A DNA stretch of 64,000 nt from positions 124,001-188,000 of the IMG/VR virus record IMGVR_UViG_3300009181_000033. One strand, 5' to 3'. The translations under genes and the position numbers were made by a program. Origin of the DNA: a virus. The notes below the pieces were generated by a model that saw only the letters and a list, made by a program, of their open reading frames with translations, searched no databases and was not told the origin of the DNA. Below are positions 1 to 64,000 of this stretch, piece by piece (the first letter of the stretch is position 1; each line of letters opens with the position of its first letter).

Positions 1-1
1 T

Positions 2-346
2 TTTAATGGATCTATTTCTACAATGAATGGTTCTTCGAGTCCTGAAGTTCTCGGATCAACATATGTTGATCCGACAAAAATTGGAGGCACCAAGATGGTC
101 CTTGAGGGATCGATAGCTTCTGTTGGTGGAGGTAATTCCACCGCTGCAAACCTGGTGCTCTTCAACAAGACATCGAACTCTGTCGCGACCACAGTTTCGA
201 CTACACTACAAAATTCGACCTTCGTGAGCTCTGAATTGAACATGCCCGCCTCGCCGGGGTTGTACGAGGTCAGGCTCTACGTATCCAACGCAACTGGTGC
301 AACCAGCGCCGCTGTGGCGTACATGGCTCGTCTCCGTTTCTATTGA
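2..346 (+). CDS. Virion-like protein, 5'-truncated
   Basis: The reading frame is open from the first bases of the window and ends with TAG-free sequence up to a TGA at 346, so the true start probably lies outside. The visible part is Ser/Thr/Gly/Val-rich, with short alternating beta-type segments and no Cys. It resembles small phage tail or decoration proteins in composition, but I recognise no family. An internal ATG at 23 has no convincing ribosome binding site, which supports truncation. It is the first gene of a plus-strand run of structural-looking genes, and the next gene follows after 25 nt with its own AAAGGA site. Confidence 0.55.
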   Translation, partial: FNGSISTMNGSSSPEVLGSTYVDPTKIGGTKMVLEGSIASVGGGNSTAANLVLFNKTSNSVATTVSTTLQNSTFVSSELNMPASPGLYEVRLYVSNATGATSAAVAYMARLRFY

Positions 347-371
347 ATCTAACGAATAAAGGAAAACAAAA

Positions 372-1418
372 ATGGCACTACCTACATTAGCAAAAACATG
401 GGAAATCAACGCAAATGACGCATATAACTATCAAGGATCAGTTCTCGCAGTTGCAAGGCTTGCAACTTGGAAACTTTTCACTGCACTCAAATCCTCGGGT
501 TGGATAGTTCAGTCGTCATCAAATGGAACAACAGCATCAGCATCAGATTTGTGGACAGATAGCTCTAAACTTAATTGGAATGGGAACGGCCTGGCTAGAT
601 CATGAGTCGTCTTAAGAAACTCCGTATTCGGTAGCACTTATGACATTTGTATAGATTGCTTGTCAGGCGCCGGCGCTTTGAACGTTAACCCTCAAAATTT
701 TGCCATTGTTGCTCGTAAACTTGGTTATGTAACAACTTCGTTGGTAACGACGTCTAGACCAGGTGGATCCAACGCTGGAGATGCAGAGCAAGTCATTGGA
801 AATCATTCACTTGCAACTGGTGGACCATCTTGGAGTCAGCAGTGGTTTGGTGGAGACCAAGCTGATCAAGCCCTAGTTTTTCACTGGCAACGTGCTACAG
901 ACAATTCGGCATTTAGATTTTTTATCTACAACCAAGATATTCTAACATATTTCTTTATGTTGGAAAAAGCCGGTAATCCATCTGCTGCTTGGACAAGTGC
1001 GTCATCAGACAGTCAGGTTGTGGGCTGGGGTATTTCTAGGTACGCTAGCGCCACAACAGTAGATATTGGCACAAATTTATGGACCAACGGTGTTCTAATG
1101 ACTAGATTGGGAACCTCACCCCAGACTGTCGGACTTCGTACTACGGTTGAAAGTTACAACGGTGGTTGGGTAACTCAGGGCATCATAAATGATCAGACTC
1201 TTGAGTATCCAATGATTCCAATGGGCCTTGTCTGCACGAATGCTCCATACCGCATGCGCCTAGGAAACATTGTTGACATGTGGCATACGCAGATCACCCT
1301 GCCCCATGGATCTACTTTCCCATCCGATGGAACTCGTCAATTCCTTCAGTTGGGCACCGTAATCATTCCTTGGGGAACTTCTGCATCTCCAGGTCCCCTG
1401 CTCCGCACACGTTTCTGA
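372..1418 (+). CDS. Tail-fibre-type protein split by one in-frame TGA
   Basis: Two open segments, 372-605 and 660-1418, lie in the same frame. The codons between them (606-659) are open and read sensibly, so this is one 349-codon gene broken only by TGA at 603-605. The context is ...GNGLARS-stop-VVLRNSVFG. From memory, phage proteins that begin MALPTLAKTW carry Trp here (SWIVLR-type motif), so TGA probably replaces TGG. The start has an AAAGGA site 8 nt upstream. The body is beta-rich with many W, G, T and S residues and looks like a virion surface protein. If the stop is real, the product is a 77-residue stub, and the downstream part would need a TTG start at 660 without a clear binding site. 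The family assignment is from recalled resemblance. Confidence 0.7.
603..605 (+). other. In-frame TGA within a fibre gene
   Basis: This is the single stop that interrupts the frame running from 372 to 1418. Flanking codons are TCA before and GTC after. A G-to-A change in TGG would produce it. Other genes in this window end in TGA, so general TGA-to-Trp recoding is not supported. Confidence 0.8.
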
Positions 1419-1446
1419 TTCTTTGTAGTCAAGAAAGGAGTCTAGA

Positions 1447-1809
1447 ATGGCAGACTATAGCGGAGGTTCTATTTTCACAGGAGATTGGTCTAATATACCA
1501 ATGTCAGAACTTCGTCCTCGTGACAACCCACTCGTCGGTCCGTTCTTGGGGGCGGTAACTGACAACGATCTGATTTGTAAGATTGGTGGAGACTTAAGTC
1601 CACGTGACAACCCACTACCCGGTTGGTTGGGACTTGAGCTACCAGTGCAAAACACGGTCACCTATTACTATGCAATGCGCGGTAAGGACAACACCGGTTA
1701 CAAGACCTGGGTCGCGTCAGGTTCGCCTGACACAACAGCATCACAGTACACAGGCTCGCTCAGTGGAACGATGACAGACATCGTCGTATTGCAGAGTTGG
1801 ACCAAGTAA
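1447..1809 (+). CDS. Hypothetical virion-associated protein
   Basis: A 120-residue protein with a strong AAGGAG site 6 nt before the ATG. It contains an internal near-repeat: LRPRDNPLVGPFLG (about residues 21-34) and LSPRDNPLPGWLGLE (about 50-64), suggesting a duplicated small motif. The C-terminal half is Thr/Ser/Gly-rich and beta-like. It has no signal peptide or membrane segment. It ends the first structural run and is followed directly by a rho-independent terminator. I do not recognise the family; virion or tail function is inferred from neighbours and composition. Confidence 0.6.
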   Translation: MADYSGGSIFTGDWSNIPMSELRPRDNPLVGPFLGAVTDNDLICKIGGDLSPRDNPLPGWLGLELPVQNTVTYYYAMRGKDNTGYKTWVASGSPDTTASQYTGSLSGTMTDIVVLQSWTK

Positions 1810-1832
1810 CCAAAAACAAAATCACCATTTTT

Positions 1833-1872
1833 CCACCCGGGAGCTATCGAGTTTCCGGGTGGTTTTTTATTT
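1833..1872 (+). terminator. Rho-independent terminator
   Basis: An 8-bp perfect stem (CCACCCGG at 1833-1840, CCGGGTGG at 1855-1862) with a 14-nt loop is followed by TTTTTTATTTT. It lies 24 nt after the stop of the preceding plus-strand gene. Confidence 0.9.
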
Positions 1873-1940
1873 TGTGAAGTTTTTAATTCATATACGAAAA
1901 TATTCAACTGCGAATATTTATTATTTCGGAGGGTATGTCC

Positions 1941-2159
1941 ATGAGCAAGGGTCCGTTATCTCCAAAGGATATGGAGAATTACATACTAGAAATTAAGTCT
2001 GACCTTGAGAAGATATGTGCCACTCTGGCACACTGGCGTCTCTATGGGTACAACGGCACAAAGGAAGTGCCGATCAAATTGTTGCCAATAGAAACACAGG
2101 CGCTTAAAGTGAAAGCCGAGACAAAAAAATTGGTTGAGTACATCCTCAATCTTCAATGA
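1941..2159 (+). CDS. Small helical hypothetical protein
   Basis: A 72-residue charged, mostly helical protein. Two ATGs are possible, at 1935 and 1941. The GGAGGG at 1928-1933 sits 7 nt before the second and only 1 nt before the first, so 1941 is preferred. No Cys, signal peptide or recognised domain is present. The pattern of Lys/Glu/Leu heptads (about residues 8-25 and 52-70) suggests a helical hairpin. It starts a new transcription unit after the terminator and precedes a collagen-like protein gene. Function unknown. Confidence 0.6.
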   Translation: MSKGPLSPKDMENYILEIKSDLEKICATLAHWRLYGYNGTKEVPIKLLPIETQALKVKAETKKLVEYILNLQ

Positions 2160-2193
2160 TGAATTTAAAACTCACAAATGAAAGGAAAGTATT

Positions 2194-2730
2194 ATGCCCA
2201 TAAATGGAAATGGTGAATTTTTTAGCAGAGTTTCTGGCGTAGGCCCGATCGGGCCCACAGGTCCCACCGGGCCCACAGGTCCCACAGGTGCCCGAGGAAT
2301 TGACGGTTATCAAGGCGTTGACGGTCCCCGAGGTGCAAACGGAGCAACTGGGCCGACCGGACCGGGGGTATACGACATATCAGCAGTCGTTGATGCCAAG
2401 CCAGACGCAAGTGATGTCATCATGAGGTTCGTGGCATGTAGGCCATTCACACTGTCGCTAACAGGATCGGGACATTCCGCGAGATGTCTGACTGCGGGAA
2501 CGAGCACTTCGTCAGCGTTCACGATATCAAGGACCCCGGCAGCTTCGACCACGGCTGCCACATTTTCAACGGTAACATTTGCTGTCAATTCATTGACAGG
2601 TTCCTTCTCAACGCCTGTTTCTGCCCAAGCAACCTTTGCCTCAGGTGACATGTTGACAATAACTGCTCCTGCGACGCAGAACGCCACCTTGGCAGACATC
2701 ATGTTTAATCTTAAAGGAACAGCTTCCTGA
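2194..2730 (+). CDS. Collagen-like virion protein
   Basis: A 178-residue protein. About 18 residues precede a Gly-X-Y tract (about 17-60, [13 protein letters not shown] and similar), followed by a beta-rich domain of about 115 residues. Such short collagen-like tracts trimerise phage fibres and similar appendages. The C-terminal domain ends with [10 protein letters not shown] and a following ALAD-like motif, shared with the proteins at 6550-7101 and, in part, 11679-11936, so these are paralogues. The start has AAAGGAAAG 7 nt upstream. It is followed after 16 nt by the large adhesin-like gene, implying co-expression as tail or decoration components. Confidence 0.75.
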
Positions 2731-2746
2731 TTTATCGAGGTGAACA

Positions 2747-5700
2747 ATGATCAACCATAGAAGAAAAAGAAACGGGGTCGTTTACTACTGGACTAACGGC
2801 AGTGGAACGCTAGACACAACCACAGCAAACGTGAAATTAAACAAACCAGGAGGCACATCGACAACATACCCAAATTCAACCGCTGCGTCAGCTTCAAAAA
2901 CACTACGCATCGCGACGTCGGCTGGGACAATGACCCTTAATCAGGCCACGAACATTGGAAAACTATACAACGACCTGACGACTGGTCAAAACACAATAAT
3001 TTCCGGCAATAAGTTAAACTTCACAGGTGGGGGAGGAACCATCTCGACAGCGGCAGGCGGTACCCTAACCATCAATTCTGATATAACCAGCGATGCTGCC
3101 CTCAACGTCATCGGTGAAGACGTAGTGGTAGTCAATGGAACAAGAACAGACTCTCAAGGAACAAATTTGATCGGTGGAACTTATGTACTGAATAGCGCAA
3201 ATGCAATAGGCACCGCTGGCCCAATATCATTTGGTGGTGGCACGCTCCAATATACCGAAAACAATTCAACAGATTACTCATCAAGATTCAGCACGAATCC
3301 TGGACAACAGTATAAATTTAGCCCCACTAGTTACAACATTTCTTTTGCCAATAGATTAACAAGCCCTAATAGCACATTAACAAAATTGGGCGGAGCACAA
3401 TTGTTTCTCATTAGCGGATCTGTTTGTTCAGGCACAGTCAATGTTAATGGAGGTGCTCTTCAAATTGGGAGGGGAGAAGTAACTGCTCACATGCCGAATG
3501 TTTCTTCCTATGCAGTTTCATCGGGTGCAAGACTGGCATTGAATTACTCAGGAAGCAAAAATTTATCACCCAGCGAATTTAATGTGACCGGGGCTGGGAT
3601 ATTGGATTTTGTGGGACCTGGTCAAATCAACATGAGCGGTTCATTTTCGCACACCGGAGGAACGTGGGTGTCAAGCGGAACATTAGTGTTATCCAGCTCA
3701 AATGCATTAGGGACAACTGGCAATATTTCATGTCCAAATTCTAAGGGCTTCATAAAACACACCCAATTTAATACGGTCGATTACTCTCCGAGAATAGCCA
3801 CCAACTCAACCATTTGCGTTGATGTAGTCGACCAAAACATTGACTGGAATTCAAACATCTCCGGTCTTTATCTGACAAAAAGAGGACAGGGTGATTTGAA
3901 AATAAACGGTACAACGACTAGTTTGGGGTCCATGTCTATCCAAAATGGAAGCGTCATGTTTAAGGGCAGCTCTCTAGGCGACGTTGATCTCGGAACAATT
4001 GCGCTTCTATATGGTGAATCTACATGTAATCAAATAGCCATATCACCAAATGGAGCGAAAGCGTACTGTCCCAAAGACGGTGGTTTGAACATAGTTGATA
4101 CGAACACAGGTGAATTAATAAAATCAATATCAATATCTAATTGCTCATTTTCTTTCATAAAAATAAATTCCACGGGAACGAAAGTTTACTTGGCACAAAG
4201 ACAAGATCTTTCTGGAAACGCCGGTACTAAGATCTATGTCGTTGACACATCGACATACCAAGTCACAAGCATGACTTGTAGTTCATATCCTGCGGCTCTT
4301 GAATTGTCATCAAATGATAATTTTTTGTATGTGATGATGGACAATCCAACAAACAAGATAGAGTCATTCAACGTCGGCACAGGAGTAAAAATTTCATCAG
4401 TTTCAATAAGAAATCCATGGGGAAAGTATATTTCAATATCACCCGATGGAACGAGGTTATTTGTTCCCCTGTATAGGGTAAGCGGTCCGGCTTGGACAGG
4501 TGTGAATATCGTCACAGTCGACCCAATGACTGGGGTGGTATCTTCAACGTATGATTATCGTGAAAGCTTTGCTTCTTCTTTGGCGCTCAGTGGACAATTA
4601 CTTGCATTAAATTCAACAAGTTTTTATTACGTCGCAAATGATTGCACCATAAGGCTATTTACCATTGATGCGGGTGGTGAATATACCGATAATATAGTTG
4701 TTCAATCTCCTTTTGATACTTCTTTTTCATTAAGAACATCGTGGAAAAACAACAATGGGACATTTACGATCGTGTGTAACAGAACAAGCAGAAACTTTGT
4801 TTGCACAATTTCTCCGACATTAAATAAACTGGTGGATTCATGCAGCGTAAAGGCAGACATTTCACATGGTTATTATGATGGCCAAAAATACTTCTTGGCT
4901 GCTTCATCTGGAGATTATTTCATTCTTAAGCCACAAACCTGCTCTTTGATTATTGACAATAATTCGGCCGCGACCAATAGCTCGAATACACAGATCGGTG
5001 GTCTCGGTGGAAAAATTACTAAATTGGGAACAGGAACATTTACACAACAAGCTTCAGACAACACTATTTCTAGTCTCAATGTTTTGTCTGGAACTTACGT
5101 TCTGAATGGTTCACCATCTTCCATTGGAATGTTCAAGGACGGAATAAATGTAGCTTCTGGATCGACACTTGGATTGGCAAATTATGGGTTGAGAAATCTT
5201 TCAGGAACCCTGATTCTTTCAGGATCAGGATTTAACAACAGTGGCTCTCTAAAAAATGTGAGTGGTGATAGCAGCATAACTGGTTCAATCATTCTGGCAC
5301 AAAACTCAAGAATAAATTGTGATTTGGGCAATCTTTTTATTACAAGTTCGATCACTGGATCTGGAAACAGCTTGACAGTAGGTGGAGCAGGAAACGTAAC
5401 AATCGGTGGAGCCAATCTAGCAAATGGCGTGTTGAACAAAGACGGAACTGGCAATTTGACATTAGTGGCGAACAATGTCATAAGTGGTACCATCAATGTG
5501 CTAACAGGGACTCTTACTGCAATTTCCAGTTCGGGATTTGGTTCAACGACGTCCGGTATTATCTTGAATCCAGGCACGGTGTTTGATTTGTCAAATTTGA
5601 AAACAATGACGCCGGTAACAAAGGGCTTCTTAACAGGGAGCAATGCGACGTTGATGTTTGACGCCAGTTCTCCAATTGGGACGAATTCAAGACTGGCAAT

Positions 5701-6532
5701 AAGTGGAAACATCAATTTAACTGGTGCCACAATAAACCTTGGAGCACTCTCCAAAGTTAACGTTGGAACCTACGATTTGATATCGTATACTGGAATCTTG
5801 ACAGGTACGCCCGGGTTCATTTCTGGCAGCGGGATATCACAGGCTTCTTTGAATTTGTCAACAAATCCTAAAAAAGTACAAGCAATCGTAACAAGAGGCT
5901 ATATTGATGCCAACTGGTTCTGGAACTGTACCAGCTCGGGGGCGGGAACGTTGGTCCAAAGAACTGACGGTTCTGTTCAAATGACAAACGCAGGCACTTC
6001 CTCAACGTGGATGTATACGGGAAGTGGTGCCGGCGTTGGTGCAAAAACCTTGACGATGAAGTTTTATTTACCACAAGGTGCACAACTTGCAGGAGGGTCT
6101 GGCTCGAGCCTCATCATCGGTCTTGCAATAGGAAATTCATCAACAGCTGTCTGCAGGGTTTTCGGAATTAACGTCAATAGTATCAACTGGACATATGGAT
6201 GGTATTTAAGGGGTTATGACCTTGGGATGTCAAGAATAATAGGTTCCGATCAGGGAAATTCAACAGACTCTTGGAATAGACCGTCAAGTTCACCTGTATG
6301 GTTGAAGTGCATTGATAATGGGACGACAACGACGTTCCACATGTCATTTGATGGAGTTAATTACACTCAAAAATTCTCTTTGGCAAATTCAACCTGGTCT
6401 GCCGATACAACGAACGGCATTCCAGGAAACAACAATGCGGATTTGTTCGGAATATCACTGAATGTTTCAAACATAAGTTATGATACCAGCAGAGGTCCAA
6501 TAGTCACTCAATTCGATATAACCAGACCATAA
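2747..6532 (+). CDS. Large adhesin-like tail protein with beta-propeller insert
   Basis: A 1261-residue protein. Residues about 50-420 and 735-1030 carry autotransporter-passenger-type repeats: G-G-T-(x)-V/L-(x)-G-(x)-L/Y-(x)-L-N/S blocks such as GGTYVLNSANAIG and GGTWVSSGTLVLSSSNALG. These usually form a right-handed beta-helix. Residues about 420-735 look like a beta-propeller with YVTN/NHL-type blades (ISPNGAKAYCPKDGG, SPDGTRLFVPLY). The last 210 residues, from about WFWNCTSSG, look like a lectin/concanavalin-type sandwich (SFDGVNYTQKF). No signal peptide is visible. GAGGTG lies 5 nt before the ATG. It sits between two collagen-like paralogues, so a receptor-binding fibre or tailspike is likely. 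Exact role is inferred. Confidence 0.7.
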   Translation: MINHRRKRNGVVYYWTNGSGTLDTTTANVKLNKPGGTSTTYPNSTAASASKTLRIATSAGTMTLNQATNIGKLYNDLTTGQNTIISGNKLNFTGGGGTISTAAGGTLTINSDITSDAALNVIGEDVVVVNGTRTDSQGTNLIGGTYVLNSANAIGTAGPISFGGGTLQYTENNSTDYSSRFSTNPGQQYKFSPTSYNISFANRLTSPNSTLTKLGGAQLFLISGSVCSGTVNVNGGALQIGRGEVTAHMPNVSSYAVSSGARLALNYSGSKNLSPSEFNVTGAGILDFVGPGQINMSGSFSHTGGTWVSSGTLVLSSSNALGTTGNISCPNSKGFIKHTQFNTVDYSPRIATNSTICVDVVDQNIDWNSNISGLYLTKRGQGDLKINGTTTSLGSMSIQNGSVMFKGSSLGDVDLGTIALLYGESTCNQIAISPNGAKAYCPKDGGLNIVDTNTGELIKSISISNCSFSFIKINSTGTKVYLAQRQDLSGNAGTKIYVVDTSTYQVTSMTCSSYPAALELSSNDNFLYVMMDNPTNKIESFNVGTGVKISSVSIRNPWGKYISISPDGTRLFVPLYRVSGPAWTGVNIVTVDPMTGVVSSTYDYRESFASSLALSGQLLALNSTSFYYVANDCTIRLFTIDAGGEYTDNIVVQSPFDTSFSLRTSWKNNNGTFTIVCNRTSRNFVCTISPTLNKLVDSCSVKADISHGYYDGQKYFLAASSGDYFILKPQTCSLIIDNNSAATNSSNTQIGGLGGKITKLGTGTFTQQASDNTISSLNVLSGTYVLNGSPSSIGMFKDGINVASGSTLGLANYGLRNLSGTLILSGSGFNNSGSLKNVSGDSSITGSIILAQNSRINCDLGNLFITSSITGSGNSLTVGGAGNVTIGGANLANGVLNKDGTGNLTLVANNVISGTINVLTGTLTAISSSGFGSTTSGIILNPGTVFDLSNLKTMTPVTKGFLTGSNATLMFDASSPIGTNSRLAISGNINLTGATINLGALSKVNVGTYDLISYTGILTGTPGFISGSGISQASLNLSTNPKKVQAIVTRGYIDANWFWNCTSSGAGTLVQRTDGSVQMTNAGTSSTWMYTGSGAGVGAKTLTMKFYLPQGAQLAGGSGSSLIIGLAIGNSSTAVCRVFGINVNSINWTYGWYLRGYDLGMSRIIGSDQGNSTDSWNRPSSSPVWLKCIDNGTTTTFHMSFDGVNYTQKFSLANSTWSADTTNGIPGNNNADLFGISLNVSNISYDTSRGPIVTQFDITRP

Positions 6533-6549
6533 CACTAAAGGAGAATAAA

Positions 6550-7101
6550 ATGTCAGTAAATTGGTACAAAGGAAATGAAAGTGGATACCTAAGGGTGTAT
6601 GGTGTTGGTCCCATGGGGCCTTCTGGATCGCAAGGTCCTGCAGGTCCTCAAGGGCCGGCCGGACCGGATGGTTTTCAAGGTGGGGACGGCAATCCAGGAC
6701 CCACAGGGTTCTCTGGCTCTGCAGGATCTTCAATATACGATCTTTTTTCTCAGGTCGACGGAAACCTGGGACCGGGTGAAATTTTCTTCAAATTCCCCGT
6801 GGGAAGATCTTTCACTTTGTCGACAACCGGCTCACAACACGCCGCGCGTTGCGTGACTGCGGCGACGACGTCACCGGCAGTCATAACGATATCAAAAATA
6901 CCCTCAGGGTCAACAACGTCGCAAACATTTGCGACCTGCAACTTTGGGGTGAGCTCAACGACAGGAACGTTCACGATACAGGATGTGACCAAGGCTAGCT
7001 TCGTCTGGGGAGATACGCTGACAATAACAGCGCCTAATCCTGCGAATGCAGCCTTGGCCGATGTAATGATATCGCTCAGGGGATCTACAAATCAACTTTA
7101 G
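6550..7101 (+). CDS. Collagen-like virion protein, paralogue
   Basis: A 183-residue protein built like the one at 2194-2730: a short N-terminus, about 15 Gly-X-Y triplets (residues about 20-62, e.g. GPAGPQGPAGPDG), then a beta-rich domain with the same landmarks (FTLS.TGS.HAARC, GDTLTITAP, ALADVM). It has a strong AAAGGAG site 7 nt before ATG. It is the last gene of the plus-strand structural run and ends just before a shared hairpin terminator. Probably a trimeric fibre or tip component that works with its paralogue and the intervening adhesin. Confidence 0.75.
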   Translation: MSVNWYKGNESGYLRVYGVGPMGPSGSQGPAGPQGPAGPDGFQGGDGNPGPTGFSGSAGSSIYDLFSQVDGNLGPGEIFFKFPVGRSFTLSTTGSQHAARCVTAATTSPAVITISKIPSGSTTSQTFATCNFGVSSTTGTFTIQDVTKASFVWGDTLTITAPNPANAALADVMISLRGSTNQL

Positions 7102-7115
7102 TTGATTGAATTCTG

Positions 7116-7155
7116 GCTCACCGTGCTCATTCACTTGAGCGCGGTGAGCTTTTTT
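7116..7155. terminator. Bidirectional terminator hairpin between convergent genes
   Basis: Nested stem: GCTCACCG (7116-7123) with CGGTGAGC (7142-7149), and inside it GCTCA (7125-7129) with TGAGC (7136-7140). The plus strand then runs into TTTTTT. The stop codon of the minus-strand protease gene (7127-7129) lies inside the hairpin. Confidence 0.85.
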
Positions 7156-7804
7156 CCATAAATGATTTTATTTTATCTTTATGGATGAAAAATGAGAGAA
7201 GGGGAGAGCCGGGCATCACATAGGAGCATATGCCAACCAGCTTGCCTTCGTCATCGAATGCTCCCCCACCTGAATTGCCCATCCACGCCGGTGAAGATAT
7301 TTGAATGTGTTTGGTTTCTTTTTTGAAATTGTATCTACTGGCAGAAACTACGCCCTCGATGAACGTCCACCAGAGTCCATTCGTGTGACCGACTATGTTT
7401 ACATGTTGACCGTCCCATACTTCTTCCGTCAGTAATGCGACGGGGTGTTCTGGTGGATTAAGGGCAATGAGAAGAGCAAGGTCCTGAACAGGGTCTGATT
7501 GCAAGATATGGGCAATTTTTATCTTGCCTTTCCTGTCTCCAATGTCAATGTACATCACCACATTATCTATTTTCTTGTCGTCGACGCAATGTTCGGCGGT
7601 CAAGATCTTATCGCTCCCAACCCAGACTCCTGAACAATAAGGCATCATTTTATCCTGAAGGTCATCCAGATCAGGGATCACCAAAGCGACTGTTGTCCTC
7701 TTTAGTGTGTCAACAAAGTTCTTCTTCGGATTCACAGGCTTAAAAGGTGCACAGGTTGTCAAACCAAACAATATGAAAAACATCATGGCAAACGAAACCC
7801 TCAT
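7127..7804 (-). CDS. Lipoprotein trypsin-like serine protease
   Basis: A 225-residue protein with a chymotrypsin-fold protease domain. Visible catalytic motifs are TAEHC (His), DPVQDLALL (Asp) and GNSGGGAF (Ser). An N-terminal hydrophobic stretch ending LTTC is a lipobox, so the enzyme is probably a membrane-anchored lipoprotein exported to the host periplasm or surface. The start at 7804 is chosen because AGGAGG lies 4 nt upstream; an upstream ATG at 7822 would overlap that site. Phage-encoded exported proteases are uncommon. Possible roles are envelope modification, superinfection exclusion or degrading host factors; none is shown by the sequence. Confidence 0.85.
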   Translation of the reverse strand: MRVSFAMMFFILFGLTTCAPFKPVNPKKNFVDTLKRTTVALVIPDLDDLQDKMMPYCSGVWVGSDKILTAEHCVDDKKIDNVVMYIDIGDRKGKIKIAHILQSDPVQDLALLIALNPPEHPVALLTEEVWDGQHVNIVGHTNGLWWTFIEGVVSASRYNFKKETKHIQISSPAWMGNSGGGAFDDEGKLVGICSYVMPGSPLLSFFIHKDKIKSFMEKSSPRSSE

Positions 7805-8002
7805 AAAACCTCCTGAATTCACATGCGAATTAAAAATAACTATTGTGCTAAATCAACCACCCAAAATCACAAATGATTTTTTTGGAAAAACTCGACTACA
7901 ATCCGTTTTTCAGCGCATGAAATAATTGATGTCATCAATACTTAAAATCTCCTTGGTCAACCAACCTTGTGTGGAGCAAGGGTTTCTGCAAGAAAGACAA
8001 AG

Positions 8003-8848
8003 ATGAAAATAATCACAGTTGGCAATGGCTTTGTGGCAAGTCATCTGCCATATCAGGTTTCCAGAGTTCGCTTCGACAATGGAGTTAAATCAATTTCCAA
8101 ATTTTTGGAAAAAAACAAGCCAGATGTTGTGATCAACTGTGTGGGGAAAACAGGTCGACCCAATATGGATTGGTGTGAAATAAACAAAGGAGAGACCACG
8201 ATTGCCAACGTCGCCCTGCCTGTTTTGTTGGCGCAGGAATGTGCTAAGAAATCTATTCGCATGATTCACGTTGGTTCCGGTTGCATATTTTACGGAAGCT
8301 CCCCATACGTTGAAACAGCAGCAATGACCAGGGCAATTACAAAGGATCATGGATGGAGGGAGACTGACATCGCAAATCCACAATCACACTATTCCAAAAC
8401 AAAATATGCTTGTGATTTGGCAATTGGCGGGATGGAAAACGTGACCATTTTGAGGATTAGGATGCCAATATCGAAAAAGAATCATCCAAGAAATCTCATC
8501 ACTGAATTACGCGGATACAATAAAGTAATCAACGTTCCAAATTCCATGACTTTCATGGATGACTTTGTCAGGTGCGTTGATTGGATTGTCAGCGGCAACA
8601 AAACTGGAATCTATCACGTCACAAATCCAGGGGTCATAACAGCTGCTCAAATCATGGGAGAGTACAAAAAACATAACGCCGATCATGCTTTTTCTATGAT
8701 CAATGAAGAACAATTGACTGGGCTAACGATCGCAAAGAGGTCGAATTGTGTGCTGGACTCTTCTAAATTAAAAGGAGAAGGCTTTGAAATGACGCCTGCG
8801 TCAGACGCCCTTAAGGACTGCATGATCGACTACGTCAGGAATGTTTGA
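8003..8848 (+). CDS. RmlD-like NAD(P)-dependent sugar reductase
   Basis: A 281-residue short-chain dehydrogenase/reductase of the dTDP-4-dehydrorhamnose reductase type. The N-terminal GNGFVASHL is a Rossmann nucleotide-binding loop, VVINCVGKTGRPNMDWCE resembles the RmlD beta4 region, and YSKTKYACD supplies the catalytic YxxxK. The ATG at 8003 is preferred over 7967 because the Rossmann strand begins directly after it. The family reduces a keto group on nucleotide-activated sugars; the real substrate here is unknown. It fits with the UDP-sugar pyrophosphorylase, epimerase and glycosyltransferase genes elsewhere in the window. Its 3' end overlaps the next minus-strand gene by 48 nt. Confidence 0.75.
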   Translation: MKIITVGNGFVASHLPYQVSRVRFDNGVKSISKFLEKNKPDVVINCVGKTGRPNMDWCEINKGETTIANVALPVLLAQECAKKSIRMIHVGSGCIFYGSSPYVETAAMTRAITKDHGWRETDIANPQSHYSKTKYACDLAIGGMENVTILRIRMPISKKNHPRNLITELRGYNKVINVPNSMTFMDDFVRCVDWIVSGNKTGIYHVTNPGVITAAQIMGEYKKHNADHAFSMINEEQLTGLTIAKRSNCVLDSSKLKGEGFEMTPASDALKDCMIDYVRNV

Positions 8849-9025
8849 ATTTTCTTCCCGCTTCATCTTTTCTTCCTTCCAAGGACAGTGTCGGCACCTG
8901 CCATTGCAGCAATATCCTCTACGAAAATGATATGCCTCGGTGAACACCATTCGACCACCCGGCTCCCTGTAGTAATCCACACCTTCAACTATCTTCGGTC
9001 TAGGCTCTATTTTCACGTCAAACAT
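8801..9025 (-). CDS. Small Cys-rich protein, DUF5522-like
   Basis: A 74-residue protein containing GGRMVFTEAYHFRRGYCC followed by a C-x3-C-x2-C arrangement (CCNGRCRHCPW). This pattern is typical of a small uncharacterised bacterial family (DUF5522, from memory), likely metal-binding. The start at 9025 is chosen because GGGGG lies about 9 nt upstream; another ATG at 9064 has no site. Convergent overlap with the reductase gene is 48 nt, long for this genome but acceptable given the conserved motif. Function unknown. Confidence 0.7.
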   Translation of the reverse strand: MFDVKIEPRPKIVEGVDYYREPGGRMVFTEAYHFRRGYCCNGRCRHCPWKEEKMKREENSNIPDVVDHAVLKGV

Positions 9026-9090
9026 TTTAATTAACCCCCAGAGACTTTTAAGGTCAACAGTCATAAAGATTAAACCACGAGCCGTCTAGA

Positions 9091-9621
9091 CTAGTCTTCT
9101 TTGTTGCCGGCGTACTTCACACCCATAATAGTTCCGAGTATTGAAAAGGAATTGGTGAGCAGAATTCCTGTGAGAGAAGCCCACACAGTGCCTACTCTCT
9201 CAACCTCCCTATTTTTTATGAGAGCAAAAACATAGACGGCAGTTGCAACAAAGCCGACGGCTGCAACAACTCCGATTGCGAGGTTGACTATTCTGCGCAT
9301 CATGTGAAATTGATTTTTCTTTTGAAGCAATTCAAGGTCCTGCATAACAACTTTCTTTGCATTTTCAGCATCAAAAAGTGCGGACTTCAATTTTTCCTGA
9401 ATGTCCAAAAGCACCCTGTTTTTGGACTGAAGCTCCTTCATTATTTCGAGCCTCTTTTTTCTGGAATCCTGATCTCTTTCTATCGATTCCTTTATGTAAT
9501 CGATGAACTGAATGTCACCGCATTCAACATCGATCGCTTTGAGAATTGCACCTTCTAACCTGACGCCCTTCTGCTCCGCGAGCTCGATCAGCGATGTTTG
9601 GGCATCTTGTGAAAACTTCAT
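9091..9621 (-). CDS. Coiled-coil membrane protein of the two-component operon
   Basis: A 176-residue protein. Residues about 45-110 are a charged coiled coil rich in K, E, Q and L. Two hydrophobic segments follow (about 112-135 and 147-167), separated by a short polar loop. It has no signal peptide or enzymatic motif. Its ATG overlaps the receiver gene's stop by 4 nt (ATGA), so it is translationally coupled with the response regulator and histidine kinase. It may be the membrane output or sensor partner of that system. I do not recognise the family. Confidence 0.7.
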   Translation of the reverse strand: MKFSQDAQTSLIELAEQKGVRLEGAILKAIDVECGDIQFIDYIKESIERDQDSRKKRLEIMKELQSKNRVLLDIQEKLKSALFDAENAKKVVMQDLELLQKKNQFHMMRRIVNLAIGVVAAVGFVATAVYVFALIKNREVERVGTVWASLTGILLTNSFSILGTIMGVKYAGNKED

Positions 9622-10052
9622 GCATACACCTTGAAGGGGACTATTTTGTTCTTATAGCCATCATAGTCAAGTTTAAATTTTTCAAGACGAGGTTCTATGT
9701 CGTCTGATTTCACTATCCAAAACTGTGCCCCCGCAAGCATTGCTTTGTTGATCTCCCTTTTGTCTGATGAAGAAGAAATGATGCCGATTACCACTCCATT
9801 CCCATAAACGTGATTTATTCTTCTCACCAATTCTATTCCATCAACTGAAGATCCGACAAGATTAAGATCAACAAAAACGCAATCAGGTTTCTTCATCTCC
9901 CCGGCTTGCCATTTTTGGCATAGACGCTCTGCTTCCTCGGCAGAATTGACTGTCATAAGATGAAGAGTGATATCGAGCAAATTACATACATCTTCAAATA
10001 CAAGATGAAATAAATTTTCATCATCTACTAAGAGGAGCGAATCGATTAACAT
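9618..10052 (-). CDS. Stand-alone response regulator receiver
   Basis: A 144-residue CheY-like receiver domain without an output domain. The acidic pocket is D10-D11 (LLLVDDE), the phosphoacceptor is D62 (VFVDLNL), the Ser/Thr switch lies in IISSSSD (about 93-96) and the conserved Lys is K115 (FWIVKSD). All key residues are present, so it should accept phosphate. It overlaps the kinase gene by 7 nt and the membrane-protein gene by 4 nt, forming an operon. Without a DNA-binding domain it probably acts by protein contact, perhaps with the downstream membrane protein. Confidence 0.9.
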   Translation of the reverse strand: MLIDSLLLVDDENLFHLVFEDVCNLLDITLHLMTVNSAEEAERLCQKWQAGEMKKPDCVFVDLNLVGSSVDGIELVRRINHVYGNGVVIGIISSSSDKREINKAMLAGAQFWIVKSDDIEPRLEKFKLDYDGYKNKIVPFKVYA

Positions 10053-11635
10053 TTGAGCCTTACCTTAAGCAAAGTGCCTTGTTGTAGTGTTTCACATGAA
10101 ATATTGAAACCATGTTCATTTAGGATGGCAACACAAATGGAAAGACCAAGACCAGTGCCAGTTTCCTTCTGGCCTGCCCGACGCATATAAGGCTGAGAAT
10201 ATCTCATGAAATCCTCCTGAGACATGCCCCTGCCGTTATCTTGGATGCCGAGTGTGTTTTCATCAACCATAAATATGCGCACACATTTCGTTGGTGAATC
10301 ATTATATTTTAATCCATTGCGAATTAAATTATCTATCGCTGTGCAGAACAAAGACTCATTCACTTTTGCGTAAGAAAGCTGATCCACAGTAACTTGGTCC
10401 CTGTAAGCGATTAGACTTAAATAATCCATTAGCATCTTCCTTAAGTCACATCGTTCAATCTCTAAGGCCTTATCTTCCCTGACTAGGCTGGTGAACTCTT
10501 TGACGCCTTTGTAGACGCGCTGTGTATGTGCCAGACCTTCTTTCAGTAATTTTATTGGTGATTCTAGCTTGTATTTTTCAATGACTTCCTTGGGCAAACG
10601 TCGCTCTAAAGACGTAACGCCACGTGGCATATAGGTGTTGATCCCGCTGTGCATGTCATGTCGCAGAATTTTTGCGGCGTGTTCGAGATATGAATTCTTT
10701 TTGTTAAGTTCCTTTATTGACTCAACAATTTGTGTCACATCCTGGCGAACTGAGGAGTAACCCGTCAAATTTCCATTGGTGGGATTAAAGTGTGCCTTGA
10801 TGTATGTGTCGACATAATGAAGCCTTCCATTTTTTGACTTATTGGTCACCACTGCATGCCACACCTCACCCTCGTGTACCGTGGTGTGATACATGTCTTC
10901 CCAAAAATCTTTAGTGTGAAGGCCCGAGCTGACCACACTGTGATCCTTGCCTATCAAGTCTGACAATTTCCAGCCTGAAACATCAACAAATTTCTTGTTG
11001 GCATAGGTGATCTTTCCTTCTGCGTCTGCCTTTGAAAATAAAGTTGCCTGATCGACAAGTTCATTTTGTTCAACAAGGCCCTCTATCTCGAGTAGTTTTT
11101 TCTCGAGGCTTATTCCTTCCTTTACGGAATGTGCCATGGAATAGAGCGGGGCGAGGAGCTTTGCAAAATTAACTTCCTCCCTTGTCCAAATCCTTGGTTT
11201 GTAACTTTCTATGCAAATAACGCCCAAAACATTTCTGTGATAAATTATTGGAACATCCAACATTGACTTGACGCCTGAAGGATGAAGGTAATCTTGCACG
11301 AGGCACGACGTAGCTGGATGATGCTCGGCATCGTCAGCAACAATGACGGGGTCCACCGAGAGAAAATGAAAATAAGGCAAATATTTCCTCACTTCAATTT
11401 CATCACCTTGCCGAAAGCAATTTTCATTTTTGACGTACATTTGTTCGCATTCTATCGAACTCTTGTTTTTAGTGTACAGCCAAACGGAGGCTCTGTCGAT
11501 TTGTAGGACATGAGCAACTTCCTTGGTTAGAATCTTTGACCCTTCCGATGTTTTTCCTTCGTAAAATAGCTTATTTTGTGATTGACATACCAACAAGTCA
11601 GTCAGTTTGTTTTTGTAGCTTTTTGTAGGAGACAT
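10046..11635 (-). CDS. GAF-PAS sensor histidine kinase
   Basis: A 529-residue protein with no membrane segment, so it is cytosolic. Domains: GAF (about 20-170; DVPIIYHRNVLGVICIESY), PAS (about 195-305; ADAEGKITYANKKFVDVSGW, with a PAC-like tail), dimerisation/phosphoacceptor helix with H in ILRHDMHSGI (about 325), and HATPase (about 400-528) with N box DNLIRNGLKYN, G1 GIQDNGRGM and G2 GTGLGLSI. All catalytic boxes are intact. AAAGG lies 8 nt before the ATG. It heads a three-gene operon with a receiver and a membrane protein. Complete kinase/receiver pairs are rare in phages. The sensed signal is unknown. Confidence 0.9.
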   Translation of the reverse strand: MSPTKSYKNKLTDLLVCQSQNKLFYEGKTSEGSKILTKEVAHVLQIDRASVWLYTKNKSSIECEQMYVKNENCFRQGDEIEVRKYLPYFHFLSVDPVIVADDAEHHPATSCLVQDYLHPSGVKSMLDVPIIYHRNVLGVICIESYKPRIWTREEVNFAKLLAPLYSMAHSVKEGISLEKKLLEIEGLVEQNELVDQATLFSKADAEGKITYANKKFVDVSGWKLSDLIGKDHSVVSSGLHTKDFWEDMYHTTVHEGEVWHAVVTNKSKNGRLHYVDTYIKAHFNPTNGNLTGYSSVRQDVTQIVESIKELNKKNSYLEHAAKILRHDMHSGINTYMPRGVTSLERRLPKEVIEKYKLESPIKLLKEGLAHTQRVYKGVKEFTSLVREDKALEIERCDLRKMLMDYLSLIAYRDQVTVDQLSYAKVNESLFCTAIDNLIRNGLKYNDSPTKCVRIFMVDENTLGIQDNGRGMSQEDFMRYSQPYMRRAGQKETGTGLGLSICVAILNEHGFNISCETLQQGTLLKVRLKC

Positions 11636-11678
11636 TTTGCCAACCTTTCATCGACGATAAGTCCCGCTAGTCTGCGAA

Positions 11679-11936
11679 TCACTGATCCTCAAACCAAGCT
11701 ATTGAGGCCAATGCTGCATCCACATCTGAAGAACCACCCCTCTGCGCCGCTATGGTGAGGGTATCGCCTGACGGTGACCCGGTGTTATTTGGAATGGAAC
11801 CATAGACAAATGAACCTTGTGCCGCTGGTGTCATGTTTGAAACGAGAGCGGTGCCAAATGGACCAGTTGAATTGGAATTTGTTCCGCCTCCATTTCCTGA
11901 TGCGCCTTTTTTTCCCAATGAAGTAAATCCTGACAT
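11679..11936 (-). CDS. Small Gly-rich virion-like protein
   Basis: An 85-residue protein. The first 30 residues are Gly/Ser/Asn-rich and flexible; the rest is beta-like and ends SGDTLTIAAQRGG...DAALASIAWF. This tail resembles the C-terminal landmarks (GDTLTITAP...ALADVM) of the collagen-like proteins at 2194-2730 and 6550-7101, so I infer a shared fold or distant paralogy. It is divergent from the next plus-strand gene across a short intergenic dyad. Probably a minor structural protein. Confidence 0.55.
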   Translation of the reverse strand: MSGFTSLGKKGASGNGGGTNSNSTGPFGTALVSNMTPAAQGSFVYGSIPNNTGSPSGDTLTIAAQRGGSSDVDAALASIAWFEDQ

Positions 11937-11940
11937 GTTC

Positions 11941-11971
11941 TTAACTATTGTCTCAGGTCAACAATAGTTAA
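11941..11971. repeat. Perfect inverted repeat between divergent genes
   Basis: TTAACTATTGT (11941-11951) and its exact reverse complement ACAATAGTTAA (11961-11971), separated by 9 nt, fill most of the 42-nt gap between divergent starts at 11936 and 11979. It has no T-run characteristic of a terminator. An operator, a shared promoter element or an mRNA 5' hairpin are possible. Confidence 0.7.
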
Positions 11972-11978
11972 TATCATC

Positions 11979-12377
11979 ATGTCTTTAAATTGGCCGGTAA
12001 GTGGGGAATACTCAGTGCCCGCATACCAAATGTCTTCTTTGCCTTATTTGTCCTCATCGATCATATCACAGGGTCAAATTCACAGGTACGACTTTCCCTA
12101 TGCAACAAAATTCATCAACATTGTTAACAGAGGTTCCTTGGCAAGCGATAAAATCGCTTTGGCATTCACTGAAAGAGGAATGCAAAAAACGGTGGGCAAT
12201 TACATCACCTTGGGCCAAGGCGACACTGTGCATGAAGACATAAGAACAACTGCCATGTTTGTATCATGTTCCTCAGGAACAGATGTTGATTACCAAATCT
12301 TCTGTGGTTTGACAAATATTCCCGCAAAATTCTTCACACAGATCACTGGTTCCAATGGTCATAGTGGAGTAGGTTGA
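11979..12377 (+). CDS. Hypothetical virion-like protein
   Basis: A 132-residue protein starting MSLNWPVSGEYSVPAYQ. It is beta-rich with aromatic residues and no signal peptide or membrane span. From memory, small proteins with this sort of start (SVPAYQ.SSLP) occur near tail genes in uncultured phages, but I cannot name a family. The start has no good ribosome binding site and directly follows the inverted repeat at 11941-11971. It heads a plus-strand group with thioredoxin. Confidence 0.55.
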   Translation: MSLNWPVSGEYSVPAYQMSSLPYLSSSIISQGQIHRYDFPYATKFINIVNRGSLASDKIALAFTERGMQKTVGNYITLGQGDTVHEDIRTTAMFVSCSSGTDVDYQIFCGLTNIPAKFFTQITGSNGHSGVG

Positions 12378-12412
12378 TTTACACTTTTTAACGAAGGGAT
12401 ATATTTCAATTT

Positions 12413-12733
12413 ATGTCACTAGAATTAATAGATGATAGTTCGTATGAAGCTGTCATTAGGACAAGCGGTTTTGTAATAATCCAATTTGGGGCAACGTGGT
12501 GCGGTCCTTGCAAGTTAATATCTCCAATATTGCATGAATTATCGGACAAAAGAAGAGATGTGAAATTTTGTAAAGTAGACATCGATGAATCACCAATTTC
12601 TTCGTCGAAGATGAACATAAGAGCAGTGCCAACCGTAATCATTTACAAAGACGGAGCTGAAGTGAAAAGGGAAGTGGGCTCAATGTCAAAAAACAGACTA
12701 GAACAACTAATTAGCTACTGTTCGAACAACTAA
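12413..12733 (+). CDS. trxA: Thioredoxin
   Basis: A 106-residue single-domain thioredoxin with the active site WCGPC at residues 29-33 and the cis-proline in RAVPTVII (about 75). The length is typical (E. coli 109). It should act as a cytosolic dithiol reductant. In phages it can supply electrons to ribonucleotide reductase or act as a polymerase processivity factor; neither partner is specified here. A candidate site AAGGG lies rather far (about 15 nt) upstream. It follows a virion-like gene by 35 nt. Confidence 0.92.
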   Translation: MSLELIDDSSYEAVIRTSGFVIIQFGATWCGPCKLISPILHELSDKRRDVKFCKVDIDESPISSSKMNIRAVPTVIIYKDGAEVKREVGSMSKNRLEQLISYCSNN

Positions 12734-12774
12734 AAGAAGTGCAAAACTAGCATCGTGTGTGGCATAATCGCTTC

Positions 12775-13056
12775 ATGCTAGACGAGCCGAACCTTCTTGA
12801 AAGACATGTTGTTGTTCTAAGCGGCAAAGACACAATGCTGAAGGGCAATTTTTATGAAATCCAGTGTTCTAATGGCAGCATCATTGCTGTGGACAAGAGC
12901 CTTTGGAATTCATGGACGGGTATTAGGTACATGAATGGTGAAGAATACCATGGAACAGTTTTTGTGATGGGCACACAAAAACCATATGGTGGAACGAGAA
13001 TATGCACGTGCAACACATGCCAAAAAGACTGTGATTTTAAACGTCAGTTGAATTAG
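12775..13056 (+). CDS. Hypothetical protein with C-terminal Cys cluster
   Basis: A 93-residue protein if the ATG at 12775 is used; a GTG at 12757 is also possible and neither has a clear binding site. The C-terminus reads ICTCNTCQKDCDF, a C-x-C-x2-C-x3-C cluster that may bind metal. The rest is mixed alpha/beta with no recognised domain. Its stop overlaps the stop region of the convergent minus-strand gene by 4 nt. Function unknown. Confidence 0.55.
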   Translation: MLDEPNLLERHVVVLSGKDTMLKGNFYEIQCSNGSIIAVDKSLWNSWTGIRYMNGEEYHGTVFVMGTQKPYGGTRICTCNTCQKDCDFKRQLN

Positions 13057-13373
13057 CGTTTTATGGGAGGGGTTGGAATAACGTTAAAGTCATTGGTGTA
13101 AATATCGGGTCCCACGTGGGGATTTTCGGAAGTGGGAGGAACAGGACCCCAACAATCTTCTTCGTCATAAAGAGGATCCCTGAGATGACCAGCTATTTCG
13201 TCTGGTTCATCCTTGTCTTTCACGGATATTCTTCCGATTTGTTCTCTGTCAGACATGCTGGGTCCCATAGGATTACGCCCCATGGGACGACTTGGTATTG
13301 TAGTAGCACCACCGGCTTCAATTAAGATCATTTTTCTAATAATTGATCTAAATTCTGATAGCTTCATCGACAT
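13053..13373 (-). CDS. Hypothetical protein with capsid-targeting-like N-terminus
   Basis: A 106-residue protein. Residues 3-18 (MKLSEFRSIIRKMILIEA) form a short amphipathic helix ending in L-I-E-A, a pattern shared with many proteins here and resembling the T4 capsid-targeting sequence. The remainder is polar, Pro- and Asp-rich and probably disordered. GAGG lies about 9 nt before the ATG. It is the last gene of the minus-strand tail-fibre operon, 3 nt after the LamG-like gene. Function unknown; packaging in the head is inferred. Confidence 0.6.
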   Translation of the reverse strand: MSMKLSEFRSIIRKMILIEAGGATTIPSRPMGRNPMGPSMSDREQIGRISVKDKDEPDEIAGHLRDPLYDEEDCWGPVPPTSENPHVGPDIYTNDFNVIPTPPIKR

Positions 13374-13376
13374 GTG

Positions 13377-14429
13377 TCAAAACCTCATTCCATAATAATA
13401 TCTAAAATAATTTTCTAATCTCAACTGTTCTGTTTCATTTGCCCAATAAGGCAACATTAAAAATGACGCAAGATACATTCCATTTGCGCCGGTTCCTGCC
13501 GTTGTATTATTTGAACCAATTGTTATTTGTTGGTTAATGGGAAAAACTATTGTTGGCGATACCGAAAATGTTCCCCATGTGTTAGTAACCAATGTGTGTT
13601 GAAACTTTCCATTAACGTAAAGCTCTTGTTCACTACCCAGGCCCTTTTGTGGCGCTTGATTTGGATCTAACAAACTCATTTTCATTGTAACTAAAATCCA
13701 ATCATTCAATTCCGGCAAATTTGTTGTGTCATATGAACTTGTTCGAATAGCACCACCAACATTTCCATAAACGATTAATCTCAATGTGTCTGTTGGTGTA
13801 ACTGCTTGCGTGTTAAAAATCATTCCGCCAGGCTGAGTTGAACTATCTAAGGTGAATAATGTTTTTGATGCTATTTCTTTTGATTTCAAAACCATCATCA
13901 CAGTAACTGATGGCGTTTTTGTTCCGCTTGGATTAATTGGAGCATATTCAAGCCTTGAATATCCAGAAGTGCCTGCAACCAACCATGTGGATAACCATGG
14001 TGCAACGCTAGAACCACTTGAGCCTCCAAAGTCTAAATACTTGTGAGAGCCCAATAGGCCTGTTTTTATATATGGTCTATTTGTTGCGCTACCATTTGAA
14101 CCAAGAATGACTTTTGTGCCAGAATGTGTTATTGTTGGAAAATTTGTTGCTGAAACCAAGCCTGTTGCAACCCATTTTGTTTCCAAGTCGGCTATGTCAG
14201 GAAGATAAGTGTAAGTGCCATCTTCTAGTGCTGAATCTGCATTCGCATAAATCCACGGTGTTTTAAAGCCTGAGAGTGAGGCAGGGTCCTGAATTTTGCC
14301 CTTATTTGTCGAATCTTCCTTTAACCCTCCCTTAAGCCCAGATTGCAATATTGCATAAATTGTCCCAGATTTGACACCTTGCATCAAACCTTGAGTCAGG
14401 CCTCTTTTTAATCCGCTGGGAGAGGTCAC
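13377..14429 (-). CDS. LamG/concanavalin-like tail protein
   Basis: A 350-residue protein. The N-terminus carries Gly-Leu-Lys-rich repeats (GLKRGLTQGLMQG, GLKGGLK). The rest resembles a laminin-G/concanavalin A-like beta-sandwich often found in phage fibres: VTVMMVLKSK, LNDWILVTMKM, ELYVNGKFQHTL, ITIGSNNTT, and a C-terminal LPYWANETEQLRLENYFRYYYG. The final motif, where a short helix ends with Y/W-G, is typical of such phage lectin-like proteins. Its ATG overlaps the previous gene's stop (ATGA). Likely receptor- or glycan-binding fibre component. Confidence 0.7.
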   Translation of the reverse strand: MTSPSGLKRGLTQGLMQGVKSGTIYAILQSGLKGGLKEDSTNKGKIQDPASLSGFKTPWIYANADSALEDGTYTYLPDIADLETKWVATGLVSATNFPTITHSGTKVILGSNGSATNRPYIKTGLLGSHKYLDFGGSSGSSVAPWLSTWLVAGTSGYSRLEYAPINPSGTKTPSVTVMMVLKSKEIASKTLFTLDSSTQPGGMIFNTQAVTPTDTLRLIVYGNVGGAIRTSSYDTTNLPELNDWILVTMKMSLLDPNQAPQKGLGSEQELYVNGKFQHTLVTNTWGTFSVSPTIVFPINQQITIGSNNTTAGTGANGMYLASFLMLPYWANETEQLRLENYFRYYYGMRF

Positions 14430-14818
14430 GCGTAAGTCTCACCAAATATCATAAAAGAACCAGTTGAATTTACCACGCTAGATAATTGAGCTGTAATGGT
14501 ATGACCTGCAGGTACGTTATAGTAAGGCACGCCATTTGCATCTTTTAATTTTTGAAACACAGCTGCTCCCGCTGAAGCTCCAAAAACATCGTTTGCTGAA
14601 GCAGCTGTTGAGGTAAATGAAAAAAATGCCTGGGCTGTTCCACCAAATGTGCCAGAGACAGTCAGTGTTGGTGTGCCTGTGTTTATAAAACAGGAAATCC
14701 CATATAATCTACGATGGTTGGTTGGGTCGGAAGTCAATATGGTTTGTGCAACGTTGTTTGCGTTGACTAACGTCCCTGAAGCAAACGGAGCTGATGTGAA
14801 TGTTAATGAAGTAGCCAT
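14426..14818 (-). CDS. Hypothetical tail or decoration protein
   Basis: A 130-residue, Thr/Ser/Ala/Gly-rich, beta-type protein without Cys-rich or enzymatic motifs (contains NHRRLYGISCFINTG and YYNVPAGHTITAQ). The VPAGHTI pattern is common in small phage structural proteins. It lies 14 nt after the giant fibre gene and overlaps the following LamG-like gene by 4 nt, so it belongs to the same operon. It could be a fibre chaperone or a connector; the sequence does not decide. Confidence 0.6.
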   Translation of the reverse strand: MATSLTFTSAPFASGTLVNANNVAQTILTSDPTNHRRLYGISCFINTGTPTLTVSGTFGGTAQAFFSFTSTAASANDVFGASAGAAVFQKLKDANGVPYYNVPAGHTITAQLSSVVNSTGSFMIFGETYA

Positions 14819-14832
14819 TTTTCCTCAATGTG

Positions 14833-17800
14833 TTATGTGTTGTTTGCCAAATACAACAACACTGATTGTAATATGACATCTGTATTAGTTAATGGTGTTG
14901 TAGAGCCCGCAATTGAACTACTTATAATGAGGGAACCAGTGATCTGAACACTAGAGTTCTCAATTCTCAAAATATCACTACGAAGTGAATTGTCATCGCC
15001 AGTTCCATTGCCAATTACAAAGAGCGAGAAGTCATTTCCTCTTTGATTGTACTTGCCCAGAACAGTCTGACCACTACCAGAGGCTATCGTATAGATGCCA
15101 CCAGCAAATGAGTAGGTGCCACTGGCAACAGTGTTCTGTCCTTGAGCATGTGAGTAATTGGCACTGCCCGTTGTAAACAATCCTTCAGCATGTGATCCAA
15201 CACCCAAGGCAAGAGTATTTTGACCTTCAGCATGTGATCTGGAACCTGAAGATGTTGTCCCACTTCCCTCAGCATGGGAGTATTGACCTGACGCAGTCGT
15301 GCTGAGCCCTTCTGCATGTGCTCCTTGGTTTGACGCAGTTGTTGTCTGACCTTCAGCATGGGAGCGGTTACCTGATGCTGTTGTTTGGTATCCTTCGGCA
15401 TGGGAGTATTGACCTGATGCTGTACTGCCATTGCCTTCTGCATGGGAATAGATTCCTGATGCTGTTGTTTGGTATCCTTCGGTGTGGGATGCAACACCTG
15501 ATGCTATGCTTCCATTGCCTTCTGCATGGGAGTATTGACCTGATGCTGTACTGCCATTTCCTTCTGCATGGGAATAATCGTTACTTCCTATTGTGTAATA
15601 TCCTTCTGCATGTGATGCATACCCTGATGCAAGTGATCCTTCACCTTCTGCGTGTGCATAATCAAAAGATCCCGTTGTACGTGTACCTTGAGCGTGAGAA
15701 TATGGACCTGAAGCTAGGCTGAAGGCACCTTCTGCGTGGGCTCCGCTGTTGGTCGCACTTGTTAGATAACCTTCAGCATGAGAACCTTGCCCTGATGCTG
15801 TTGTTAAGACACCTTCAGCATGAGCTCCGGTGTTGCTTGCCGAAGAAGATGAACCTTCCGCGTGGGAATATTGACCGGTAGCAATGTTGTTTGAATTGCC
15901 CTGAGCTAGTGAACCCGTTATCTCGAGACGGTCGAAGCCAACAGAAACTCCTCGCTCGATTCTTACAACATCTCTTCTGGATGCATCTGCATCACCAGTG
16001 CCTGTTCCAATCACAAAGAGAGATGTATTATTATTTCTTTTATTATATCCACCAAAAACTGTCTGTCCACTGCCAGAGGCTATCGTATAGATGCCACCAG
16101 CAAATGAGTAGGTGCCACTGGCGACAGTGTTCTGTCCTTGAGCATGTGAGTAATCGGCACTGCCTGTTGCAAACAATCCTTCAGCATGTGATCCAACACC
16201 CAAGGCAAGAGTATTTTCACCTTCTGCATGTGAACCATTTCCTAGCACAGTTGTTGAAATACCTTCAGCATGAGAATAATTGCTCTGAACAGTGGACTCA
16301 TATCCTTGGGAAAAAGAACCCAATCCCAATGTTTTGCTCGAAGGCCTTCCTACAGACAGAGAGCCACTGATTACAACGTCACCACCAAACAAAGATTTTC
16401 TATTGCCAGCATCAGATCCAGACAATGATCCACTAACATAGAAAAACACATCTGTTCCTTTTTGAATAGGAGAATCAATGCTTTCACTCCCTCTTATGGC
16501 AACTGAGCCAGTCGCATAAATAGAACCATTGGTTGTGCTAGAAAAATACTGGGAAGCAGCTGGTGCAGCGATTGTAACAGAACCGTTAGAACCCGAAGTA
16601 ATTGTTATATTCGTCCCAGCAACAAGATATGAAGTGCCGTCAGAGAGGTGAGTTAAAGAGCCCGATAATCCCTGCGGAAATTTTGTTTGCCCAGATAAAG
16701 TGTTCGTTCCTAAGACATTTCCAACATTTAATGCTGTAGATGCCCCACCTGCAAAATTAACTGTCGTTGCATTTGCGTTAATTACGTTAAACGTTGTAGA
16801 AGTTGTGGTAATCGCATTGTTATTTACCGCCAAATCACCTGCTAACGTCAAATCCTGTATCGACTTGGTGTTCTTCCAATTGTCTGTCGCAGAACTGTAT
16901 ACTAAAAGATCACCATTCGCAAGAGTTGAAAGAGCAACATCACCCAACTGACTTAGTTTGACAGGTATTGTTCCTTGTCCAGATGAACTCACACCACCAA
17001 CCAACCTAAATAAACCTGCTTGCTTTATTGATGATTTTGCCGCGTCTGTTAAAGACGTACAATCCTGGGCCACGACAATATGTGCACAAAGAATACCATT
17101 AATTGCCGTGTTAGGTGCCTCAGTAAATGCCTCAGTACCAACACCATTTTCAGCATCAATAAGTGTTTGATAAGACTTATTTCCGTAATATACTATAAAC
17201 GCATTTGTTGGTGAGTTGGGAATCCAAAACACCCTTTGAATTGAAAATTCATTGTTAGGAACATTTACAAGCGTCCCATTTCCATTAACATATTTCGTCG
17301 GATCTAGAACCGTATAACCGGCATTTGCAACACCGGTATTAACAACCGGCGTAGAACCCGACATGTAATATCGATAAATCTTTGAAACCGTTATTGGGTT
17401 TGATTCTATGACCGTAGAGGGGTGATTTGGATTAATGGTGTAATTGGCACCCGCCTTATAAGCACTACCAGCAGTTTTGGTAATTGATAATGTTGAACCA
17501 GACGCCTCGATGGTGTGTCCTGATATCTTTAAGGGTCCAAAGGCACGTATAAAATCATCATTTTGTTGATCTAAACCATAAGAAATTTGAGGTGAATTAA
17601 AAACACCATTAGAAACATTTCCTGAAAGGTGCAAAACAACCCCTAAATTAATGGCAGTATCCCACTGGGTTATATCTAAAGATCCCCAAGGCGTAGGTTG
17701 TTGTATGATTTGACCCGTATTATCTATGCCAACATACGTAATCTTTGCAGACGCGGAATACAACAGTGATATGTTAGATGTTGTCGGCCATTGTACGTAT

Positions 17801-19941
17801 TTGATTGTTGGGTACGGTGCAGAACTAGTTGATGCATTCATTGAAACAATAATGCCTTCACCACCCAACACACCAAAAGTAGTTCCTCCCAGAGACGTAG
17901 ACAAGATTCCTCCGTGGAGAAGGCCTGTGCTTAACGTACTTTCCAACCAACGAAGTCGAGTTGTGTTAGTAAAATCAGTTCCCGGCGCATACTGGGTAAA
18001 GTACATGTCATTGGTGGAACCCGAAGTATAAATGTAAGATGCACTTTGGTTCGTTGGAATTCTAAGAGATCCTACTGGTTTCATCTGAAAATAGTCAGAT
18101 ACACCAAATGCGCCTGATATGAAAGTATCACCACCAAATAATATTGACGGTTGATCTGCCCCTAATGTTGAAAGTGCACCGGAAACATAAAAAGATGTAT
18201 TAGGATTAATATCAAAAGGTGAATCAATTCCTGTTTTGTTTCCTATGAATGCAGCAGATCCTGTAGTGAATATCGAGCCGGCTGTTGTGCTCGTGAAAAA
18301 AGAATCGCCTGTAATCCCTTGATATCCTTGGACTCCTGTTATTCCTTGAGCTCCCTGAACTCCTTGGGTACCTTGAAAACCTTGATTTCCTTGGTTTCCT
18401 TGGGTGCCCTGGCTGCCTTGATTACCTTGAAAACCTTGAAAACCTTGAGAACCTTGTATGCCTTGGTCTCCTTGGGCTCCTTGGGTGCCCTGAGAACCGA
18501 TCATCCCCTGGAAGCCTTGGGTGCCTTGGAAGCCTTGAGAACCCTGTGAGCCTTGGAAGCCTTGAGAGCCCTGTGAGCCTTGGTCACCCTGTAAACCTTG
18601 GTCGCCTTGGAAGCCTTGGTCACCCTGTAAACCTTGGTCGCCTTGGAAGCCTTGGTCACCCTGTGAACCTTGGTCGCCTTGGTTACCTTGGAAGCCTTGG
18701 TCACCCTGTGAACCTTGATCGCCTTGGAAGCCTTGTCCTTGGAAGCCTTGAGAACCCTGTGAACCTTGGTCACCTTGGAAGCCTTGGTCACCTTGGAAGC
18801 CTTGTCCTTGGAAGCCTTGGTCACCCTGTGAACCTTGATCACCTTGGAAGCCTTGGTCGCCTTGGAAGCCTTGAGAACCTTGGAAGCCTTGAGAACCTTG
18901 GTCACCTTGTGAACCTTGGAAGCCTTGAGAGCCTTGGTCACCTTGTGAACCTTGGAAGCCTTGTCCTTGGAAGCCTTGGTCACCTTGTGAACCTTGGAAG
19001 CCTTGGTCGCCTTGTGAACCTTGGAAGCCTTGTCCTTGGAAGCCTTGGTCACCTTGTGAGCCTTGATCGCCTTGGAAGCCTTGGTCACCTTGTGAGCCTT
19101 GATCGCCTTGGAAGCCTTGAGAACCCTGTGAACCTTGGTCACCTTGGAAGCCTTGGTCACCTTGGAAACCTTGGAAGCCTTGGTCGCCCTGTGAACCTTG
19201 GAAGCCTTGAGAGCCCTGTGAGCCTTGGAAGCCTTGGAAGCCTTGAGAGCCTTGGTCACCTTGGAAGCCTTGAGAACCCTGGTCGCCCTGTGAACCTTGG
19301 TCGCCTTGGTCACCCTTCAGGCCCTGGGTCCCCTGGAATCCCTGGTTTCCTTGTGATCCTACTTCACCTTGAGGCCCTTGGGCTCCTTGATGTCCCTGGA
19401 ACCCTTGGTCTCCCTTCGAGCCTTGGAAGCCTTGGTCACCCTTGAAACCCTGAAATCCTTGGTCTCCCTTTAGGCCCTGATAGCCTTGGTCACCCTTCAA
19501 TCCCTGATAACCCTGGTGACCCTGGTTACCTTGATGGCCTTGGAGACCCTGGAGACCTTGGAGACCTTGGAGACCTTGGTAACCTTGTGTTCCTTGAACA
19601 CCTTGATAGCCTTGTGCACCTTGATAGCCTGCACCTTGGGCACCTTGATACCCTTGTTCTCCTTGAAAACCTTGTGTGCCTTGTTGACCCTGTGGCCCAA
19701 AATCACCAATATCACCTTGATATCCTTGGTAGCCTTGATATCCTTGGTAGCCTTGATATCCTTGGTAACCTTGATATCCTTGGTAACCTTGGGCTCCTTG
19801 GGCTCCTTGGGCTCCTTGGGCTCCTTGGGCTCCTTGGGCCCCTTGGGCTCCTGAACCGCCGCCATGTCCGCTAGCTCTAATTACGATTGAGCCATTTCCT
19901 TGTCCCGAAAATGAAACGGTCATGGTGTCTCCTGTAAACAA
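14833..19941 (-). CDS. Giant collagen-like/YadA-head tail fibre
   Basis: A 1702-residue protein. After about 30 residues comes a collagen-like tract of about 170 Gly-X-Gln triplets (residues about 31-545; [15 protein letters not shown]). Then follow two copies of a beta-rich module (starting [13 protein letters not shown] and [13 protein letters not shown]) and about 24 YadA-head/Hep_Hag repeats of 14 residues (SHAEGxxTxASGxY) in two blocks, the last 50 residues being distinct. Collagen tracts and YadA heads both form trimers, so a long trimeric fibre is expected. AGGAGA lies about 4 nt before the ATG. It heads a four-gene minus-strand operon. Internal DNA repeats make it prone to length change and to assembly error. 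Confidence 0.85.
15071..15221 (-). repeat. 151-bp direct repeat, copy 1
   Basis: Near-identical (about 5 mismatches) to 16067-16217, inside the same fibre gene. It encodes three to four YadA-head repeats and the following turn. Confidence 0.85.
16067..16217 (-). repeat. 151-bp direct repeat, copy 2
   Basis: Second copy of the segment at 15071-15221, about 1 kb away in the same orientation. Recombination between the two would delete or duplicate about 996 bp, exactly 332 codons, and so keep the frame. Confidence 0.85.
18320..19850 (-). repeat. Collagen-like triplet-repeat DNA (G-x-Q)n
   Basis: About 1.5 kb of 9-nt units, read on the plus strand as CCTTGGAAG, CCTTGGTCA and variants, encoding Gly-X-Gln on the minus strand. 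Four two-residue breaks (GFQ-GQ-GFQ) occur near 18731, 18800, 18960 and 19029. Apparent ORFs on the other frames here are repeat shadows. Confidence 0.9.
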
Positions 19942-20020
19942 GCATCAAAAAGAAACAAAGTATTAGGCATATCATCGTTAAATATTCGCCAACAGCAGAA
20001 AAAGACAAATTATAAATGTG

Positions 20021-20045
20021 AAAGCCAGGCTTTCGGCCTGGCTTT
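20021..20045 (-). terminator. Strong hairpin, probable terminator of the IF-1 operon
   Basis: Perfect 10-bp stem AAAGCCAGGC (20021-20030) / GCCTGGCTTT (20036-20045) with a 5-nt loop. It lies 4 nt beyond the stop of a small minus-strand ORF and separates the IF-1 gene group from the giant fibre gene. The T-run after the stem is short on both strands, so strand assignment follows the genes. Confidence 0.7.
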
Positions 20046-20048
20046 CTT

Positions 20049-20174
20049 TTAGTCATTGTTTTCTTTTTGTTTTTCTTTTTTAACGCCTGAAGCAAAAGTG
20101 CTGTTCAACATGGCAATAAACGATAAAATCAAAAAGAAAGTTAAATATGGGTGTTCAATCGACCACTCTTTCAT
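20049..20174 (-). CDS. 41-residue single-span membrane protein
   Basis: A short ORF starting ATG at 20174 and ending TAA at 20049. The product has a polar start (MKEWSIEHP), one hydrophobic span (about residues 10-28, YLTFFLILSFIAMLN) and a very basic/acidic tail (VKKEKQKENND). GGAG lies about 12 nt upstream. It overlaps the end of the IF-1 gene by 20 nt and ends just before the hairpin at 20021-20045, as expected for the last gene of an operon. Small phage membrane proteins of this type can be holin-like or host-modulating; function unknown. Confidence 0.55.
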   Translation of the reverse strand: MKEWSIEHPYLTFFLILSFIAMLNSTFASGVKKEKQKENND

Positions 20175-20433
20175 TTTGCTGTTTTCTCCACATTATTCTT
20201 CCGCGGCTCGTATCGTAAGGTGAAACTTCTATTGCGACAAAATCACCTGGCAAAATATGGATATGATTCTGTCTTAGTTTTCCTGAAAGTGTTGTCAAAA
20301 CAACATTCCCGCCATCTATTCTTACTTTGAATAATGTTCCAGGTAGTGCCTCTTCAACAACACCATGCAGTTCCATTCTATCATCTCTTTCAAGAATTTG
20401 CTTTTGAACACTATTCTTCTTCTTCTTCGACAT
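20155..20433 (-). CDS. infA: Translation initiation factor IF-1
   Basis: A 92-residue protein whose residues about 20-90 match the S1/OB-fold of bacterial IF-1: MELHGVVEEALPGTLFKV, ISGK-like LSGKLRQNHIHILPGDFV and the family end VEVSPYDxSxGRI (here IEVSPYDTSRGRIMWR). IF-1 binds the 30S A site during initiation. It has an additional lysine-rich N-terminal extension of about 17 residues compared with the 72-residue E. coli protein. The ATG at 20433 is chosen because GAAGGAAA precedes it; a GTG at 20469 is alternative. A phage-encoded IF-1 suggests control of host translation. It overlaps the genes on both sides. Confidence 0.9.
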   Translation of the reverse strand: MSKKKKNSVQKQILERDDRMELHGVVEEALPGTLFKVRIDGGNVVLTTLSGKLRQNHIHILPGDFVAIEVSPYDTSRGRIMWRKQQNERVVD

Positions 20434-20605
20434 TTTCCTTCTTTTTTCCTTCTTTCTTTTTTTCGTCACCTAAGCCTGGTGGTGTTATCTCTGTTCCACT
20501 CGAAGCGGTACCGCTTAACCCGCCAGGATAAAAGCCTGCAGATAACCTGAGATTCCTCTGAATCTCTTCACGTATCATTATTTTTAATAGAGACAAGGTT
20601 GACAT
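20411..20605 (-). CDS. Small protein with LLKxxIREE N-terminus
   Basis: A 64-residue ORF starting MSTLSLLKIMIREEIQ. This N-terminal helix matches the recurrent motif of many proteins in this window. The middle is Gly/Pro/Ser-rich and the end is KKKEGKKKE followed by a run of Glu. It overlaps the upstream gene by 38 nt and the IF-1 start by 23 nt; the Lys/Glu-rich end coincides with the A-rich start of the IF-1 gene. The binding site is weak (GGTG). The recurrent motif is the main support. Confidence 0.5.
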   Translation of the reverse strand: MSTLSLLKIMIREEIQRNLRLSAGFYPGGLSGTASSGTEITPPGLGDEKKKEGKKKENVEEEEE

Positions 20606-20987
20606 CACCAACATATTTATTATTTATCTCAATAGATACATCATCCAATGATGAAAAGCTTTTTTCAATGAGCCACTTTGAATCAACAAAAAACCCCTTG
20701 TCGGTTCCTGGCCATCGAGTTGAATTATTCGGTAAATAAACCTTTTCACCACCGGATAGAGGCAAATAAACACCTTGAGGAATGTGATACTTTTCAGGAT
20801 CAAAATATTTGACTTCTGCTCTTGAAGTCACTATGGTTAGTTTTCCATCATTATGAATTCCACATGCCAATATGGTGACATCGCTTGATGTCATCATTAT
20901 GTCATCTATTTCTTTTTGATTAAGACTGATTAAATAATCAGGCAATTCTATTTCGACAGTGCCTACTTTGATAGCTCTATTGTGCAT
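20568..20987 (-). CDS. Hypothetical protein
   Basis: A 139-residue mixed alpha/beta protein, acidic, with motifs such as EIELPDYLISLNQKEIDDIM and RWPGTDKGFFVDSKWL. No signal peptide, membrane span or known catalytic motif is visible. It begins the minus-strand group that also encodes IF-1. The region upstream to the plus-strand gene at 21078 is 90 nt of AT-rich sequence and may hold divergent promoters. Function unknown. Confidence 0.65.
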   Translation of the reverse strand: MHNRAIKVGTVEIELPDYLISLNQKEIDDIMMTSSDVTILACGIHNDGKLTIVTSRAEVKYFDPEKYHIPQGVYLPLSGGEKVYLPNNSTRWPGTDKGFFVDSKWLIEKSFSSLDDVSIEINNKYVGDVNLVSIKNNDT

Positions 20988-21077
20988 GTCATCACTATTA
21001 CAACTTATTGCAAGTTCTTAAAAATGTTCATGATACTTATTTTTAGTTGTATTTTGTGAAGTCAGGATTGGTCTATC

Positions 21078-21314
21078 ATGTGCGATACTTTGATTGGTGT
21101 GGCCCTGTGTTGTTCTGTTTTGTTTTTTTATATCACATTTGAAATAAATGAGAATAGAAAAAATTTCTATCTCAATAAATTAAAAAACGACTTGGAAGAA
21201 GGCATATGCCAACACTGCGGACATAAAAATATTTTCTTGGCAAATAAAATGAAATTTTGGACAATTCTTAGGTGTTTTAAGTGTAATAAAATTTCAAAAG
21301 CCCATTTCTATTAG
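21078..21314 (+). CDS. Membrane-anchored zinc-ribbon protein
   Basis: A 78-residue protein with an N-terminal hydrophobic segment (about residues 5-20) followed by a charged linker and a zinc-ribbon-like pair C-x2-C (ICQHCGHK) and C-x2-C (LRCFKCNK), 21 residues apart. It is transcribed opposite to its neighbours and its end overlaps the next minus-strand gene by 4 nt. The family is not recognised. A membrane-tethered zinc ribbon could mediate protein or nucleic-acid binding at the inner membrane. Confidence 0.6.
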   Translation: MCDTLIGVALCCSVLFFYITFEINENRKNFYLNKLKNDLEEGICQHCGHKNIFLANKMKFWTILRCFKCNKISKAHFY

Positions 21315-21526
21315 CTCAAATGTTGTGTTAATTTCAACTCATTTGAATAAAAAGGTCCTGAAAATCCTTCATTTGAAAAATAAACGTAATAAACAAACAA
21401 ACCTGATAAAATGTTTTTTGTGTGCTGGGATATTGCAGCGCTATTAACAGAAGATTTTTTAACGACAATTCCTATTTTTTCAGAATTGTTCTTAGGACTG
21501 ACCAGATCGCCTATTTCGATGTGCAT
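21311..21526 (-). CDS. Small KOW-like beta-barrel protein, copy 1
   Basis: A 71-residue protein with the pattern IGDLV...GIVVKK...VYFSN...ELKL, suggesting a small SH3/KOW-like barrel. The neighbouring gene at 21511-21729 has the same layout (GSLVI...GVIIQES...VVMWTKKG), so they look like tandem paralogues. It overlaps that gene by 16 nt. Small barrels of this kind occur in many phages as uncharacterised proteins. Function unknown. Confidence 0.55.
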   Translation of the reverse strand: MHIEIGDLVSPKNNSEKIGIVVKKSSVNSAAISQHTKNILSGLFVYYVYFSNEGFSGPFYSNELKLTQHLS

Positions 21527-21729
21527 GTTCTCTCCAAGAATAAATCGTCATTTACTCCATTTAGTTCGATTAAGGCGGACTCCAAATGCACCTGTAATCT
21601 ATAAGATCCTTTTTTTGTCCACATGACGACCCAAGAATCTGGTTCATCAGATTCTTGGATAATGACACCAATGTTTCTGGAATCAGGTTCCCATCTAGAA
21701 GATTTTATGACCAATGAACCAGGGTTCAT
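21511..21729 (-). CDS. Small KOW-like beta-barrel protein, copy 2
   Basis: A 72-residue protein: MNPGSLVIKSS, then NIGVIIQESDEPDSWVVMW and a C-terminal helix-strand. Same layout as the gene downstream (21311-21526). Its ATG overlaps the GroEL stop by 4 nt, so it is translationally coupled with the chaperonin gene. No GroES-like mobile loop is visible, and at 72 residues it is shorter than GroES (about 97), so I do not call it a co-chaperonin. Confidence 0.6.
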   Translation of the reverse strand: MNPGSLVIKSSRWEPDSRNIGVIIQESDEPDSWVVMWTKKGSYRLQVHLESALIELNGVNDDLFLERTCTSK

Positions 21730-23357
21730 CGTGAAGAATTATTTTCCTCTACAATCACAGCATCAAGAGATAAGAATGTTGAAGCAACAGAGGCTGCGTT
21801 CTTCAGGGCTGTCCTAGTTACTTTGACAGGATCTATCACGCCAGTTTCAATTAAATTTTGATATTCAAATGTAGAAGCGTTCCAGCCAGTTAGCTCACCT
21901 GAGTCTCTACGCCTATTCAATTCGTTGATTATAACGTCCTTGCTTTGTCCTGCGTTTTCAGATATTCTGCTGATCGGAGCGACACAAGCATCCAATATAA
22001 CCTTAGCCCCCAAACCGAATTGGTCAACTGAATTTATCTTTCCAGATGACAATTTTCTCCAAACCTCAAATAAAGCCATGCCTCCACCTTGAACTATTCC
22101 TTCATCGACAGCAGCTCGTGTTGCATGAAGAGCATCTTCGATGCGATACTTCCTTTCAATCATTTCTACTTCAGTTGAGCCGCCGACCTTAATCAAAGCC
22201 ACACCAGAAGAAAGTTTGGCTATTCTGGTTTTTAATTTTGTTACTTCATCAAGTGTTAAGGAAATGTCACGCAATTGTGTTTTTAGCTCCAATGTGTGTC
22301 GATCGACATTTTCCTTAGTGGAACCAGAAGAAACCAAAGTACAGTTATCTCTTGTGACGACGACCTTCTTCAATGTGCCAAGGTCAGCTAGTGTTACTTG
22401 TTGCATCTTCACACCTGTGGAGGCTGAAACTATCTTTGCATCTGTCAAGATGCTAATGTCCCTCAAAAGATCATCCTTGTGTTGGCCGTAACCTGGTGAT
22501 TTGATTGCAACAACAGGAAGCGCACCATTGACTCTGTTAACAACAAGTCCTTGAAGGGCTTCACCCTCAACGTCGTCAGCGATAATGAGAAGCGGTGTCT
22601 TTGACTGTGATATCTTTTCGAGAAGAGGAATCATTTCCCTCATGCTGCTGATTTTATGATCAGTCAGCAAAACTCTTACATCGCTATAGGCTGCGTGCAT
22701 CTTCTCTGGATTTGTCACAAAGTAAGGAGAAAGATATCCTCTCTCAAATTGCATTCCCTCGACGAGATCCAAACTGGTCGACATTCCTTTTGCGTCTTCA
22801 ACTGTGATGATTCCATCATTGCCGACTTTTGTCATTGCATCAGCAATCAATTCACCAATTTTTCTATCTCCATTTGCTGAGATAGTTGCAATTTGGGCTA
22901 TTTCTTCTGTCGACGTTAATTGCTTTGCTTCTTCTTTCAAGAGCTGCAAGGCTACATTTAAAGTTTTTTCTATGCCGTCACAAAGTTCTTCTGCATCATA
23001 GCCTGCTTCTAATAACTTCATGCCAGATTTCACCATGGCATGTGTCAAAACGGTTGACGTCGTTGTTCCATCACCTGCAATGTCATTTGTTTGTTCAGCA
23101 GCTTGTCTAATTAGCTGAGCTCCCATTCTCTCGATTGGATCTTTTAATCTAATTGACTTGCTAACTGTCACTCCGTCCTTAGTGACAATGGGTGATGAAT
23201 TTTCATCTTGTTGTATGAGAACAGTCTTGCCTTTAGGACCAAGGGTACAACCAACAGCATTAGCTACTATTTCAACACCCTTAAACAAAGATTTTCTTGC
23301 ATCAGTTGAAAAAACAACACGTGTTGTAGAAGGCAATTTAGTTTCATGTTCAATCAT
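21726..23357 (-). CDS. groEL: GroEL-type chaperonin
   Basis: A 543-residue group I chaperonin of normal length. Signature motifs: GCTLGPKGKTV, ATP-site GDGTTTSTVL (about residues 89-98), a GIITVEDAKG-like apical start, and IVQGGGMALFE near the C-terminal equatorial domain (GGG nucleotide loop). The usual GGM C-terminal tail is missing; the end is acidic/Ser-rich. No GroES gene is visible in the window, so it may use the host co-chaperonin, another phage gene, or none. The binding site is weak. Phage GroELs are known from several large phages and fold phage proteins such as capsid proteins. Confidence 0.93.
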   Translation of the reverse strand: MIEHETKLPSTTRVVFSTDARKSLFKGVEIVANAVGCTLGPKGKTVLIQQDENSSPIVTKDGVTVSKSIRLKDPIERMGAQLIRQAAEQTNDIAGDGTTTSTVLTHAMVKSGMKLLEAGYDAEELCDGIEKTLNVALQLLKEEAKQLTSTEEIAQIATISANGDRKIGELIADAMTKVGNDGIITVEDAKGMSTSLDLVEGMQFERGYLSPYFVTNPEKMHAAYSDVRVLLTDHKISSMREMIPLLEKISQSKTPLLIIADDVEGEALQGLVVNRVNGALPVVAIKSPGYGQHKDDLLRDISILTDAKIVSASTGVKMQQVTLADLGTLKKVVVTRDNCTLVSSGSTKENVDRHTLELKTQLRDISLTLDEVTKLKTRIAKLSSGVALIKVGGSTEVEMIERKYRIEDALHATRAAVDEGIVQGGGMALFEVWRKLSSGKINSVDQFGLGAKVILDACVAPISRISENAGQSKDVIINELNRRRDSGELTGWNASTFEYQNLIETGVIDPVKVTRTALKNAASVASTFLSLDAVIVEENNSSR

Positions 23358-23394
23358 GCCAAAATTTTAATGCAAAAAATCTACAAAGTACAAA

Positions 23395-23679
23395 TCAAAT
23401 TTTTTCTCTCGTAATTTTTAACCAAACTGGTCTTCCAGACTTCCAAGCTATGGCTACCCGGCCGGCCTTATAGTCTTTAAGAACATTTTTTAATGTAAAT
23501 TTTTGTTGTTCGTCAACAACCTGTTCAATATATTTTTCTAATCTGTGCTCCGAATAATCTCGGACATGCTTTAGAGACGACAGTTGAAATTGTGAGATGT
23601 GCATGTAAAATTCGGTGCAATACTCTCCAGGTAATAATTTCGGTCCTCTAGGTATTTTTGTCGCCATAACAGACTTCAT
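23395..23679 (-). CDS. Hypothetical protein
   Basis: A 94-residue basic protein (MATKIPRGPKLLPGEYC after an alternative Met at codon 5), with a helical middle (EHRLEKYIEQVVDEQQ) and a C-terminal VAIAWKSGRPVWLKITR. No known domain. It lies 37 nt upstream of GroEL in the same orientation and 90 nt after UvdE. GAAAG lies before the ATG at 23679. Function unknown. Confidence 0.6.
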   Translation of the reverse strand: MKSVMATKIPRGPKLLPGEYCTEFYMHISQFQLSSLKHVRDYSEHRLEKYIEQVVDEQQKFTLKNVLKDYKAGRVAIAWKSGRPVWLKITREKI

Positions 23680-23769
23680 GTTTTCATTTCTTTCATAAGT
23701 ATGAATACAACATGATTGTTCATCGGAACTTTAATGCCTTAAAGTAAATTAGTCAATTAAATTACTTAA

Positions 23770-24702
23770 TCACAATGGAACATTAAAGTCTCTAGACATG
23801 TTAAAGACCGCTAGATTTTTCATTTTTGCTTCGACCTCTACGTCGATTGTGTCTTCACGAAGAGACTTCAGTTGACACTCAGGAACATAGTGAATCATGT
23901 TACTGTGTTTACGTCGATCAATAAATGAGCCATTTTCTAGACCGGGTTCTGTGTTGCTGATGTGCTGCAACGGTCTAATGCCTGTTGGCCATGTTTCCTT
24001 GGTGACACTAAAAGCCTCGTCCATCGTAAGTTCACCATCATTGAAAGTGTGATGATGAGAATCAAAAACGACTGGAACACCTGTTTCCTGGTAAACAGGA
24101 AGCAGATCGACAACATTGTATCCCATCTCATCATTCTCGAGAGTGAGACGCTTTCTGACTCGATCTGGAAGTGACTTAATGTGGTTGATGAGCCTCGATG
24201 ATCGATCTCGCTTGCCACCATGAATATTGATTGCGTATTTAGGACTGTGATCGAGACCCATCATGTCGAACATCCAGCCGTGCTGGTCGAGTTCAATAAA
24301 TGCTTTTTCGACAACAGAATCTGTGTCAGAAGACAGAACACAAAATTGACCAGGATGTGTTGAAACACGAATGTCTTTCGACTTAATGAAGTCGCCAACC
24401 ATTTTTAAATAGGAAATAACTTCGGCATTGTCCCACAATGCCCGATCAACTTGATCTGCGAGAGGAAACATTGCAGATGAAATTCTAAAGAGCCTGACAC
24501 CTTGTTTGTGAATCTTAGGCAACATGGTTGAAAGATTCCTTACATTATTTACATATGTGCCCTTAATTTGGTCGGGCGTGTACTTGCCGGATTTATACCT
24601 ACCGAGCTGCAGTACACGCTCTTCCATTTCATTAATAAAATTTACTTTGCCGCTACGTGGTTTTACTTGTTCTTTGAGGTAGTGACAGCAAATGCCTAGC
24701 AT
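23770..24702 (-). CDS. uvsE: UV damage endonuclease (UvdE/UvsE)
   Basis: A 310-residue TIM-barrel endonuclease. Conserved UVDE features: RLFRISSAMFPLAD, STHPGQFCVLSS, NIHGGKRDRSSR, LTLENDEMGYN and VPVVFDSHHH, which together carry the His, Glu and Asp ligands of the metal cluster. The enzyme nicks DNA 5' to UV photoproducts and other lesions and starts an alternative excision repair. It starts directly with the conserved LGICCHYL strand. It is adjacent to an AAA+ ATPase and an Fpg/Nei glycosylase, forming a repair-rich stretch. Confidence 0.92.
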   Translation of the reverse strand: MLGICCHYLKEQVKPRSGKVNFINEMEERVLQLGRYKSGKYTPDQIKGTYVNNVRNLSTMLPKIHKQGVRLFRISSAMFPLADQVDRALWDNAEVISYLKMVGDFIKSKDIRVSTHPGQFCVLSSDTDSVVEKAFIELDQHGWMFDMMGLDHSPKYAINIHGGKRDRSSRLINHIKSLPDRVRKRLTLENDEMGYNVVDLLPVYQETGVPVVFDSHHHTFNDGELTMDEAFSVTKETWPTGIRPLQHISNTEPGLENGSFIDRRKHSNMIHYVPECQLKSLREDTIDVEVEAKMKNLAVFNMSRDFNVPL

Positions 24703-24739
24703 AAAAATATCTTAATGCGCTGACATGCAATTTGTCACC

Positions 24740-26152
24740 CTATGCCAGCTTAGATTCTCTCAGCTCATTAATCAACTTTTTCTTTTTTTGAGCGTAATAT
24801 TTACTATTTTTCTTGCCTCTATTCATCAAAGCACTAAGAGCGCTGATTTCCTCAGAGTTGTTTTTTGATTCAAGCTTATCAATTACCTTTGAAATATCAT
24901 CATCTTCCGAGTCAAACATTCCTTTCACTCGTTGTGCCAATTCCTTCGTGGAATTTTCAGCTTCCTCACTGGTCATGAACCTGCAACGCTTCACATACTC
25001 CTGGATGAAAGCGATTGGCCAGTCTTTTACAGTGTCGAATGAGTCCGCGTGATCGGTCCCTAAAACATTCCTAACAACATCGCCATCCATTTGCTTGATG
25101 TGAATCAGTTCATCAAACCTACCCGGCCTGAGAATTGCATTGTCCAATCGATTCTTGTTATTGACGGTTGCAATAACGAGCTTAGTGTGCCTTTGAAAGT
25201 GTTCCAGTGCTTCTAGCATTGATGCTTGATCACCAAGTCTATCAAAATCGTCGATGATGACAGCATCAGGTTCAAAAATGCCGAGAGCCTCAAAAATTGT
25301 TGATGGTGAAATGTTGGCTATATCCTCCACCCTAATTCTAAATGACCTAAGTCCCAGGCTGGAAATGATCGTCCTGGCCAAGGTGCTCTTGCCCGTGCCT
25401 GGAGGCCCATATAAAAGAACTGATCTTGATACGTCAGCATCGATGCATTTCTTTAAATAAGCTGAATATTCCTCGGCTTTTTTTGACGGCATAGGATTAA
25501 AGGCATCATCGATCTCTAAATCAACATTGCAGTTGTCGTAATCGCTATTCTTGTTATTAATTCTTCGAAGAACGATGTTCTCATCCTTGAGCATCGACCA
25601 GAGCTCTTTCTTGATCAATTCTCTTGCGATGTCATATTTGTCGACTTCAACACAAAGCCTATCAACAAAATTAGATCTAGAATTGAAGACATAACCAATT
25701 TTTACGTCTCTCTCCTTGTCCAGCTGAAGAATGCGAATGGTCACGGCGTCATCAGAAGTCTTGATAGATTTATATGGTTTTTTTTGGAGGGCGGCAAGAA
25801 TCATTTTGTTAAAATCAAGAGGATAAGGATTTTCCCACTTGTCGTCAAAATAGTCATCAGGCCAAACCTCCATATCATCAACAATAACTCTGCCGATGAG
25901 GGCTGCAGATTGTATCGCAGTCATCATGTTCTGTTTTTGAATGAAAGGCTGGGCCGCATTTATGATCTCGGTGCCCATTCGAAACAATCTTTTTACACTG
26001 GCAACATTGAAAAAATCCCTAAATTTGTCGGATGTCCCTGGTTCAACAATAAGATCATTGATTTTTTTCATACGATTGTCTTTTACCCTACTATCAAATT
26101 TTGGTTTGTTTTTATTTTTGGTGTGTTGGACACCAATGAATGATTCTCCCAT
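24740..26152 (-). CDS. AAA+ ATPase
   Basis: A 470-residue protein. The N-terminal 200 residues have no recognised domain. The AAA+ module (about 225-400) has Walker A GPPGTGKS, Walker B AVIIDDFDRLG (Asp-Asp rather than Asp-Glu), sensor 1 VIATVNN and an arginine-finger segment LRPGRFDE. This is closest to the BCS1/classical AAA clade. The C-terminus is highly charged. The start at 26152 has GAGG 7 nt upstream; it overlaps the glycosylase gene by 41 nt. Likely a protein- or nucleoprotein-remodelling ATPase; target unknown. Confidence 0.8.
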   Translation of the reverse strand: MGESFIGVQHTKNKNKPKFDSRVKDNRMKKINDLIVEPGTSDKFRDFFNVASVKRLFRMGTEIINAAQPFIQKQNMMTAIQSAALIGRVIVDDMEVWPDDYFDDKWENPYPLDFNKMILAALQKKPYKSIKTSDDAVTIRILQLDKERDVKIGYVFNSRSNFVDRLCVEVDKYDIARELIKKELWSMLKDENIVLRRINNKNSDYDNCNVDLEIDDAFNPMPSKKAEEYSAYLKKCIDADVSRSVLLYGPPGTGKSTLARTIISSLGLRSFRIRVEDIANISPSTIFEALGIFEPDAVIIDDFDRLGDQASMLEALEHFQRHTKLVIATVNNKNRLDNAILRPGRFDELIHIKQMDGDVVRNVLGTDHADSFDTVKDWPIAFIQEYVKRCRFMTSEEAENSTKELAQRVKGMFDSEDDDISKVIDKLESKNNSEEISALSALMNRGKKNSKYYAQKKKKLINELRESKLA

Positions 26153-26957
26153 TCGAATCCTCTTCTCTCACAACCTCGTTGCCAAGAGGATCAATCTTTT
26201 TTCCATAAACCTTGAAGCTGAACTGTGCAGAGCCAACTGAGTCATTGGCCGTCCTATATGTCTTTATGGTTGCACCTTGTGAAAGGTATGCCTGTTTAGA
26301 AATGACCACAGTCTTTTCGTGCAAATCAACATATTCCTGGGGAGTGATGTCAGTTACACACCTCCAAGGATCAACTTTACAATCATACAGAATTTCCGAA
26401 CGGAGATAATTTCCTATGCCACTGATCATCTTTTGATCCATGAGTGCCTCGCAAATTGCTTTATTGGGTTTCTTAAGGATCATTTTTGCAAATGTTTCTG
26501 CGGTCAAATTCTCATCAAAGATGCATGGTCCAATTGATAACAACTTCTTCCTGTGTTCCTCTTCAGAGGACACAAATTTAATGGTGCCAAAGTGTCTCAT
26601 GTCATTGAAGAACAGCGTTCTTGAATCTCTTGTGATAGGTACACCTGAACCATTGAAATTAATGGAGAAGCATGTGTGATTGTTCCTTGAGGTAAACCAC
26701 CCACCCGCCATGCCATATGTGCAATGCATATACCACCTGTTGCCAGATGATGATCTGAATGACCACCACATGAACTTGCCTTTGACGTCGATAGATTCGA
26801 CCAACAAAGGAAGTTCCTTGGAAATTTGATCATACCCTATGGGTGAAGAGGTTTTGTATCTCCCCGCACTTCCAATTTCAAGTTTATGAATTTTATTGCC
26901 GACCAAAATTTGAGAAATGACGTCTCTTGAGTGTCTAAGCTCCGGGCCTTCAGGGAT
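26112..26957 (-). CDS. Fpg/Nei-type DNA glycosylase with ATC start
   Basis: A 281-residue formamidopyrimidine/endonuclease VIII family glycosylase-lyase. Read from ATC at 26957 the N-terminus is (M)PEGPELRHSRD, exactly the family start where Pro2 is the catalytic nucleophile. No ATG, GTG or TTG exists between the upstream in-frame TAA and this point. AGGAGG (26967-26972) lies 9 nt before ATC; an ATT at 26963 is only 3 nt from it. Other motifs: DMRHFGTIKF, H2TH QKMISGIGNYLRSEIL, and a C-terminal beta-hairpin NGRIIHWCPTHQ with the conserved Arg but without four zinc Cys ('zincless' finger). Starting at the TTG at 26906 would remove the catalytic Pro. Confidence 0.85.
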   Translation of the reverse strand: MPEGPELRHSRDVISQILVGNKIHKLEIGSAGRYKTSSPIGYDQISKELPLLVESIDVKGKFMWWSFRSSSGNRWYMHCTYGMAGGWFTSRNNHTCFSINFNGSGVPITRDSRTLFFNDMRHFGTIKFVSSEEEHRKKLLSIGPCIFDENLTAETFAKMILKKPNKAICEALMDQKMISGIGNYLRSEILYDCKVDPWRCVTDITPQEYVDLHEKTVVISKQAYLSQGATIKTYRTANDSVGSAQFSFKVYGKKIDPLGNEVVREEDSNGRIIHWCPTHQK

Positions 26958-26994
26958 TGGAATAACCCTCCTTTCAGCGTTTCTGCGTTATTTG

Positions 26995-27690
26995 TTATTT
27001 GGTAACAAGAATATTTGAAGTCAACATCCAGCCCCAAATCGAATCTGCCCAAAATTTATAACCGGCGGGCGTGGAATGAATCCCATCCTCAGATAAAGGC
27101 ACATCGATCGCTCTAGTGTCGTAGAATAAAGGTGCTACTTCAGAAATGTATTGACGAACAATCGATGATCTAAACAAAAGTTTTTTCTTGAATTCTGGCG
27201 GTCCGACCCAAACCAACTTGGCTCCAGAGGCTTCCACCGACTCAACAAACTTTAAATAGACTTCCTTATTTCTCTCCAACCATTCCTGATTAGCGACCGA
27301 ATCGTTGGTTCCCAATGAAACAACAACGAGAGATGGTTTGTATTTTGTCAAATCGTGGGCAATCAATGAAATCCAACGCTTGGTGGTCGAACCCAAAATA
27401 GCGTGCAAATAAGCTTCGTAATTGTTACCCCTCAGAATTTTCTCCAAATGGGGACCAAAACCCATCCCCAAAGAGTCGCCTACGATTAAGACTCTTTTGC
27501 CGCTAGGAATTAGTGGAAAAACTTTTTTTGGCAACACATCTTCGCTTACAACATCAGGCGATATCGGTGATGAAGGATCGATTGATGAATCGATTACTAC
27601 AGTAGAGTCCTCCCACTCGGCTGGAAATTGTGACTGGTGATAACCAGCAGTCATTCCAAGAATCATCATAGAAAATTTCTTCACTTCCAT
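26995..27690 (-). CDS. SGNH/GDSL hydrolase
   Basis: A 231-residue protein with a weak N-terminal hydrophobic segment (FSMMILGMTAG), which could be an export signal, and an SGNH esterase core: GDSLGMGF (block I Ser), VVVSLGTNDS (block III Asn), and DGIHSTPAGY (block V Asp/His). These enzymes deacetylate or de-esterify glycans, peptidoglycan or lipids. The ATG at 27690 is selected because GAGGG precedes it and it overlaps the methyltransferase stop by 10 nt; a longer frame upstream lies inside that gene. Possibly acts on cell-wall or capsule O-acetyl groups. Confidence 0.8.
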   Translation of the reverse strand: MEVKKFSMMILGMTAGYHQSQFPAEWEDSTVVIDSSIDPSSPISPDVVSEDVLPKKVFPLIPSGKRVLIVGDSLGMGFGPHLEKILRGNNYEAYLHAILGSTTKRWISLIAHDLTKYKPSLVVVSLGTNDSVANQEWLERNKEVYLKFVESVEASGAKLVWVGPPEFKKKLLFRSSIVRQYISEVAPLFYDTRAIDVPLSEDGIHSTPAGYKFWADSIWGWMLTSNILVTK

Positions 27691-28232
27691 TGCCCTCTGT
27701 AAAATGCCATTGCAACAGTAGCTGCAGAACCAACGTTTAAAGATCTTACTGCTCCCCATTGCGGAATGTATACAACTTTGCTGGCTTTCTTGAGTGACTG
27801 CGGAGACACACCAATCGACTCCTGTCCGAGAATTAGAATCGTTTTCTTTGACCATGAATGTTCGTAAATGCTGGTTGCACCTGGTACATTGTCAAAGACG
27901 ACAACCTCGTGCTCAGGATGTTGTTCGATAACCTCATCAATTGATGGCGAAAAACCAAGATGTTCGTAGTTTTGCATCCCACATGCACCACGCCTATCCC
28001 ACTTCCTTCGACCAACGATGAACACCTTTTCGCAAAGGAAGGCATTTGATGATCTGATCACAGTTGAAATGTTAAAGTCGTTACCAAAATTCTCTGCAGC
28101 TACAACGAGCTCTGAACGATTCTTGTCCTGGTCAGCAATGATAGCCTCATGGTTCCAGTATTTGTAATGATCAACAACATTCCTGTGATCAAACGGCTCA
28201 GCTGGCCAATTGTGGTTGACGAGATTGCTCAT
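27681..28232 (-). CDS. SpoU/TrmH-family RNA 2'-O-methyltransferase
   Basis: A 183-residue SPOUT methyltransferase. The three family motifs are present: motif 1 ENFGNDFNISTVIRSSNAF (N and R), motif 2 ILILGQESIGVSPQSL and motif 3 VYIPQWGAVRSLNVGSAA (trefoil-knot SAM site). The family methylates ribose in tRNA or rRNA. It has no substrate-binding extension, so the target is unclear. It opens a minus-strand run, divergent from the YeaH-like gene at 28315. A phage RNA methyltransferase fits with IF-1 as a translation-directed function. Confidence 0.88.
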   Translation of the reverse strand: MSNLVNHNWPAEPFDHRNVVDHYKYWNHEAIIADQDKNRSELVVAAENFGNDFNISTVIRSSNAFLCEKVFIVGRRKWDRRGACGMQNYEHLGFSPSIDEVIEQHPEHEVVVFDNVPGATSIYEHSWSKKTILILGQESIGVSPQSLKKASKVVYIPQWGAVRSLNVGSAATVAMAFYRGQWK

Positions 28233-28314
28233 GTAATAATAGTAAACAACTTAACAAGATATTTGCACTCACAAAAACAAATAACTCTTCTTGGATTATA
28301 GTTAATAATTGAGT

Positions 28315-29490
28315 ATGTCAATCTTCAAAGAGCACAAAAGCAACGCCGATCGTGTAGCGGGGGATCGTCGAAGACACAAGGAAAAAATTGAGAAAGCAAT
28401 TCGTGAAGGAATTCACAATATAGTTGCCGACGAATCAATTATCGGTCAAGACGGAAAAAAGAAATTTAGAGTGCCCGTAAAAGGAATAAAAGAACACAGA
28501 TTTGTTTATGGGAATAATGGATCAAAACAGGTTGGATCAGCTCCTGGAAAGAACATACAGAAAGGCCAAAAAATAGGTGATGGCGACCAACAAGGACAAA
28601 GTGGTCAGCCAAACAAACCAGGCAGTGACAAGGGCGAAGAGTATTATGATGTTGAAATGTCGCTCGATGAACTAGCTGAATACCTATTTGCAGATTTGGG
28701 GCTTCCTGATCTCGAAAAGAAACAGTTGGCAAATATTGCATCAAAGAGATTCAAGAGATCTGGGTATAGGCCAGATGGAATTATTCCAAGGCTGGACAAA
28801 AAGAAGTCGGCCATAGCGAGAATAAAAAGAATGAAAGCCTCTGGGTTCAAAGAAGAAGAGGCTGAAGAAAGTGAATCATTTCCGTTCCATGAAGACGACT
28901 TGGTTTACCGACACTTTAAAATGAAAACGGAGCCCAATACAAACGCCGTTATTTTCTTTGTCATGGACGTTTCAGGTTCCATGACCGATGACAAAAAGTT
29001 TTTGGCCAGATCATTTTGCTTTTTATTGTATCAATTCATCAGAACAAAATACGAGAAGGTTGACGTCGTATTCGTCACACATGACATGGAAGCAAGAGAG
29101 GTCGACGAAAATGCGTTCTTTACAATATCGACATCTGGCGGAACCGTGGCATCAACAGGTCTCGAAAAAGTCAATGAAATAATAGAAGAAAGATACCCTC
29201 CTTCAAGCTGGAATTGTTATGCATTCCACAATTCAGATGGCGACAATTTCGGAACCGACAACGAGAAATATCTTCAAGAGCATGCGAAACTTGAGGAATC
29301 TGTTCAAATGTTTGGATATGTCGAGCTCGAACCACCTAGAAATTATGGCTACTATGACGAACTAAAACTGTCAGTACTGTTGGCGCCAAAGCTTGGAAAA
29401 AAATCCAGAAGCGTAAGGATAACTCGAAAAGAAGACGTGTGGCCTGCTTTTAAAGAAATTCTCGGCGCGGTCAAGAAAGACTCTGAGTGA
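28315..29490 (+). CDS. yeaH: YeaH/YhbH-family protein (DUF444, vWA)
   Basis: A 391-residue protein of the DUF444 family. The N-terminal half is basic and low-complexity (GQKIGDGDQQGQSGQPNKPG). The C-terminal half is a von Willebrand A-type domain with the MIDAS-like DVSGSM (about residue 217) and later Thr/Asp residues. In bacteria this family is encoded beside PrkA/YeaG and SpoVR/YcgB and is linked to starvation and sporulation. Here all three occur together. The ATG at 28315 is used because the frame's earlier TTG (28309) has no advantage. The next gene starts 13 nt downstream. Confidence 0.88.
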   Translation: MSIFKEHKSNADRVAGDRRRHKEKIEKAIREGIHNIVADESIIGQDGKKKFRVPVKGIKEHRFVYGNNGSKQVGSAPGKNIQKGQKIGDGDQQGQSGQPNKPGSDKGEEYYDVEMSLDELAEYLFADLGLPDLEKKQLANIASKRFKRSGYRPDGIIPRLDKKKSAIARIKRMKASGFKEEEAEESESFPFHEDDLVYRHFKMKTEPNTNAVIFFVMDVSGSMTDDKKFLARSFCFLLYQFIRTKYEKVDVVFVTHDMEAREVDENAFFTISTSGGTVASTGLEKVNEIIEERYPPSSWNCYAFHNSDGDNFGTDNEKYLQEHAKLEESVQMFGYVELEPPRNYGYYDELKLSVLLAPKLGKKSRSVRITRKEDVWPAFKEILGAVKKDSE

Positions 29491-29503
29491 ACAGGAGTGC
29501 AAA

Positions 29504-30823
29504 GTGGAATATAAACCAGAAGACTTAGAAATTTGGGACGAGAAAATCTGCAAAATAGCCAAGGAAAAATATTCCCTTGACTGGTTCCCAATAGAATACG
29601 AATTAATAGACTATTTTTCAATGTTGGGCGCAATGGCGTTCCATGGCCTTCCGAGTCACTTTAATCACTGGTCATTTGGAAAATCATTTGAAAGAACCCA
29701 ACACATGTATGACTTGGGCATGGAAGGACTGCCATACGAATTAATCCTCAATTCAAATCCATCACTAGCATACTTGATGAGAGAAAATCCATTATATCTT
29801 CAGATTCTCATCATGGCGCACTGTGTTGGCCACAGTGATTTCTTCAAAAACAATCGTACATTTAGATTCACGAGACCAGAAACAATCCATGGTCGCTGCA
29901 GGGCAGCCAAGAGAAGGTTTCAAGGGTATGTTGAGAACCCGAACATCGGTATTGAAAAAGTAGAAGAAGTTATTGACGCGTGTTATTCTGTGCAATTCCA
30001 GGCGCCAAAGCCTGGGTGGAGAAGAAGAACGAAACAGCAAATTGTAGAAGATTATCTCGATCGAAAAAAAGAAATGGCGTCGAGGGGACAAAAAATTAAA
30101 GAACTAGACATTGACAAAAAAGTTCTTGAACCTGACTATGACATTCTTGGATTTATCGCAGAAAATGGCGACATGCCTGAATGGAAGCGAGATATCATCG
30201 AGGTGTGCAGAGATGAAGCACAATACTTCTGGCCACAAATGATGACAAAAATCATGAATGAAGGCTGGGCGTCTGTTCATCATTACGACATTTTGCACGA
30301 ACTTGATCTTCCTCCAGAATTTCATTTGCCGTTCATTAAGTCGCACAATCAAGTAATTCGTCCTCATGTCGGAGGAATCAACCCATATCATCTTGGTTTT
30401 CATATGTTCAAAAGAATCAAAGAAAAATATGGTGAACAGGAATGTTTGCTGGCGAGAGAAGTCCACAATGACGCATCGTTCATAAGGCAATATTTGGACG
30501 AAGAAACATGTGTTGAATTAAACTTGTTCTCTTACGCCAAGAGGGGAAATAGCGGAATTTATATAGAAGAAGTTTCCGACAAGGATGGTTGGAAAAAAGT
30601 AAGAGATGATTTAGCGAAACAAGTCGGGGGTGGAGGAGTTCCGATCATCAAGGTGGTCGACGTGAGATGGGACGGCACTCTCATGCTAGATCATGACCAC
30701 GATGGTAGAGATTTGCTTTCAGATGAAGCCGGACACACGGTTTCACATCTCAAGACACTGTGGGGTAAACCTGTCTTTTTAATGACAGTCACCGACAATA
30801 AAGAATGTGTGATATCAAAATAA
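29504..30823 (+). CDS. spoVR: SpoVR-family protein
   Basis: A 439-residue protein of normal SpoVR length. Family landmarks include W-P-I-EYELIDYFSMLGAM, FNHWSFGKSFER, LAYLMRENPLYLQILIMAHC, GHSDFFKNN, and NEGWASVHHYDIL. Its biochemistry is not established; in Bacillus it affects cortex formation and in enterobacteria (YcgB) it is a stress-regulated gene of the same set as yeaGH. GGAG sits 8 nt before the GTG start. It is between the DUF444 and PrkA genes, consistent with a functional three-protein module. Confidence 0.9.
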   Translation: MEYKPEDLEIWDEKICKIAKEKYSLDWFPIEYELIDYFSMLGAMAFHGLPSHFNHWSFGKSFERTQHMYDLGMEGLPYELILNSNPSLAYLMRENPLYLQILIMAHCVGHSDFFKNNRTFRFTRPETIHGRCRAAKRRFQGYVENPNIGIEKVEEVIDACYSVQFQAPKPGWRRRTKQQIVEDYLDRKKEMASRGQKIKELDIDKKVLEPDYDILGFIAENGDMPEWKRDIIEVCRDEAQYFWPQMMTKIMNEGWASVHHYDILHELDLPPEFHLPFIKSHNQVIRPHVGGINPYHLGFHMFKRIKEKYGEQECLLAREVHNDASFIRQYLDEETCVELNLFSYAKRGNSGIYIEEVSDKDGWKKVRDDLAKQVGGGGVPIIKVVDVRWDGTLMLDHDHDGRDLLSDEAGHTVSHLKTLWGKPVFLMTVTDNKECVISK

Positions 30824-30859
30824 AAACCAAATATATATTTTATAATATCAAGAGGAACA

Positions 30860-32794
30860 ATGAGCCTAAAAGAATCACTTCTCCAACAAATACAACAAAA
30901 CAGAACAAAGTCAGAGTCTGAAAAGAAATTTTCTGGAACGCTTATGGATTACGTCGACCAGGTCGAAAAGGATCCCAGCATAGTCAAAACAGCTCACCAA
31001 AGACTAAATGAATCCATTAATGAGCATGGCTCATACGTCATGCCAGACTCAGATTCAAGAAAATACAAGGTATTTGATGGAGAATCCGTCAAAATCTATA
31101 AATACTTTGAAAATGAATTCTTCGGAATGGAGAATGTTGTTTCAAAGGTCATGAGCTTCCTCAATTCAGCAGCTCATCGTGGTGAAGAATCACGTCAAGT
31201 TCTCCTCTTCATGGGCCCTGTTGGCGCCGGCAAGTCCGCCCTAACAGAGCACATCAAGAAAGCACTGGAAGGTAAAAAATTCTATCACCTCAAGGGAGAC
31301 CCTCACCGTGGCGAACCCCTTCAGTTGATTCCACGTTCTCTTAGGGACTCATTTGAAAAACAATTGGGTGTTAAAATCGAAGGAGATATTTCGCCGATTG
31401 CTCGTCACAAGCTCCTCAATGACTACTCCGGACACTACGAAAATTTCGAGGTTGAGGAATCATCTGTGTCACAAAGGGCTCGCAGAGGCATCGGTGTCGT
31501 TCCTCCTATGGACGCCAACAGCCAAGATGTTTCTGTTCTAATCGGTTCTGTTGACATCAGCAAGCTGGACAAATACCCTGAGGATGACCCCCGTGCACTC
31601 TCGCTAACAGGCGCCTTTAACGTTGGCAACCGTGGTATCGTTGAGCTCGTCGAGGTCTTCAAGAATGAAATTGAGTTCCTCCACACCATCATCACAGCCA
31701 CACAAGAGAAGAGAGTTCCATCACCTGGAAAGAGCGACATGCTTCACTTCGATGGGGTCATTATCGCTCACTGTAATGAGGCTGAGTGGGTGAAATTCCA
31801 AGGCGAACACACCAACGAAGCTATCCTCGATCGTATCGTTAAAATCTCAGTGCCTTACTGTCTCGAGCTCAATCAGGAGCAGAAGATCTATGAGAAGATG
31901 TTGGGCAAGTCTGATTTTAAGGCTCACATTGCACCCCACACACTCAAGATAGCTTCCATGTTCTCGGTTATGAGTCGTCTTAAGCCTTCTTCTAAATGCG
32001 ACGCCCTCACCAAAATGAAGATCTATAATGGCGAAGACATTATTGAGAAGGGTCGAGTCAAGAAGGTCGATATTAAGGATCTTCGTGAAGAGGCAAAGCA
32101 TGAAGGCATGGACGGAATTTCAACCCGTTTCATCACCAAGGCAATCGATCACGCCCTGTCGAACTCCGACAAGAACATGGTTACTCCGATATCAATGCTT
32201 GACTCTTTGACTAGAATGGTAAAGGAGCAGATTACAGACGAAGCCTTCAAGAAATCTTGTCTCGAGCTTCTTCAGAAAACTGTTCGCGATGAATATCTCA
32301 AAATTTTGGAGACAGAGGTTTCCAAGGCATTCGTCAATGCATATGAAGAGCAGGCACAGAGCCTTTTCGACAACTATCTTGATCACGCCGAGGCTTATAC
32401 CACACGATGCAAACTAAAGGATCGTGTCACCAAGGAAGAACGTCATCCTGACGAGGAATTCATGAAGTCCATCGAGGAACAGATCGGCATCACAGGCTCT
32501 TCACGTGATGGCTTCCGTTCAGATGTCACAGCATACATGTTTGCCAAGATGCGCAAGGGCGAGAAGGTTGATTACACGACCTATGAGCCATTGAAGGAAG
32601 CAATCGAAGCTTATCTCATTAGCTCTGTGAAGTCGCTTGCTCGTATCGTCACCAAGTCCAAGAGCCGTGACAAAGAGCAGCAAGAGAAGTACTCTGAGAT
32701 GGTCAATACCTTGTGCAAGAAATACAATTACAATCCTGATTCAGCCGAAGAAATATTGGTGTTCTGCGCCAACAATCTCTTTAGAGATAGCTGA
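30860..32794 (+). CDS. prkA: PrkA/YeaG-type serine protein kinase
   Basis: A 644-residue protein of typical PrkA length. The N-terminal AAA+ module has Walker A GPVGAGKSAL (about residues 118-127). FFGMENVVSKVMSFLNSAAH and HFDGVIIAHCNEAEW match the family. The C-terminal third is the helical PrkA domain. YeaG/PrkA is a Ser/Thr protein kinase (also proposed to be a Lon-like ATP-dependent protease) that acts in starvation responses. AGAGG precedes the ATG by 6 nt. A strong terminator follows, closing the DUF444-SpoVR-PrkA unit. Codon use here appears more C-ending than in neighbours (many CTC, GGC and GTC), suggesting high expression or recent acquisition. Confidence 0.92.
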   Translation: MSLKESLLQQIQQNRTKSESEKKFSGTLMDYVDQVEKDPSIVKTAHQRLNESINEHGSYVMPDSDSRKYKVFDGESVKIYKYFENEFFGMENVVSKVMSFLNSAAHRGEESRQVLLFMGPVGAGKSALTEHIKKALEGKKFYHLKGDPHRGEPLQLIPRSLRDSFEKQLGVKIEGDISPIARHKLLNDYSGHYENFEVEESSVSQRARRGIGVVPPMDANSQDVSVLIGSVDISKLDKYPEDDPRALSLTGAFNVGNRGIVELVEVFKNEIEFLHTIITATQEKRVPSPGKSDMLHFDGVIIAHCNEAEWVKFQGEHTNEAILDRIVKISVPYCLELNQEQKIYEKMLGKSDFKAHIAPHTLKIASMFSVMSRLKPSSKCDALTKMKIYNGEDIIEKGRVKKVDIKDLREEAKHEGMDGISTRFITKAIDHALSNSDKNMVTPISMLDSLTRMVKEQITDEAFKKSCLELLQKTVRDEYLKILETEVSKAFVNAYEEQAQSLFDNYLDHAEAYTTRCKLKDRVTKEERHPDEEFMKSIEEQIGITGSSRDGFRSDVTAYMFAKMRKGEKVDYTTYEPLKEAIEAYLISSVKSLARIVTKSKSRDKEQQEKYSEMVNTLCKKYNYNPDSAEEILVFCANNLFRDS

Positions 32795-32811
32795 AATAAA
32801 TAGGCAAAGTA

Positions 32812-32847
32812 AAAAGCCGGGGATTTTATCCCCGGCTTTTTTATTTC
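32812..32847. terminator. Bidirectional rho-independent terminator
   Basis: AAAAGCCGGGG (32812-32822) pairs perfectly with CCCCGGCTTTT (32830-32840) around a 7-nt loop, followed by TTATTT on the plus strand; the A-run at the left serves the minus strand. It separates the convergent PrkA and glycosyltransferase genes. Confidence 0.93.
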
Positions 32848-32850
32848 CCA

Positions 32851-34155
32851 TCAGACGTATTTAGCACCTGGTTGTCGCTGACCCTTGAGGGCACAAAGAT
32901 CGGCAATGACATATGGAACTTCATATCTGTATGGGTGAGGACCCATTATTTGATTTTCCCTATAGAGTCTAACTGCCTGAAATTTTGCCTTGGCAGATGG
33001 ATATGCCGATTCTAAAAATGGCCTCAATCCGGAATGACACCAATACAAGAATCTTCTTTCATCCCACCTCGCTTTGTGTGAAGGATCACATGAGGCACCT
33101 ATTCCTAGGGCATGTGGTGTATAAGAAAGAAACCAACCACCAGGAACAAGACACCTATAGATTTCTTCCATTAACCAAAAAGCGTCTTGGTCTTCACCGT
33201 GTTCGAGAAAATCAAAAGCCCTAAAGGCACCGATCGAATTGTCACTAAATGGAAGTTTTTTTGTACCGAAGACATCATGGGTTATGTCTGGATTGCCTGA
33301 TACATCCAGTGTTGTCCAGCCTTTTGCCCCAAATATTCCGCCTCCTAGATCAATTTTTGGATGTCCTTTTACTTCACATTCCTTCTCAACTAATTGATGT
33401 AGATACTTATCTCTCAAGGGCATGGGTTGCGCTTCAGCCGGGAGCTGAGGGGTTTTTCCTTGGCCACATAAATGCTGAATCTCATTAACATTCTTCAGCC
33501 AAGTATTTCCCCCATCAGATCTATGCCTGTACCCATACAGTGGCTTCTCTATCCACTTAAATTTGGTGACTAAATATGTCCTAGCGATTAAATCAAAATC
33601 GTCTGCAACATGAAGATTAACGTCATGACCGCCGACCTTTTCATACACGTCTTTCCTCCATGCCCTCAAGTGATTAGGCGAATATAAAATCTGACACAAT
33701 GATCTTGCGGAAACCGGAAAAGATCTTGTAGCCAACAGTTTTTTATTTCTCACTTGACAAGGATAAGACTCCCAGCCATAGGCGCTACCATATTCTAAAG
33801 TTTTGTCATCGGGGTCGATCCAATGTGCACAATCAGAAAAAACAAAACCAACTTCTTCGTCTTTAAAGGCTTCTACTAATTCTTCTAGTGCACCTTCGGC
33901 CAAAATATCATCATGGTCCATTTCAAGAAGAATGTTTCCATTGGCGATCGCACAGAGTTTTTTCTTTGCGTCTCCGACTCCTGCCCATGGGCCAGTTTGC
34001 ACAATTCTAATTCTATGATCTTCTGGAAGAACAGATGCATCTGCACTTCCATTCAATCCAATTATCCACTCAAATTCTGGTTTTTGATCCTTGAGCGAAT
34101 CCCAAACTTCCTTGAGCCAAGTTGTGTCGTTTGTGGGAGTATAAATTGATATCAT
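32851..34155 (-). CDS. GT2 glycosyltransferase fused to a methyltransferase-like domain
   Basis: A 434-residue two-domain protein. Residues 1-220 are a GT-A family 2 glycosyltransferase: ISIYTPTNDTTWLKEVWDSL, acidic metal site LEMDHDDIL, and a later ADDFDLIAR. Residues about 255-434 resemble a SAM-dependent methyltransferase (KIDLGGGIFGAKGWTTLDVSG, then RAFDFLEHGEDQDAF and LVPGGWFLSYTPH). It lies in an operon with a ClpP-like protease, a glycosylase and a UDP-sugar pyrophosphorylase. It may decorate DNA bases, a virion protein or a host envelope glycan; the acceptor is not evident. Confidence 0.82.
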   Translation of the reverse strand: MISIYTPTNDTTWLKEVWDSLKDQKPEFEWIIGLNGSADASVLPEDHRIRIVQTGPWAGVGDAKKKLCAIANGNILLEMDHDDILAEGALEELVEAFKDEEVGFVFSDCAHWIDPDDKTLEYGSAYGWESYPCQVRNKKLLATRSFPVSARSLCQILYSPNHLRAWRKDVYEKVGGHDVNLHVADDFDLIARTYLVTKFKWIEKPLYGYRHRSDGGNTWLKNVNEIQHLCGQGKTPQLPAEAQPMPLRDKYLHQLVEKECEVKGHPKIDLGGGIFGAKGWTTLDVSGNPDITHDVFGTKKLPFSDNSIGAFRAFDFLEHGEDQDAFWLMEEIYRCLVPGGWFLSYTPHALGIGASCDPSHKARWDERRFLYWCHSGLRPFLESAYPSAKAKFQAVRLYRENQIMGPHPYRYEVPYVIADLCALKGQRQPGAKYV

Positions 34156-34161
34156 TCAACC

Positions 34162-34764
34162 TCACTCAAAATCATATCCTACATCTATCTTTACTTTGAG
34201 ACTCGGAACCCTAATGTGGTTGGCTAAACCAATGTCCCTTGCTTCATCAGCATCAAGGTACCAATCGGCGTGTGATCTCTCATGAATTTGCTTAAGAAAA
34301 TATTCTGGATCCTTGCCGCAGTTCGCAGACATTTCCCTGTAGAGTGATTGATTAAGTCGATCTCCTTCCTTGGCATCAGCTTTAATTTCCTCAACCTTGC
34401 CTTTGGCACCGCTGGAAACATCGTGAATCATAATCGTTGCGTGTTTGTCAATAAAGCGATAGCCAGAGGAACCAAAACTAAAGAGCAGTGCCCCACAAGA
34501 CATTGCCTTGCCTTCAACTATTGTAGCGACAGGAAGCTTGGAAGCCTTTATGTTTGCAATCATGGACATGAGAGAATATACCTGCCCACCATAAGAATCT
34601 ATGACGACAGGAATGATGGACTGGCCAGTTGAGTGTGCCAAAGACATAGCATTTGAAAACTTGGCGGCCTCATCCTCATCAAATTTATTTACCCTAATCA
34701 CCACGGGCTCATAACGCAGCTTAACTTCGCTCAATCTCTTTGATATATCTTTAATTACGTTCAT
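34162..34764 (-). CDS. ClpP-like serine protease
   Basis: A 200-residue ClpP/crotonase-fold peptidase (family S14). Catalytic residues by alignment: S89 in GKAMSCGALL, H114 in IMIHDVSSG (25 residues later, as in E. coli ClpP) and D167 in HADWYL. The oxyanion-side loop VVIDSYGGQVYS is conserved. It has no propeptide. It could associate with a host Clp ATPase, act alone, or serve as a prohead maturation protease as ClpP-like enzymes do in some phages. No capsid genes are adjacent in the window, so the last option is unproven. Confidence 0.85.
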   Translation of the reverse strand: MNVIKDISKRLSEVKLRYEPVVIRVNKFDEDEAAKFSNAMSLAHSTGQSIIPVVIDSYGGQVYSLMSMIANIKASKLPVATIVEGKAMSCGALLFSFGSSGYRFIDKHATIMIHDVSSGAKGKVEEIKADAKEGDRLNQSLYREMSANCGKDPEYFLKQIHERSHADWYLDADEARDIGLANHIRVPSLKVKIDVGYDFE

Positions 34765-34779
34765 TTTTTCCTTTATTTT

Positions 34780-35058
34780 CTAAGATAGAATCTTCGCTAT
34801 TAAATTTTTCTTAACCAAATCTGAAACTTCAAATGAGAACCATTGCTCTATGGTTTCGTCCCACGTGTGAATTGCACCTTTATCCGTTATTTCTTTTATC
34901 GTGCACTTGTGTTGTTGTTTCGTTCCATCAAGGTGTCGAACGATAATTAATTTCATTCCAACCTTGCCCAAAAAAGTTTGGGTCTCTTCTTCGAACAAAT
35001 CCTTCAAGGCTGAGAAAACTATTCTCTTGCCGACATGCTTCTTCTCTTCTTCACTCAT
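34780..35058 (-). CDS. Hypothetical protein
   Basis: A 92-residue protein with a helical N-terminus and a likely small beta-barrel (MKLIIVRHLDG, CTIKEITDKGAIHTWDE). No recognised family. It overlaps the HhH-GPD gene end by 8 nt and is 15 nt before the ClpP-like gene, so it is part of the same operon. Function unknown. Confidence 0.6.
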   Translation of the reverse strand: MSEEEKKHVGKRIVFSALKDLFEEETQTFLGKVGMKLIIVRHLDGTKQQHKCTIKEITDKGAIHTWDETIEQWFSFEVSDLVKKNLIAKILS

Positions 35059-35464
35059 GCTTTTTTCTCCATTTGTAATAAAGCGTCAAGGCATGATCAT
35101 TTGGACACTTTTGTGGCATTGTTTGCCGACAAAATAATTCCCATGCATCAGCTGTATAATCACCAATCCCAGGTAAATCCCTTGCGCTTTTCCAATTGTT
35201 TTTAAGATAAGCCTTGGCCATCTTTATCAAATTTTCAGAACGCCTATTCTTAAACCCCAAAGAAGAAATGACTTCTCTCAATTCGCACTGATTCGCAGCC
35301 GCAAGTGATTCGGCATCAGGCCATTTTGAAAAAAGCATTGGAACAACTTTTTCAACCTGTTTTCTTGTGGTGCAATTTAAAAGCATGCAAGAAACAAGAA
35401 TCTTAAATTCATCAGGCCATAAATCTTCCTGAATTAAGCTGTAAGGTGATCGAGGAGGAATCAT
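35051..35464 (-). CDS. HhH-GPD base-excision glycosylase (MBD4/EndoIII-like)
   Basis: A 137-residue compact helix-hairpin-helix glycosylase. HhH motif LPGIGDYTADAWELF (about residues 97-111) is followed by a catalytic-type Asp in PNDHALTLYYKW. The N-terminal FKILVSCMLLNCTTRKQV and SLGFKNRRSENL match MBD4-type mismatch glycosylases. It lacks a C-terminal Fe-S cluster. Shorter than EndoIII (211 residues), it is near the minimal domain. It probably removes uracil, thymine or oxidised pyrimidine. Directly abuts the pyrophosphorylase gene (1-nt spacing). With modified cytosine predicted in this phage, its specificity would be interesting. Confidence 0.83.
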   Translation of the reverse strand: MIPPRSPYSLIQEDLWPDEFKILVSCMLLNCTTRKQVEKVVPMLFSKWPDAESLAAANQCELREVISSLGFKNRRSENLIKMAKAYLKNNWKSARDLPGIGDYTADAWELFCRQTMPQKCPNDHALTLYYKWRKKHE

Positions 35465-36514
35465 TCAATTTCCATTTAATAGCTTTGCAGCTTTCTTCAA
35501 ATCTTCGCTGTTTTTTATTGGTAAGAACCTAGTGTGCCTGGGGATTTCAACAAATGAAGTTTGAAATGTGTATGTTAGATCCTGCAAAAGCCTCTCATAG
35601 TGAACCACAAGGTTTCCATGCACGTTCTTTTTTACCCTGTGCCATGACCATTTTATTGTGTTAAAATCCAAATTTGCATCCACTATCATGCTATTTGTAT
35701 TCAGCCAATTAAATTGAATGGGATCATACTTCCCAAAAATCCTAAATTCTTCCACTATCTGATTAACCCCATCAACACTGCAAAGTATTCCACCGGAATC
35801 TGTTGGTATTTTTTCAACCACTTCACACGTGATGGGCTTTGCATTCTTTATGTGCCATCCAATCAAAAGAGGATCCAGCGAGGCCAGTACATTGCTTGCA
35901 TTAACAACACAGATATATTTGCCACCCTGTTTGATAAAATCATGAAGCAATCCAGATTCTTTTAAGGCAGGAACAACATCACCATGTCCACAAGAACTTA
36001 AATAAGGCTGTTGATTTCTTAGGCAAAGAAGATTATCAGGTGTTAATCCAATTGTCTGATATTGTTTAAAGGTTTTTATCTCTCCCTTAAAAGCCAAGGA
36101 AGAAAGATGGGATTTTATTTCCTCATCATTCGCAGGGTCTGTCATAATCCAAACATGGCGACTTGGCACCGATTGCATTATTTTCATTGCCAAAAGCGAA
36201 ATATTCAAATCAGGCAGCTTTTTTAGAGAATCAAAATTCCCTCCTGACAAAATACAATATGCAACCTGTCCATCCTCTATGGCCTTCAAGCCTAAATCAA
36301 AAATATCTTTTTCAATATCTTCGTATTTTGCAACATCATCTTGATGAACAACCACAGGATCATCGACCGAATAATCCTGTGGATTTGTCAACATCCTCAA
36401 TAATGATTGCAATCTCAAGCCATTGTCTCTGTCTATGGACTGAATTGTTTCAAATGAAACTTTTTCAAGTTGTAGCTGTAGGCTTTTCAAGAAACCTGGT
36501 GTGCGAGCGAACAT
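35465..36514 (-). CDS. UDP-sugar pyrophosphorylase-like nucleotidyltransferase
   Basis: A 349-residue protein of the UDP-glucose/UDP-GlcNAc pyrophosphorylase superfamily. Landmarks: a nucleotide loop LSGGNFDSL in place of LxGGxGTxxG (degenerate), SSCGHGDVVPAL (GHGD), VNASNVLASLDPLLIGW (replacing the NxDN motif) and NWLNTNSMIVD (N-T-N). Several of these differ from consensus, so activity is plausible but not certain. The enzyme would make UDP-sugars for the nearby glycosyltransferase. Located at the head of a contiguous minus-strand operon. Confidence 0.75.
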   Translation of the reverse strand: MFARTPGFLKSLQLQLEKVSFETIQSIDRDNGLRLQSLLRMLTNPQDYSVDDPVVVHQDDVAKYEDIEKDIFDLGLKAIEDGQVAYCILSGGNFDSLKKLPDLNISLLAMKIMQSVPSRHVWIMTDPANDEEIKSHLSSLAFKGEIKTFKQYQTIGLTPDNLLCLRNQQPYLSSCGHGDVVPALKESGLLHDFIKQGGKYICVVNASNVLASLDPLLIGWHIKNAKPITCEVVEKIPTDSGGILCSVDGVNQIVEEFRIFGKYDPIQFNWLNTNSMIVDANLDFNTIKWSWHRVKKNVHGNLVVHYERLLQDLTYTFQTSFVEIPRHTRFLPIKNSEDLKKAAKLLNGN

Positions 36515-36545
36515 GCAATAAACATAACACTATTTTAAAGAAAGT

Positions 36546-36920
36546 TCACATGTCTAAGGCATTTTCCTCATCCTTTAGAATTCTTGCCTCAAGTTCCTTT
36601 AGCGACTTAGAAAACCTCTTTGTCAAAGCCTTCTTCGCTATTCTTTTTGCACTTTCAGCATCTCCTCGGGTCATTTGCAATATTTTTTCAAATTTCAAAT
36701 TTACTATTCTTTTTGCAGAATTCAATATATCCGATGGAATTTCAAAACCATAAGAAAATTCTATTTCTTCAGCCCACTCATCAACTATTGCATCAGAAGG
36801 AGCCTCAGATCCAAAAAAGGATTTGATTTTTTCCCACCAGCTCTTTTGGCTCTTCTCCTGGGGTTATAGTTCGCTAGCCAAATATTTTGATATAAATTCT
36901 CTTAAAATTTTTTCATTCAT
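36546..36920 (-). pseudogene. Small gene interrupted by in-frame TAA
   Basis: The start codon (36918-36920) overlaps the upstream gene's stop as TAATG and has GAGGG 7 nt upstream, so initiation looks real. The frame reads MNEKILREFISKYLASEL, then TAA (36864-36866), then stays open for about 105 codons in the same frame (PQEKSQKSWWEKIKSFFG ... AKRIAKKALTKRFSKSL ...) to TGA at 36546. The N-terminus matches the recurrent capsid-targeting-like helix. No ATG, GTG or TTG follows the TAA early enough to restart the second part with its conserved-looking start. Either a nonsense mutation, a sequencing error, readthrough, or a genuine 18-residue peptide. Confidence 0.65.
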
Positions 36921-37378
36921 TATCTTGCCCTCAATTTCTTCACGGCTCCCTCAAGATCTATTGGCTGCCCAGCAAATCTCCTAGAATCAATTTCAAATGT
37001 GTTTGACCAAAATGCATTTGAAGCCTCACAGCCTAAATAAACTATCAAAGAAGAAAAAACATATAAAATAGGATAAAAAATGCCCAGTCTCATGCTATGC
37101 CTCACATGACACAATTCGTATTCAAGCATTCTACTTTCTTTTTGTGGTTCAAAATTTAAAACCACAACATTTCCCAATGTGTGTCCAAACCATCTGCTCC
37201 AAACATTCCTAAACCAAATTGGAGAGCTTGGGGAGACAGTCCATATTAATCCATCCCCACGCGAAGAGTTCCATTCATACAAGCCCAAGAATTGAAACAA
37301 TAGTGCATAAATTAATCCAAAGAAAGTGAGGGGCGAGGCCCAAACATACCCACAAAATTTTTTAATTGAAATAGACAT
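36920..37378 (-). CDS. Membrane protein with degenerate metallopeptidase-like motif
   Basis: A 152-residue protein with two hydrophobic segments (about 15-34 and 98-116). Between them is LEYELCHVRHSMRLGIFYPILY. This resembles small membrane proteins with an HExxH-V-R-Q motif, but here the first His is Tyr (YELCH), so zinc catalysis is doubtful. The start codon lies at the base of a long hairpin (37377-37431). Its stop overlaps the next gene's start. Function unknown. Confidence 0.65.
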   Translation of the reverse strand: MSISIKKFCGYVWASPLTFFGLIYALLFQFLGLYEWNSSRGDGLIWTVSPSSPIWFRNVWSRWFGHTLGNVVVLNFEPQKESRMLEYELCHVRHSMRLGIFYPILYVFSSLIVYLGCEASNAFWSNTFEIDSRRFAGQPIDLEGAVKKLRAR

Positions 37379-37431
37379 GGCGGATACCTCATTCTTAATA
37401 AAAATAAATATTAAGATGAAATATCCGCCAT
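37377..37431 (-). promoter_or_regulatory. Long hairpin enclosing a ribosome binding site and start codon
   Basis: ATGGCGGATA (37377-37386) pairs with TATCCGCCAT (37422-37431), with inner arms TCATTCTTAAT and ATTAAGATGA (one bulge). In the minus-strand mRNA the GAGG site and the AUG of the gene at 36920-37378 lie in or next to the 3' arm, so the fold would hide them. The minus strand has no T-run after it; the plus strand does. Confidence 0.7.
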
Positions 37432-37445
37432 TTTTTGTGATGTTT

Positions 37446-37850
37446 TTACTGTGAGTCGACGTCTATGCTACAATAACACCATTCGTTGCACTCCTGCAAA
37501 CAAATCTCACAACTACAACCACCATCTTCTGATGAAATGATGCCAAGATACAGTGTGTCACAATCTGAAAAACAATTGTCTAGTGCACCCTCAGAGATAC
37601 ACGAGTCAATGCACATACCGTGTGACTCACAACTAGTTTCCTCAGGAATATCAACGTAAGTGCACACGTCTGTCATGTCGTCCAAACAATCAAGATATGT
37701 CTGGTTATCGATAATAATTTCAGAAACTTGGGTGTCTTCTGTCGAAACAGTCTCAGATTGAGATGAGATCGTATCAGAAGTACAAGTTAAAAAAGAAGCT
37801 GCAAAAAAAAGAGAACACATTCCAACAATTGCATTTTTAGTTCTTGACAT
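37446..37850 (-). CDS. Cys-rich exported lipoprotein
   Basis: A 134-residue protein with a signal peptide (SLFFAASFLTC; lipobox LTC at about residue 23) followed by a Ser/Thr/Glu linker and a Cys-rich domain (about 15 Cys after the lipid Cys), e.g. CESHGMCIDSC and GGCSCEICLQECNEWCYC. Such disulphide-rich domains suggest a secreted, periplasmic or outer-surface location. Family not recognised. Possibly superinfection exclusion or host-surface modification. It is followed by the hairpin at 37377-37431. Confidence 0.7.
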   Translation of the reverse strand: MSRTKNAIVGMCSLFFAASFLTCTSDTISSQSETVSTEDTQVSEIIIDNQTYLDCLDDMTDVCTYVDIPEETSCESHGMCIDSCISEGALDNCFSDCDTLYLGIISSEDGGCSCEICLQECNEWCYCSIDVDSQ

Positions 37851-37923
37851 ATTTCCTCAGATGGTTGATCAATATAAAATGAGAAGTGACATGTTTACAT
37901 TGTCTTCCCATATATAAAACAAG

Positions 37924-38340
37924 ATGAAAATTGTTAAAGAGATATTTAAGGCCATAGTTCAAGAAGGTATCGAACTCGAACTGAATGGGGAGCTTGACAA
38001 TTACGAACTGAATACTGAAGCCATAGAAAATGAATACTATAGCGAAATCCTAAGAGAAGCCGAATACAAAGGAAGAGATGTTCCGTTGGGAAAGCCTATG
38101 AGGGGAGACGTAAAAAAATACAAAGTTTATGTAAAAGACCCTAAAACTGGCAACGTCAAGAAAGTAAATTTCGGAGATCCAAACGCCGAAATAAAGAGAG
38201 ACGACCCAGAACGTCGCAAGAATTTCAGGGCCAGGCATGGATGCGGGACGAAAAGAGCTTCCAATAGAACGAAAGCTGCCTATTGGTCGTGTCGACTATG
38301 GTCGAGGAAACCTGTTTCTAAAATCATGAAGGGGGAATAA
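37924..38340 (+). CDS. DUF5872-like phage protein
   Basis: A 138-residue basic protein. The C-terminal half (about 60-130) has the recognisable core GDVKKYKVYVKDPKTGNVKK, NFGDPNAEIKRDDPERRKNF, RARHGCG and YWSCRLWSRKP, which I recall as a domain (DUF5872) common in aquatic phages and usually unassigned. The N-terminus MKIVKEIFKAIVQEG matches the recurrent amphipathic helix ending in x-E. His and two Cys (RHGC, WSC) may bind metal. Its 3' end overlaps the convergent exonuclease gene by 17 nt. Confidence 0.75.
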   Translation: MKIVKEIFKAIVQEGIELELNGELDNYELNTEAIENEYYSEILREAEYKGRDVPLGKPMRGDVKKYKVYVKDPKTGNVKKVNFGDPNAEIKRDDPERRKNFRARHGCGTKRASNRTKAAYWSCRLWSRKPVSKIMKGE

Positions 38341-39169
38341 CGTCACCAAACAAATGATCAAACGTGGCAATAAACTTTTGCCATGTGCCATCCTTTGTCA
38401 TGGACTGAAAACCATAAGAGTCAAAAAGATCTTTTACTTTGGACCAGTTGCGCTCTGGAGAAGAAGATGTCATTTCGATCCTATCTTCGTCCGACCAAGT
38501 CATAAACTTAATCAAGTCATAGTTACGTTCGAACTGTACAGCATGCTCTGGATTGGCTAGGAAAGAAGCCAACTTGCCAGGATCCATGCATAGCTCCTCG
38601 GCTGTCTTGTCGCCGATGCCGGGGATGCCAGGAATATTGTCCGAAGTATCACCGCGCAAGGCCTTCCAGGTCACATAATCGTACTCCTCAGGAGCCTCTA
38701 GATATTTCTTTTTAATTGGATTCCATACTTTTACGTGTGGATATTCCTGAACTACCTGAGTGAAATCCGTGTCATTAGAAACGACAATCCAAGGAGCGGC
38801 CGTTGAACTGCAATTGATGAGATTGTAGATGGTGTCGTCGCACTCAGAAGTGGGGTGACGAACAACCGAAACAGGAAACACGGTGGAGAGAAGATCAACA
38901 ATCTGATCTTTTTGCTTGAAGAACCTTTGCAGCTCCTCGTACTTCGGATCATCCTTTTCAACCTTGCGTGTTGCCTTGTACTCTGCCAGCTTTTCGTATC
39001 GATTGACCGGTCGACCCTCGAGGACAACATAGATTCGACTAGGCTTAAATTCATCGATCGTCGACTTGAACTGACGGAAGAAGTTGAAAACAACAGGAGC
39101 AGGACCCATCTGAAAACCACTGCGAGCCCTATGACACTGATTCATGAAGTCCAAACAGAGGATTGTCAT
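38324..39169 (-). CDS. 5'-3' flap exonuclease (T4 RNase H/FEN family)
   Basis: A 281-residue PIN-like/FEN nuclease. Metal-site motifs include LCLDFMNQCHRAR (Asp), SECDDTIYNL, WIVVSNDTDFTQ and ALRGDTSDNIPGIPGIGDKT, the last containing the H3TH DNA-binding motif. It should remove RNA primers and 5' flaps during lagging-strand synthesis, together with the phage DNA polymerase III. Length is close to T4 RNase H (305). Divergent from the DUF6445-like gene on the plus strand. Confidence 0.92.
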   Translation of the reverse strand: MTILCLDFMNQCHRARSGFQMGPAPVVFNFFRQFKSTIDEFKPSRIYVVLEGRPVNRYEKLAEYKATRKVEKDDPKYEELQRFFKQKDQIVDLLSTVFPVSVVRHPTSECDDTIYNLINCSSTAAPWIVVSNDTDFTQVVQEYPHVKVWNPIKKKYLEAPEEYDYVTWKALRGDTSDNIPGIPGIGDKTAEELCMDPGKLASFLANPEHAVQFERNYDLIKFMTWSDEDRIEMTSSSPERNWSKVKDLFDSYGFQSMTKDGTWQKFIATFDHLFGDVIPPS

Positions 39170-39227
39170 ATTCTTAACTTACCTCACCAATAATCAAGGT
39201 TGCACTTTTTATTGTATATTTTTTGCC

Positions 39228-40148
39228 ATGTTTTACCACGATACCGACTCCCAGGAAGTTCTCATGCATGTCGACAAAGTCGAAAAAGAAAATAATCAAT
39301 ATCGATTTTTGGGATGGATGGCTCACAAGACATCCGAGATAATCGGTCTCAATATTGAAGGCAAAAACATTGGACACACTTCATTATCTCGACCGGACGT
39401 CGTTGACGCTTATCCCATGCTTAAGAACGATAAAGTCGGAATGGAATTCGTTTTGTCGAAAGAACAATTAAGAATCCCTCTCAATATAGTAACGAAAGAA
39501 GGCCAATTTTGTACTGTTGGTAAAATGGAAAAATGGGCAGTCGTGATGTCGGGCTTCAATCCTGTGAAAAAAAATATTGTCGTCGTTGACGACTTCTACA
39601 GCGATCCTGATTTCGTGAGGAACTTTGCAATCAACAACTTGGACTACAATCCTTCAGGCTATCACAAGGGGAGAAGAAGTCAGAGGTTTTTGCTGAATGG
39701 CACGAAAGAAAAACTGGAAGAAATCATGGGCAGAAAGGTGATCAACTGGAATCACCCCGAGTACGCGAATGGTGTGTTTCAGTATTGCAGCAGTGAAGAT
39801 CCTATCGTTTATCACAGCGACAAACAAACTTACGCAGCTGCCATATATTTGACTCCAAATGCACCGCTAAGGTCAGGAACTTCGACTTACCGAAGCACAA
39901 TAACCGGTGCAACCATGTTTGATCCCGGAGAAGCAAGGGGTGAAGTGTTCTTCAAGACATTCTCCCAAGGAGGATCTGAATTGAATTTCTATGACAATTC
40001 AACTCTCGAAGTGGTTGATTCAATCGCCAATGTCTACAATAGACTGGTGATTTGGGATGGCAGGGCCATTCACGCCGGAAATGGCTACTTCGGGACAGAC
40101 ATAAACGATTCCAGGTTCTTCCAATTATTTTTCTTTGATCTTGCCTAG
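39228..40148 (+). CDS. DUF6445-like 2-oxoglutarate oxygenase-type protein
   Basis: A 306-residue protein. Residues about 1-95 form a small domain (HVDKVEKENNQYRFLGWMAH) resembling N-terminal domains of carbohydrate-active enzymes. From about 105 on, the sequence has DUF6445 features: KNIVVVDDFYSDPDFVRNFA, GRRSQRF, DPIVYHSDKQTYAAAIYLTP, and a late RAIHAGNGYFG. The H-x-D (YHSD) and distal H match a 2OG-Fe(II) dioxygenase double-stranded helix. Start at 39228 is preferred over upstream in-frame codons. Substrate unknown; a protein or modified-base hydroxylase is possible. Confidence 0.68.
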   Translation: MFYHDTDSQEVLMHVDKVEKENNQYRFLGWMAHKTSEIIGLNIEGKNIGHTSLSRPDVVDAYPMLKNDKVGMEFVLSKEQLRIPLNIVTKEGQFCTVGKMEKWAVVMSGFNPVKKNIVVVDDFYSDPDFVRNFAINNLDYNPSGYHKGRRSQRFLLNGTKEKLEEIMGRKVINWNHPEYANGVFQYCSSEDPIVYHSDKQTYAAAIYLTPNAPLRSGTSTYRSTITGATMFDPGEARGEVFFKTFSQGGSELNFYDNSTLEVVDSIANVYNRLVIWDGRAIHAGNGYFGTDINDSRFFQLFFFDLA

Positions 40149-40775
40149 AGATTCGAGCTTCTCGACCCCCGCGATAACCTTCTGCTGAACATCGCTTTCA
40201 ATCGCCTTAATATCTTCAACGGTGAGGATGCTGCCTGTCTTCCTATCGTGCAAGATGATTGCGGATTTCTCAACCGCTGAAGAATAACGACCAAGGAGAC
40301 CATCGGCTGCCCTTTCCGACAAGACTCCATAATTGCTAATCTTCATGTTTGACAATAGCACGGTGTCCTGTCTGGCATCCAGGATCTCGGATGCCGGAAC
40401 AATCAAATCCTCTTTCTTTACTCCACGGAGAAGTGCTCCGGAGCAATGATCCCACAGAAGAGACTTGGTGATTTTCTTGGACCACGGATGCTCGCAGTGC
40501 GGATTTTTGGCCGGTGTCATTGTCACCTCAGAAGATCTCCAGCGACATCGATCAAATCTCTTGGAAGGACCACGATGGCCATACTCAGCCGGCCCTTGAA
40601 CGAGGGCAATGACAGCACGCTTATAAGCCTCCGTCGCCGCTGTCTCTGTAACGTTGGATGGTCTGTTGAGGTGTGACTCAATTAAGCACAACCAAATCCA
40701 GGTTGTTGACCTGAGAACATCGTAATATTCTTCAGTTCGGTAATCGACCCAGTCGCTATCGGAAAGCAATTTCAT
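40125..40775 (-). CDS. Hypothetical protein
   Basis: A 216-residue protein with Trp-rich N-terminus (DWVDYRTEEYYDVLRSTTWIW), a conserved-looking NPHCEHPWSKK with Cys/His residues, and a helical C-terminus. No recognised domain. It abuts the pol-X-like gene (1-nt overlap), suggesting co-expression, and overlaps the convergent plus-strand gene by 24 nt. Function unknown. Confidence 0.62.
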   Translation of the reverse strand: MKLLSDSDWVDYRTEEYYDVLRSTTWIWLCLIESHLNRPSNVTETAATEAYKRAVIALVQGPAEYGHRGPSKRFDRCRWRSSEVTMTPAKNPHCEHPWSKKITKSLLWDHCSGALLRGVKKEDLIVPASEILDARQDTVLLSNMKISNYGVLSERAADGLLGRYSSAVEKSAIILHDRKTGSILTVEDIKAIESDVQQKVIAGVEKLESLGKIKEK

Positions 40776-41356
40776 TAATTCCTCACGTACTTCTTAATAA
40801 CATTCTTGGACGTACGAATCTCGGGTGGGACGAAATCCATCTCGAGGATGTCGAAAAAATCCTGCTCCTCGGGCACCCACAGCTGTTCTCCTGTTGGCAT
40901 CGTCGGCATGCAATCAGTCATGCGGCCGCCACCTGACAATTTCTTGAATCGACCAAAAATTCCTGGCACAAAACCATTGAACGAGTTGCCTTCGGCATCA
41001 GACCCGGAGCCTGTGCGCATCATGTATAGCCCGCCCCAGTTCTCAGGGGAAGCCATGAATAGATCAAGGTTCATGCCTTCACTGAGACGAACACGAATGT
41101 ACTTGGCCGCAAGCTTGGGGATCCAAGGCACAGTACCTGGAACACCTGGCTTAATATGCTGACCGACCTCTGTTAGGAGACGGATTAGCTTTTCACGATC
41201 ATCGGAGATGCCTACCAGCTCGATGTCGCCTACGATTGGCTTTTGTCTGCGAATAGAACCTGCAATCTCCACTCTAGTCATTGCAGACGAAATATGGTTC
41301 TTCACCTTAATGGCGATGGCTTGGGCTTCGACCAGATCGATTTTTCCGATTCCCAT
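40775..41356 (-). CDS. Family X DNA polymerase-like nucleotidyltransferase
   Basis: A 193-residue protein containing the pol-beta palm: helix-strand VEIAGSIRRQKPIVGDIELV, where GS and the D-x-E pair match the metal site, and a third acidic residue in GMNLDLFMASPENWG. The family X finger/thumb C-terminus is partly present (FDILEMDFVPPEIR, typical of PolX ends). It lacks the N-terminal 8-kDa lyase and HhH domains, so it is about half the size of a full pol X. Likely a gap-filling or tailing enzyme in the repair set. Confidence 0.83.
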   Translation of the reverse strand: MGIGKIDLVEAQAIAIKVKNHISSAMTRVEIAGSIRRQKPIVGDIELVGISDDREKLIRLLTEVGQHIKPGVPGTVPWIPKLAAKYIRVRLSEGMNLDLFMASPENWGGLYMMRTGSGSDAEGNSFNGFVPGIFGRFKKLSGGGRMTDCMPTMPTGEQLWVPEEQDFFDILEMDFVPPEIRTSKNVIKKYVRN

Positions 41357-41412
41357 GTATTAAACATACACAGCTCAGTGACGGGTTTGCACCGGTGGCA
41401 TATAATTAATTC

Positions 41413-42324
41413 ATGCACAAAAAAATTTCGAGTCAAAATCTAAGAAAATTGATCAGAGAAATCATTGAGGAAGAAACGGCAATTCCCGGTGATGCCCCTT
41501 CTGAAAACCAAGTTCATCTTTTTGACTTTGATGATACACTTGCTGTAACACAGGATCCCACAGCTGTAATGCTCTACAATGATGAAATCCCTGCACATAA
41601 ATCGGCAGACGAAGTCATAAATTGGCTGACACAATTTAAAATATCTGATGATGATCTAATAAACCCAGGCATTGCGCAAATACCGCAGAGGGGTGGACAC
41701 GCTGCATATATTAATTCGGCAGCTTTGGCTAAAATACAGACAGCCTATAATAGAAGCCAACAAAAGGTCAGCGGAATAAGTGAACCCAAACAAGGTGAAT
41801 CTATATTAATGGACTTTACACCATGTGCATCAACAAACCTCGATGCAGCCAAACCAATAGATTCAACTATTGAAAAAATGAAGAGAATGCAAGATGTAGG
41901 AGCAACAACAGGTGTAGTGACAGCAAGAAAAGAAAAAGGAAGTGGAATCGATCTTCATGGACACAAGGTTGATGCCACCAACAAAGAAGACATAATTAAA
42001 TTTCTTGCACAAAATGGCGTAAGCCCCAGTGCTGGCGTCATGGGTGTCTCTGGACAAAATAAAGGAAATTTCATTGCGAAATATTTTGCCGGCGACAAGA
42101 ACACAAAGGAAATACACTTTTACGATGATATGCCTAAAAACACTTCAGAAGTTGAACAAGCGCTAGCAGAGAAAACTCCTTCGGAATTATTCATATATGG
42201 ACCAGGTGAATTCGACAAAGGAGAAGCAAATCCAAATGTTCCTTCAAAGAGTCATCCTGCTAAAAAGCAAAAGTTCGAAAATTTTGATTTATCGAGATGG
42301 AATAAATTGGCCGGACTAAAATGA
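41413..42324 (+). CDS. HAD-superfamily hydrolase with capsid-targeting-like N-terminus
   Basis: A 303-residue protein. Residues 5-20 (ISSQNLRKLIREIIEEE) form the recurrent amphipathic helix. The HAD motif I is HLFDFDDTLAVT (about residues 35-46), motif II is probably TGVVTARKEK, and motif IV is IHFYDDMPKN. This suggests a phosphatase or nucleotidase. A similar design, helix plus HAD domain, may reflect head packaging. A terminator follows immediately after the stop. Confidence 0.78.
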   Translation: MHKKISSQNLRKLIREIIEEETAIPGDAPSENQVHLFDFDDTLAVTQDPTAVMLYNDEIPAHKSADEVINWLTQFKISDDDLINPGIAQIPQRGGHAAYINSAALAKIQTAYNRSQQKVSGISEPKQGESILMDFTPCASTNLDAAKPIDSTIEKMKRMQDVGATTGVVTARKEKGSGIDLHGHKVDATNKEDIIKFLAQNGVSPSAGVMGVSGQNKGNFIAKYFAGDKNTKEIHFYDDMPKNTSEVEQALAEKTPSELFIYGPGEFDKGEANPNVPSKSHPAKKQKFENFDLSRWNKLAGLK

Positions 42325-42350
42325 GAAACCCCCTTTCGGGGGTTTCATTT
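42325..42350 (+). terminator. Rho-independent terminator
   Basis: GAAACCCCC (42325-42333) pairs with GGGGGTTTC (42338-42346) around TTTC, followed by ATTTATATT. It abuts the stop of the HAD gene and lies between convergent genes. Confidence 0.88.
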
Positions 42351-42783
42351 ATATTGAAGGCAATTTTATCTTTGCAACTGTTCCATCTGACATCATCACT
42401 GTAGTGACATCTTCAGGCAATTCCTTTGTAATTGTGGTGTTAGGTTCAAAATCAGGAAGATCCTCTATTGACTGTGGTTCTGAAATTTCGGTCAAAGAAT
42501 ACCATTCTTTGGATTTTGTAACTGCAATATCCATTAGTCTATTAACATGCTTGATCGCTCTATCAATTAATGTTTTTCTAGCCTTGTCAGAAGAATCAAA
42601 TATTTCTCCGTCGACTTGATCCAGCATTACAGTCGATGTTCTATCTGATCCGCCTTGCAACAGGTATTGCACTTCTTCGCCTTTAAGCGTTTTCTTGGTA
42701 ATTATTTCTATTACCTGCATCGGATAAATTTGATTCTTTTTGTTTAGAACAATGAAAAGAACTTGTCCAATTGAGTATCTCAC
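42349..42783 (-). CDS. Hypothetical protein
   Basis: A 144-residue protein. The first half looks like a small beta-barrel (GQVLFIVLNKKNQIYPMQV), the middle is helical (ARKTLIDRAIKHVNRLM) and the C-terminus is acidic and Pro-rich. The family is not recognised. Its start overlaps the previous gene by 4 nt (ATGA). Part of a minus-strand run of small unknown genes. Confidence 0.6.
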   Translation of the reverse strand: MRYSIGQVLFIVLNKKNQIYPMQVIEIITKKTLKGEEVQYLLQGGSDRTSTVMLDQVDGEIFDSSDKARKTLIDRAIKHVNRLMDIAVTKSKEWYSLTEISEPQSIEDLPDFEPNTTITKELPEDVTTVMMSDGTVAKIKLPSI

Positions 42784-43142
42784 TTTTGTTCTCCAGCGTC
42801 ATTGCCCAAAAAACTTGAACTTTGTTCATCTTCGTCGTCTGATGGCTCAGAAGCCAATTGAAAAACACTGATAGGAGGAGGTCCAGAGGGTGCCACAATG
42901 AAATCTGGTGCATCCTCATTCATGGGAATGCTGGCCAATTCACAGGCGTCAGAAATCTTGTTCCACAAGAGCGTTTCTGTCATTGATCTATTTTCAACTT
43001 CAGCAAGAGATTGACTTAGTGTTTTCTTGCCTTCCGGAGGCAGAACCACACCGAATAAATCCCTAAGGTGAACTAGTTCAAACTTTGTTAGCCTTAGTTC
43101 GAAAGTTTTTCTTTTCTTAAGGAAAGGTTGTTTATCACTCAT
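42780..43142 (-). CDS. Hypothetical protein
   Basis: A 120-residue protein: a basic N-terminus (KKRKTFELRLTKFELVHLRDLF), a helical centre and an acidic, Ser-rich tail. The N-terminal half resembles a short DNA-contacting helix-turn segment, but no named fold is recognised. Coupled to the next gene by ATGA. Function unknown. Confidence 0.6.
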   Translation of the reverse strand: MSDKQPFLKKRKTFELRLTKFELVHLRDLFGVVLPPEGKKTLSQSLAEVENRSMTETLLWNKISDACELASIPMNEDAPDFIVAPSGPPPISVFQLASEPSDDEDEQSSSFLGNDAGEQK

Positions 43143-43156
43143 GTTCTATTCTCACT

Positions 43157-43444
43157 TCAAGAAGTTGGATCAATTGCTTCCAGGAATAAATCAAATGTAT
43201 CTCGGTGTGCAACACCTTGCTGAATCTTAACAACCTTAAGAGCGGCTTGCAACGTTTTCATGTCAAGTCGATCCTGATATTCTTCAATGATTTCTTTTCT
43301 ATCTGTTTTTAGGAGCTCGATCTCATTATCAACTGTTTCAATCTTTCCAATGAACTCCTTCACAAGACCTCTAAGGGTATTGATCTCATCAGGCTGCATA
43401 TCAGCGGTATTGTATTGCTTCTTGGGTGGTGCTTTCTTTGGCAT
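43157..43444 (-). CDS. GapR/DUF2312-like coiled-coil protein
   Basis: A 95-residue protein with a Lys/Pro-rich N-terminus followed by a coiled coil (LRGLVKEFIGKIETVDNEIE, then LKTDRKEIIEEYQDRLDMK). The pattern of I-x-K/R-I-E...K-x-x-I-x-E...D-x-K-x-L resembles GapR (DUF2312), a small protein that binds overtwisted DNA. Similarity is weak, so this is tentative. Lies in the small-gene run between 42.3 and 44.6 kb. Confidence 0.5.
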   Translation of the reverse strand: MPKKAPPKKQYNTADMQPDEINTLRGLVKEFIGKIETVDNEIELLKTDRKEIIEEYQDRLDMKTLQAALKVVKIQQGVAHRDTFDLFLEAIDPTS

Positions 43445-43476
43445 GTTGATATTCTAAACCGCCAAGTTTGAAAAGT

Positions 43477-44556
43477 TCAAAGCGCCTTTATTTTTTGTAT
43501 TGTCGACCTGTAGTCTTTAACATATTGAGCATCTTCAGGGACGCCTTGCTTCAAGACTTCCTGCACTTTGTCTTCGAGTGATTTTATGTAAAATTGCTTC
43601 ATAGAAGCACGAATAGTTTTCATAATGCTCTTTTCTGCTTCTTGTTTTTCTTTGCCTTCAAGCTCAGAAAGCTTCTTAATTTCAGGTATTTCCTTCTTGT
43701 TTTTCTTCATCAAATTCTGAAGATCCTGGGGAGATTTTGCATTCTTTAAAACGCCTTCTGCTTGATTGTAAATTTGATCCAAGCTTTTTCTATAAATTTC
43801 CGTGGCGGTCTTCTTCATTTTTTCAGCCTCGGGGCTTGAATAGACTTTCGTCAAAAATTTTGGATTCTTCATCAATTTTTGTGGCGTAAATCCACCTTTT
43901 TGATTTTTTTCATTGGAGTCATCCTCTGTGATTTGTTGAGATTCTCCCCACAAATCACTTGGGTTACGACTCTTGCCACCTGATTCCCGAGAAGTCTTTT
44001 TAGGAGCCTTGGCACCTTTGTTGCCTAACATCCACCTTCCTGTTTTTTGCAACTTTTCTTTTGTGGCGTCATATAATTGGTCAGAAAATCCACCGGTTGT
44101 TGCACTCAAAAGACTCTTTGCGACTTTGGGTGCAGCCTTTGCCGTAAAGGCACCCATGACAAGTGCTGGTGAAGCCATAAAGGCTAGCGCCACAGCGTCT
44201 CCCTTAAACGCCTCATCATTTCTTTTATAAACTTCTGAATAATCATTTCTTATCTTGTTGATCTCTTCTTTTTCTTCATCAAAAACGCCGGCATAATCGG
44301 CCCTCAACATGGGATTGAGGGTCGTCACAATTGTTCCCCAAACAACTTTTACTAGAGTTTTGGCACGCGTTGTAAGCTCCTTCGTTTTACCTATAGCAGT
44401 TTGCACTGCATCAACAAATGGAGATCCAAATACCTTAAAAAGATCCCCTTGATAAGAAGAACCCATCATTCCTGCTGTATCCATTGGGCCATAGTCATCT
44501 TCTTTTAAGATGTGTTGAACATATTCCTTCAACAATATTTCGCCAGATTTTTTCAT
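43477..44556 (-). CDS. Putative internal virion protein
   Basis: A 359-residue, Lys/Ala-rich protein. It begins with the recurrent helix (LLKEYVQHILKEDDYG, [L]-x-E at 17-19), has a hydrophobic Ala/Met/Gly segment (about 120-150, VALAFMASPALVMGAFTA) and a long basic helical C-terminus. These features, with the capsid-targeting-like start, resemble internal head proteins or ejection proteins. No catalytic motif. Divergent from the nucleotidyltransferase gene across 37 nt. Confidence 0.58.
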   Translation of the reverse strand: MKKSGEILLKEYVQHILKEDDYGPMDTAGMMGSSYQGDLFKVFGSPFVDAVQTAIGKTKELTTRAKTLVKVVWGTIVTTLNPMLRADYAGVFDEEKEEINKIRNDYSEVYKRNDEAFKGDAVALAFMASPALVMGAFTAKAAPKVAKSLLSATTGGFSDQLYDATKEKLQKTGRWMLGNKGAKAPKKTSRESGGKSRNPSDLWGESQQITEDDSNEKNQKGGFTPQKLMKNPKFLTKVYSSPEAEKMKKTATEIYRKSLDQIYNQAEGVLKNAKSPQDLQNLMKKNKKEIPEIKKLSELEGKEKQEAEKSIMKTIRASMKQFYIKSLEDKVQEVLKQGVPEDAQYVKDYRSTIQKIKAL

Positions 44557-44593
44557 AGCTCTAAATATCTCTCTAACTACATAATTATACTTT

Positions 44594-45190
44594 ATGTCAA
44601 CAACAATAGCTCTGCTTCCAGGAAGTTTTAAACCTTATCACGCCGGACACGATGGACTAGTAAGACTCGCAGCATCAGAATGTGACGAAGTACATCTCTT
44701 TATATCAACATCCGATAGAAGTCGCAAAGGGGAAATGACCATATATGGAACAGACATGCAAAGAATATGGCTTGATTTTATAGAGCCAACGTTACCCGAA
44801 AATGTTGTTGTCGAATACGGTGGAGCTCCTGTTCAAAAAGTGTATGCAGAGCTAGAAGAGGCCGAAGCTGCCGCAAGCGAAGACACTTATGTAATCTACT
44901 CAGACGAAGAAGACATACTGAAATACACAGATGCAGCTCTCACCAAAGTCGCACCAACACTGTTCGAAAATGGACAAATAGAAAGAAGGCCTGTCTCAAG
45001 AACAGAAACAGTCCCAGTCAGCGGTACCAAAATGAGAGAATACCTGGCGACAGGCGACTCAAAAAACTTCGCCAAATTCTTGTCGCCAAGTATTCGTCAA
45101 TACTCTCAGCAAATAATAGACATTCTAACTCGGAAGCAAATAGGAGAAAGTCTATTAAAAAGATACATCAAGGAATTCATCCAACTCTAA
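44594..45190 (+). CDS. NMN adenylyltransferase-like cytidylyltransferase-fold protein
   Basis: A 198-residue protein of the HxGH nucleotidyltransferase family. Motifs: GSFKPYHAGHDGLV (HxGH, about residues 10-23) and VSGTKMREYL (the ISSTxIR-like second site, about 142-150). Related phage proteins act in NAD or phospholipid-precursor synthesis; NMN adenylyltransferase is the best guess. The last 15 residues (GESLLKRYIKEFIQL) repeat the helix otherwise found at N-termini. Overlaps the convergent gene by 14 nt. Confidence 0.72.
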   Translation: MSTTIALLPGSFKPYHAGHDGLVRLAASECDEVHLFISTSDRSRKGEMTIYGTDMQRIWLDFIEPTLPENVVVEYGGAPVQKVYAELEEAEAAASEDTYVIYSDEEDILKYTDAALTKVAPTLFENGQIERRPVSRTETVPVSGTKMREYLATGDSKNFAKFLSPSIRQYSQQIIDILTRKQIGESLLKRYIKEFIQL

Positions 45191-46340
45191 TATTGACTTG
45201 GTTTGGAACAATTTTTCCTTGAGTGTTTCTGACTTCGACAACATATCTGCCCTTTGTGGTCAAAATTCTACAAGAAATTTGTTTCGTGGTTCCTGGATAA
45301 GATATGTCTATTCTCTTCACCACACCAACTAATTCCAGGGCATGTTCTTGATTTTCAATTTTTTCTACATGCCATTTACCGCCACCCATGTCTCTAGCGT
45401 ACCAATATCCGTAACCATAACCAGAAGCTAAATATCTCTGGACTTTTTCGTAATCCTGTGTGCCAGATGGGGCAACGTCCTTGCTCATCTCAGGGTCTTT
45501 GCTTGAGAAACGAGAAGCAGGAGTCTTAGTCACTGAGGATGGTGTACCACGCAAGTAATTAGTTAGACCTCTGGCTGCCAAAGTTTTGTTGATGCCTAGA
45601 GCTCTTAAAAAATCGTCAGTTGGATGTGAACCTGACTTAACGATAGGTTCTCCGGTTTTTTTATCTTCATCCTGAACAAATCCACCTACATAACCTGTAT
45701 TGGCAAAAGTATTACCTGAGGGATCCTTCAGGGAGATAAAAACCTTTTTACCAGATTCAGCATTTCCAGCCGAGTCTGGTCTTTTTAAAATAAGTGTTAG
45801 GTCGGAAATTATTGGACCAACATTCGGCACTTCAGGGAGCAAAGGCCTTGCATTGTTCTTGCCCCCTGTTTGTTCTGAATCCTTAATGTTATTCGGATTG
45901 ATTCCGATCGCCTTTAAAAGGCTAGCTATTCTGGGAGAGATCTTTCCTGATTTCAGATCCTGTGCTTCACTTGCAACCTCATCTTCGAAAACCTGTCCTT
46001 TGTTTCTGCCGCTGGTGAATAGAACATTGTATTGTTTTCCTCCATGGTTCACGATATATGTCGTAAATCTTCCACTCAAGGAACCTGGATCACCTTTGGG
46101 AATGGAATCCAATAGCTTAATTCTTGCCTTCTTCAAAATCTTGGCAATCTCTTCACCAGAAAAAAGGTGTGACGTAGAAGGAGCTAGTCTTATCTCTTTG
46201 TCAGAAGCGACCTTTACCTGAAGGCCTTCAACACCTGAGTCTGCTGCGGCTGAAACTATCAAATTAGCAACCAACACAGTATCAGGTGATTTCGCCTCCT
46301 TTATGAAGTTCCTGATATATTGCTTCAATAGATCATTCAT
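45177..46340 (-). CDS. Hypothetical protein with capsid-targeting-like N-terminus
   Basis: A 387-residue protein starting MNDLLKQYIRNFIKEAKSP, the clearest match here to the T4 capsid-targeting pattern (x-F-I-x-E-A). The remainder is mixed alpha/beta with a Gly/Tyr-rich stretch (ASGYGYGYWYARDMGGG) and a C-terminal beta domain. No known family. Coupled to the ligase-like gene by a 4-nt overlap, so the two may work together. Confidence 0.6.
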   Translation of the reverse strand: MNDLLKQYIRNFIKEAKSPDTVLVANLIVSAAADSGVEGLQVKVASDKEIRLAPSTSHLFSGEEIAKILKKARIKLLDSIPKGDPGSLSGRFTTYIVNHGGKQYNVLFTSGRNKGQVFEDEVASEAQDLKSGKISPRIASLLKAIGINPNNIKDSEQTGGKNNARPLLPEVPNVGPIISDLTLILKRPDSAGNAESGKKVFISLKDPSGNTFANTGYVGGFVQDEDKKTGEPIVKSGSHPTDDFLRALGINKTLAARGLTNYLRGTPSSVTKTPASRFSSKDPEMSKDVAPSGTQDYEKVQRYLASGYGYGYWYARDMGGGKWHVEKIENQEHALELVGVVKRIDISYPGTTKQISCRILTTKGRYVVEVRNTQGKIVPNQVNIRVG

Positions 46341-47599
46341 ATCTTTATCCCTTTTCTTCCATACTTGAACAACCCCAAAATTTGATTGGCGGCCGCAAAT
46401 GAACCCGTAAATTTATACGCATTTCCTTTATAGATGAACACAACTCCTTCCATGGGCGAAGTTATGTTGCTCACGTCCTTGAGCTTTTCCATTTGTTGTT
46501 TGAGGATGGACATGGCACCTTCATTACCGCTAGCTTCGATAGCGTTGATTGCTGTCTGAACCTCACTTCGCAACCTGGAGACCTCGCGATCAGAATCATC
46601 AATCAGGGTTGAGTTAAGGCCTTTCAAGAGCTCAACAGCAAAATCGTTGATAGCTATCTCTATTGGCATCACGTACTGCTTGAACAAGGCTCCAGCGCCC
46701 TTGACAAAATCCGATATGGTTTTATGCAATGATTTATCTGCAGCTTTTTTAATGTCAACCACGGTCGGTGCATCAGACTCTTCAAACACTCTTGCCATCA
46801 ACATATTGGCTACCTTAGGCGGAAGACCGAGAGCATCAACGTCAGCTCTTATCAAGAGCCTCAAATAGTCACCTATCGTATCCGAATCACCCACTCCGGC
46901 AGAAGCGGCTGCCTCGTCAATCTTGGCAGCCGTTGTTGTGAAAATGGTGCCATTAGAAAGATTATTCATTCGGATGAGCGAAGGACCTTTGACTCTCCAG
47001 CCTGTCTGAGAAATCGAGGCTTGCATTCTATCGATGTATTGTGCTAGTGTATCAACACCATCAACCTCATCTTCTGACATCTCAACACTGCCTGTATTCG
47101 TTCTTTTGAAAACGGGCCAACCATGAAAAACGATATTATTAGAATCGTAATTTATGACGTTTGGATTTTTTGTGTATATAACCTCGATTGAATACCATCG
47201 ATCAACTGATGGACCAAAGATCTTTTCTTTGACTTTTTTTGGCAATGAACCTACAGCGCCTTGTAATACCTTGAAGGCATTAGTAAAAGCTTCTTCTACT
47301 GATCCTCTTCCAGCAAATTTTGCTGCCAATGCCGTAGCATCCATGCCGCCCTTGCTGACATCTGAACCCCTTGTGACTCTAATTTCTTCAGAAGATATAT
47401 CATAAGAAAAAACAAGATTCATGCCATCCATTTTTTCTGACACTTTTTCAAGACGACCAGTCGCAGCTCTTCTTAAGATCTTTTTAATTTCACCAAATGT
47501 TAAATCCCTATTGTCATAGAGATGCATGAGGTGACCTACTAGGCCCCCGCATACCAAAAGCTGTTTATTCAACAAGGTGGTGGGAGATGATAAAATCAT
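46337..47599 (-). CDS. Ligase-like covalent nucleotidyltransferase (DUF6267-like)
   Basis: A 420-residue protein. Near the N-terminus, RLEKVSEKMDGMNLVFSYD contains a K-x-D-G signature (motif I of DNA/RNA ligases and capping enzymes). Later motifs are consistent: WYSIEVIY (motif III-like), PMEGVVFIYKGNAYKFTG near the C-terminus (motif IV EGVV and motif V-type Lys). From memory this is an uncharacterised family (DUF6267) in T4-like aquatic phages. A role in nucleic-acid end joining is inferred from motif order; spacing between motifs III and IV is unusually large. Confidence 0.68.
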   Translation of the reverse strand: MILSSPTTLLNKQLLVCGGLVGHLMHLYDNRDLTFGEIKKILRRAATGRLEKVSEKMDGMNLVFSYDISSEEIRVTRGSDVSKGGMDATALAAKFAGRGSVEEAFTNAFKVLQGAVGSLPKKVKEKIFGPSVDRWYSIEVIYTKNPNVINYDSNNIVFHGWPVFKRTNTGSVEMSEDEVDGVDTLAQYIDRMQASISQTGWRVKGPSLIRMNNLSNGTIFTTTAAKIDEAAASAGVGDSDTIGDYLRLLIRADVDALGLPPKVANMLMARVFEESDAPTVVDIKKAADKSLHKTISDFVKGAGALFKQYVMPIEIAINDFAVELLKGLNSTLIDDSDREVSRLRSEVQTAINAIEASGNEGAMSILKQQMEKLKDVSNITSPMEGVVFIYKGNAYKFTGSFAAANQILGLFKYGRKGIKI

Positions 47600-47868
47600 T
47601 TTTGTTTCTCGTTAATCTGTTGTCTATTTTTTGCTGACTGCAGCTCTCTCTTTAAGTGATTTACCAAATGCTTATAATGAGATCTTTTTTCGGTCCCACG
47701 CGCACATTTATCACGCCAATACTCTGCATCACCGATTCTTGATTGTAAATCATCTATATGGTCTGTAGAACCCCAATCAGTCGTTCTGTCTTTAGACAAA
47801 GAAACCTGACGAACCTGTCTTTCAACCAACAGCTTGATGTAATTTTTAATTAGATTTATGCCTTCCAT
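47596..47868 (-). CDS. Hypothetical protein with recurrent N-terminal helix
   Basis: A 90-residue basic protein starting MEGINLIKNYIKLLVERQ, the shared N-terminal helix with L-V-E. The rest is charged and helical (YKHLVNHLKRELQSAKNRQQ). The ATG at 47868 is chosen because the motif begins there; a longer frame from 47886 overlaps the upstream gene. It overlaps the ligase-like gene by 4 nt. Function unknown. Confidence 0.58.
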   Translation of the reverse strand: MEGINLIKNYIKLLVERQVRQVSLSKDRTTDWGSTDHIDDLQSRIGDAEYWRDKCARGTEKRSHYKHLVNHLKRELQSAKNRQQINEKQK

Positions 47869-48064
47869 CTTCTTGCTCCAAAGCATTTTTCATAGAACCA
47901 ACAAGAAATTTCTTTATGTGACTCTCGGTGATCTCGCCAGAAGAAGACAGGGAGAAAGCATTTTTTACTTGTTCAAGAAATTCTTGTGACATGGAAAGTT
48001 CAACTTCTTCACCAGAAGGAAGATTGAATTTCATGCTATTTGCTATTTTCATATTGACACTCAT
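47846..48064 (-). CDS. Hypothetical protein
   Basis: A 72-residue protein: short strand (MKFNLPSGEEVELSMSQEF), then helices (LEQVKNAFSL, IKKFLVGSMKNALEQED). Start overlaps the upstream stop by ATGA. Its 3' end overlaps the next gene's start by 23 nt. No recognised domain; small acidic phage protein. Confidence 0.55.
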   Translation of the reverse strand: MSVNMKIANSMKFNLPSGEEVELSMSQEFLEQVKNAFSLSSSGEITESHIKKFLVGSMKNALEQEDGRHKSN

Positions 48065-48645
48065 TTTTTAGCCTTAATGGGAACAGGTCCTGAACTATCT
48101 TCTAGAGATGTCTTTTTTGTATCGCCTTGTTTTGGCGACGGTGTCTTTACAACAACAGGTTTAATGGTGACTTTTGTTTTCTCTTCGCCTCTTTTCATTT
48201 CAATATTGGCAGGATTTGAATCAGGTGAAACAGCTGATTTGGCAGGTATTTCGCCTGTTACAACCTGCGATATTCCTTTCAAGAAGGCTAACAAGGCAAC
48301 CCTCTCTGCTTTTGTCAAACTATTGACATATTCTTCAAGCTTTGAAGATATGTCTTCATCCTTGAAAGAACGACCAGCTCTTATGGCATTGAGTCTATCA
48401 ATGACATCAGAAGCGGTAATTTCCCCCTTCTTCATTTTCTCACTGGCGTCATCTAGGGTTTTTGAAGACGCATTTGTTTTTTCTGCAGAATTTTCAGCGT
48501 CATCATCTTCCTCAGTCAAAGACTCCTGGCGTTCTTTTTCGGCAACTGCATTTTGATACAACGCTTGCTTTACGCTTTCTTTTACAACTTTATCAATAAT
48601 AGTCGATAACTGCAAGCCTGTTTGAATATTCATTTGTCTTTCCAT
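48061..48645 (-). CDS. Acidic low-complexity virion-type protein
   Basis: A 194-residue protein. The first 35 residues form an amphipathic helix (LQLSTIIDKVVKESVKQAL). Then follows an acidic Glu/Asp/Ser linker (EEDDDAENSAEK), a helical domain (about 65-130, DVIDRLNAIRAGR, SKLEEYVNSLTKAERVALLAF) and a Lys/Pro-rich tail. The layout resembles scaffolding or internal head proteins. ATGs at 48645 and 48633 and a TTG at 48660 are possible; GGAAAG favours 48633, so the start is uncertain. Confidence 0.55.
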   Translation of the reverse strand: MERQMNIQTGLQLSTIIDKVVKESVKQALYQNAVAEKERQESLTEEDDDAENSAEKTNASSKTLDDASEKMKKGEITASDVIDRLNAIRAGRSFKDEDISSKLEEYVNSLTKAERVALLAFLKGISQVVTGEIPAKSAVSPDSNPANIEMKRGEEKTKVTIKPVVVKTPSPKQGDTKKTSLEDSSGPVPIKAKK

Positions 48646-48667
48646 TAAAACACCATTCAATATATAT

Positions 48668-49069
48668 TCACTTTTTAATTAAATCCATGCCTAACATGCA
48701 CAACTTGTTGTGCATATCAATGCCAAATAATTTGGGCGATGTTAAAAAGTAAGGACCAATTATTCGATTTATTTTTTCTGATAGGTGCAACTGGATGCCG
48801 TTGCACAATAAATCTGCTCCGGATGTTATCAAAATGAATATTTCATAAGCTTCTTCAAGTTTAAGCTTAACGTCCAATTTAATTGATTGTTTTTCTACCT
48901 GTATTCCATCGAGAGTACCAATTAATGGCTCTAGGCCATTAATTTCAATTACAGTAATCACTACAGAATCCATTGAAGTCAAAGTTTGTGTAACTTCATC
49001 TTCAAGCTCTGGTATCATCCCCTTTAATGAATCGCTCATTAACAGCCTATTTGTCGTTGAATCAATCAT
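48668..49069 (-). CDS. Hypothetical protein
   Basis: A 133-residue mixed alpha/beta protein (TSMDSVVITVIEINGLEPLIG, KLKLEEAYEIFILITSGADLL). Slightly acidic, without Cys-rich or membrane features. Its ATG overlaps the stop of the pterin dehydratase-like gene by 4 nt. Function unknown; co-expressed with neighbours. Confidence 0.58.
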   Translation of the reverse strand: MIDSTTNRLLMSDSLKGMIPELEDEVTQTLTSMDSVVITVIEINGLEPLIGTLDGIQVEKQSIKLDVKLKLEEAYEIFILITSGADLLCNGIQLHLSEKINRIIGPYFLTSPKLFGIDMHNKLCMLGMDLIKK

Positions 49070-49443
49070 GCTGATACACTGTACACTACATCCTTATACA
49101 GTGTATCAGCATGCTTCGCATATTCCTTATCTAATTCGGTTATCTGGTCTACATCCTTCGTGTAAACATCCAACACCACTTCATTCTCATTAATCGTTAT
49201 GGTGGCATTGTGCATCGTCTCATCTTCGTATTTTAAGAGAGATCTCACAAAATCATTTCTTAAATCTTGATTAAGAAATTGAAATTTCTTTCTGAGGCGG
49301 CGGGGCGACTCTATTTTTTCCCATTTGTTGACGGCCATAATGGGAACATCTTTTTCACGCGGCAAGACTGGCAGTGCCCCAAAATTCATTGGCCTCCTTG
49401 CTTTGTCGATAAACTCTTCGTGTAGACGAGAAAGCTGCTTCAT
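49066..49443 (-). CDS. Pterin-4a-carbinolamine dehydratase-like protein
   Basis: A 125-residue protein. Residues about 40-120 resemble the PCD fold: KKFQFLNQDLRNDFVRSLL, YEDETMHNATITINENEVV, and ITELDKEYAKHADTLY. The catalytic region of the family is usually [E/D]-x3-H-H-P; here only one His (ETMHN) remains, so dehydratase activity is doubtful. Similar PCD-fold proteins are common in T4-like aquatic phages. Coupled to the nitrilase gene by ATGA overlap. Confidence 0.65.
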   Translation of the reverse strand: MKQLSRLHEEFIDKARRPMNFGALPVLPREKDVPIMAVNKWEKIESPRRLRKKFQFLNQDLRNDFVRSLLKYEDETMHNATITINENEVVLDVYTKDVDQITELDKEYAKHADTLYKDVVYSVSA

Positions 49444-50204
49444 AAAAGAACGTAACCTCCCACTACAGCTGCCTCAGTAAATGATGAGCCATTCGTCCAA
49501 ACGTTCCTGTTTCTATCTACGATGCAAGAGCCGCCTTTGAACTCCAGATCTCTCTCCTTGCCAACCCTATTCGAGACAACGACGTTCGCGTCTGTTTCTT
49601 CTGCTAGTTCAACCCATGATGAATCAGGATAGCCATAATCACTGCCCCAATTCGTCAATAGGGCTATTGTGTCGACAGAGCCATTTTTATAAAACCTCTG
49701 TTCATTCTTATAGAATTTATAACTATCTCTATAGTTGTTCATGACATCCCTACAAATCAACACACCTGTTCTTCCTGCTTTGGTGATTATAACAGGGTGC
49801 ATTGCCTCTGATGAAGTCGCCCATAAATTATCGGATCCCCACAGGTTGTGCTTCTGGCAATTCTCAACAAGGCCACTTGGTCCAACAATGGCAGCTGAAT
49901 TAAACAATTGATCTCCACGTTGTTCAACATAGCCAAAGACTATGTGGGTGTTAAATTTCTTTGCTATAGGGGCAAAAACTTCGGTTTGATAACCGTTTTT
50001 CTCCTGTGCACAAGAAGCTGCTTCTCTTTTGTTTTCCAAGACATAACCACTGATGCATAGTTCTGGAAGAACAACCAAACATGCGCCTTTAGCTGCAGCT
50101 TCGAAAGCCATTTGTTGTGCTGTTTTTAAATTTGCATATACGTCCAGGATCTTTGGCTGAAACTGGACTGCTGCAACGATAGGCGCATTTTGCATTTCAA
50201 TCAC
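49440..50204 (-). CDS. Carbon-nitrogen hydrolase (nitrilase superfamily)
   Basis: A 254-residue amidase-type protein with the Glu-Lys-Cys triad: E in VLPELCISGYV (about residue 46), K in ENCQKHNLWG (about 115) and C in GVLICRDVMNNY (about 150). Full family length suggests an intact enzyme hydrolysing an amide, such as in NAD or pyrimidine metabolism. The NMN adenylyltransferase-like gene about 5 kb away could be related. Overlaps the upstream gene by 8 nt. Substrate not predictable. Confidence 0.83.
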   Translation of the reverse strand: MIEMQNAPIVAAVQFQPKILDVYANLKTAQQMAFEAAAKGACLVVLPELCISGYVLENKREAASCAQEKNGYQTEVFAPIAKKFNTHIVFGYVEQRGDQLFNSAAIVGPSGLVENCQKHNLWGSDNLWATSSEAMHPVIITKAGRTGVLICRDVMNNYRDSYKFYKNEQRFYKNGSVDTIALLTNWGSDYGYPDSSWVELAEETDANVVVSNRVGKERDLEFKGGSCIVDRNRNVWTNGSSFTEAAVVGGYVLL

Positions 50205-51222
50205 CTTCTATGGGGTTAATAACCTTCTGACCTGATCTTTGAGTTTTCTTCAAGTACTTGTCAAAGAAGACACGGAAGGTGTCCAATTCCGTTACCATCT
50301 CGGGATGGTCCTTCATGAGTTGCACATCAGCAGCTGTAAGCTCACCAGAGCTGCTAAATTCCTTGATATATTCGTTCATGGCAGTCAGAAACAATATTTC
50401 TTTCTCGTCAGGGTCCATTTCTATAAGATATCGTGCCTTCGCCAGAGCATTATCGATGAACTGCTGAAGCTTACCGTGCGACTTGAGACCGAGCTCGGTT
50501 GCAATTGCAGGAATCGAGGCACCACCAACGTCAGACATCGTCACGTTCCTCTTGGGTACAAGGCTTGGATTTGCAGCAAGAGCTTCATCCAAAGCCATGG
50601 CTGCCTCGGGATCTATCTCTTCAACAACTTCGATTGCTGATCTAATTGTCGCCAATCTATCACCAGCAAATCTTGTCAATTTAGAAACGAGCAATTTGAG
50701 GAATTCTTCAGGTTGGTCTTTTATGTCGAGGACATCAAATGTCTTCATGGCTAAGGCAACTATCTTTTCAGCCATATCAACATCACCGTCACTGCCATAA
50801 GAAGCACCTGAATAGCTGAGACCAGTGTCAGTATGGGCACCTGCAGCTTCACTTAATAATTTCCTGATGGTTTTTCTTATGACTTCTTCAATCTTTTGAT
50901 CTTCCTTGTTTTTCATTTTCTTTTCCTCACTGTCGTCATTTAAATCGGCAATAGAATTTTTTATTGAATCGTAAACCTTTGAAGCATCATCATCAGAAAT
51001 ATCTTGAACAATAGAAGACAACGCAGTGTTCAATTCAATCCTATTTCTTGGCTTGAAATTTGGATTGCCTGGATTTGTGATGGCTTCAGAAGGATCAACA
51101 ACATCTGAAATAGATGTAGGCAATTGATCATGCTCGGCTTTTTTCCAGCCCATCGGGGCTGGATTGTCAAGCATTTCCTTGATAAATTGCCTCAGCGCCT
51201 TTTTAGCAACTACTATCTTCAT
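50197..51222 (-). CDS. Putative head-associated protein with two targeting-like helices
   Basis: A 341-residue protein. N-terminus: VAKKALRQFIKEMLDNP. A second copy, IEEVIRKTIRKLLSEAAGA, lies at about residues 111-129 after an acidic linker. The C-terminal domain (about 150-330) is helical and contains ASIPAIATELGLKSHGKL, which resembles a helix-turn-helix. The second helix ends in L-S-E-A-A-G, like T4 prohead-protease sites. It may be a scaffold or internal head protein, or a DNA-binding factor processed during assembly. No family recognised. Confidence 0.58.
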   Translation of the reverse strand: MKIVVAKKALRQFIKEMLDNPAPMGWKKAEHDQLPTSISDVVDPSEAITNPGNPNFKPRNRIELNTALSSIVQDISDDDASKVYDSIKNSIADLNDDSEEKKMKNKEDQKIEEVIRKTIRKLLSEAAGAHTDTGLSYSGASYGSDGDVDMAEKIVALAMKTFDVLDIKDQPEEFLKLLVSKLTRFAGDRLATIRSAIEVVEEIDPEAAMALDEALAANPSLVPKRNVTMSDVGGASIPAIATELGLKSHGKLQQFIDNALAKARYLIEMDPDEKEILFLTAMNEYIKEFSSSGELTAADVQLMKDHPEMVTELDTFRVFFDKYLKKTQRSGQKVINPIEGD

Positions 51223-51557
51223 TGTCCAACCTTATTAGATTCATTCTTTGAGTCTGTCCAGCGCCGTCCAAAATAGAGGGTAAGAACTGGGATTAAATAA
51301 CTAGAACACGCTCCAACATCAAAAGACCTTATAGATAACGGGCCAATCGTTTCAAACATAGAAACCATGTAAGCGGTTGTTGTTGTAAAAAAAGCAATGG
51401 TTGCAAATGTCGCAGACATGGAAGGATTGCCCTTTGTGTCATTTAACAAAAACCATGGTGCTTTTTTGGAAGGAACAACTACCGCTGTCTTCGCTGCGGC
51501 TTTGGCCATTGTCGGTGTGGTTGATGTATTCTTTTCTTCTTTTTTTATGGGAGGCAT
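51219..51557 (-). CDS. Two-span membrane protein
   Basis: A 112-residue protein with an Ala/Lys-rich N-terminus (about 35 residues), two hydrophobic segments (about 48-68, TFATIAFFTTTTAYMVSMF, and 80-98, GACSSYLIPVLTLYFGRRW) and a charged tail. From memory, similar small membrane proteins (GACSxYxxPxLxLYFGRRW) are widespread in phages. Holin-like activity is possible but not shown. Translationally coupled to the gene at 50197. Confidence 0.65.
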   Translation of the reverse strand: MPPIKKEEKNTSTTPTMAKAAAKTAVVVPSKKAPWFLLNDTKGNPSMSATFATIAFFTTTTAYMVSMFETIGPLSIRSFDVGACSSYLIPVLTLYFGRRWTDSKNESNKVGQ

Positions 51558-51594
51558 ATCAAACCCTTTACAACTCTAAATATTATGCACGTCA

Positions 51595-52095
51595 TCATTT
51601 GGCGATTTGACCAAGTGCAAATATTGTCAATAGAGTAACTGTAGTTCCTCCAACAAATCCCAATCCAGTCCAAAGATAAGGATTGATTTGTTGAGACTCC
51701 AGTTTTTTTATCTCAGAGCTTAAAATCGCAATTCTTGTATCCTTCTCTTGAGCATTTGCCAATAATATTTTTTTATCGGCTTCGAACTGTATTTTTAATT
51801 CCGATTTTTCATATTCACACTTCGAAACACAAGTCCTCGAGACTTTATCAACCTCTATTTTTATCTTTTCATCGACTGTTGAAAGCTCTGTTATAACTGT
51901 AGCAGCTGCACCAGGAGAAAAAAGAACGCCAGTAAATACGGCTCTTTGTCCTTTTTTCATAGGAGAAATAGCGTTGCCAACGTCAGCTTCTCCTTCGGGT
52001 GTCGCAATCGAAGGAATGACGACTGTAGATTCAGCAAAAGCAATAGAGGGTGCCAACATGCTAAAAATCAAAAACAAAGAAACCAACTTCTTCAT
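51595..52095 (-). CDS. Exported coiled-coil membrane protein
   Basis: A 166-residue protein with a cleavable signal peptide (SLFLIFSMLAPSIAFAES, AFA cleavage site at about 21), a periplasmic coiled coil (about 70-130) with two Cys (SRTCVSKCEYE), and a C-terminal hydrophobic segment (about 140-160). It lies next to another periplasmic coiled-coil protein (52097-52477). The pair resembles a spanin-like arrangement, but neither has a lipobox here, so this remains a guess. Confidence 0.62.
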   Translation of the reverse strand: MKKLVSLFLIFSMLAPSIAFAESTVVIPSIATPEGEADVGNAISPMKKGQRAVFTGVLFSPGAAATVITELSTVDEKIKIEVDKVSRTCVSKCEYEKSELKIQFEADKKILLANAQEKDTRIAILSSEIKKLESQQINPYLWTGLGFVGGTTVTLLTIFALGQIAK

Positions 52096-52096
52096 A

Positions 52097-52477
52097 TCAT
52101 TCCTCTGGAAAAATAATTTTAAACCCCGTAACCTCGCTAACTCTTTTTGCTAGTTCTTCGGGTGACTTTCCATATTTTTTTACAATCTGTGTTACCTGTT
52201 CTTTTTTCTTCTCTTCAAAAGCTCTTTTGTCTTCATCATATTGTTTCTGGATCAAATCCAAAGTGTCTTGTAGTCTTTTGAGATTTTCTTCGTGCTGCTT
52301 TCTTTCTTCTTCTCTTGCAGATTGAATCTTTCTCATTTCATCATCATGAGCAATCTGTAGTTGATTATATCGATCTGAAAATCGATCTTGTTCTCTTCTA
52401 AAGAAGAAATATCCTGCGGTCGCCGAAACGACAAGAAGCACAACATTCCAGTATTTTTTTATAATCGTCCAAAACAT
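52097..52477 (-). CDS. Membrane-anchored coiled-coil protein (i-spanin-like)
   Basis: A 126-residue protein beginning MFWTIIKKYWNVVLLVVSA: one N-terminal transmembrane helix (about 8-28) followed by a long charged coiled coil (DRFSDRYNQLQIAHDDEMRK to about 105). This type II topology with periplasmic coiled coil matches inner-membrane spanins such as Rz. The start at 52477 is internal to a longer frame; upstream codons overlap another gene. The lysis role is inferred from topology only. Confidence 0.58.
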   Translation of the reverse strand: MFWTIIKKYWNVVLLVVSATAGYFFFRREQDRFSDRYNQLQIAHDDEMRKIQSAREEERKQHEENLKRLQDTLDLIQKQYDEDKRAFEEKKKEQVTQIVKKYGKSPEELAKRVSEVTGFKIIFPEE

Positions 52478-52478
52478 T

Positions 52479-52772
52479 TCAATTCGGTTTTTCTGTTTTA
52501 TTTTTATTTGTGCTGACCAATGCCGAATCAGCACTATTTTTCATCATGTTGGACAATATGATTGTTTGAGCTGCCAATATTTCTTCTATGACTTCGTGGT
52601 GCTGCATCACAAGTTTGGTAATTTTTAACACTGCTTGGGACAGCTTTGAGAGTTCTTCAGCCATTATTTCAAAACTTTTTGGCAAAGAACGTATGTCTTC
52701 TGGTATTTCAGAAGACTTCTTTAGGACAGAAGAAAGCATTGATAGCAATCCTGATTCTTCACCATTTTTCAT
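52479..52772 (-). CDS. Hypothetical helical protein
   Basis: A 97-residue helical protein (SFEIMAEELSKLSQAVLKIT, VIEEILAAQTIILSNMM) with a Ser/Lys-rich end. The ATG at 52772 is used because the longer frame would overlap the upstream gene by over 70 nt. Likely a small coiled-coil structural or regulatory protein; family not recognised. Confidence 0.52.
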   Translation of the reverse strand: MKNGEESGLLSMLSSVLKKSSEIPEDIRSLPKSFEIMAEELSKLSQAVLKITKLVMQHHEVIEEILAAQTIILSNMMKNSADSALVSTNKNKTEKPN

Positions 52773-53085
52773 TATTAGTCTTCTCTGCTTCCTCGAGAAG
52801 ACTATACAACGTATTGCTATCGAGTTCACCCATCATTAGGCCTTTTATCTGCTTCTTTCTATTGGCCTTCGCGTCTTCTAGCATGGCTTTAATTCTCTTA
52901 GAAACTAATCGTTCGAAAGTTCTTTCTGCCTTCATGCTATCCTCGGCCATTGTTTCAGCATAGTCAGAAAAAAGTTCTTGCATTGTAAGATTGTGTTTAA
53001 ACATTTTTTCCCTAAGAGTTGCGTGAACCTCTTTGGGTATTTTTATATGCACACATTTTCTACTTTGAAACAAATCACTTCTCAA
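52759..53085 (-). CDS. Ribbon-helix-helix-like small protein
   Basis: A 108-residue protein. The start RKCVHIKIPKEVHATLREKMFKHNLTMQELF resembles an Arc/MetJ-type ribbon-helix-helix (short basic strand, then two helices), which binds DNA as a dimer. The C-terminal half is helical and charged. It overlaps the genes on both sides by a few nt. It could be a phage transcriptional regulator; no operator was identified. Confidence 0.58.
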   Translation of the reverse strand: MRSDLFQSRKCVHIKIPKEVHATLREKMFKHNLTMQELFSDYAETMAEDSMKAERTFERLVSKRIKAMLEDAKANRKKQIKGLMMGELDSNTLYSLLEEAEKTNNEKW

Positions 53086-53627
53086 GCGCTTCCCCCCATA
53101 GGACCTGCTGCCCCTGCTTTGGGAGCAATATTCTCATCTTCCATCTCAAAATTTGACTTACCGATCTCAATGTCATAAGAATCAAGCAAGTCAGCATTAA
53201 AAGATTCAACAACATCTTCTTCGTAATTTTTGGCTATATAATTACTGGCTCTTCTCAAGATTGTATTTCTCACCTCAAGAAGGGAATCGTAATTTTCTAC
53301 AAGCCTCATGACGTCAGAAACAAAAGAACGAATATCAATATCTTCAGCAGTTAATTTCTCAGGCTCTTCGTCCAGGACTTCGTCTTCATCATCAGCAGAT
53401 TCTTCGTCATCTTCAGCTTCGAACAACCTCCTGACTAGAGAACGAAAGTCACTCCCTTCTGTCTTGACATTCTTGGCCTCAGATTCATATGTGCTAAAAT
53501 ACTTGTCTATCTGGGCATCCAGAGAGTCTTCACCAGGCTCCATTTCTTCTTCCTTCGCTTCCCTTAAAAAGGAAGCAACTACACTACGAAGATAAAATTT
53601 TTTGCTTTTTTTTGAGTGAGTCATCAC
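53082..53627 (-). CDS. Acidic protein with repeated protease-site-like helices
   Basis: A 181-residue, strongly acidic protein. It has an N-terminal helix FYLRSVVASFLREAKEEE, a second copy DFRSLVRRLFEAEDDEE (about 61-77), and a third weaker DIRSFVSDVMRLVEN (about 97-111). Each ends in L-x-E, usually followed by Ala. The C-terminal 50 residues form a separate domain with Gly-rich tail. The layout suggests a scaffold or internal head protein processed at several sites. ATGA coupling to the SOD-like gene. Confidence 0.58.
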   Translation of the reverse strand: MMTHSKKSKKFYLRSVVASFLREAKEEEMEPGEDSLDAQIDKYFSTYESEAKNVKTEGSDFRSLVRRLFEAEDDEESADDEDEVLDEEPEKLTAEDIDIRSFVSDVMRLVENYDSLLEVRNTILRRASNYIAKNYEEDVVESFNADLLDSYDIEIGKSNFEMEDENIAPKAGAAGPMGGSA

Positions 53628-54358
53628 TTCACCACCTGAGCTATTTGTTCTGCCTTCTTAAATCTTTCTTCAATGGTTTCCCAATTAAATTCTCTCATTT
53701 GGGCAATAAGATAACTCTTTTTATCGTTGAGATAATCTCTATAGTAAGAATGCTCCCACATGTCGACAACAACTAATGGATAAAAGCCAACAGGGACATC
53801 ACCGCTATGATGACTAATCATAAAGTTGACATATTTTCTAAGGAACATGTGGTATCCTAAAACTGCCCAACCACTTCCAGCAGAAAGCGCACAGGCCATA
53901 AAATCACGCTGCCAATCATCAAAAGTACCAAAATCACGTTGTAGCCTAAGGTATGCGGTTGAATCCATTACAATTTCGCTATTTGGATCAAAACAATTAG
54001 CGAAATAAAGTTCATGTAACCAAGCAGCATTTAAGTTATAAACTTCATCAAGCTTAAGAGATCTATATGACGAATGTCTGGAATTGGTGTCAGATCTCTC
54101 TGCAGTATCAAGCTCAGAAGAAACCTTATTGAGACTCTCAACATATCCTTTGTAAAGATCAACGTGCGCACTCTTAGTCTTTTGTGAAACAAACTCAGAG
54201 ACTTGCTTGAATTGCTTTGGCTCATGAACGTATGATTCATTCAAATCAATTTTAGGCAAATTGGCAGTTACCTTTGTCATGTGAACATTCAATGTTTTTT
54301 TGATTATACCTTCAACGTCAACGTTGGCAAAGAGATTTTTATTATCAGTCAAGCTCAT
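53624..54358 (-). CDS. Fe/Mn superoxide dismutase-like protein
   Basis: A 244-residue protein. The C-terminal part matches Fe/Mn-SOD: LNAAWLHELYFANC, FGTFDDWQRDFMACALSAGSG, WAVLGYH and the metal motif VVDMWEHSYYRDYL. The N-terminal helical-hairpin region is present but its first His ligand is uncertain, so activity may be altered. GGAGG lies 6 nt before the ATG at 54358, which decides the start. SOD-like proteins occur in several aquatic phages and may be structural. The neighbour is the acidic head-like protein. Confidence 0.82.
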   Translation of the reverse strand: MSLTDNKNLFANVDVEGIIKKTLNVHMTKVTANLPKIDLNESYVHEPKQFKQVSEFVSQKTKSAHVDLYKGYVESLNKVSSELDTAERSDTNSRHSSYRSLKLDEVYNLNAAWLHELYFANCFDPNSEIVMDSTAYLRLQRDFGTFDDWQRDFMACALSAGSGWAVLGYHMFLRKYVNFMISHHSGDVPVGFYPLVVVDMWEHSYYRDYLNDKKSYLIAQMREFNWETIEERFKKAEQIAQVVK

Positions 54359-54626
54359 ATTCGTCCTCCAGGGTGTCTTTATCAACCAAAAAATCGGTGC
54401 CCTCAGGCGTCTTCAATATAGCATCGCGAGGACCAACTGAAACAATCGTATAGAGAAATTGAGTCTTCTTGTGTCTCAACTTCAAATCCTTATCCAAGAC
54501 CTGTTCTTCTTTTCCATCGACCTTGGTTTTAAAAATGGCATCAACGCTCTCAGACAATGTTTTGAGTTTTGCATCCCACTCTTCTCTCATTATCCGGATG
54601 ATTTCAGATTCAGTAAGTTTTTTCAT
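54345..54626 (-). CDS. Hypothetical small protein
   Basis: A 93-residue protein. The N-terminal helix (LTESEIIRIMREEWDAKL) resembles the recurrent motif loosely. The C-terminal 50 residues form a likely SH3-like barrel (KKTQFLYTIVSVGPRDAIL, TDFLVDKDTLEDEY). Its ATG overlaps the dCMP deaminase stop (ATGA). Function unknown. Confidence 0.6.
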   Translation of the reverse strand: MKKLTESEIIRIMREEWDAKLKTLSESVDAIFKTKVDGKEEQVLDKDLKLRHKKTQFLYTIVSVGPRDAILKTPEGTDFLVDKDTLEDEYELD

Positions 54627-55057
54627 GTTTCTCCCTTAAATATTATGTCGGAGAATCTAATTACTTCAATACCGCAAGATTTAATCAATTCAATGCCTTC
54701 GGTGTTTCTATATTCATTTTCGTAAACAACCCTATGAATATTTGCATTGATAATTAATTTAGAACACTGTGGACATGGAGAGTGAGTCAAATACATCGTC
54801 TTCTCTTGGTTGAAGTTATAATCACATTTTATAAGCGAATTAACTTCAGCGTGAATAAATCCGCTCTGGCCAGGATCTAAAGAGTCTGGTTCATTGGGGC
54901 CTCCCCGATAATTTCCGTTATATCCTAAAGACAAAAGTCTAGTGTTGTCTTTGGAGACTATAATCGATCCTACTTTGAGTCTTGGATCATAAGATCGATC
55001 AGCGACAGTACGAGCAATGCTCATCCATGTTTCATCCCAAGAAGGTCTTCTACTCAT
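54623..55057 (-). CDS. Deoxycytidylate (dCMP) deaminase-like enzyme
   Basis: A 144-residue protein of the CDA fold with zinc motifs HAEVN (H-A-E) and PCPQC, spaced about 30 residues apart, and an N-terminal VADRSYDPRLKVGSIIV typical of ComEB/dCMP deaminases. It would convert dCMP to dUMP. The start at 55057 directly follows the TK stop and has GGAA upstream. In a phage also encoding a dCMP-hydroxymethylase-like enzyme it would divert dCMP to dUMP, or deaminate a modified dCMP. Confidence 0.9.
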   Translation of the reverse strand: MSRRPSWDETWMSIARTVADRSYDPRLKVGSIIVSKDNTRLLSLGYNGNYRGGPNEPDSLDPGQSGFIHAEVNSLIKCDYNFNQEKTMYLTHSPCPQCSKLIINANIHRVVYENEYRNTEGIELIKSCGIEVIRFSDIIFKGET

Positions 55058-55058
55058 A

Positions 55059-55637
55059 TTAATTTCCATATGTTTTTTGTCTATTGTCAACATAAAGATA
55101 GTGACTATAGCACCTGGGTTCATACAATTCTGAGCCACCCACCTCTATTTCATCACCACCCGTCTGTTTTTTATGAGTATAGTGTGCATCTCTTCCACAC
55201 ACAGTGCAAACAGCCGTGCACTTCTCAAGACTTGTTGCCCAAACAGACATTTTTTCTATCTCTTCAAATGGCTTACCAGTCGCAGACATCTCAAGAGATG
55301 AGACTACAATAGTAAACCCATTCTTATATAACCACACCAAAGACTCGGCTATTCCTGGAATCATGAATGCTTCATCTACTGCAATCACCTGAGGGTTGTC
55401 CGGAGAATTGGCAAGATGCTCAAGAAGATCAACTCCCGTCTTTACACGAACGGCAGGCAACTTCCATCCAGCATGTGTGACAATTTCTCCTTCGCCATAC
55501 CGGTCATCCATAGAAGGCTTAAAAGCTACAACTTTCTTGTGTTGGTACTTGTATCTCTCAAGGGCTGAGAGTAGCCTCGAGGTCTTCGAGGAAAACATGG
55601 GACCGGTATAGACTATGAATTCGGGATTGTTTGACAT
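55059..55637 (-). CDS. tdk: Thymidine kinase
   Basis: A 192-residue type II (TK1-like) thymidine kinase. The P-loop is GPMFSSKTSRLL (about 12-23), the Walker B-type motif VIAVDEAFMI (Asp-Glu), and the Zn-binding part has CTVCGRDAHYTHKK with later Cys-His (PRCYSHY). It should phosphorylate thymidine to dTMP. It is encoded 1 nt from the dCMP deaminase, forming a nucleotide-salvage pair. Confidence 0.93.
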   Translation of the reverse strand: MSNNPEFIVYTGPMFSSKTSRLLSALERYKYQHKKVVAFKPSMDDRYGEGEIVTHAGWKLPAVRVKTGVDLLEHLANSPDNPQVIAVDEAFMIPGIAESLVWLYKNGFTIVVSSLEMSATGKPFEEIEKMSVWATSLEKCTAVCTVCGRDAHYTHKKQTGGDEIEVGGSELYEPRCYSHYLYVDNRQKTYGN

Positions 55638-55638
55638 A

Positions 55639-56595
55639 TCACATTTCCTTTAGACGGTGCCAGTTGGATAAGTACCAATCTATCGTCTGATCAAGTCCAT
55701 TCCAAAAGTCCATCACAGGCTCATATCCTATAACGTTTTTCGACTTTCTTATACACGCATGAGTATGCATAATATCACCCGGGCGCCATGGAGCAACATG
55801 ATGTTTGGCGTCAGGAAACCTACTCAAGAGATAGTCTAGAATTTCTTTATTGGAATAACTTAAGCCACATGCAACGTTAAATGCTTCACCTTTCAGTTGA
55901 TTTTCTGCAAGGGCAGCCTTGATGCAAGCTTCAACGACATTGTCGACGTGACACATGTCTCTTGTTTGGGAGCCATCACCATCAGATCTCATCGAATTTC
56001 CTGACATAATGGCAGTTAACCACGCAGACACAGCTGTTGAATAAGGGGAGCCACCGAGCTGATTATTCCCGAAGACATTAAAGAATCTCATGCAAGCAGA
56101 GTCCAAGCCGTAGAGTTTCGAATAAAGCCCAAGGTATTGTTCTATCAATAATTTCTGTAGTCCATATGGTGACTCCGGAACTGTATTTGCTCTTTCATCT
56201 GTTGGCAATAAATCTACTTGTCCATATACGGCTGATGAAGAAGCAAAGATAAACCTCTTGATGTTTCCCTTGCAAGCGTCAATTAGCTCAAGACTCTTGG
56301 TGACATTCGTATCATTGGTTTTAATGGGTTGCTCTACGGAATAGGAAACTCGAGGATTGGCCGCGAGGTGGAACACATAATCGTATTTTCCATCTCTTAT
56401 TCTTTTTAATATACGTGGAGAAGAAAAATCAGAAACTATCAAATTTTCTGATTCGATTGCAAATGGAATGAAAGTCAAATTTCCATTTGACATATCATCC
56501 ACCATGTCAACTTCCCAATTGTCATTAATCAACTTTAAAGAGAGGTTGCTTCCAATGAAACCACAGCCACCAGTCACCAATGCTCTTTTATTCAT
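55639..56595 (-). CDS. NAD-dependent nucleotide-sugar epimerase
   Basis: A 318-residue extended short-chain dehydrogenase (UDP-glucose 4-epimerase/dehydratase type). Rossmann motif VTGGCGFIGSNL at residues 8-19, SSAVYGQ (catalytic Ser/Thr), and YGLQK (YxxxK), together with FFNVFGNNQ and GEAFNVACG near the C-terminus. It would act on a nucleotide-activated sugar. With the RmlD-like reductase, UDP-sugar pyrophosphorylase and glycosyltransferase, it may make a special sugar. Flanked by pyrimidine genes, which suggests a DNA-modification link. Confidence 0.88.
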   Translation of the reverse strand: MNKRALVTGGCGFIGSNLSLKLINDNWEVDMVDDMSNGNLTFIPFAIESENLIVSDFSSPRILKRIRDGKYDYVFHLAANPRVSYSVEQPIKTNDTNVTKSLELIDACKGNIKRFIFASSSAVYGQVDLLPTDERANTVPESPYGLQKLLIEQYLGLYSKLYGLDSACMRFFNVFGNNQLGGSPYSTAVSAWLTAIMSGNSMRSDGDGSQTRDMCHVDNVVEACIKAALAENQLKGEAFNVACGLSYSNKEILDYLLSRFPDAKHHVAPWRPGDIMHTHACIRKSKNVIGYEPVMDFWNGLDQTIDWYLSNWHRLKEM

Positions 56596-56601
56596 AAACT
56601 C

Positions 56602-57612
56602 TCATTTCTTAAAATAATGATAACCCTTAAAAAGGGTGCCTTCCAAAATAAGATTTGAAAGATTCTTGTCATTCAACTTGATGGCCCTGTGCGAAGCCAA
56701 AATTTTGCACCAATCATTCCAGTATGGGTCGTTGGCTTCAAAATGCTTTGCCGTGTTGCCCAAAGCAATCAACAGTTGTTTGTTTGTCTTTGCCTTTCGG
56801 AAATTTGTCTCCACAATTGAAAGGCCGACAGTTGGAACTTCACTTGGGAGCTCTGGCATTTCCTCGGGCAGTTCGTGCCTAAACTTCCAAGAATCATCAA
56901 TGATCTTTTCAACCATCCCGAAGTGTCTCTCGTAAATGTGAAGAGAACCACTTGTGTGAATATAGTCGCCAAGACCAATCGGTCTTCCTAGTTCCTTCGT
57001 TAATTGAATCGCCAATAGTTCCTGGAACAAGGTAAAGGCAGGGACATCATAGGCCAACCCAAGGATTAAATCAGAAGAACGCATGGTTGTGACCATGTGC
57101 ACCTTATCTTTCCTGAGGAAAAACTGGAGGGACAAGGTGCAAGGCACATCAAGGTTGGCATAAATCGAATCCTTAGGTGACCTGATATGAATTATTGCAC
57201 GCCTTGAATCAGGATCTTTCTTGAGCTCATCTACGACATACTTCCACTGAGACCAATCCTCAGAAACATCGCCTGCAATCCTGTCGTGTGGTCTGAATAT
57301 TCTTGCGCCGTATGCACTGTTCGCAGTCTTGCCGTCATCTGAAATCTTTGACCAGAATGTCGAATAGTTTGAAATCCAACTCGTTGAATCATTTGCGCTA
57401 AAATACCACAGCAGCTCAGCAATCATATAGTGAATGGAAAAATCCCTCTCCTTCACATAAGGAATTCTATTCCTCGGGTTCGTGATCTTAAACTGATAGG
57501 CGATGCTCTCCTTGATTCCTAGTCCGCGAGGAGAAGAAGAATACTCAGGATTTTCATAAACATCCTTGAGGATGTCAAGGTAAGCATCGGTGAAATTGTC
57601 GTAAGTTCTCAT
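56602..57612 (-). CDS. Thymidylate synthase-family dCMP hydroxymethylase-like enzyme
   Basis: A 336-residue member of the thymidylate synthase family. The catalytic Cys lies in DVPCTLSLQFFL, and phosphate-binding Arg in DSRRAIIHIRSP. In the nucleotide motif the sequence is RSSDLILGLAYDVPAF, whereas TS has RSxDxxLGLPFNIASY; the Asn (E. coli N177) that reads dUMP is Asp, the hallmark of dCMP hydroxymethylases such as T4 gp42. So the substrate is probably dCMP and the product hydroxymethyl-dCMP. YIHTSGSLHIYERH is the conserved C-terminal active-site strand. It abuts a degenerate TS-like gene. Confidence 0.85.
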   Translation of the reverse strand: MRTYDNFTDAYLDILKDVYENPEYSSSPRGLGIKESIAYQFKITNPRNRIPYVKERDFSIHYMIAELLWYFSANDSTSWISNYSTFWSKISDDGKTANSAYGARIFRPHDRIAGDVSEDWSQWKYVVDELKKDPDSRRAIIHIRSPKDSIYANLDVPCTLSLQFFLRKDKVHMVTTMRSSDLILGLAYDVPAFTLFQELLAIQLTKELGRPIGLGDYIHTSGSLHIYERHFGMVEKIIDDSWKFRHELPEEMPELPSEVPTVGLSIVETNFRKAKTNKQLLIALGNTAKHFEANDPYWNDWCKILASHRAIKLNDKNLSNLILEGTLFKGYHYFKK

Positions 57613-57613
57613 A

Positions 57614-58258
57614 TTATTTTCCCGTCAAGAGATGGTAGGAGTCAATGAAATTCTGCCACTTGTCGTGGTTCTGACAGGTCGAAGAATAAACAGATAAATT
57701 AACCTGTTGCTTTGAATAGATCGGTTTAATGAAAAACTCTGTGATGGTCAGGATGTCAATAAGCAGCTCATTCTCAACATCAGAAGCCCTGAACACCAAT
57801 CGAGGAGAGTCCTTGAAATAATGTATCAGATTGAGGCACGTCACATCTTGAGGTGACAACATCTCACTGTCAGAATATTCTGTGAATGGATTTGCAAACC
57901 GAACAACACATCGACGTGTGTCTGGTTTCTTCGTAAGATGTTTCTTTATCTCTTCCAACAAGAATGTGTAATTGACATTGTTGTGTTTTTCACAAGCCAC
58001 CGTATAAATGGTTGACCTGAGAGAAGGTAGTTTCGTCAAGGATCGAAGACTAGGTCTTGATTCGGAAAATTCAGCAAAAACACTCGGCTTAATGTTGTGA
58101 CTTGCGAAGGCATTTCTTTTTGTGTCATAATAGGCTGCCACATCAGGAGATAAATTCTTAAGTCTCCTGATCGCCTCATCTCCCAAGGGAAGATTAGTCA
58201 CATCAAGACGAATGAGATAATCATCATTTTCGAATTCTGGCTTCTTTACTGTAATCAT
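57614..58258 (-). CDS. Divergent thymidylate synthase-fold paralogue
   Basis: A 214-residue protein that aligns with the TS core of its neighbour: TRRCVVRFANP (phosphate Arg), DVTCLNLIHYF (catalytic-type Cys), RASDVENELLIDILTITEF (against RSSDLILGLAYDVPAF), and VNLSVYSSTCQNHDKW (against SLHIYERHFGMVEK). The N-terminal third of the TS fold is missing or altered and the His of the C-terminal strand is gone, so it may be a non-catalytic partner or use another substrate. The ATG at 58258 has GGATGA before it; it lies 4 nt after the carbamoyltransferase stop. Confidence 0.68.
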   Translation of the reverse strand: MITVKKPEFENDDYLIRLDVTNLPLGDEAIRRLKNLSPDVAAYYDTKRNAFASHNIKPSVFAEFSESRPSLRSLTKLPSLRSTIYTVACEKHNNVNYTFLLEEIKKHLTKKPDTRRCVVRFANPFTEYSDSEMLSPQDVTCLNLIHYFKDSPRLVFRASDVENELLIDILTITEFFIKPIYSKQQVNLSVYSSTCQNHDKWQNFIDSYHLLTGK

Positions 58259-58262
58259 TTTT

Positions 58263-60029
58263 TCATCCATCAAAATCACAGAGAAAGAGGTAAGGTAGTT
58301 CGAGGTTCATTTCCTGAGCCTTGTCAAATTCAAACTTAAAGCTATCAAGAACACTGTCAATTGCGTAAACAATCGGACGACCGTGGGCATTGAAGCTAGT
58401 GTTAATTAGCGCCTTAGATTTCGGATAGATCTTGGAGAGCACCTCGAACATAAATGTATCGTTCGATGTTACTCTCTGGGGGCGACCTGACCAAACCTCT
58501 CTGTTAGGATATTTATGTGCAATGCCTCCATAGTTCTCAAGATCAGGATTTAAATAGTTATAGGTCAGGATCATATACTTGTCTGAGCCTACCACTCTCT
58601 TTGAAATGTCTTTGTCAAAGAATTCATCAATCGCTGAATCCAACATAACAGGGGCCATAGGCATAACGGTGTCTCTCTCATTTAGATCATTGATGATCAT
58701 AACGTTAGTTGTCGTTGGAATGGAAAGAGTGGTCGTGCTGCAAAGAGCCCGAGGGCCAAATTCCATCCTGGACTTGACAACGTTGACAAGTTTGTTCCTG
58801 GAGACCAAATCGACCGTATCATCAATCGCTGTTGATCTTTGGTTGGAAGAATAATGCCTAATATGACTACCGTATTTCTTTAAATCACTTGGAGAAATAC
58901 AACTATCCCAATCAGCGAACTCTGGTCGAGGGCCCCACTTAAGGTCTCCCCATTTAAATCCGCCAACAAAAGCCTCGTACATTCCCATTCCGCAACCCTG
59001 GTCACCTGCCAGGGGGACAACTGAAAACACTCCGGAAGTAGAATTTAGAACCTTGTTGTTGAGCTTCACATTGTAGAAAATTCCACCAGAAAGAGCCACG
59101 TGTTTCATGTTGTTGGCACTGACGATCTTCGCCAGGACACCTTCAATCACCTCTTGAATGTAATGACCAATTGCGATCCTAACATCACGACCAGTGATGC
59201 TCGGGGCCACCTTGGATAGAACGTCGGCGTAATGCTCATTCCATGACTGCTTTACAGTCTTGAGATAATCGATGTTGGCGAGGCCGTCAGTCTTCCAATT
59301 CTCCGGACGACCATCTGGTTTCGCCTGCATTGTATCGAACATCTCTTGAGACTTCTTTACAGCAAGGCTCCGGAGCAAATCAATTTGTGTTGAATCCAAT
59401 AGCTGTGAAACATGTGTCTCATAGCCAAGGAACTTATACTCATCCTGGTTCTCCTTCATCCCACAGAAGGAGGTCGCAAACTGATACATCAGGCCAAGTG
59501 AATACTGATATCCGTAATATCTGTTGACCAGCTGGGGAACTGTGCCGAGAGAATCGGTGCTATAGACACTAATGACTTCCTGTGAATTGCCAAATCCATC
59601 TGCAGCGATGATGTGAAACTTATCATAACTTACAACCTGAGATGAATGTTTAGAAACATCCCACTGATCTCTCATGAAGGAAAGAGCTGACATGGCATGT
59701 GCGTCGTGATGAGTGAAGTCCTCGCCCAAGTGAACTGTCTTTAGAGAATATTTGACCACGAGAGAATCAAAGTGTTGCTTGTCAAAGTACTTGCTGGTCT
59801 CTGTGTGGAAATCAAACTTATCGAACCAATGAGAAACAAAAATATAGCTGCCTGGCTCGATCTTAACGTGCTTCTCGATCTCATCCAAAGAAAGACGAGG
59901 ATATGCGCTGGAAGATTTAATGCGATTGATTCGCTCCTCTTCATAACCGATGACAGTCTTGTCACCATCGAAATAAACAGCAGAAGAGTTGTGCCCGAGA
60001 GTAATCATTAATGCAGACTTTTTGTTCAT
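58263..60029 (-). CDS. Carbamoyltransferase (NodU/CmcH family)
   Basis: A 588-residue protein of the O-carbamoyltransferase family. The N-terminal Kae1-like domain has ITLGHNSSAVYF and the metal motif HHDAHAMSA (about residues 107-115); ALSGGIFYNVKLN lies mid-protein. The C-terminal domain has SRMEFGPRALC and ALINTSFNAHGRPIVY, both conserved. The enzyme transfers carbamoyl from carbamoyl phosphate (via an adenylate) to a hydroxyl. Known phage members make 5-carbamoyloxymethylcytosine from hydroxymethylcytosine. Location beside the dCMP-hydroxymethylase-like gene supports that role here. Confidence 0.9.
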   Translation of the reverse strand: MNKKSALMITLGHNSSAVYFDGDKTVIGYEEERINRIKSSSAYPRLSLDEIEKHVKIEPGSYIFVSHWFDKFDFHTETSKYFDKQHFDSLVVKYSLKTVHLGEDFTHHDAHAMSALSFMRDQWDVSKHSSQVVSYDKFHIIAADGFGNSQEVISVYSTDSLGTVPQLVNRYYGYQYSLGLMYQFATSFCGMKENQDEYKFLGYETHVSQLLDSTQIDLLRSLAVKKSQEMFDTMQAKPDGRPENWKTDGLANIDYLKTVKQSWNEHYADVLSKVAPSITGRDVRIAIGHYIQEVIEGVLAKIVSANNMKHVALSGGIFYNVKLNNKVLNSTSGVFSVVPLAGDQGCGMGMYEAFVGGFKWGDLKWGPRPEFADWDSCISPSDLKKYGSHIRHYSSNQRSTAIDDTVDLVSRNKLVNVVKSRMEFGPRALCSTTTLSIPTTTNVMIINDLNERDTVMPMAPVMLDSAIDEFFDKDISKRVVGSDKYMILTYNYLNPDLENYGGIAHKYPNREVWSGRPQRVTSNDTFMFEVLSKIYPKSKALINTSFNAHGRPIVYAIDSVLDSFKFEFDKAQEMNLELPYLFLCDFDG

Positions 60030-60094
60030 AGATTCTCCAGAAGATTTTTATCTTACACCTGTATCAGTAACTTGTCTCTCAAAAAATGGACAAA

Positions 60095-60574
60095 TTATTT
60101 TCGCCTTTTGTATTCAGAAATAACGAATTCCAAATTCTGTTCGTTGGGCTCAATGATGAATTTGTCAATATTCAAAGTGGGATAGATCTCACGATATGCC
60201 ACCTTCACCTTTTCATTCTGTTCCTTCGTAACTGTCTCTTCCCTGCCAATCCAAGGTCGATTGAGCTCGAGCAAGATCATGAAGTACCCTAGATCAGAGA
60301 ATTTGCTCTCAATTTTGTCCTTGATTTCTGTGGTGATGTTGTTTCTCGAAAAGACCTTGCCATAGGACAGCTCGGAAATGTAAGAGCGATCGAAAACAAA
60401 CGGTCCACCTCGCTGGTCGATATCAACGAAATATCCGTTGAAATAATCATAATCCTTGGCAGCCGGTCCGTAATGAATCACCTCAATCCCTAGGCGCTCC
60501 TGCAGCTTCTTGCAGAAAGTCGTCTTGCCCTGCTGTTCAGCTCCCTCAACAATAATTCCACCTGTCTTCATCAT
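60095..60574 (-). CDS. P-loop deoxynucleotide kinase
   Basis: A 159-residue kinase. Walker A is VEGAEQQGKTTF (residues about 9-20) and the base-pocket-type motif is VFDRSYISELSYG, as in thymidylate kinase and phage dNMP kinases. It is shorter than TMK (about 210) and lacks an obvious LID region beyond residue 110. Coupled to DnaE by ATGA overlap. It probably phosphorylates a normal or modified deoxynucleotide, supplying triphosphate precursors. Confidence 0.85.
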   Translation of the reverse strand: MMKTGGIIVEGAEQQGKTTFCKKLQERLGIEVIHYGPAAKDYDYFNGYFVDIDQRGGPFVFDRSYISELSYGKVFSRNNITTEIKDKIESKFSDLGYFMILLELNRPWIGREETVTKEQNEKVKVAYREIYPTLNIDKFIIEPNEQNLEFVISEYKRRK

Positions 60575-63500
60575 TCCTCCTCTAGGATCTTAATCTTGCT
60601 CATGAAGGTTTTGCACCCGTAAGAATCAATGGTGATCTCAGAGATACAAACCGAATATTCCGGGAACTCCTTCTTCCCATCCCATCCCCAACAAAACACT
60701 CTCTTTAGCTGTCCAGATGGGCCAGAAGCATCCAGAATCAAATAAGGCTTGCCATTCTTCGTTTCTTTTTTCTTGGCATTAAGAACGACAAACCAGCAAA
60801 TGTCGCTGGCCTCGATCTCGTCAATCGGCCTGATGTTTTTCTCGTTGAATTTCCTCAAGATGTAATCGGGAACAAGGGAGATTGGGTTGAATGTGCTGAG
60901 GAACTTCGTGCAGTTACTGACGAACTCTTTTCTCGTCCAATCTTCCATGTCCTCAGTCGAGAGAAGGAGGTCCCTGAAGGCCTCCATTCCAGCAAATGGA
61001 TTCTTCTTGGTCGACTTCTTAATATCGTTGCTCTTGTTAATCAGGATCTCGTGCATCTGTTTGTAGCTACTAAAGGTCTTGCCAGGACCAACGGAGTCGA
61101 GAGAATCGAAAGCCTTGATTGAAATCAGGGCCTCGAGGCCTCGCTTATTAAACTTGGAGTGCCTCCACGTGCCATCCTCTGTCCAGAGGAGTTGTTCAAT
61201 TGACTCGTAAGGTCGATTCTCGATAATCTCCTCGATAGCCGATGAACCGACGCCTTTGCAGGAAAGGAAACTCGGCATGAATCTCTTTCCGTCGAGGATT
61301 GTCCATGAGGCTGTGGCGTGATTGATGTCAATGGGAACAATCTTATATCCAAGGGCCTTAACCTCAGAGAAAGCCTTTGTTCGTTTGTCATCGCTGTCCG
61401 ACATGGACTCGAGATAAGCACAGAGCCACTCCTCCTCGAAGTAAGTCAGGAGCCATGCACAATAGTAGGAATCGATAGCGTAAGAGAAGGCATGTGCAGA
61501 ATTAAAGCCGTAACCGGCGAAGAACAAAATCTTTTCATAAAGATCGTCTGCAACTTTTTCAGGCACTCCGTTCTTAATGGCCCCAGCGACAAAGTCCACC
61601 TTCGTTTTCTTGGCTTCCTCAACACCCTTCGCACCATCCTTGGCAGTCGTCTTCTTCATGATGTTTCGTCGGATGGTGTCCGTCTCTGTCTCAGGGAAAC
61701 CAGCCACAACAGAGCACAATTTCATTACCGATTCCTGGAAAATGATGCAACCAAAGCTTGGCTCGAGAACCTGCTTGATCAGTGGATGCTGATAATCGAT
61801 CTTGTCAGGATTTGCCTTGGCGTCCAAATACAACTTGTCGACGTTTGCGGCCAAGGGACCGGGACGATAGATTGAAGTCAATGTTGCAATGTCGAGGATG
61901 CTCCTCGGCTTTGCCTTCATGAATAGTCTCTGTGCACCGGCGTTGGCGAGCTGGAAGATGCCGGCGAATCGACCTTCGTGGTACACGTACTCATAGACCT
62001 TCTGGTCGTTTAGGTCGATGTTCTTCGGATCCATGTGCTTATCAAACCAAGCACGAACCTGTGCGAAAGTCGGATTCTCGATACCTTCACGGCGCTGGAG
62101 GATGAGCGAAATGCATCGCTCAATAATCCTCAAGGTTTCAAGGCCAAGGAGGTCGAACTTAATCCAACCGAGCTCCTCAAGGTGCTTGGCAGCCATGCCT
62201 TCGGCCCATGGAGTCTGAGGCTCGCCCCTCGCAAGAATCAGAGGCATCCTTTCTGCGATGTTTTCAGAAACAATGACTCCTCCAGCATGGCGACCCAAGG
62301 ACCTGTTCTGTCGAAAGAGAATCTTGATGGGATCGGCAACCTCGGGATGAGCCGCAATGAAGTTCTGGAGGGACTTCGAATATTGAATGGCGTCCTCGTA
62401 AGAGAGGACGAAGCTGTTCTTGTCATGTCCTGGCTTGAAGATGACCTTTTTGACATCATCCTCGATCGGTGCCATGGCAGCGTTGACCTCCTCGAATGGA
62501 ATTCCATAGAACTTAGAAATGTCCTTGATGAGGCTCTTCAGCTTGAAGGTGTTGTAATTGGAGATCGGAATGACATTCTCGTTGCCAAAGTTCTTTCGGA
62601 GCAACTCAATCAACCTGTCTCGGTCGGAGATATCACTATCGATATCAGGGAATCCTGAATTGTGTGTCAGCGTCCAATTTGTTCCTGATGTAGAAACCCA
62701 AAAAGTGTGATCTTCATCAACTTCAATGTCAATCAAATTGACATCATTCTCATGATCAATGATCTCGATCTTGTTGATCTTTGTAGGCTCTTGTTGAACA
62801 AAGAAATTATCCATTGGCAGTATGTGCTGTGCTTGAACTTCAATTTGTTTGCCTTCCCTTAGGACTAACCAAATATGATTTGGTGAACATTCGAAAATAT
62901 TAGAGCTCACATGAAGTCTGTATGTTTTCTTAGAGTTAGAATTAAATTTCTTTTTGATTTTTCGAGGAACTAAAGAACCCCCAACAACAACATCACCTTC
63001 AACTAGCTCTTCGATTTTTTTATGCCCGCTCGGTGTTTTCACCAAAGTCCCAGGCAAAAGACATCGATGGGGATTCATGAATCTCTCGAAAGGAAGATCA
63101 TATTCGATAGGATCGAGGTTGGTAATGCCAAGGACGTATGCAACGAGAGCACCAGCAGCAGAGCCACGACCAGGACCAATCAACATGTTTTCCCTGGCGA
63201 TGTCGAGAATCTTTTTCATGGTCAAGAAGTAATTGGAGAACTTCTTGTCCTTGATGATCTTCAGCTCGTACTTGAGTCGATCGATGTATTCCTGCTTGTC
63301 CTCCAAACCTCGCCAAACAAGACCCTTCTTGCAAGCCTCGACTAGAGCCTTGTCTTCAGTTAGTCCCTCAGGAATGGCATAGGAAGGCAGCTTCATGGAT
63401 CGATCAGGGTGTGCCTCCTGCAGCTCATTATGAACGATGTCGTGTGTCCTCTCGATTGCATCACAAACAATCGTATCATCATAGAAGGACATTCCTTCTG

Positions 63501-64000
63501 TTGTCTTACGATAGGTGTCCCAAAGCTGTGTGGCATTCTTGGGATAAAGCTCACACTTTAGATCTTCTACGGTTTGAGGAAGATCCTTGGGATTGAAACT
63601 CTGATAGTTCAACCACCCAAGCTTCTTATAGATCTCCCTCTCCCGCCAGTGCTCAGGTCGAGAATAGTGAGAGTCACAAGTGACAACAAGGCGGTCAGTC
63701 AAGGAATTTCGCTTGGCAAATTCGATGATCGCGCGGTTGGCAAGGTGCTGCGCTGACAGCTTGTTAAACTGAATCTCGAGACAGACGTTTTCCTTACCAA
63801 CCGCATCAGAGAGTCGATCGTAGGTGTTGCCCATGGAATTGAGCACCTTTTCCATGAGAGACTGATCGTTGAGCAAGTCATGCTTCAGATCATCGAATGG
63901 AATCTTCTGGAGCTGCTCAAAGATATCGTAACAAAGTGGGCCACCAAGGCATGCTGTGCTCACCATAAGGTGGCCACCCTTGGCAGCTTCCTTCAACATG
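60571..64000 (-). CDS. dnaE: DNA polymerase III alpha subunit with mini-intein, 5'-truncated
   Basis: At least 1142 residues; the N-terminal part of the PHP domain lies beyond the right edge. Visible: rest of PHP domain (VVTCDSHYSRPEH), palm GPGRGSAAGALVAYVLG, active-site Asp motif PDIDSDISD, third Asp IKFDLLGLETL, and fingers NSAHAFSYAIDSYYCAWL, followed by HhH and OB-type segments near the C-terminus (KETKNGKPYLILDASG). A 135-residue intein interrupts it just before PDIDSD. A bacterial-type PolIII alpha is unusual but known in large phages. The partner exonuclease is not seen. Confidence 0.93.
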   Translation of the reverse strand, partial: MLKEAAKGGHLMVSTACLGGPLCYDIFEQLQKIPFDDLKHDLLNDQSLMEKVLNSMGNTYDRLSDAVGKENVCLEIQFNKLSAQHLANRAIIEFAKRNSLTDRLVVTCDSHYSRPEHWREREIYKKLGWLNYQSFNPKDLPQTVEDLKCELYPKNATQLWDTYRKTTEGMSFYDDTIVCDAIERTHDIVHNELQEAHPDRSMKLPSYAIPEGLTEDKALVEACKKGLVWRGLEDKQEYIDRLKYELKIIKDKKFSNYFLTMKKILDIARENMLIGPGRGSAAGALVAYVLGITNLDPIEYDLPFERFMNPHRCLLPGTLVKTPSGHKKIEELVEGDVVVGGSLVPRKIKKKFNSNSKKTYRLHVSSNIFECSPNHIWLVLREGKQIEVQAQHILPMDNFFVQQEPTKINKIEIIDHENDVNLIDIEVDEDHTFWVSTSGTNWTLTHNSGFPDIDSDISDRDRLIELLRKNFGNENVIPISNYNTFKLKSLIKDISKFYGIPFEEVNAAMAPIEDDVKKVIFKPGHDKNSFVLSYEDAIQYSKSLQNFIAAHPEVADPIKILFRQNRSLGRHAGGVIVSENIAERMPLILARGEPQTPWAEGMAAKHLEELGWIKFDLLGLETLRIIERCISLILQRREGIENPTFAQVRAWFDKHMDPKNIDLNDQKVYEYVYHEGRFAGIFQLANAGAQRLFMKAKPRSILDIATLTSIYRPGPLAANVDKLYLDAKANPDKIDYQHPLIKQVLEPSFGCIIFQESVMKLCSVVAGFPETETDTIRRNIMKKTTAKDGAKGVEEAKKTKVDFVAGAIKNGVPEKVADDLYEKILFFAGYGFNSAHAFSYAIDSYYCAWLLTYFEEEWLCAYLESMSDSDDKRTKAFSEVKALGYKIVPIDINHATASWTILDGKRFMPSFLSCKGVGSSAIEEIIENRPYESIEQLLWTEDGTWRHSKFNKRGLEALISIKAFDSLDSVGPGKTFSSYKQMHEILINKSNDIKKSTKKNPFAGMEAFRDLLLSTEDMEDWTRKEFVSNCTKFLSTFNPISLVPDYILRKFNEKNIRPIDEIEASDICWFVVLNAKKKETKNGKPYLILDASGPSGQLKRVFCWGWDGKKEFPEYSVCISEITIDSYGCKTFMSKIKILEEE
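62659..63063 (-). other. Mini-intein in DnaE
   Basis: A 135-residue in-frame insert between extein NPHR and SGFPDIDSD. It begins CLLPGTLVKTPSGHKK (block A, Cys1), has SPNHIWLV (block B His), NLIDIEVDEDHTFWVS (block F) and ends TLTHN (block G) before Ser+1. No LAGLIDADG or other homing-endonuclease domain fits within it. All splicing residues are present. Confidence 0.92.

Follow-up and report, generated by a model that had tools for sequence, protein, structure and literature searches.

How far does a helix shared by unrelated proteins of a large phage extend through its genome, and what does it do for the proteins that carry it? The window analysed here, a stretch of 64,000 nucleotides, is part of the 298-kb record of an uncultured, very large virus related to phage T4, and that record encodes a T4-type head module. 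A first-pass annotation of the window had described an amphipathic helix ending in [L/I]-x-E on about eleven unrelated proteins and had likened it to the capsid-targeting sequence of T4. The recurrent tag was confirmed and is more widespread than claimed: some thirty otherwise unrelated proteins per genome appear, from their sequences, to carry it. The analysis supports the capsid-targeting interpretation at the level of sequence, and we consider it likely, with a probability of roughly 0.83, that the tag belongs to a greatly expanded T4-like capsid-targeting system.

The tag takes the form [L]xx[I/F/Y][I/V]xE and is shared by several proteins of one phage whose bodies are unrelated outside it. 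A motif search over the rest of the genome, which the first-pass annotation had proposed, found it genome-wide and N-terminal. With a position weight matrix (PWM) built from six relatives only, this genome being held out of training, 17 of its 369 N-termini scored at least 9 and 10 scored at least 11, where interior windows lead one to expect 0.27 and 0.07, respectively. In a de novo EM search the tag ranked first among the N-terminal motifs of this genome and its relatives, exceeding interior controls, and this tag was not recovered from T4 and cyanophage S-PM2. The motif is not equally frequent in metabolic genes: of 21 control genes annotated as housekeeping or structural, none reached a tag-level score; these controls were picked by annotation rather than at random and include some virion proteins. 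Two consensus forms, QLRRIIREE and LLKxYIxxFIKEA, were distinguished, and class A tags (MK[LI]TxxQLRRIIREE) are closely alike within one genome. Tagged members beyond the window lie at 47-87, 112-118, 192-214 and 246-267 kb of the genome, and head-operon core proteins (genome 255566, 255867 and 260946) are tagged in many relatives too. Short helical patterns are degenerate, which limits single tag calls, and the calls at genome 272647, 291008 and 212234 are probably false positives. A tblastn search of the tag against phage records gave no match, the 20-residue query being too short, and a literature search for tag strings found no paper.

Table 1. Tagged proteins of the window, with the tags of their orthologs, and the head protease of the genome.
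Feature	Coordinates	Strand	Tag or site position	Tag and matches	Ortholog tags
Tagged protein, 106 aa	13053..13373	-		MSMKLSEFRSIIRKMILIEA then GG; predicted cut L-I-E then A	G002 FILRHYIRCILQEA; G001 MKRFIREAVILEVG
Tagged protein, 67 aa	20411..20614	-		LSLLKIMIREEIQRNLR	G002_169968 MKITMLALRKMIREEMERNLR (weak, E 2e-5)
Tag (six-frame translation)	36870..36905	-	36870..36905	LREFISKYLASE	
Tagged protein, 138 aa	37924..38340	+		IFKAIVQEG	G002 MKITPGILKEIIEEA (69% identical)
HAD-type phosphatase-like protein, 303 aa	41413..42324	+	41440..41472	LRKLIREIIEEE (N-terminal), includes LRKLIREIIEE; PF11019 8e-5, phrog_415 4e-7	
Uncharacterised tagged protein, 359 aa	43477..44556	-	44500..44535	ILLKEYVQHILKE then DD	G001 VLLKEFVQEVLQEDD; G003 ILKESIRQIIKEE
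NMN-adenylyltransferase-like nucleotidyltransferase	44594..45190	+	45152..45187	LLKRYIKEFIQL (C-terminal); TIGR00125 5.5e-7, phrog_3462	G002 LLRKYVKTILENKI (C-terminal)
Uncharacterised tagged protein, 387 aa	45177..46340	-	46293..46331	LLKQYIRNFIKE then A; PWM 11.1; phrog_8438 9.5e-13	
Tagged protein, 90 aa	47596..47868	-		LIKNYIKLLVE then R	LKEFVELVVE; LVEFVKLLVE
Probable further member, 190 aa	48061..48633	-		LSTIIDKVVKE then S	LKDFLNSVIKES; LDDYLKKIINES; INRFLLICEA
Probable further member, 125 aa	49066..49443	-		LSRLHEEFIDKA (compare T4 TYQEFIAEA)	LNKEFIERS; LNEQFIQRA
Tagged protein, 341 aa	50197..51222	-		ALRQFIKEML	
Tagged protein, 180 aa	53082..53624	-		FYLRSVVASFLRE then A	
Likely Fe/Mn superoxide dismutase, probable further member	53624..54358	-	54236..54244	L39-N-E41 then S; PF02777 8e-21	
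Tagged protein, 93 aa	54345..54626	-		KLTESEIIRIMREE; PWM 11.0	in 5 relatives
gp21-like S77 protease	genome 256305-256916			PF03420 6e-25	

Within the window (Table 1), the helices quoted in the first-pass annotation as LLKQYIRNFIKEA, LRKLIREIIEE and LLKEYVQHILKE were located in the genes at 45177, 41413 and 43477, respectively, and the C-terminal copy on the nucleotidyltransferase at 44594 was found as described. The assignment to 36546 required one correction: a TAA stop at 36864-36866 separates the tag from the downstream body (36546-), so that the tagged gene is interrupted. The protein at 54345, listed as a loose member, is by its profile score a strong one, and the list had missed the superoxide dismutase at 53624 and the proteins at 48061 and 49066, all three probable members, plus many members outside the window. 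The L/I-x-E ending is not universal, 37924 having V-x-E and 54345 M-x-E. For the HAD protein, AlphaFold2 run on the single sequence gave a mean pLDDT of 36.

The listed genes at 13053, 37924, 43477, 47596, 50197, 53082 and 54345 have orthologs in one to six relatives that start with tag-like helices. The gene at 20411 does so weakly, the tag core being the part most similar to its ortholog, and the C-terminal tag of 44594 is retained in one ortholog and absent from the remaining ones. No orthologs of 41413 and 45177 were found in the genomes searched; further searching by sequence turned up a single match, weak and partial, for 45177 and no relatives of 43477. Orthologs differ in tag sequence while their bodies remain alignable, a modular exchange of tags. 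The DNA up- and downstream of the tags is identical only at the random level (0.28) and different codons underlie 184 of the 321 residue pairs that are identical, indicating that the peptide itself is conserved. These observations bear on the proposal that the motif has no present function and is left over from common descent or from the copying of gene 5' ends, in favour of which stands the close resemblance of class A tags within one genome. Spread of class A tags by copying was rejected on the unrelated flanks and the different codons, and tags of orthologs that cannot be aligned still keep the pattern, indicating selection; we regard a remnant as highly improbable.

A capsid-targeting system of the T4 type would need a matching protease, and the gp21-like gene that the first-pass annotation had called for is present. 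A profile search of the genome identified an S77 protease (88 bits against a curated cut-off of 27) within the head operon, with the portal gene on one side and the scaffold and capsid genes on the other; a search of 15 relatives and controls showed that each of them has a gp21-like protease as well. The same operon holds a gp23-like capsid protein (PF07068, 1e-76), a gp20-type portal (PF07230, 2e-74) and, adjoining the capsid gene, an acidic 689-residue protein that matched no family and is assigned as the scaffold purely by position and composition. A terminase is also encoded in the genome. The putative scaffold shares a C-terminal tail, RWxxLAGI, with two other proteins of the genome; a scaffold-like tail, RWNKLAGLK (42295-42321), ends the HAD protein at 41413.

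Sites of the gp21 type are present after the tags and selectively conserved, and their cleavage is predicted from this pattern. Of the 90 non-redundant tags, 68 have an [LIVM]xE that ends six residues past the core L, a figure partly built into the profile. Directly after the tag, at positions mostly outside the trained profile, [LI]xE occurs in 43 of the 90 against 14.9 +- 3.4 in shuffles, an excess to which helix periodicity could contribute, as amphipathic helices favour such spacing; deeper in the proteins there is no enrichment (12 against 11.9). The raw count of conserved [LI]xE[AGS] over all families, 20 against 4-16 for control patterns, shows no clear enrichment. With a variable middle residue, a requirement adopted after the raw count was known, six such sites lie within families that are tagged or belong to the head (5,300 residues; a set defined partly through the tag itself) and one elsewhere (42,269 residues), and control patterns show no bias toward these families. 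The signal is specific only under this requirement, which removes invariant fold segments. The sole outlying site is that of the superoxide dismutase, in the same block: its variable 41-residue N-terminal extension ends at a site whose L39 and E41 are invariant in six orthologs, and the predicted cut falls where the canonical enzyme begins. In 53082, a second site, LFE then A, occupies residues 67-70, and E22, E69 and A70 are invariant among eight orthologs with differing tags. The protein at 50197 bears an internal tag-like segment, IRKTIRKLLSE then A, that is a conserved gp21-type site (E125 invariant in an alignment with five orthologs). In 37924, ILREAEYKG stands immediately ahead of the phrog_7595 domain (residues 45-124), with EVILEAEYKG at the matching position of its ortholog. 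Additionally, the relatives listed share the capsid-protein junction Q(V/L)(L/I)(K/R)E then S/A/V, apart from one departure from Q(V/L) in which L-x-E is retained, and L/I-x-E then G/S lies right ahead of the scaffold tail in most of about 80 copies. Actual cleavage may be confined to a subset of the sites predicted from the pattern.

We propose that the short amphipathic helix, usually N-terminal and once C-terminal, would dock its protein on the prohead core during head building, and that the gp21-like protease would cut after L/I-x-E at the helix end or at a further site a few residues downstream, freeing the cargo inside the head, from which it would probably be ejected with the DNA into the next cell. 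The carriers would comprise head-operon core proteins, many small uncharacterised proteins, and enzymes or enzyme-like proteins. The tags are also amphipathic and basic, as in membrane-targeting helices, and many tag-bearing genes lie far from the head operon and lack a known function, as might be expected if the helix sent its carriers to the inner membrane, to the tail or baseplate, or to a phage compartment within the cell, with L/I-x-E a by-product of the helix. Such a destination, which we judge unlikely, leaves unexplained the conserved cut sites after variable tags, the tags on head-operon core proteins and the match to the T4 signal. Somewhat less likely still is that tagged proteins enter the prohead core for an assembly role and are then broken down or expelled, as happens to most gp22 and gp67 fragments in T4, without delivery to the next host. 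The core-like carriers of the head operon and the internal L/I-x-E then A sites of 50197 and 53082 fit this account; a scaffold role would make no sense for HAD- and NMNAT-like enzymes or for a superoxide dismutase predicted to be cut where the enzyme starts. Assembly and delivered classes may coexist, as in T4.

A bolder form of the capsid-targeting reading, which we hold tentatively and at slightly less than even odds, is that virion loading throughout this group of giant phages of the T4 superfamily follows a general address code: an exchangeable helix tag at either end of dozens of proteins and, as another signal, a scaffold tail, RWxxLAGI(V)K, that a few cargo proteins have taken over. 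The superoxide dismutase, HAD phosphatase-like and NMN-adenylyltransferase-like enzymes loaded in this way would act in the new host before phage gene expression. Proteins injected beside phage DNA usually come to light singly, through proteomics. Should the tag prove to be a capsid-targeting signal, the proteins injected by a large giant-phage group known almost only from metagenomes would be directly readable from sequence. They would include many small uncharacterised proteins, which suggest themselves for roles in early host takeover and anti-defence, and the tags would offer new, possibly orthogonal, loading signals for T4-like protein delivery particles.

In T4, the capsid-targeting sequence is carried by IPI, IPII, IPIII and Alt and processed by gp21. 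The present system resembles it in the short N-terminal hydrophobic-x-x-hydrophobic-[IVL]-x-E register, the unrelated cargo bodies, the gp21-type protease in the genome and the cut pattern L/I-x-E then A, here predicted from sequence. The likeness noted earlier extends to the active positions, the tag aligning in register at 4 and 7, hydrophobic positions that act in T4 targeting, and at 8 and 10, the I/L and E positions that act in processing (PMC9026906). The T4 pattern itself recovers T4 IPII, IPIII, gp24 and gp2. The consensus forms differ from T4 TYQEFIAEA, the carriers number about thirty rather than a handful and include metabolic enzymes, a second L/I-x-E often follows further on, and one copy is C-terminal. 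In the giant phages SPN3US, phiKZ and 201phi2-1, cleavage after x-x-E by the head protease likewise releases inner head proteins, and two SPN3US paralogs have an identical 15-residue N-terminus (PMC5694885); these phages differ in head lineage, in several propeptides of more than 100 residues and in cuts after A-x-E or S/A-x-E. The N-terminal 30 residues of P1 DarB suffice for entry of a reporter into the head (PMC9024508), which is again N-terminal capsid targeting, in another phage lineage and capsid type and shown on one very large antirestriction protein. A literature search for a virion proteome of this phage group or of the cultured Flavobacterium phage vB_FspM_immuto found none. The latter is a distant relative (capsid protein 43% identical) whose tags are mostly LKKFLVEN or LIKEA. 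Its N-termini are nevertheless enriched in the generic pattern (16 against 3.1 expected), many pattern-bearing genes, including a 5'-nucleotidase and an annotated cobalamin adenosyltransferase, cluster beside its head module, and its scaffold ends in SRWQKLAGIIK, like the tail described here.

The tag, a short amphipathic helix found mostly at the N-termini of otherwise unrelated proteins, is a real motif. The window occupies bases 124001-188000 of a 297,894-bp record in which 387 genes were called, and a T4-type head module lies at genome 246-263 kb (see table). IMG/VR is rich in relatives, with 160 loci matching the terminase or the capsid protein at 56-85% identity, and every named phage fell below 60%. 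Six large relatives (G001-G006) were examined in full, as were five control phages: T4, S-PM2, Mel-JY01, Cr30 and the Flavobacterium phage immuto, a cultured distant relative. A de novo EM run on the first 32 residues of proteins, with interior segments as controls, ranked the tag first among N-terminal motifs, above the interior controls, in the source genome and G002-G004, and did not recover it from the N-termini of T4, S-PM2, Mel-JY01 or Cr30. When the source genome was searched with a profile trained on the six relatives only, the tag proved N-terminal and genome-wide: 17 of 369 N-termini scored at least 9 and 10 scored at least 11, where interior windows predict 0.27 and 0.07. Counting profile hits and ortholog-called members, we estimate about 30 carriers per genome; window 48061 and 49066 are probably also carriers, and weak hits at genome 272647, 291008 and 212234 are probably false. 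Of 21 assigned metabolic and structural control genes, including GroEL, PrkA, SpoVR, ThyA, PolIII alpha, terminase and tail fibres, none scored as tagged.

The tag strings reported by the first-pass annotation are present at their places with a single fault. At gene 36546 the string exists (window 36870-36905) but is not continuous with the body: an in-frame TAA at 36864-36866 splits the tagged gene (36546-36920, minus strand) between the two. This split gene may reflect a pseudogene, a sequencing error or recoding.

Tag carriers, head-module genes and N-terminal variants of one tagged family
Feature	Position	Remark
Head-operon carriers	genome 255566, 255867, 260946, 246636, 247616
Carrier beyond head operon	genome 266838	true start upstream, taking in SESSLRRMIREE
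Window carriers (starts)	window 13053, 20411, 36546, 37924, 41413, 43477, 44594, 45177, 47596, 50197, 53082, 54345	first-pass list
Carriers elsewhere	genome 47-87 kb	small proteins without known function
Carriers elsewhere	genome 112, 118, 192, 213-214 kb
S77 prohead protease	genome 256305-256916	PF03420, 6e-25
gp23-type capsid protein	genome 250439-252310	1e-76
gp20-type portal	genome 257774-260902	intein-interrupted
Large terminase	genome 246-263 kb	in head module
Acidic scaffold-like protein	genome 252353-254422	assigned by position and composition only
53082 N-terminus, source genome	window 53082	FYLRSVVASFLREA
53082 ortholog, G002		LKKIIREQVKLLVEG
53082 ortholog, G003		LKTLIKEVRLLLVEE
53082 ortholog, G005		MFRDFINEVEG
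53082 ortholog, G006		MVLKDMVLKEA
53082 ortholog, L297		LARLLREA
53082 ortholog, L298		FRHLVASLLSEA

Two spellings of the tag occur, MK[LI]TxxQLRRIIREE(V), mainly outside the window, and an LLKxYIxxFIKEA-like form frequent within it. Ten tags of the former share 51% of their residues, the 60 bases on each side are 28% identical, which is chance level, and different codons are used at 184 of 321 identical residue pairs. The tag is an exchangeable module at the protein level. The best example of exchange is window 53082, whose body can be aligned in eight orthologs from DS[LV]DxQ[IV]D onward with E22 invariant, while the N-termini differ. Orthologs of 13053, 37924, 43477 and 47596 likewise carry different tags. 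The two spellings thus swap on one protein. The C-terminal tag of the nucleotidyltransferase at 44594 is retained at the C-terminus in G002 (LLRKYVKTILENKI) and is missing from other orthologs.

The protease gp21 of T4 cleaves behind L/I-x-E; within the T4 signal, targeting involves residues 4 and 7, and processing residues 8 and 10 (PMC9026906). The proposed likeness to this signal holds, in that the tag core L-x-x-I-I-x-E is in register with Y4-x-x-F7-I8-x-E10, and the gp21-like protease sought is encoded in the head module. In LR756508.1, a 484-kb uncultured phage, the prohead protease (156507-158102) matches as two separated pieces in one 576-aa frame, as if an intein or other insert split it; the portal intein of the source genome, outside the window, includes an HNH endonuclease domain. 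The generic pattern occurs near N-termini 22 times in the source genome (5.0 expected), 23 in G002 (2.9), 16 in immuto (3.1) and 10 in T4 (3.2), where ipII, ipIII, gp24 and gp2 are among the matches. Directly behind the tag, in a region that the trained profile for the most part does not cover, [LI]xE follows 43 of 90 tags versus 14.9 ± 3.4 in shuffles; farther into the proteins it is at chance level (12 versus 11.9). The capsid-protein junction Q(V/L)(L/I)(K/R)E↓S/A/V (arrow, predicted cut) is kept in relatives, one copy departing upstream of L-x-E. Among the 131 families that the group conserves, 22 are tagged or head families (5,300 residues) and contain 6 aligned [LI]xE[AGS] sites with a variable middle residue, versus 1 such site in the 109 others (42,269 residues), and control patterns with E replaced or the order reversed showed no such bias. 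The variability criterion was introduced after a looser count gave no information and the family set is partly tag-defined, so this result is supportive of the protease link rather than blind.

The lone site outside the 22 families belongs to an Fe/Mn superoxide dismutase (window 53624-54358; PF02777, 8e-21; PDB 1coj, 2e-34). Conservation is 0.40 over its first 30 residues versus 0.76 for the remainder, and the divergent N-terminal stretch contains tag-like segments in relatives (LRQFVKDA, LDNILKDA, LAGIIKES), followed by L39-x-E41↓[AS]YV, in which L and E do not vary. Because residue 52 aligns with position 11 in the curated model of the family, residue 42 corresponds to the normal enzyme start, and the predicted cut would free a standard superoxide dismutase. 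In the source genome the extension is a poor tag (PWM -0.8), so the argument here draws on the cut site and the relatives.

The scaffold-like protein ends in RWxxLAGI(I/V)K in nearly all relatives, including immuto, and L/I-x-E↓G/S directly precedes this tail in most of about 80 scaffolds seen. The same tail terminates the HAD protein 41413 and genome 246636, both of which also bear the N-terminal tag, and a 414-aa protein of G005. Because the scaffold C-terminus binds coat protein in several phages, the shared tail could, as a lead only, offer a second route into the prohead.

Several other genes are of note. Consecutive DUF444, SpoVR and PrkA kinase genes (window 28315-32794, plus strand; 4e-105, 2e-112, 4e-137) form a bacterial stress/sporulation triad, here phage-borne, with best matches in G002 in a single stretch (159779-163054). 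A collagen-like repeat protein of about 1,700 aa (window 14833-19923, minus strand) and GPTGPTG-type proteins (2194-2730 and 6550-7101) are probably fibres. The tagged block at window 44594-50195 includes NMN-adenylyltransferase-like and NAD-synthetase-type carbon-nitrogen hydrolase genes, and that of immuto likewise has NAD synthetase and NadR-like genes. At genome 66-79 kb, outside the window, the products of many small genes begin MKPGDLV, MKPGDMV or similar.

Most likely, the tag helix would dock onto the prohead core and be trimmed there by the protease, and the trimmed cargo would remain with the DNA and then be ejected. Its presence in virions is predicted from sequence, and ejection is suggested by analogy with the T4 IPs and Alt. 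The open-access literature yielded no paper describing these tags. The docking and trimming half of the proposed mechanism tracks T4 closely; new here are the scale, the distinct consensus, the exchange of spellings, the C-terminal copy, the enzymes among the carriers and the sharing of the scaffold tail.

Follow-up and report, generated by a model that had tools for sequence, protein, structure and literature searches.

A minus-strand operon that most likely replaces genomic cytosine by 5-carbamoyloxymethylcytosine (5cmC), as judged from its sequence, was identified in an uncultivated phage. The window, which is the whole stretch of 64,000 nucleotides that was analysed, corresponds to bases 124001-188000 of a virus record of 297,894 bases (~298 kb). 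In the order of transcription, the operon contains the genes encoding DNA polymerase III alpha, a small P-loop kinase, a carbamoyltransferase, a companion protein (X), a TS-family enzyme, an SDR epimerase, a thymidine kinase and a dCMP deaminase. Adjacent genes mostly touch, overlap or are separated by gaps of a few bases. The pathway itself belongs to a known kind; the companion X, a predicted TS-fold protein, is what is new. The preliminary description had located the TS-family, carbamoyltransferase, kinase and polymerase genes correctly and on the minus strand; it was silent on the X open reading frame (57614-58279) and on the epimerase, thymidine kinase and dCMP deaminase genes (54623-56595).

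The TS-family enzyme (56602..57612, minus strand, 336 aa, PF00303 1.5e-31) is a predicted dCMP 5-hydroxymethylase, an assignment supported by its active site. The best match among PDB sequences was the CMP hydroxymethylase MilA (9e-42), ranking before the dTMP synthases, and T4 dCMP hydroxymethylase matched at 9e-13. Active-site residues were tabulated from an alignment of the window enzyme with E. coli TS (PDB-confirmed sequence), T4 gp42, MilA and relatives. An Asp at the E. coli N177 position had been claimed earlier, with the reservation that it might not align there; the alignment with E. coli TS places the Asp at that very position. At every tabulated position the window enzyme carries the gp42 residue, namely Glu58, Trp80, Ser (T4 Ser94), Tyr94, Arg126/127, Asp (T4 Asp145), Cys146, Thr147, Ser167, Asp169, Gly173, Asp177, His207 and Tyr209. 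The hydroxymethylase-specific Ser94, Asp145 and Thr(H147) are all present, as are the catalytic Cys, Glu58 and Ser94/Tyr96/Asp145 (T4 numbering) expected of a dCMP 5-hydroxymethylase. In the T4 enzyme, Ser94 and Asp145 are needed for hydroxymethylation, and Asp145 activates water (PMC6400193). T4 gp42 (1b49, 6a9b) has all tested catalytic and specificity residues in common with the window enzyme; the latter differs in being extended at the C-terminus, in grouping with MilA-type sequences and not with gp42 in the tree, and in having carbamoylation, not glucosylation, as its associated step.

MilA (5jnh, 5b6d) is, by sequence, the nearest solved structure. The CMP preference of MilA is due to Lys133 and Ala176 (PMC5175136), whereas the window enzyme has Arg and Ser at these positions, which is the deoxy (dCMP) type; a CMP substrate was accordingly set lower as a candidate. 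The dUMP-type signature is not found in the window enzyme either. The canonical dTMP synthases that some related phages encode in addition have Leu, His and Asn at the diagnostic positions, so the diagnostic signature separates the two functions. PF00303 is matched only once in the genome, and ThyX is encoded separately, so the window enzyme need not make dTMP.

Enzymes of the TS family that make 5-hydroxy-dCMP (the flavin type of RB69 and AfhB) or 5-methyl-dCMP are also cytosine enzymes with Asp177 (PMC13390438), and the window enzyme could in principle form one of these products rather than 5-hydroxymethyl-dCMP. The 5-hydroxy-dCMP synthase RB69 ORF048c/AfhB (9iqc, 9iqu) shares the TS fold, Asp177 and the dCMP substrate with it. 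However, in RB69 ORF048c (near-identical to 9iqc, AfhB) Trp80 is replaced by Ala, T4 Asp145 by Glu, Asp169 by Asn, Gly173 by Val and Tyr209 by Phe, whereas the window enzyme has the T4 residue at all five sites and so lacks the RB69-type signature. The presence of the Ser94 and Asp145 that T4 hydroxymethylation needs also argues against both products. A 5-methyl product would moreover give the neighbouring carbamoyltransferase no hydroxyl to act on; the residue comparison with these rivals covered the RB69 type. Either of these products is given a very low probability, and 5-hydroxymethyl-dCMP is retained as the predicted product.

The NodU/CmcH/TobZ-type O-carbamoyltransferase (58263..60029, minus strand, 588 aa) contains both domains of its family, PF16861 (5.5e-23) and PF02543 (2.2e-11), and matches phrog_1601 (5.4e-58). 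That a phage hydroxymethylcytosine carbamoyltransferase was already known, as the preliminary description stated, is borne out by the MetaGPA enzyme, which was demonstrated by LC-MS to carbamoylate 5hmC (eLife 2021, PMC8670742). The window protein is 31% identical to this enzyme. In a tree of 72 carbamoyltransferase sequences, a 51-row clade (support 100/100) contains the proven enzyme, the proteins of Xp15 and of Acinetobacter and Bacteroides phages, and the window protein. Because the window protein shares this clade with the proven enzyme, the modification class is one known since 2021, and a 5hmC carbamoyltransferase is the supported prediction for the window gene. The two systems share the fold family and co-occurring genes (TS family, dCMP deaminase), but X is found in the window operon in addition, and the phage here is 298 kb in size and has PolIII. 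The equivalents of TobZ W408/G421/R423 (numbering inferred from spacing) are V/C/T in the window and I/C/T in the characterised enzyme, so that two of three specificity-associated positions agree; the diagnostic C and T of the motif MEFGPRALC.TT are common to both. The residue equivalent to TobZ R423, which was flagged in the eLife study (PMC8670742), is Thr in 50 of 51 TS-linked rows and Arg in 20 of 21 unlinked rows. In one relative (L018, 715-2391) the carbamoyltransferase is split over two adjacent open reading frames by a frameshift, an intron or a sequencing error.

Linkage to TS genes was counted by hmmsearch over the open reading frames of the carbamoyltransferase loci. A TS-family gene adjoins the carbamoyltransferase gene in 46 of the 50 other members of the window's clade, but in the second viral clade, with 21 members, there is no such case (Fisher p 2e-14, with rows that are related and not independent). 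Three of the members without such a neighbour (L047, L057 and L064) are cut by contig ends; the fourth, L021, has an Asp177 TS gene elsewhere on its contig. This linkage bears on the proposal that the carbamoyltransferase has a sugar or glycan as its substrate, like NodU and TobZ, with the TS neighbour being incidental. The SDR epimerase in the operon and the glycosyltransferases elsewhere in the genome would suit a sugar substrate; however, besides the linkage, the proven 5hmC enzyme falls inside the window's clade and most other loci are without the epimerase. A sugar or glycan substrate is thus considered very unlikely, and 5hmC is preferred.

The small P-loop kinase (60095..60574, minus strand, 159 aa) matches phrog_761 (thymidylate kinase) at 9e-9 and may act on 5hm-dCMP. 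A separate TMPK-like open reading frame is located near ThyX, at another site of the genome. Where the flanking sequence of a locus was long enough, a small P-loop open reading frame occurs near the carbamoyltransferase gene in 47 of 60 TS-linked loci, some of which are repeat copies of one contig, and in 0 of 15 unlinked loci. In the relative L003, an open reading frame that by eye is ATP-grasp and HAD-type-like (4162-5436) lies between the kinase and the carbamoyltransferase genes.

In the proposed pathway, the TS-family enzyme at 56602 would convert dCMP and methylene-tetrahydrofolate to 5hm-dCMP, which the kinase at 60095 and the host NDP kinase would convert to 5hm-dCTP. The carbamoyltransferase at 58263 would use carbamoyl phosphate and ATP to carbamoylate the hydroxyl group, on 5hm-dCTP and/or nascent DNA, and the phage polymerase would incorporate the modified base. 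The characterised enzyme carbamoylates 5hmdCTP as well as DNA, and prefers single-stranded to double-stranded DNA (PMC8670742), so the order of the steps is not fixed. The earlier 5cmC reading therefore stands as regards the gene set, TS signature, clade and linkage, but not as regards its fixed order of incorporation followed by carbamoylation. Residue 177, the Ser94/Asp145/Thr(H147) set, the deoxy specificity, the lack of an RB69-type signature, the carbamoyltransferase clade and the linkage to TS genes could each have broken the pathway reading, and all agree with it. Counting against it are the identity of only 31% to the proven enzyme, the lack of a PRA-PH or MazG match above the cut-off and the dUTPase_2-like match, which covers only part of its profile. 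Gene identities, active-site residues, clades and linkage are read from the sequence; from these we infer the substrates, the order of steps and the completeness of replacement.

Several neighbouring genes may supply or adjust nucleotides. The thymidine kinase (55059..55637, minus strand, PF00265 8e-38) and dCMP deaminase (54623..55138, minus strand, PF00383 4e-21, phrog_174 1.4e-51) genes are assigned to nucleotide supply, and dCMP deaminase-related open reading frames occur in ~40 carbamoyltransferase loci. The DNA polymerase III alpha gene (60571..63999, minus strand, PF07733, PF17657, Hint_2) continues to ~64596, past the window end. It is preceded, outside the window, by a homing-type endonuclease open reading frame, a 123-aa nucleotide pyrophosphatase (PF08761 8e-6, profile partly covered; phrog_12184 6.5e-12) and another epimerase. 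This dUTPase_2-type pyrophosphatase may lower dCTP. About 10 kb further on are TMPK-like, glutamine-synthetase-like and ThyX open reading frames, of which ThyX was identified by a Pfam-model match and the other two were named from reading the starts of the open reading frames only; ThyX and the TMPK-like protein would supply dTMP. PRA-PH, which accompanies the module elsewhere, and MazG had no match above the cut-off in the profile searches. A mini-intein (Hint) is present at ~62650-63070 inside the PolIII alpha gene. The PolIII alpha of L003 has no insert at this site, and that of L002 has a larger, different insert elsewhere in the gene.

The SDR nucleotide-sugar epimerase (55639..56595, minus strand, PF01370 1e-47) is a member of the operon whose connection to the modification is uncertain. 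It is found in the close clade only and is missing from most other carbamoyltransferase loci; in the relative L003, another epimerase lies farther along. Several glycosyltransferases (GT1/GT2) and SDR epimerases are also encoded in the genome, so a further sugar step is conceivable, in which 5hmC would be glycosylated additionally or alternatively with a sugar nucleotide from the epimerase. This is judged improbable: epimerase genes lie in or near the operon and GT1/GT2 genes elsewhere, but the operon itself is without a glycosyltransferase and only the close clade has the epimerase. Carbamoylation is kept as the predicted modification.

Other genes in the window include a phage-encoded sensor histidine-kinase-like protein with GAF, PAS and HATPase domains (10046-11635), a possible fibre protein of 1702 aa (14833-19941) that has collagen repeats and one YadA head repeat, and a phage-encoded GroEL-like chaperonin (21726-23357, phrog_5725 2e-151). 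At 28309-32794, adjoining DUF444 (YeaH-like) and SpoVR genes are followed by a gene for a 644-aa phrog_22605 protein (perhaps PrkA), a bacterial stress-type gene set in a phage.

Companion X (57614..58258, minus strand) has ~214 aa from a conserved ATG; the listed open reading frame, between the carbamoyltransferase and TS genes, has 221 codons and a GTG start at 58279. Searches of Pfam, PHROGs, NCBIfam, PDB sequences and 50,697 phage records with X returned no match. When viral and genome contigs were queried with X, relatives turned up, and others were seen beside carbamoyltransferases, giving 13 distinct sequences: that of the window and 12 relatives with ~35-56% identity to it. A carbamoyltransferase is present on every X contig (13/13 distinct sequences). 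In one case (L137), the trio of X, carbamoyltransferase and TS genes was met on a contig that had been assigned by binning to a Patescibacteria genome but is probably a phage contig.

Alignment of X with TS gave an hhalign probability of 87.6 (E 3.5e-6), and two divergent members match the TS profile directly (~1e-4). An AlphaFold (AF2) model built from 12 sequences has a pLDDT of 90 and replaced an earlier model from 6 sequences (pLDDT 68). The top Foldseek match of the model is MilA (E 1e-5, probability 1.00), with dTMP synthases also among the best. TM-scores (0.4-0.6 to the query) and rmsd are modest, and X is therefore a strongly diverged TS relative. By sequence comparison and modelled structure, X is a TS superfamily homologue with a predicted TS fold.

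The equivalents of Cys146, Asp177 and Tyr94 are retained in all X sequences and Arg126/127 in most, whereas in all of them Glu58 is replaced by Lys and Trp80 by Leu/Phe, and His207/Tyr209 are lost; Gly173 is replaced by Glu. Glu58 is required for folate activation (PMC6400193), so folate-dependent hydroxymethylation by X is unlikely. The loss of Glu58, Trp80, His207 and Tyr209 would also be expected of a decaying pseudo-enzyme of no importance. That reading is very improbable, however, since open frames are kept in 12 aligned sequences, the most distant at ~36% identity, with invariant Cys148, Arg164, Ser166, Asp167, Asp175 and Tyr92, and linkage to the carbamoyltransferase is constant. X is instead regarded as a putative cytosine-nucleotide-binding partner of the carbamoyltransferase or the hydroxymethylase, without folate chemistry. 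It would bind a 5-substituted cytosine nucleotide via the kept Asp177/Arg/Cys site; more speculatively, a 3'-linked strand could be accommodated where the residues gripping the 3'-hydroxyl have been lost.

Two further degenerate TS lineages were found. In loci of the Bacteroides-phage type, the normal Asp177 hydroxymethylase is accompanied by the product of a second TS gene, in which Glu58 is Met/Leu/Ile and Asp169 is mostly Asn. In the Gln58 group, the TS gene abuts the carbamoyltransferase gene and encodes Gln at Glu58 and Lys/Glu/Arg at Tyr209. X (on a long branch), the second TS of the Bacteroides-phage type and the Gln58 type each form one clade of the TS tree (all 100) in separate places. 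All three are accompanied by carbamoyltransferases from a single 29-row subclade (98/94), a pattern suggesting, though not establishing, that the carbamoyltransferases of this subclade have a TS-fold partner. The two longest contigs of the Gln58 group are not alike: a separate Asp177 hydroxymethylase is encoded on L073, whereas the only other TS seen on L034 is canonical. Hydroxymethylation in L034 might thus fall to the Gln58 protein, or the contig might be incomplete. It is tentatively proposed, as a possibility well short of probable, that the 5hmC carbamoyltransferase subclade uses a degenerate TS-fold partner, derived from TS-family ancestors in up to three lineages, that recognises a cytosine nucleotide through Asp177. 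The retained Cys may act on the 5-hydroxymethyl or 5-carbamoyloxymethyl group, and the partner may be a substrate-presenting subunit or a further-modification enzyme with carbamate as leaving group.

The carbamoyltransferase, Asp177 TS and small kinase of the window are also found in Xanthomonas phage Xp15, Acinetobacter phage Effie and Bacteroides phage BF503P1. Unlike the window, these modules are without X, and BF503P1 has a second TS-family gene without Glu58 instead. A 218-aa gene at the place of X in BF503P1 was considered as a possible X and rejected, as it encodes a P-loop kinase. 5cmC has been demonstrated for a single purified enzyme, encoded on a sewage contig (PMC8670742), and no later report of 5cmC in a phage's DNA was found in the searchable literature. 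The presence of the same module in the named phages Xp15, Effie, MD-2021a, HHU4 and BF503P1 means that 5cmC can be sought there directly. The conserved, unannotated TS-fold gene X is likely to complete or modify the pathway across one large subclade, and a TS-family protein with the nucleophile and the base-reading residue but without the folate machinery would represent a novel use for a very well-studied fold.
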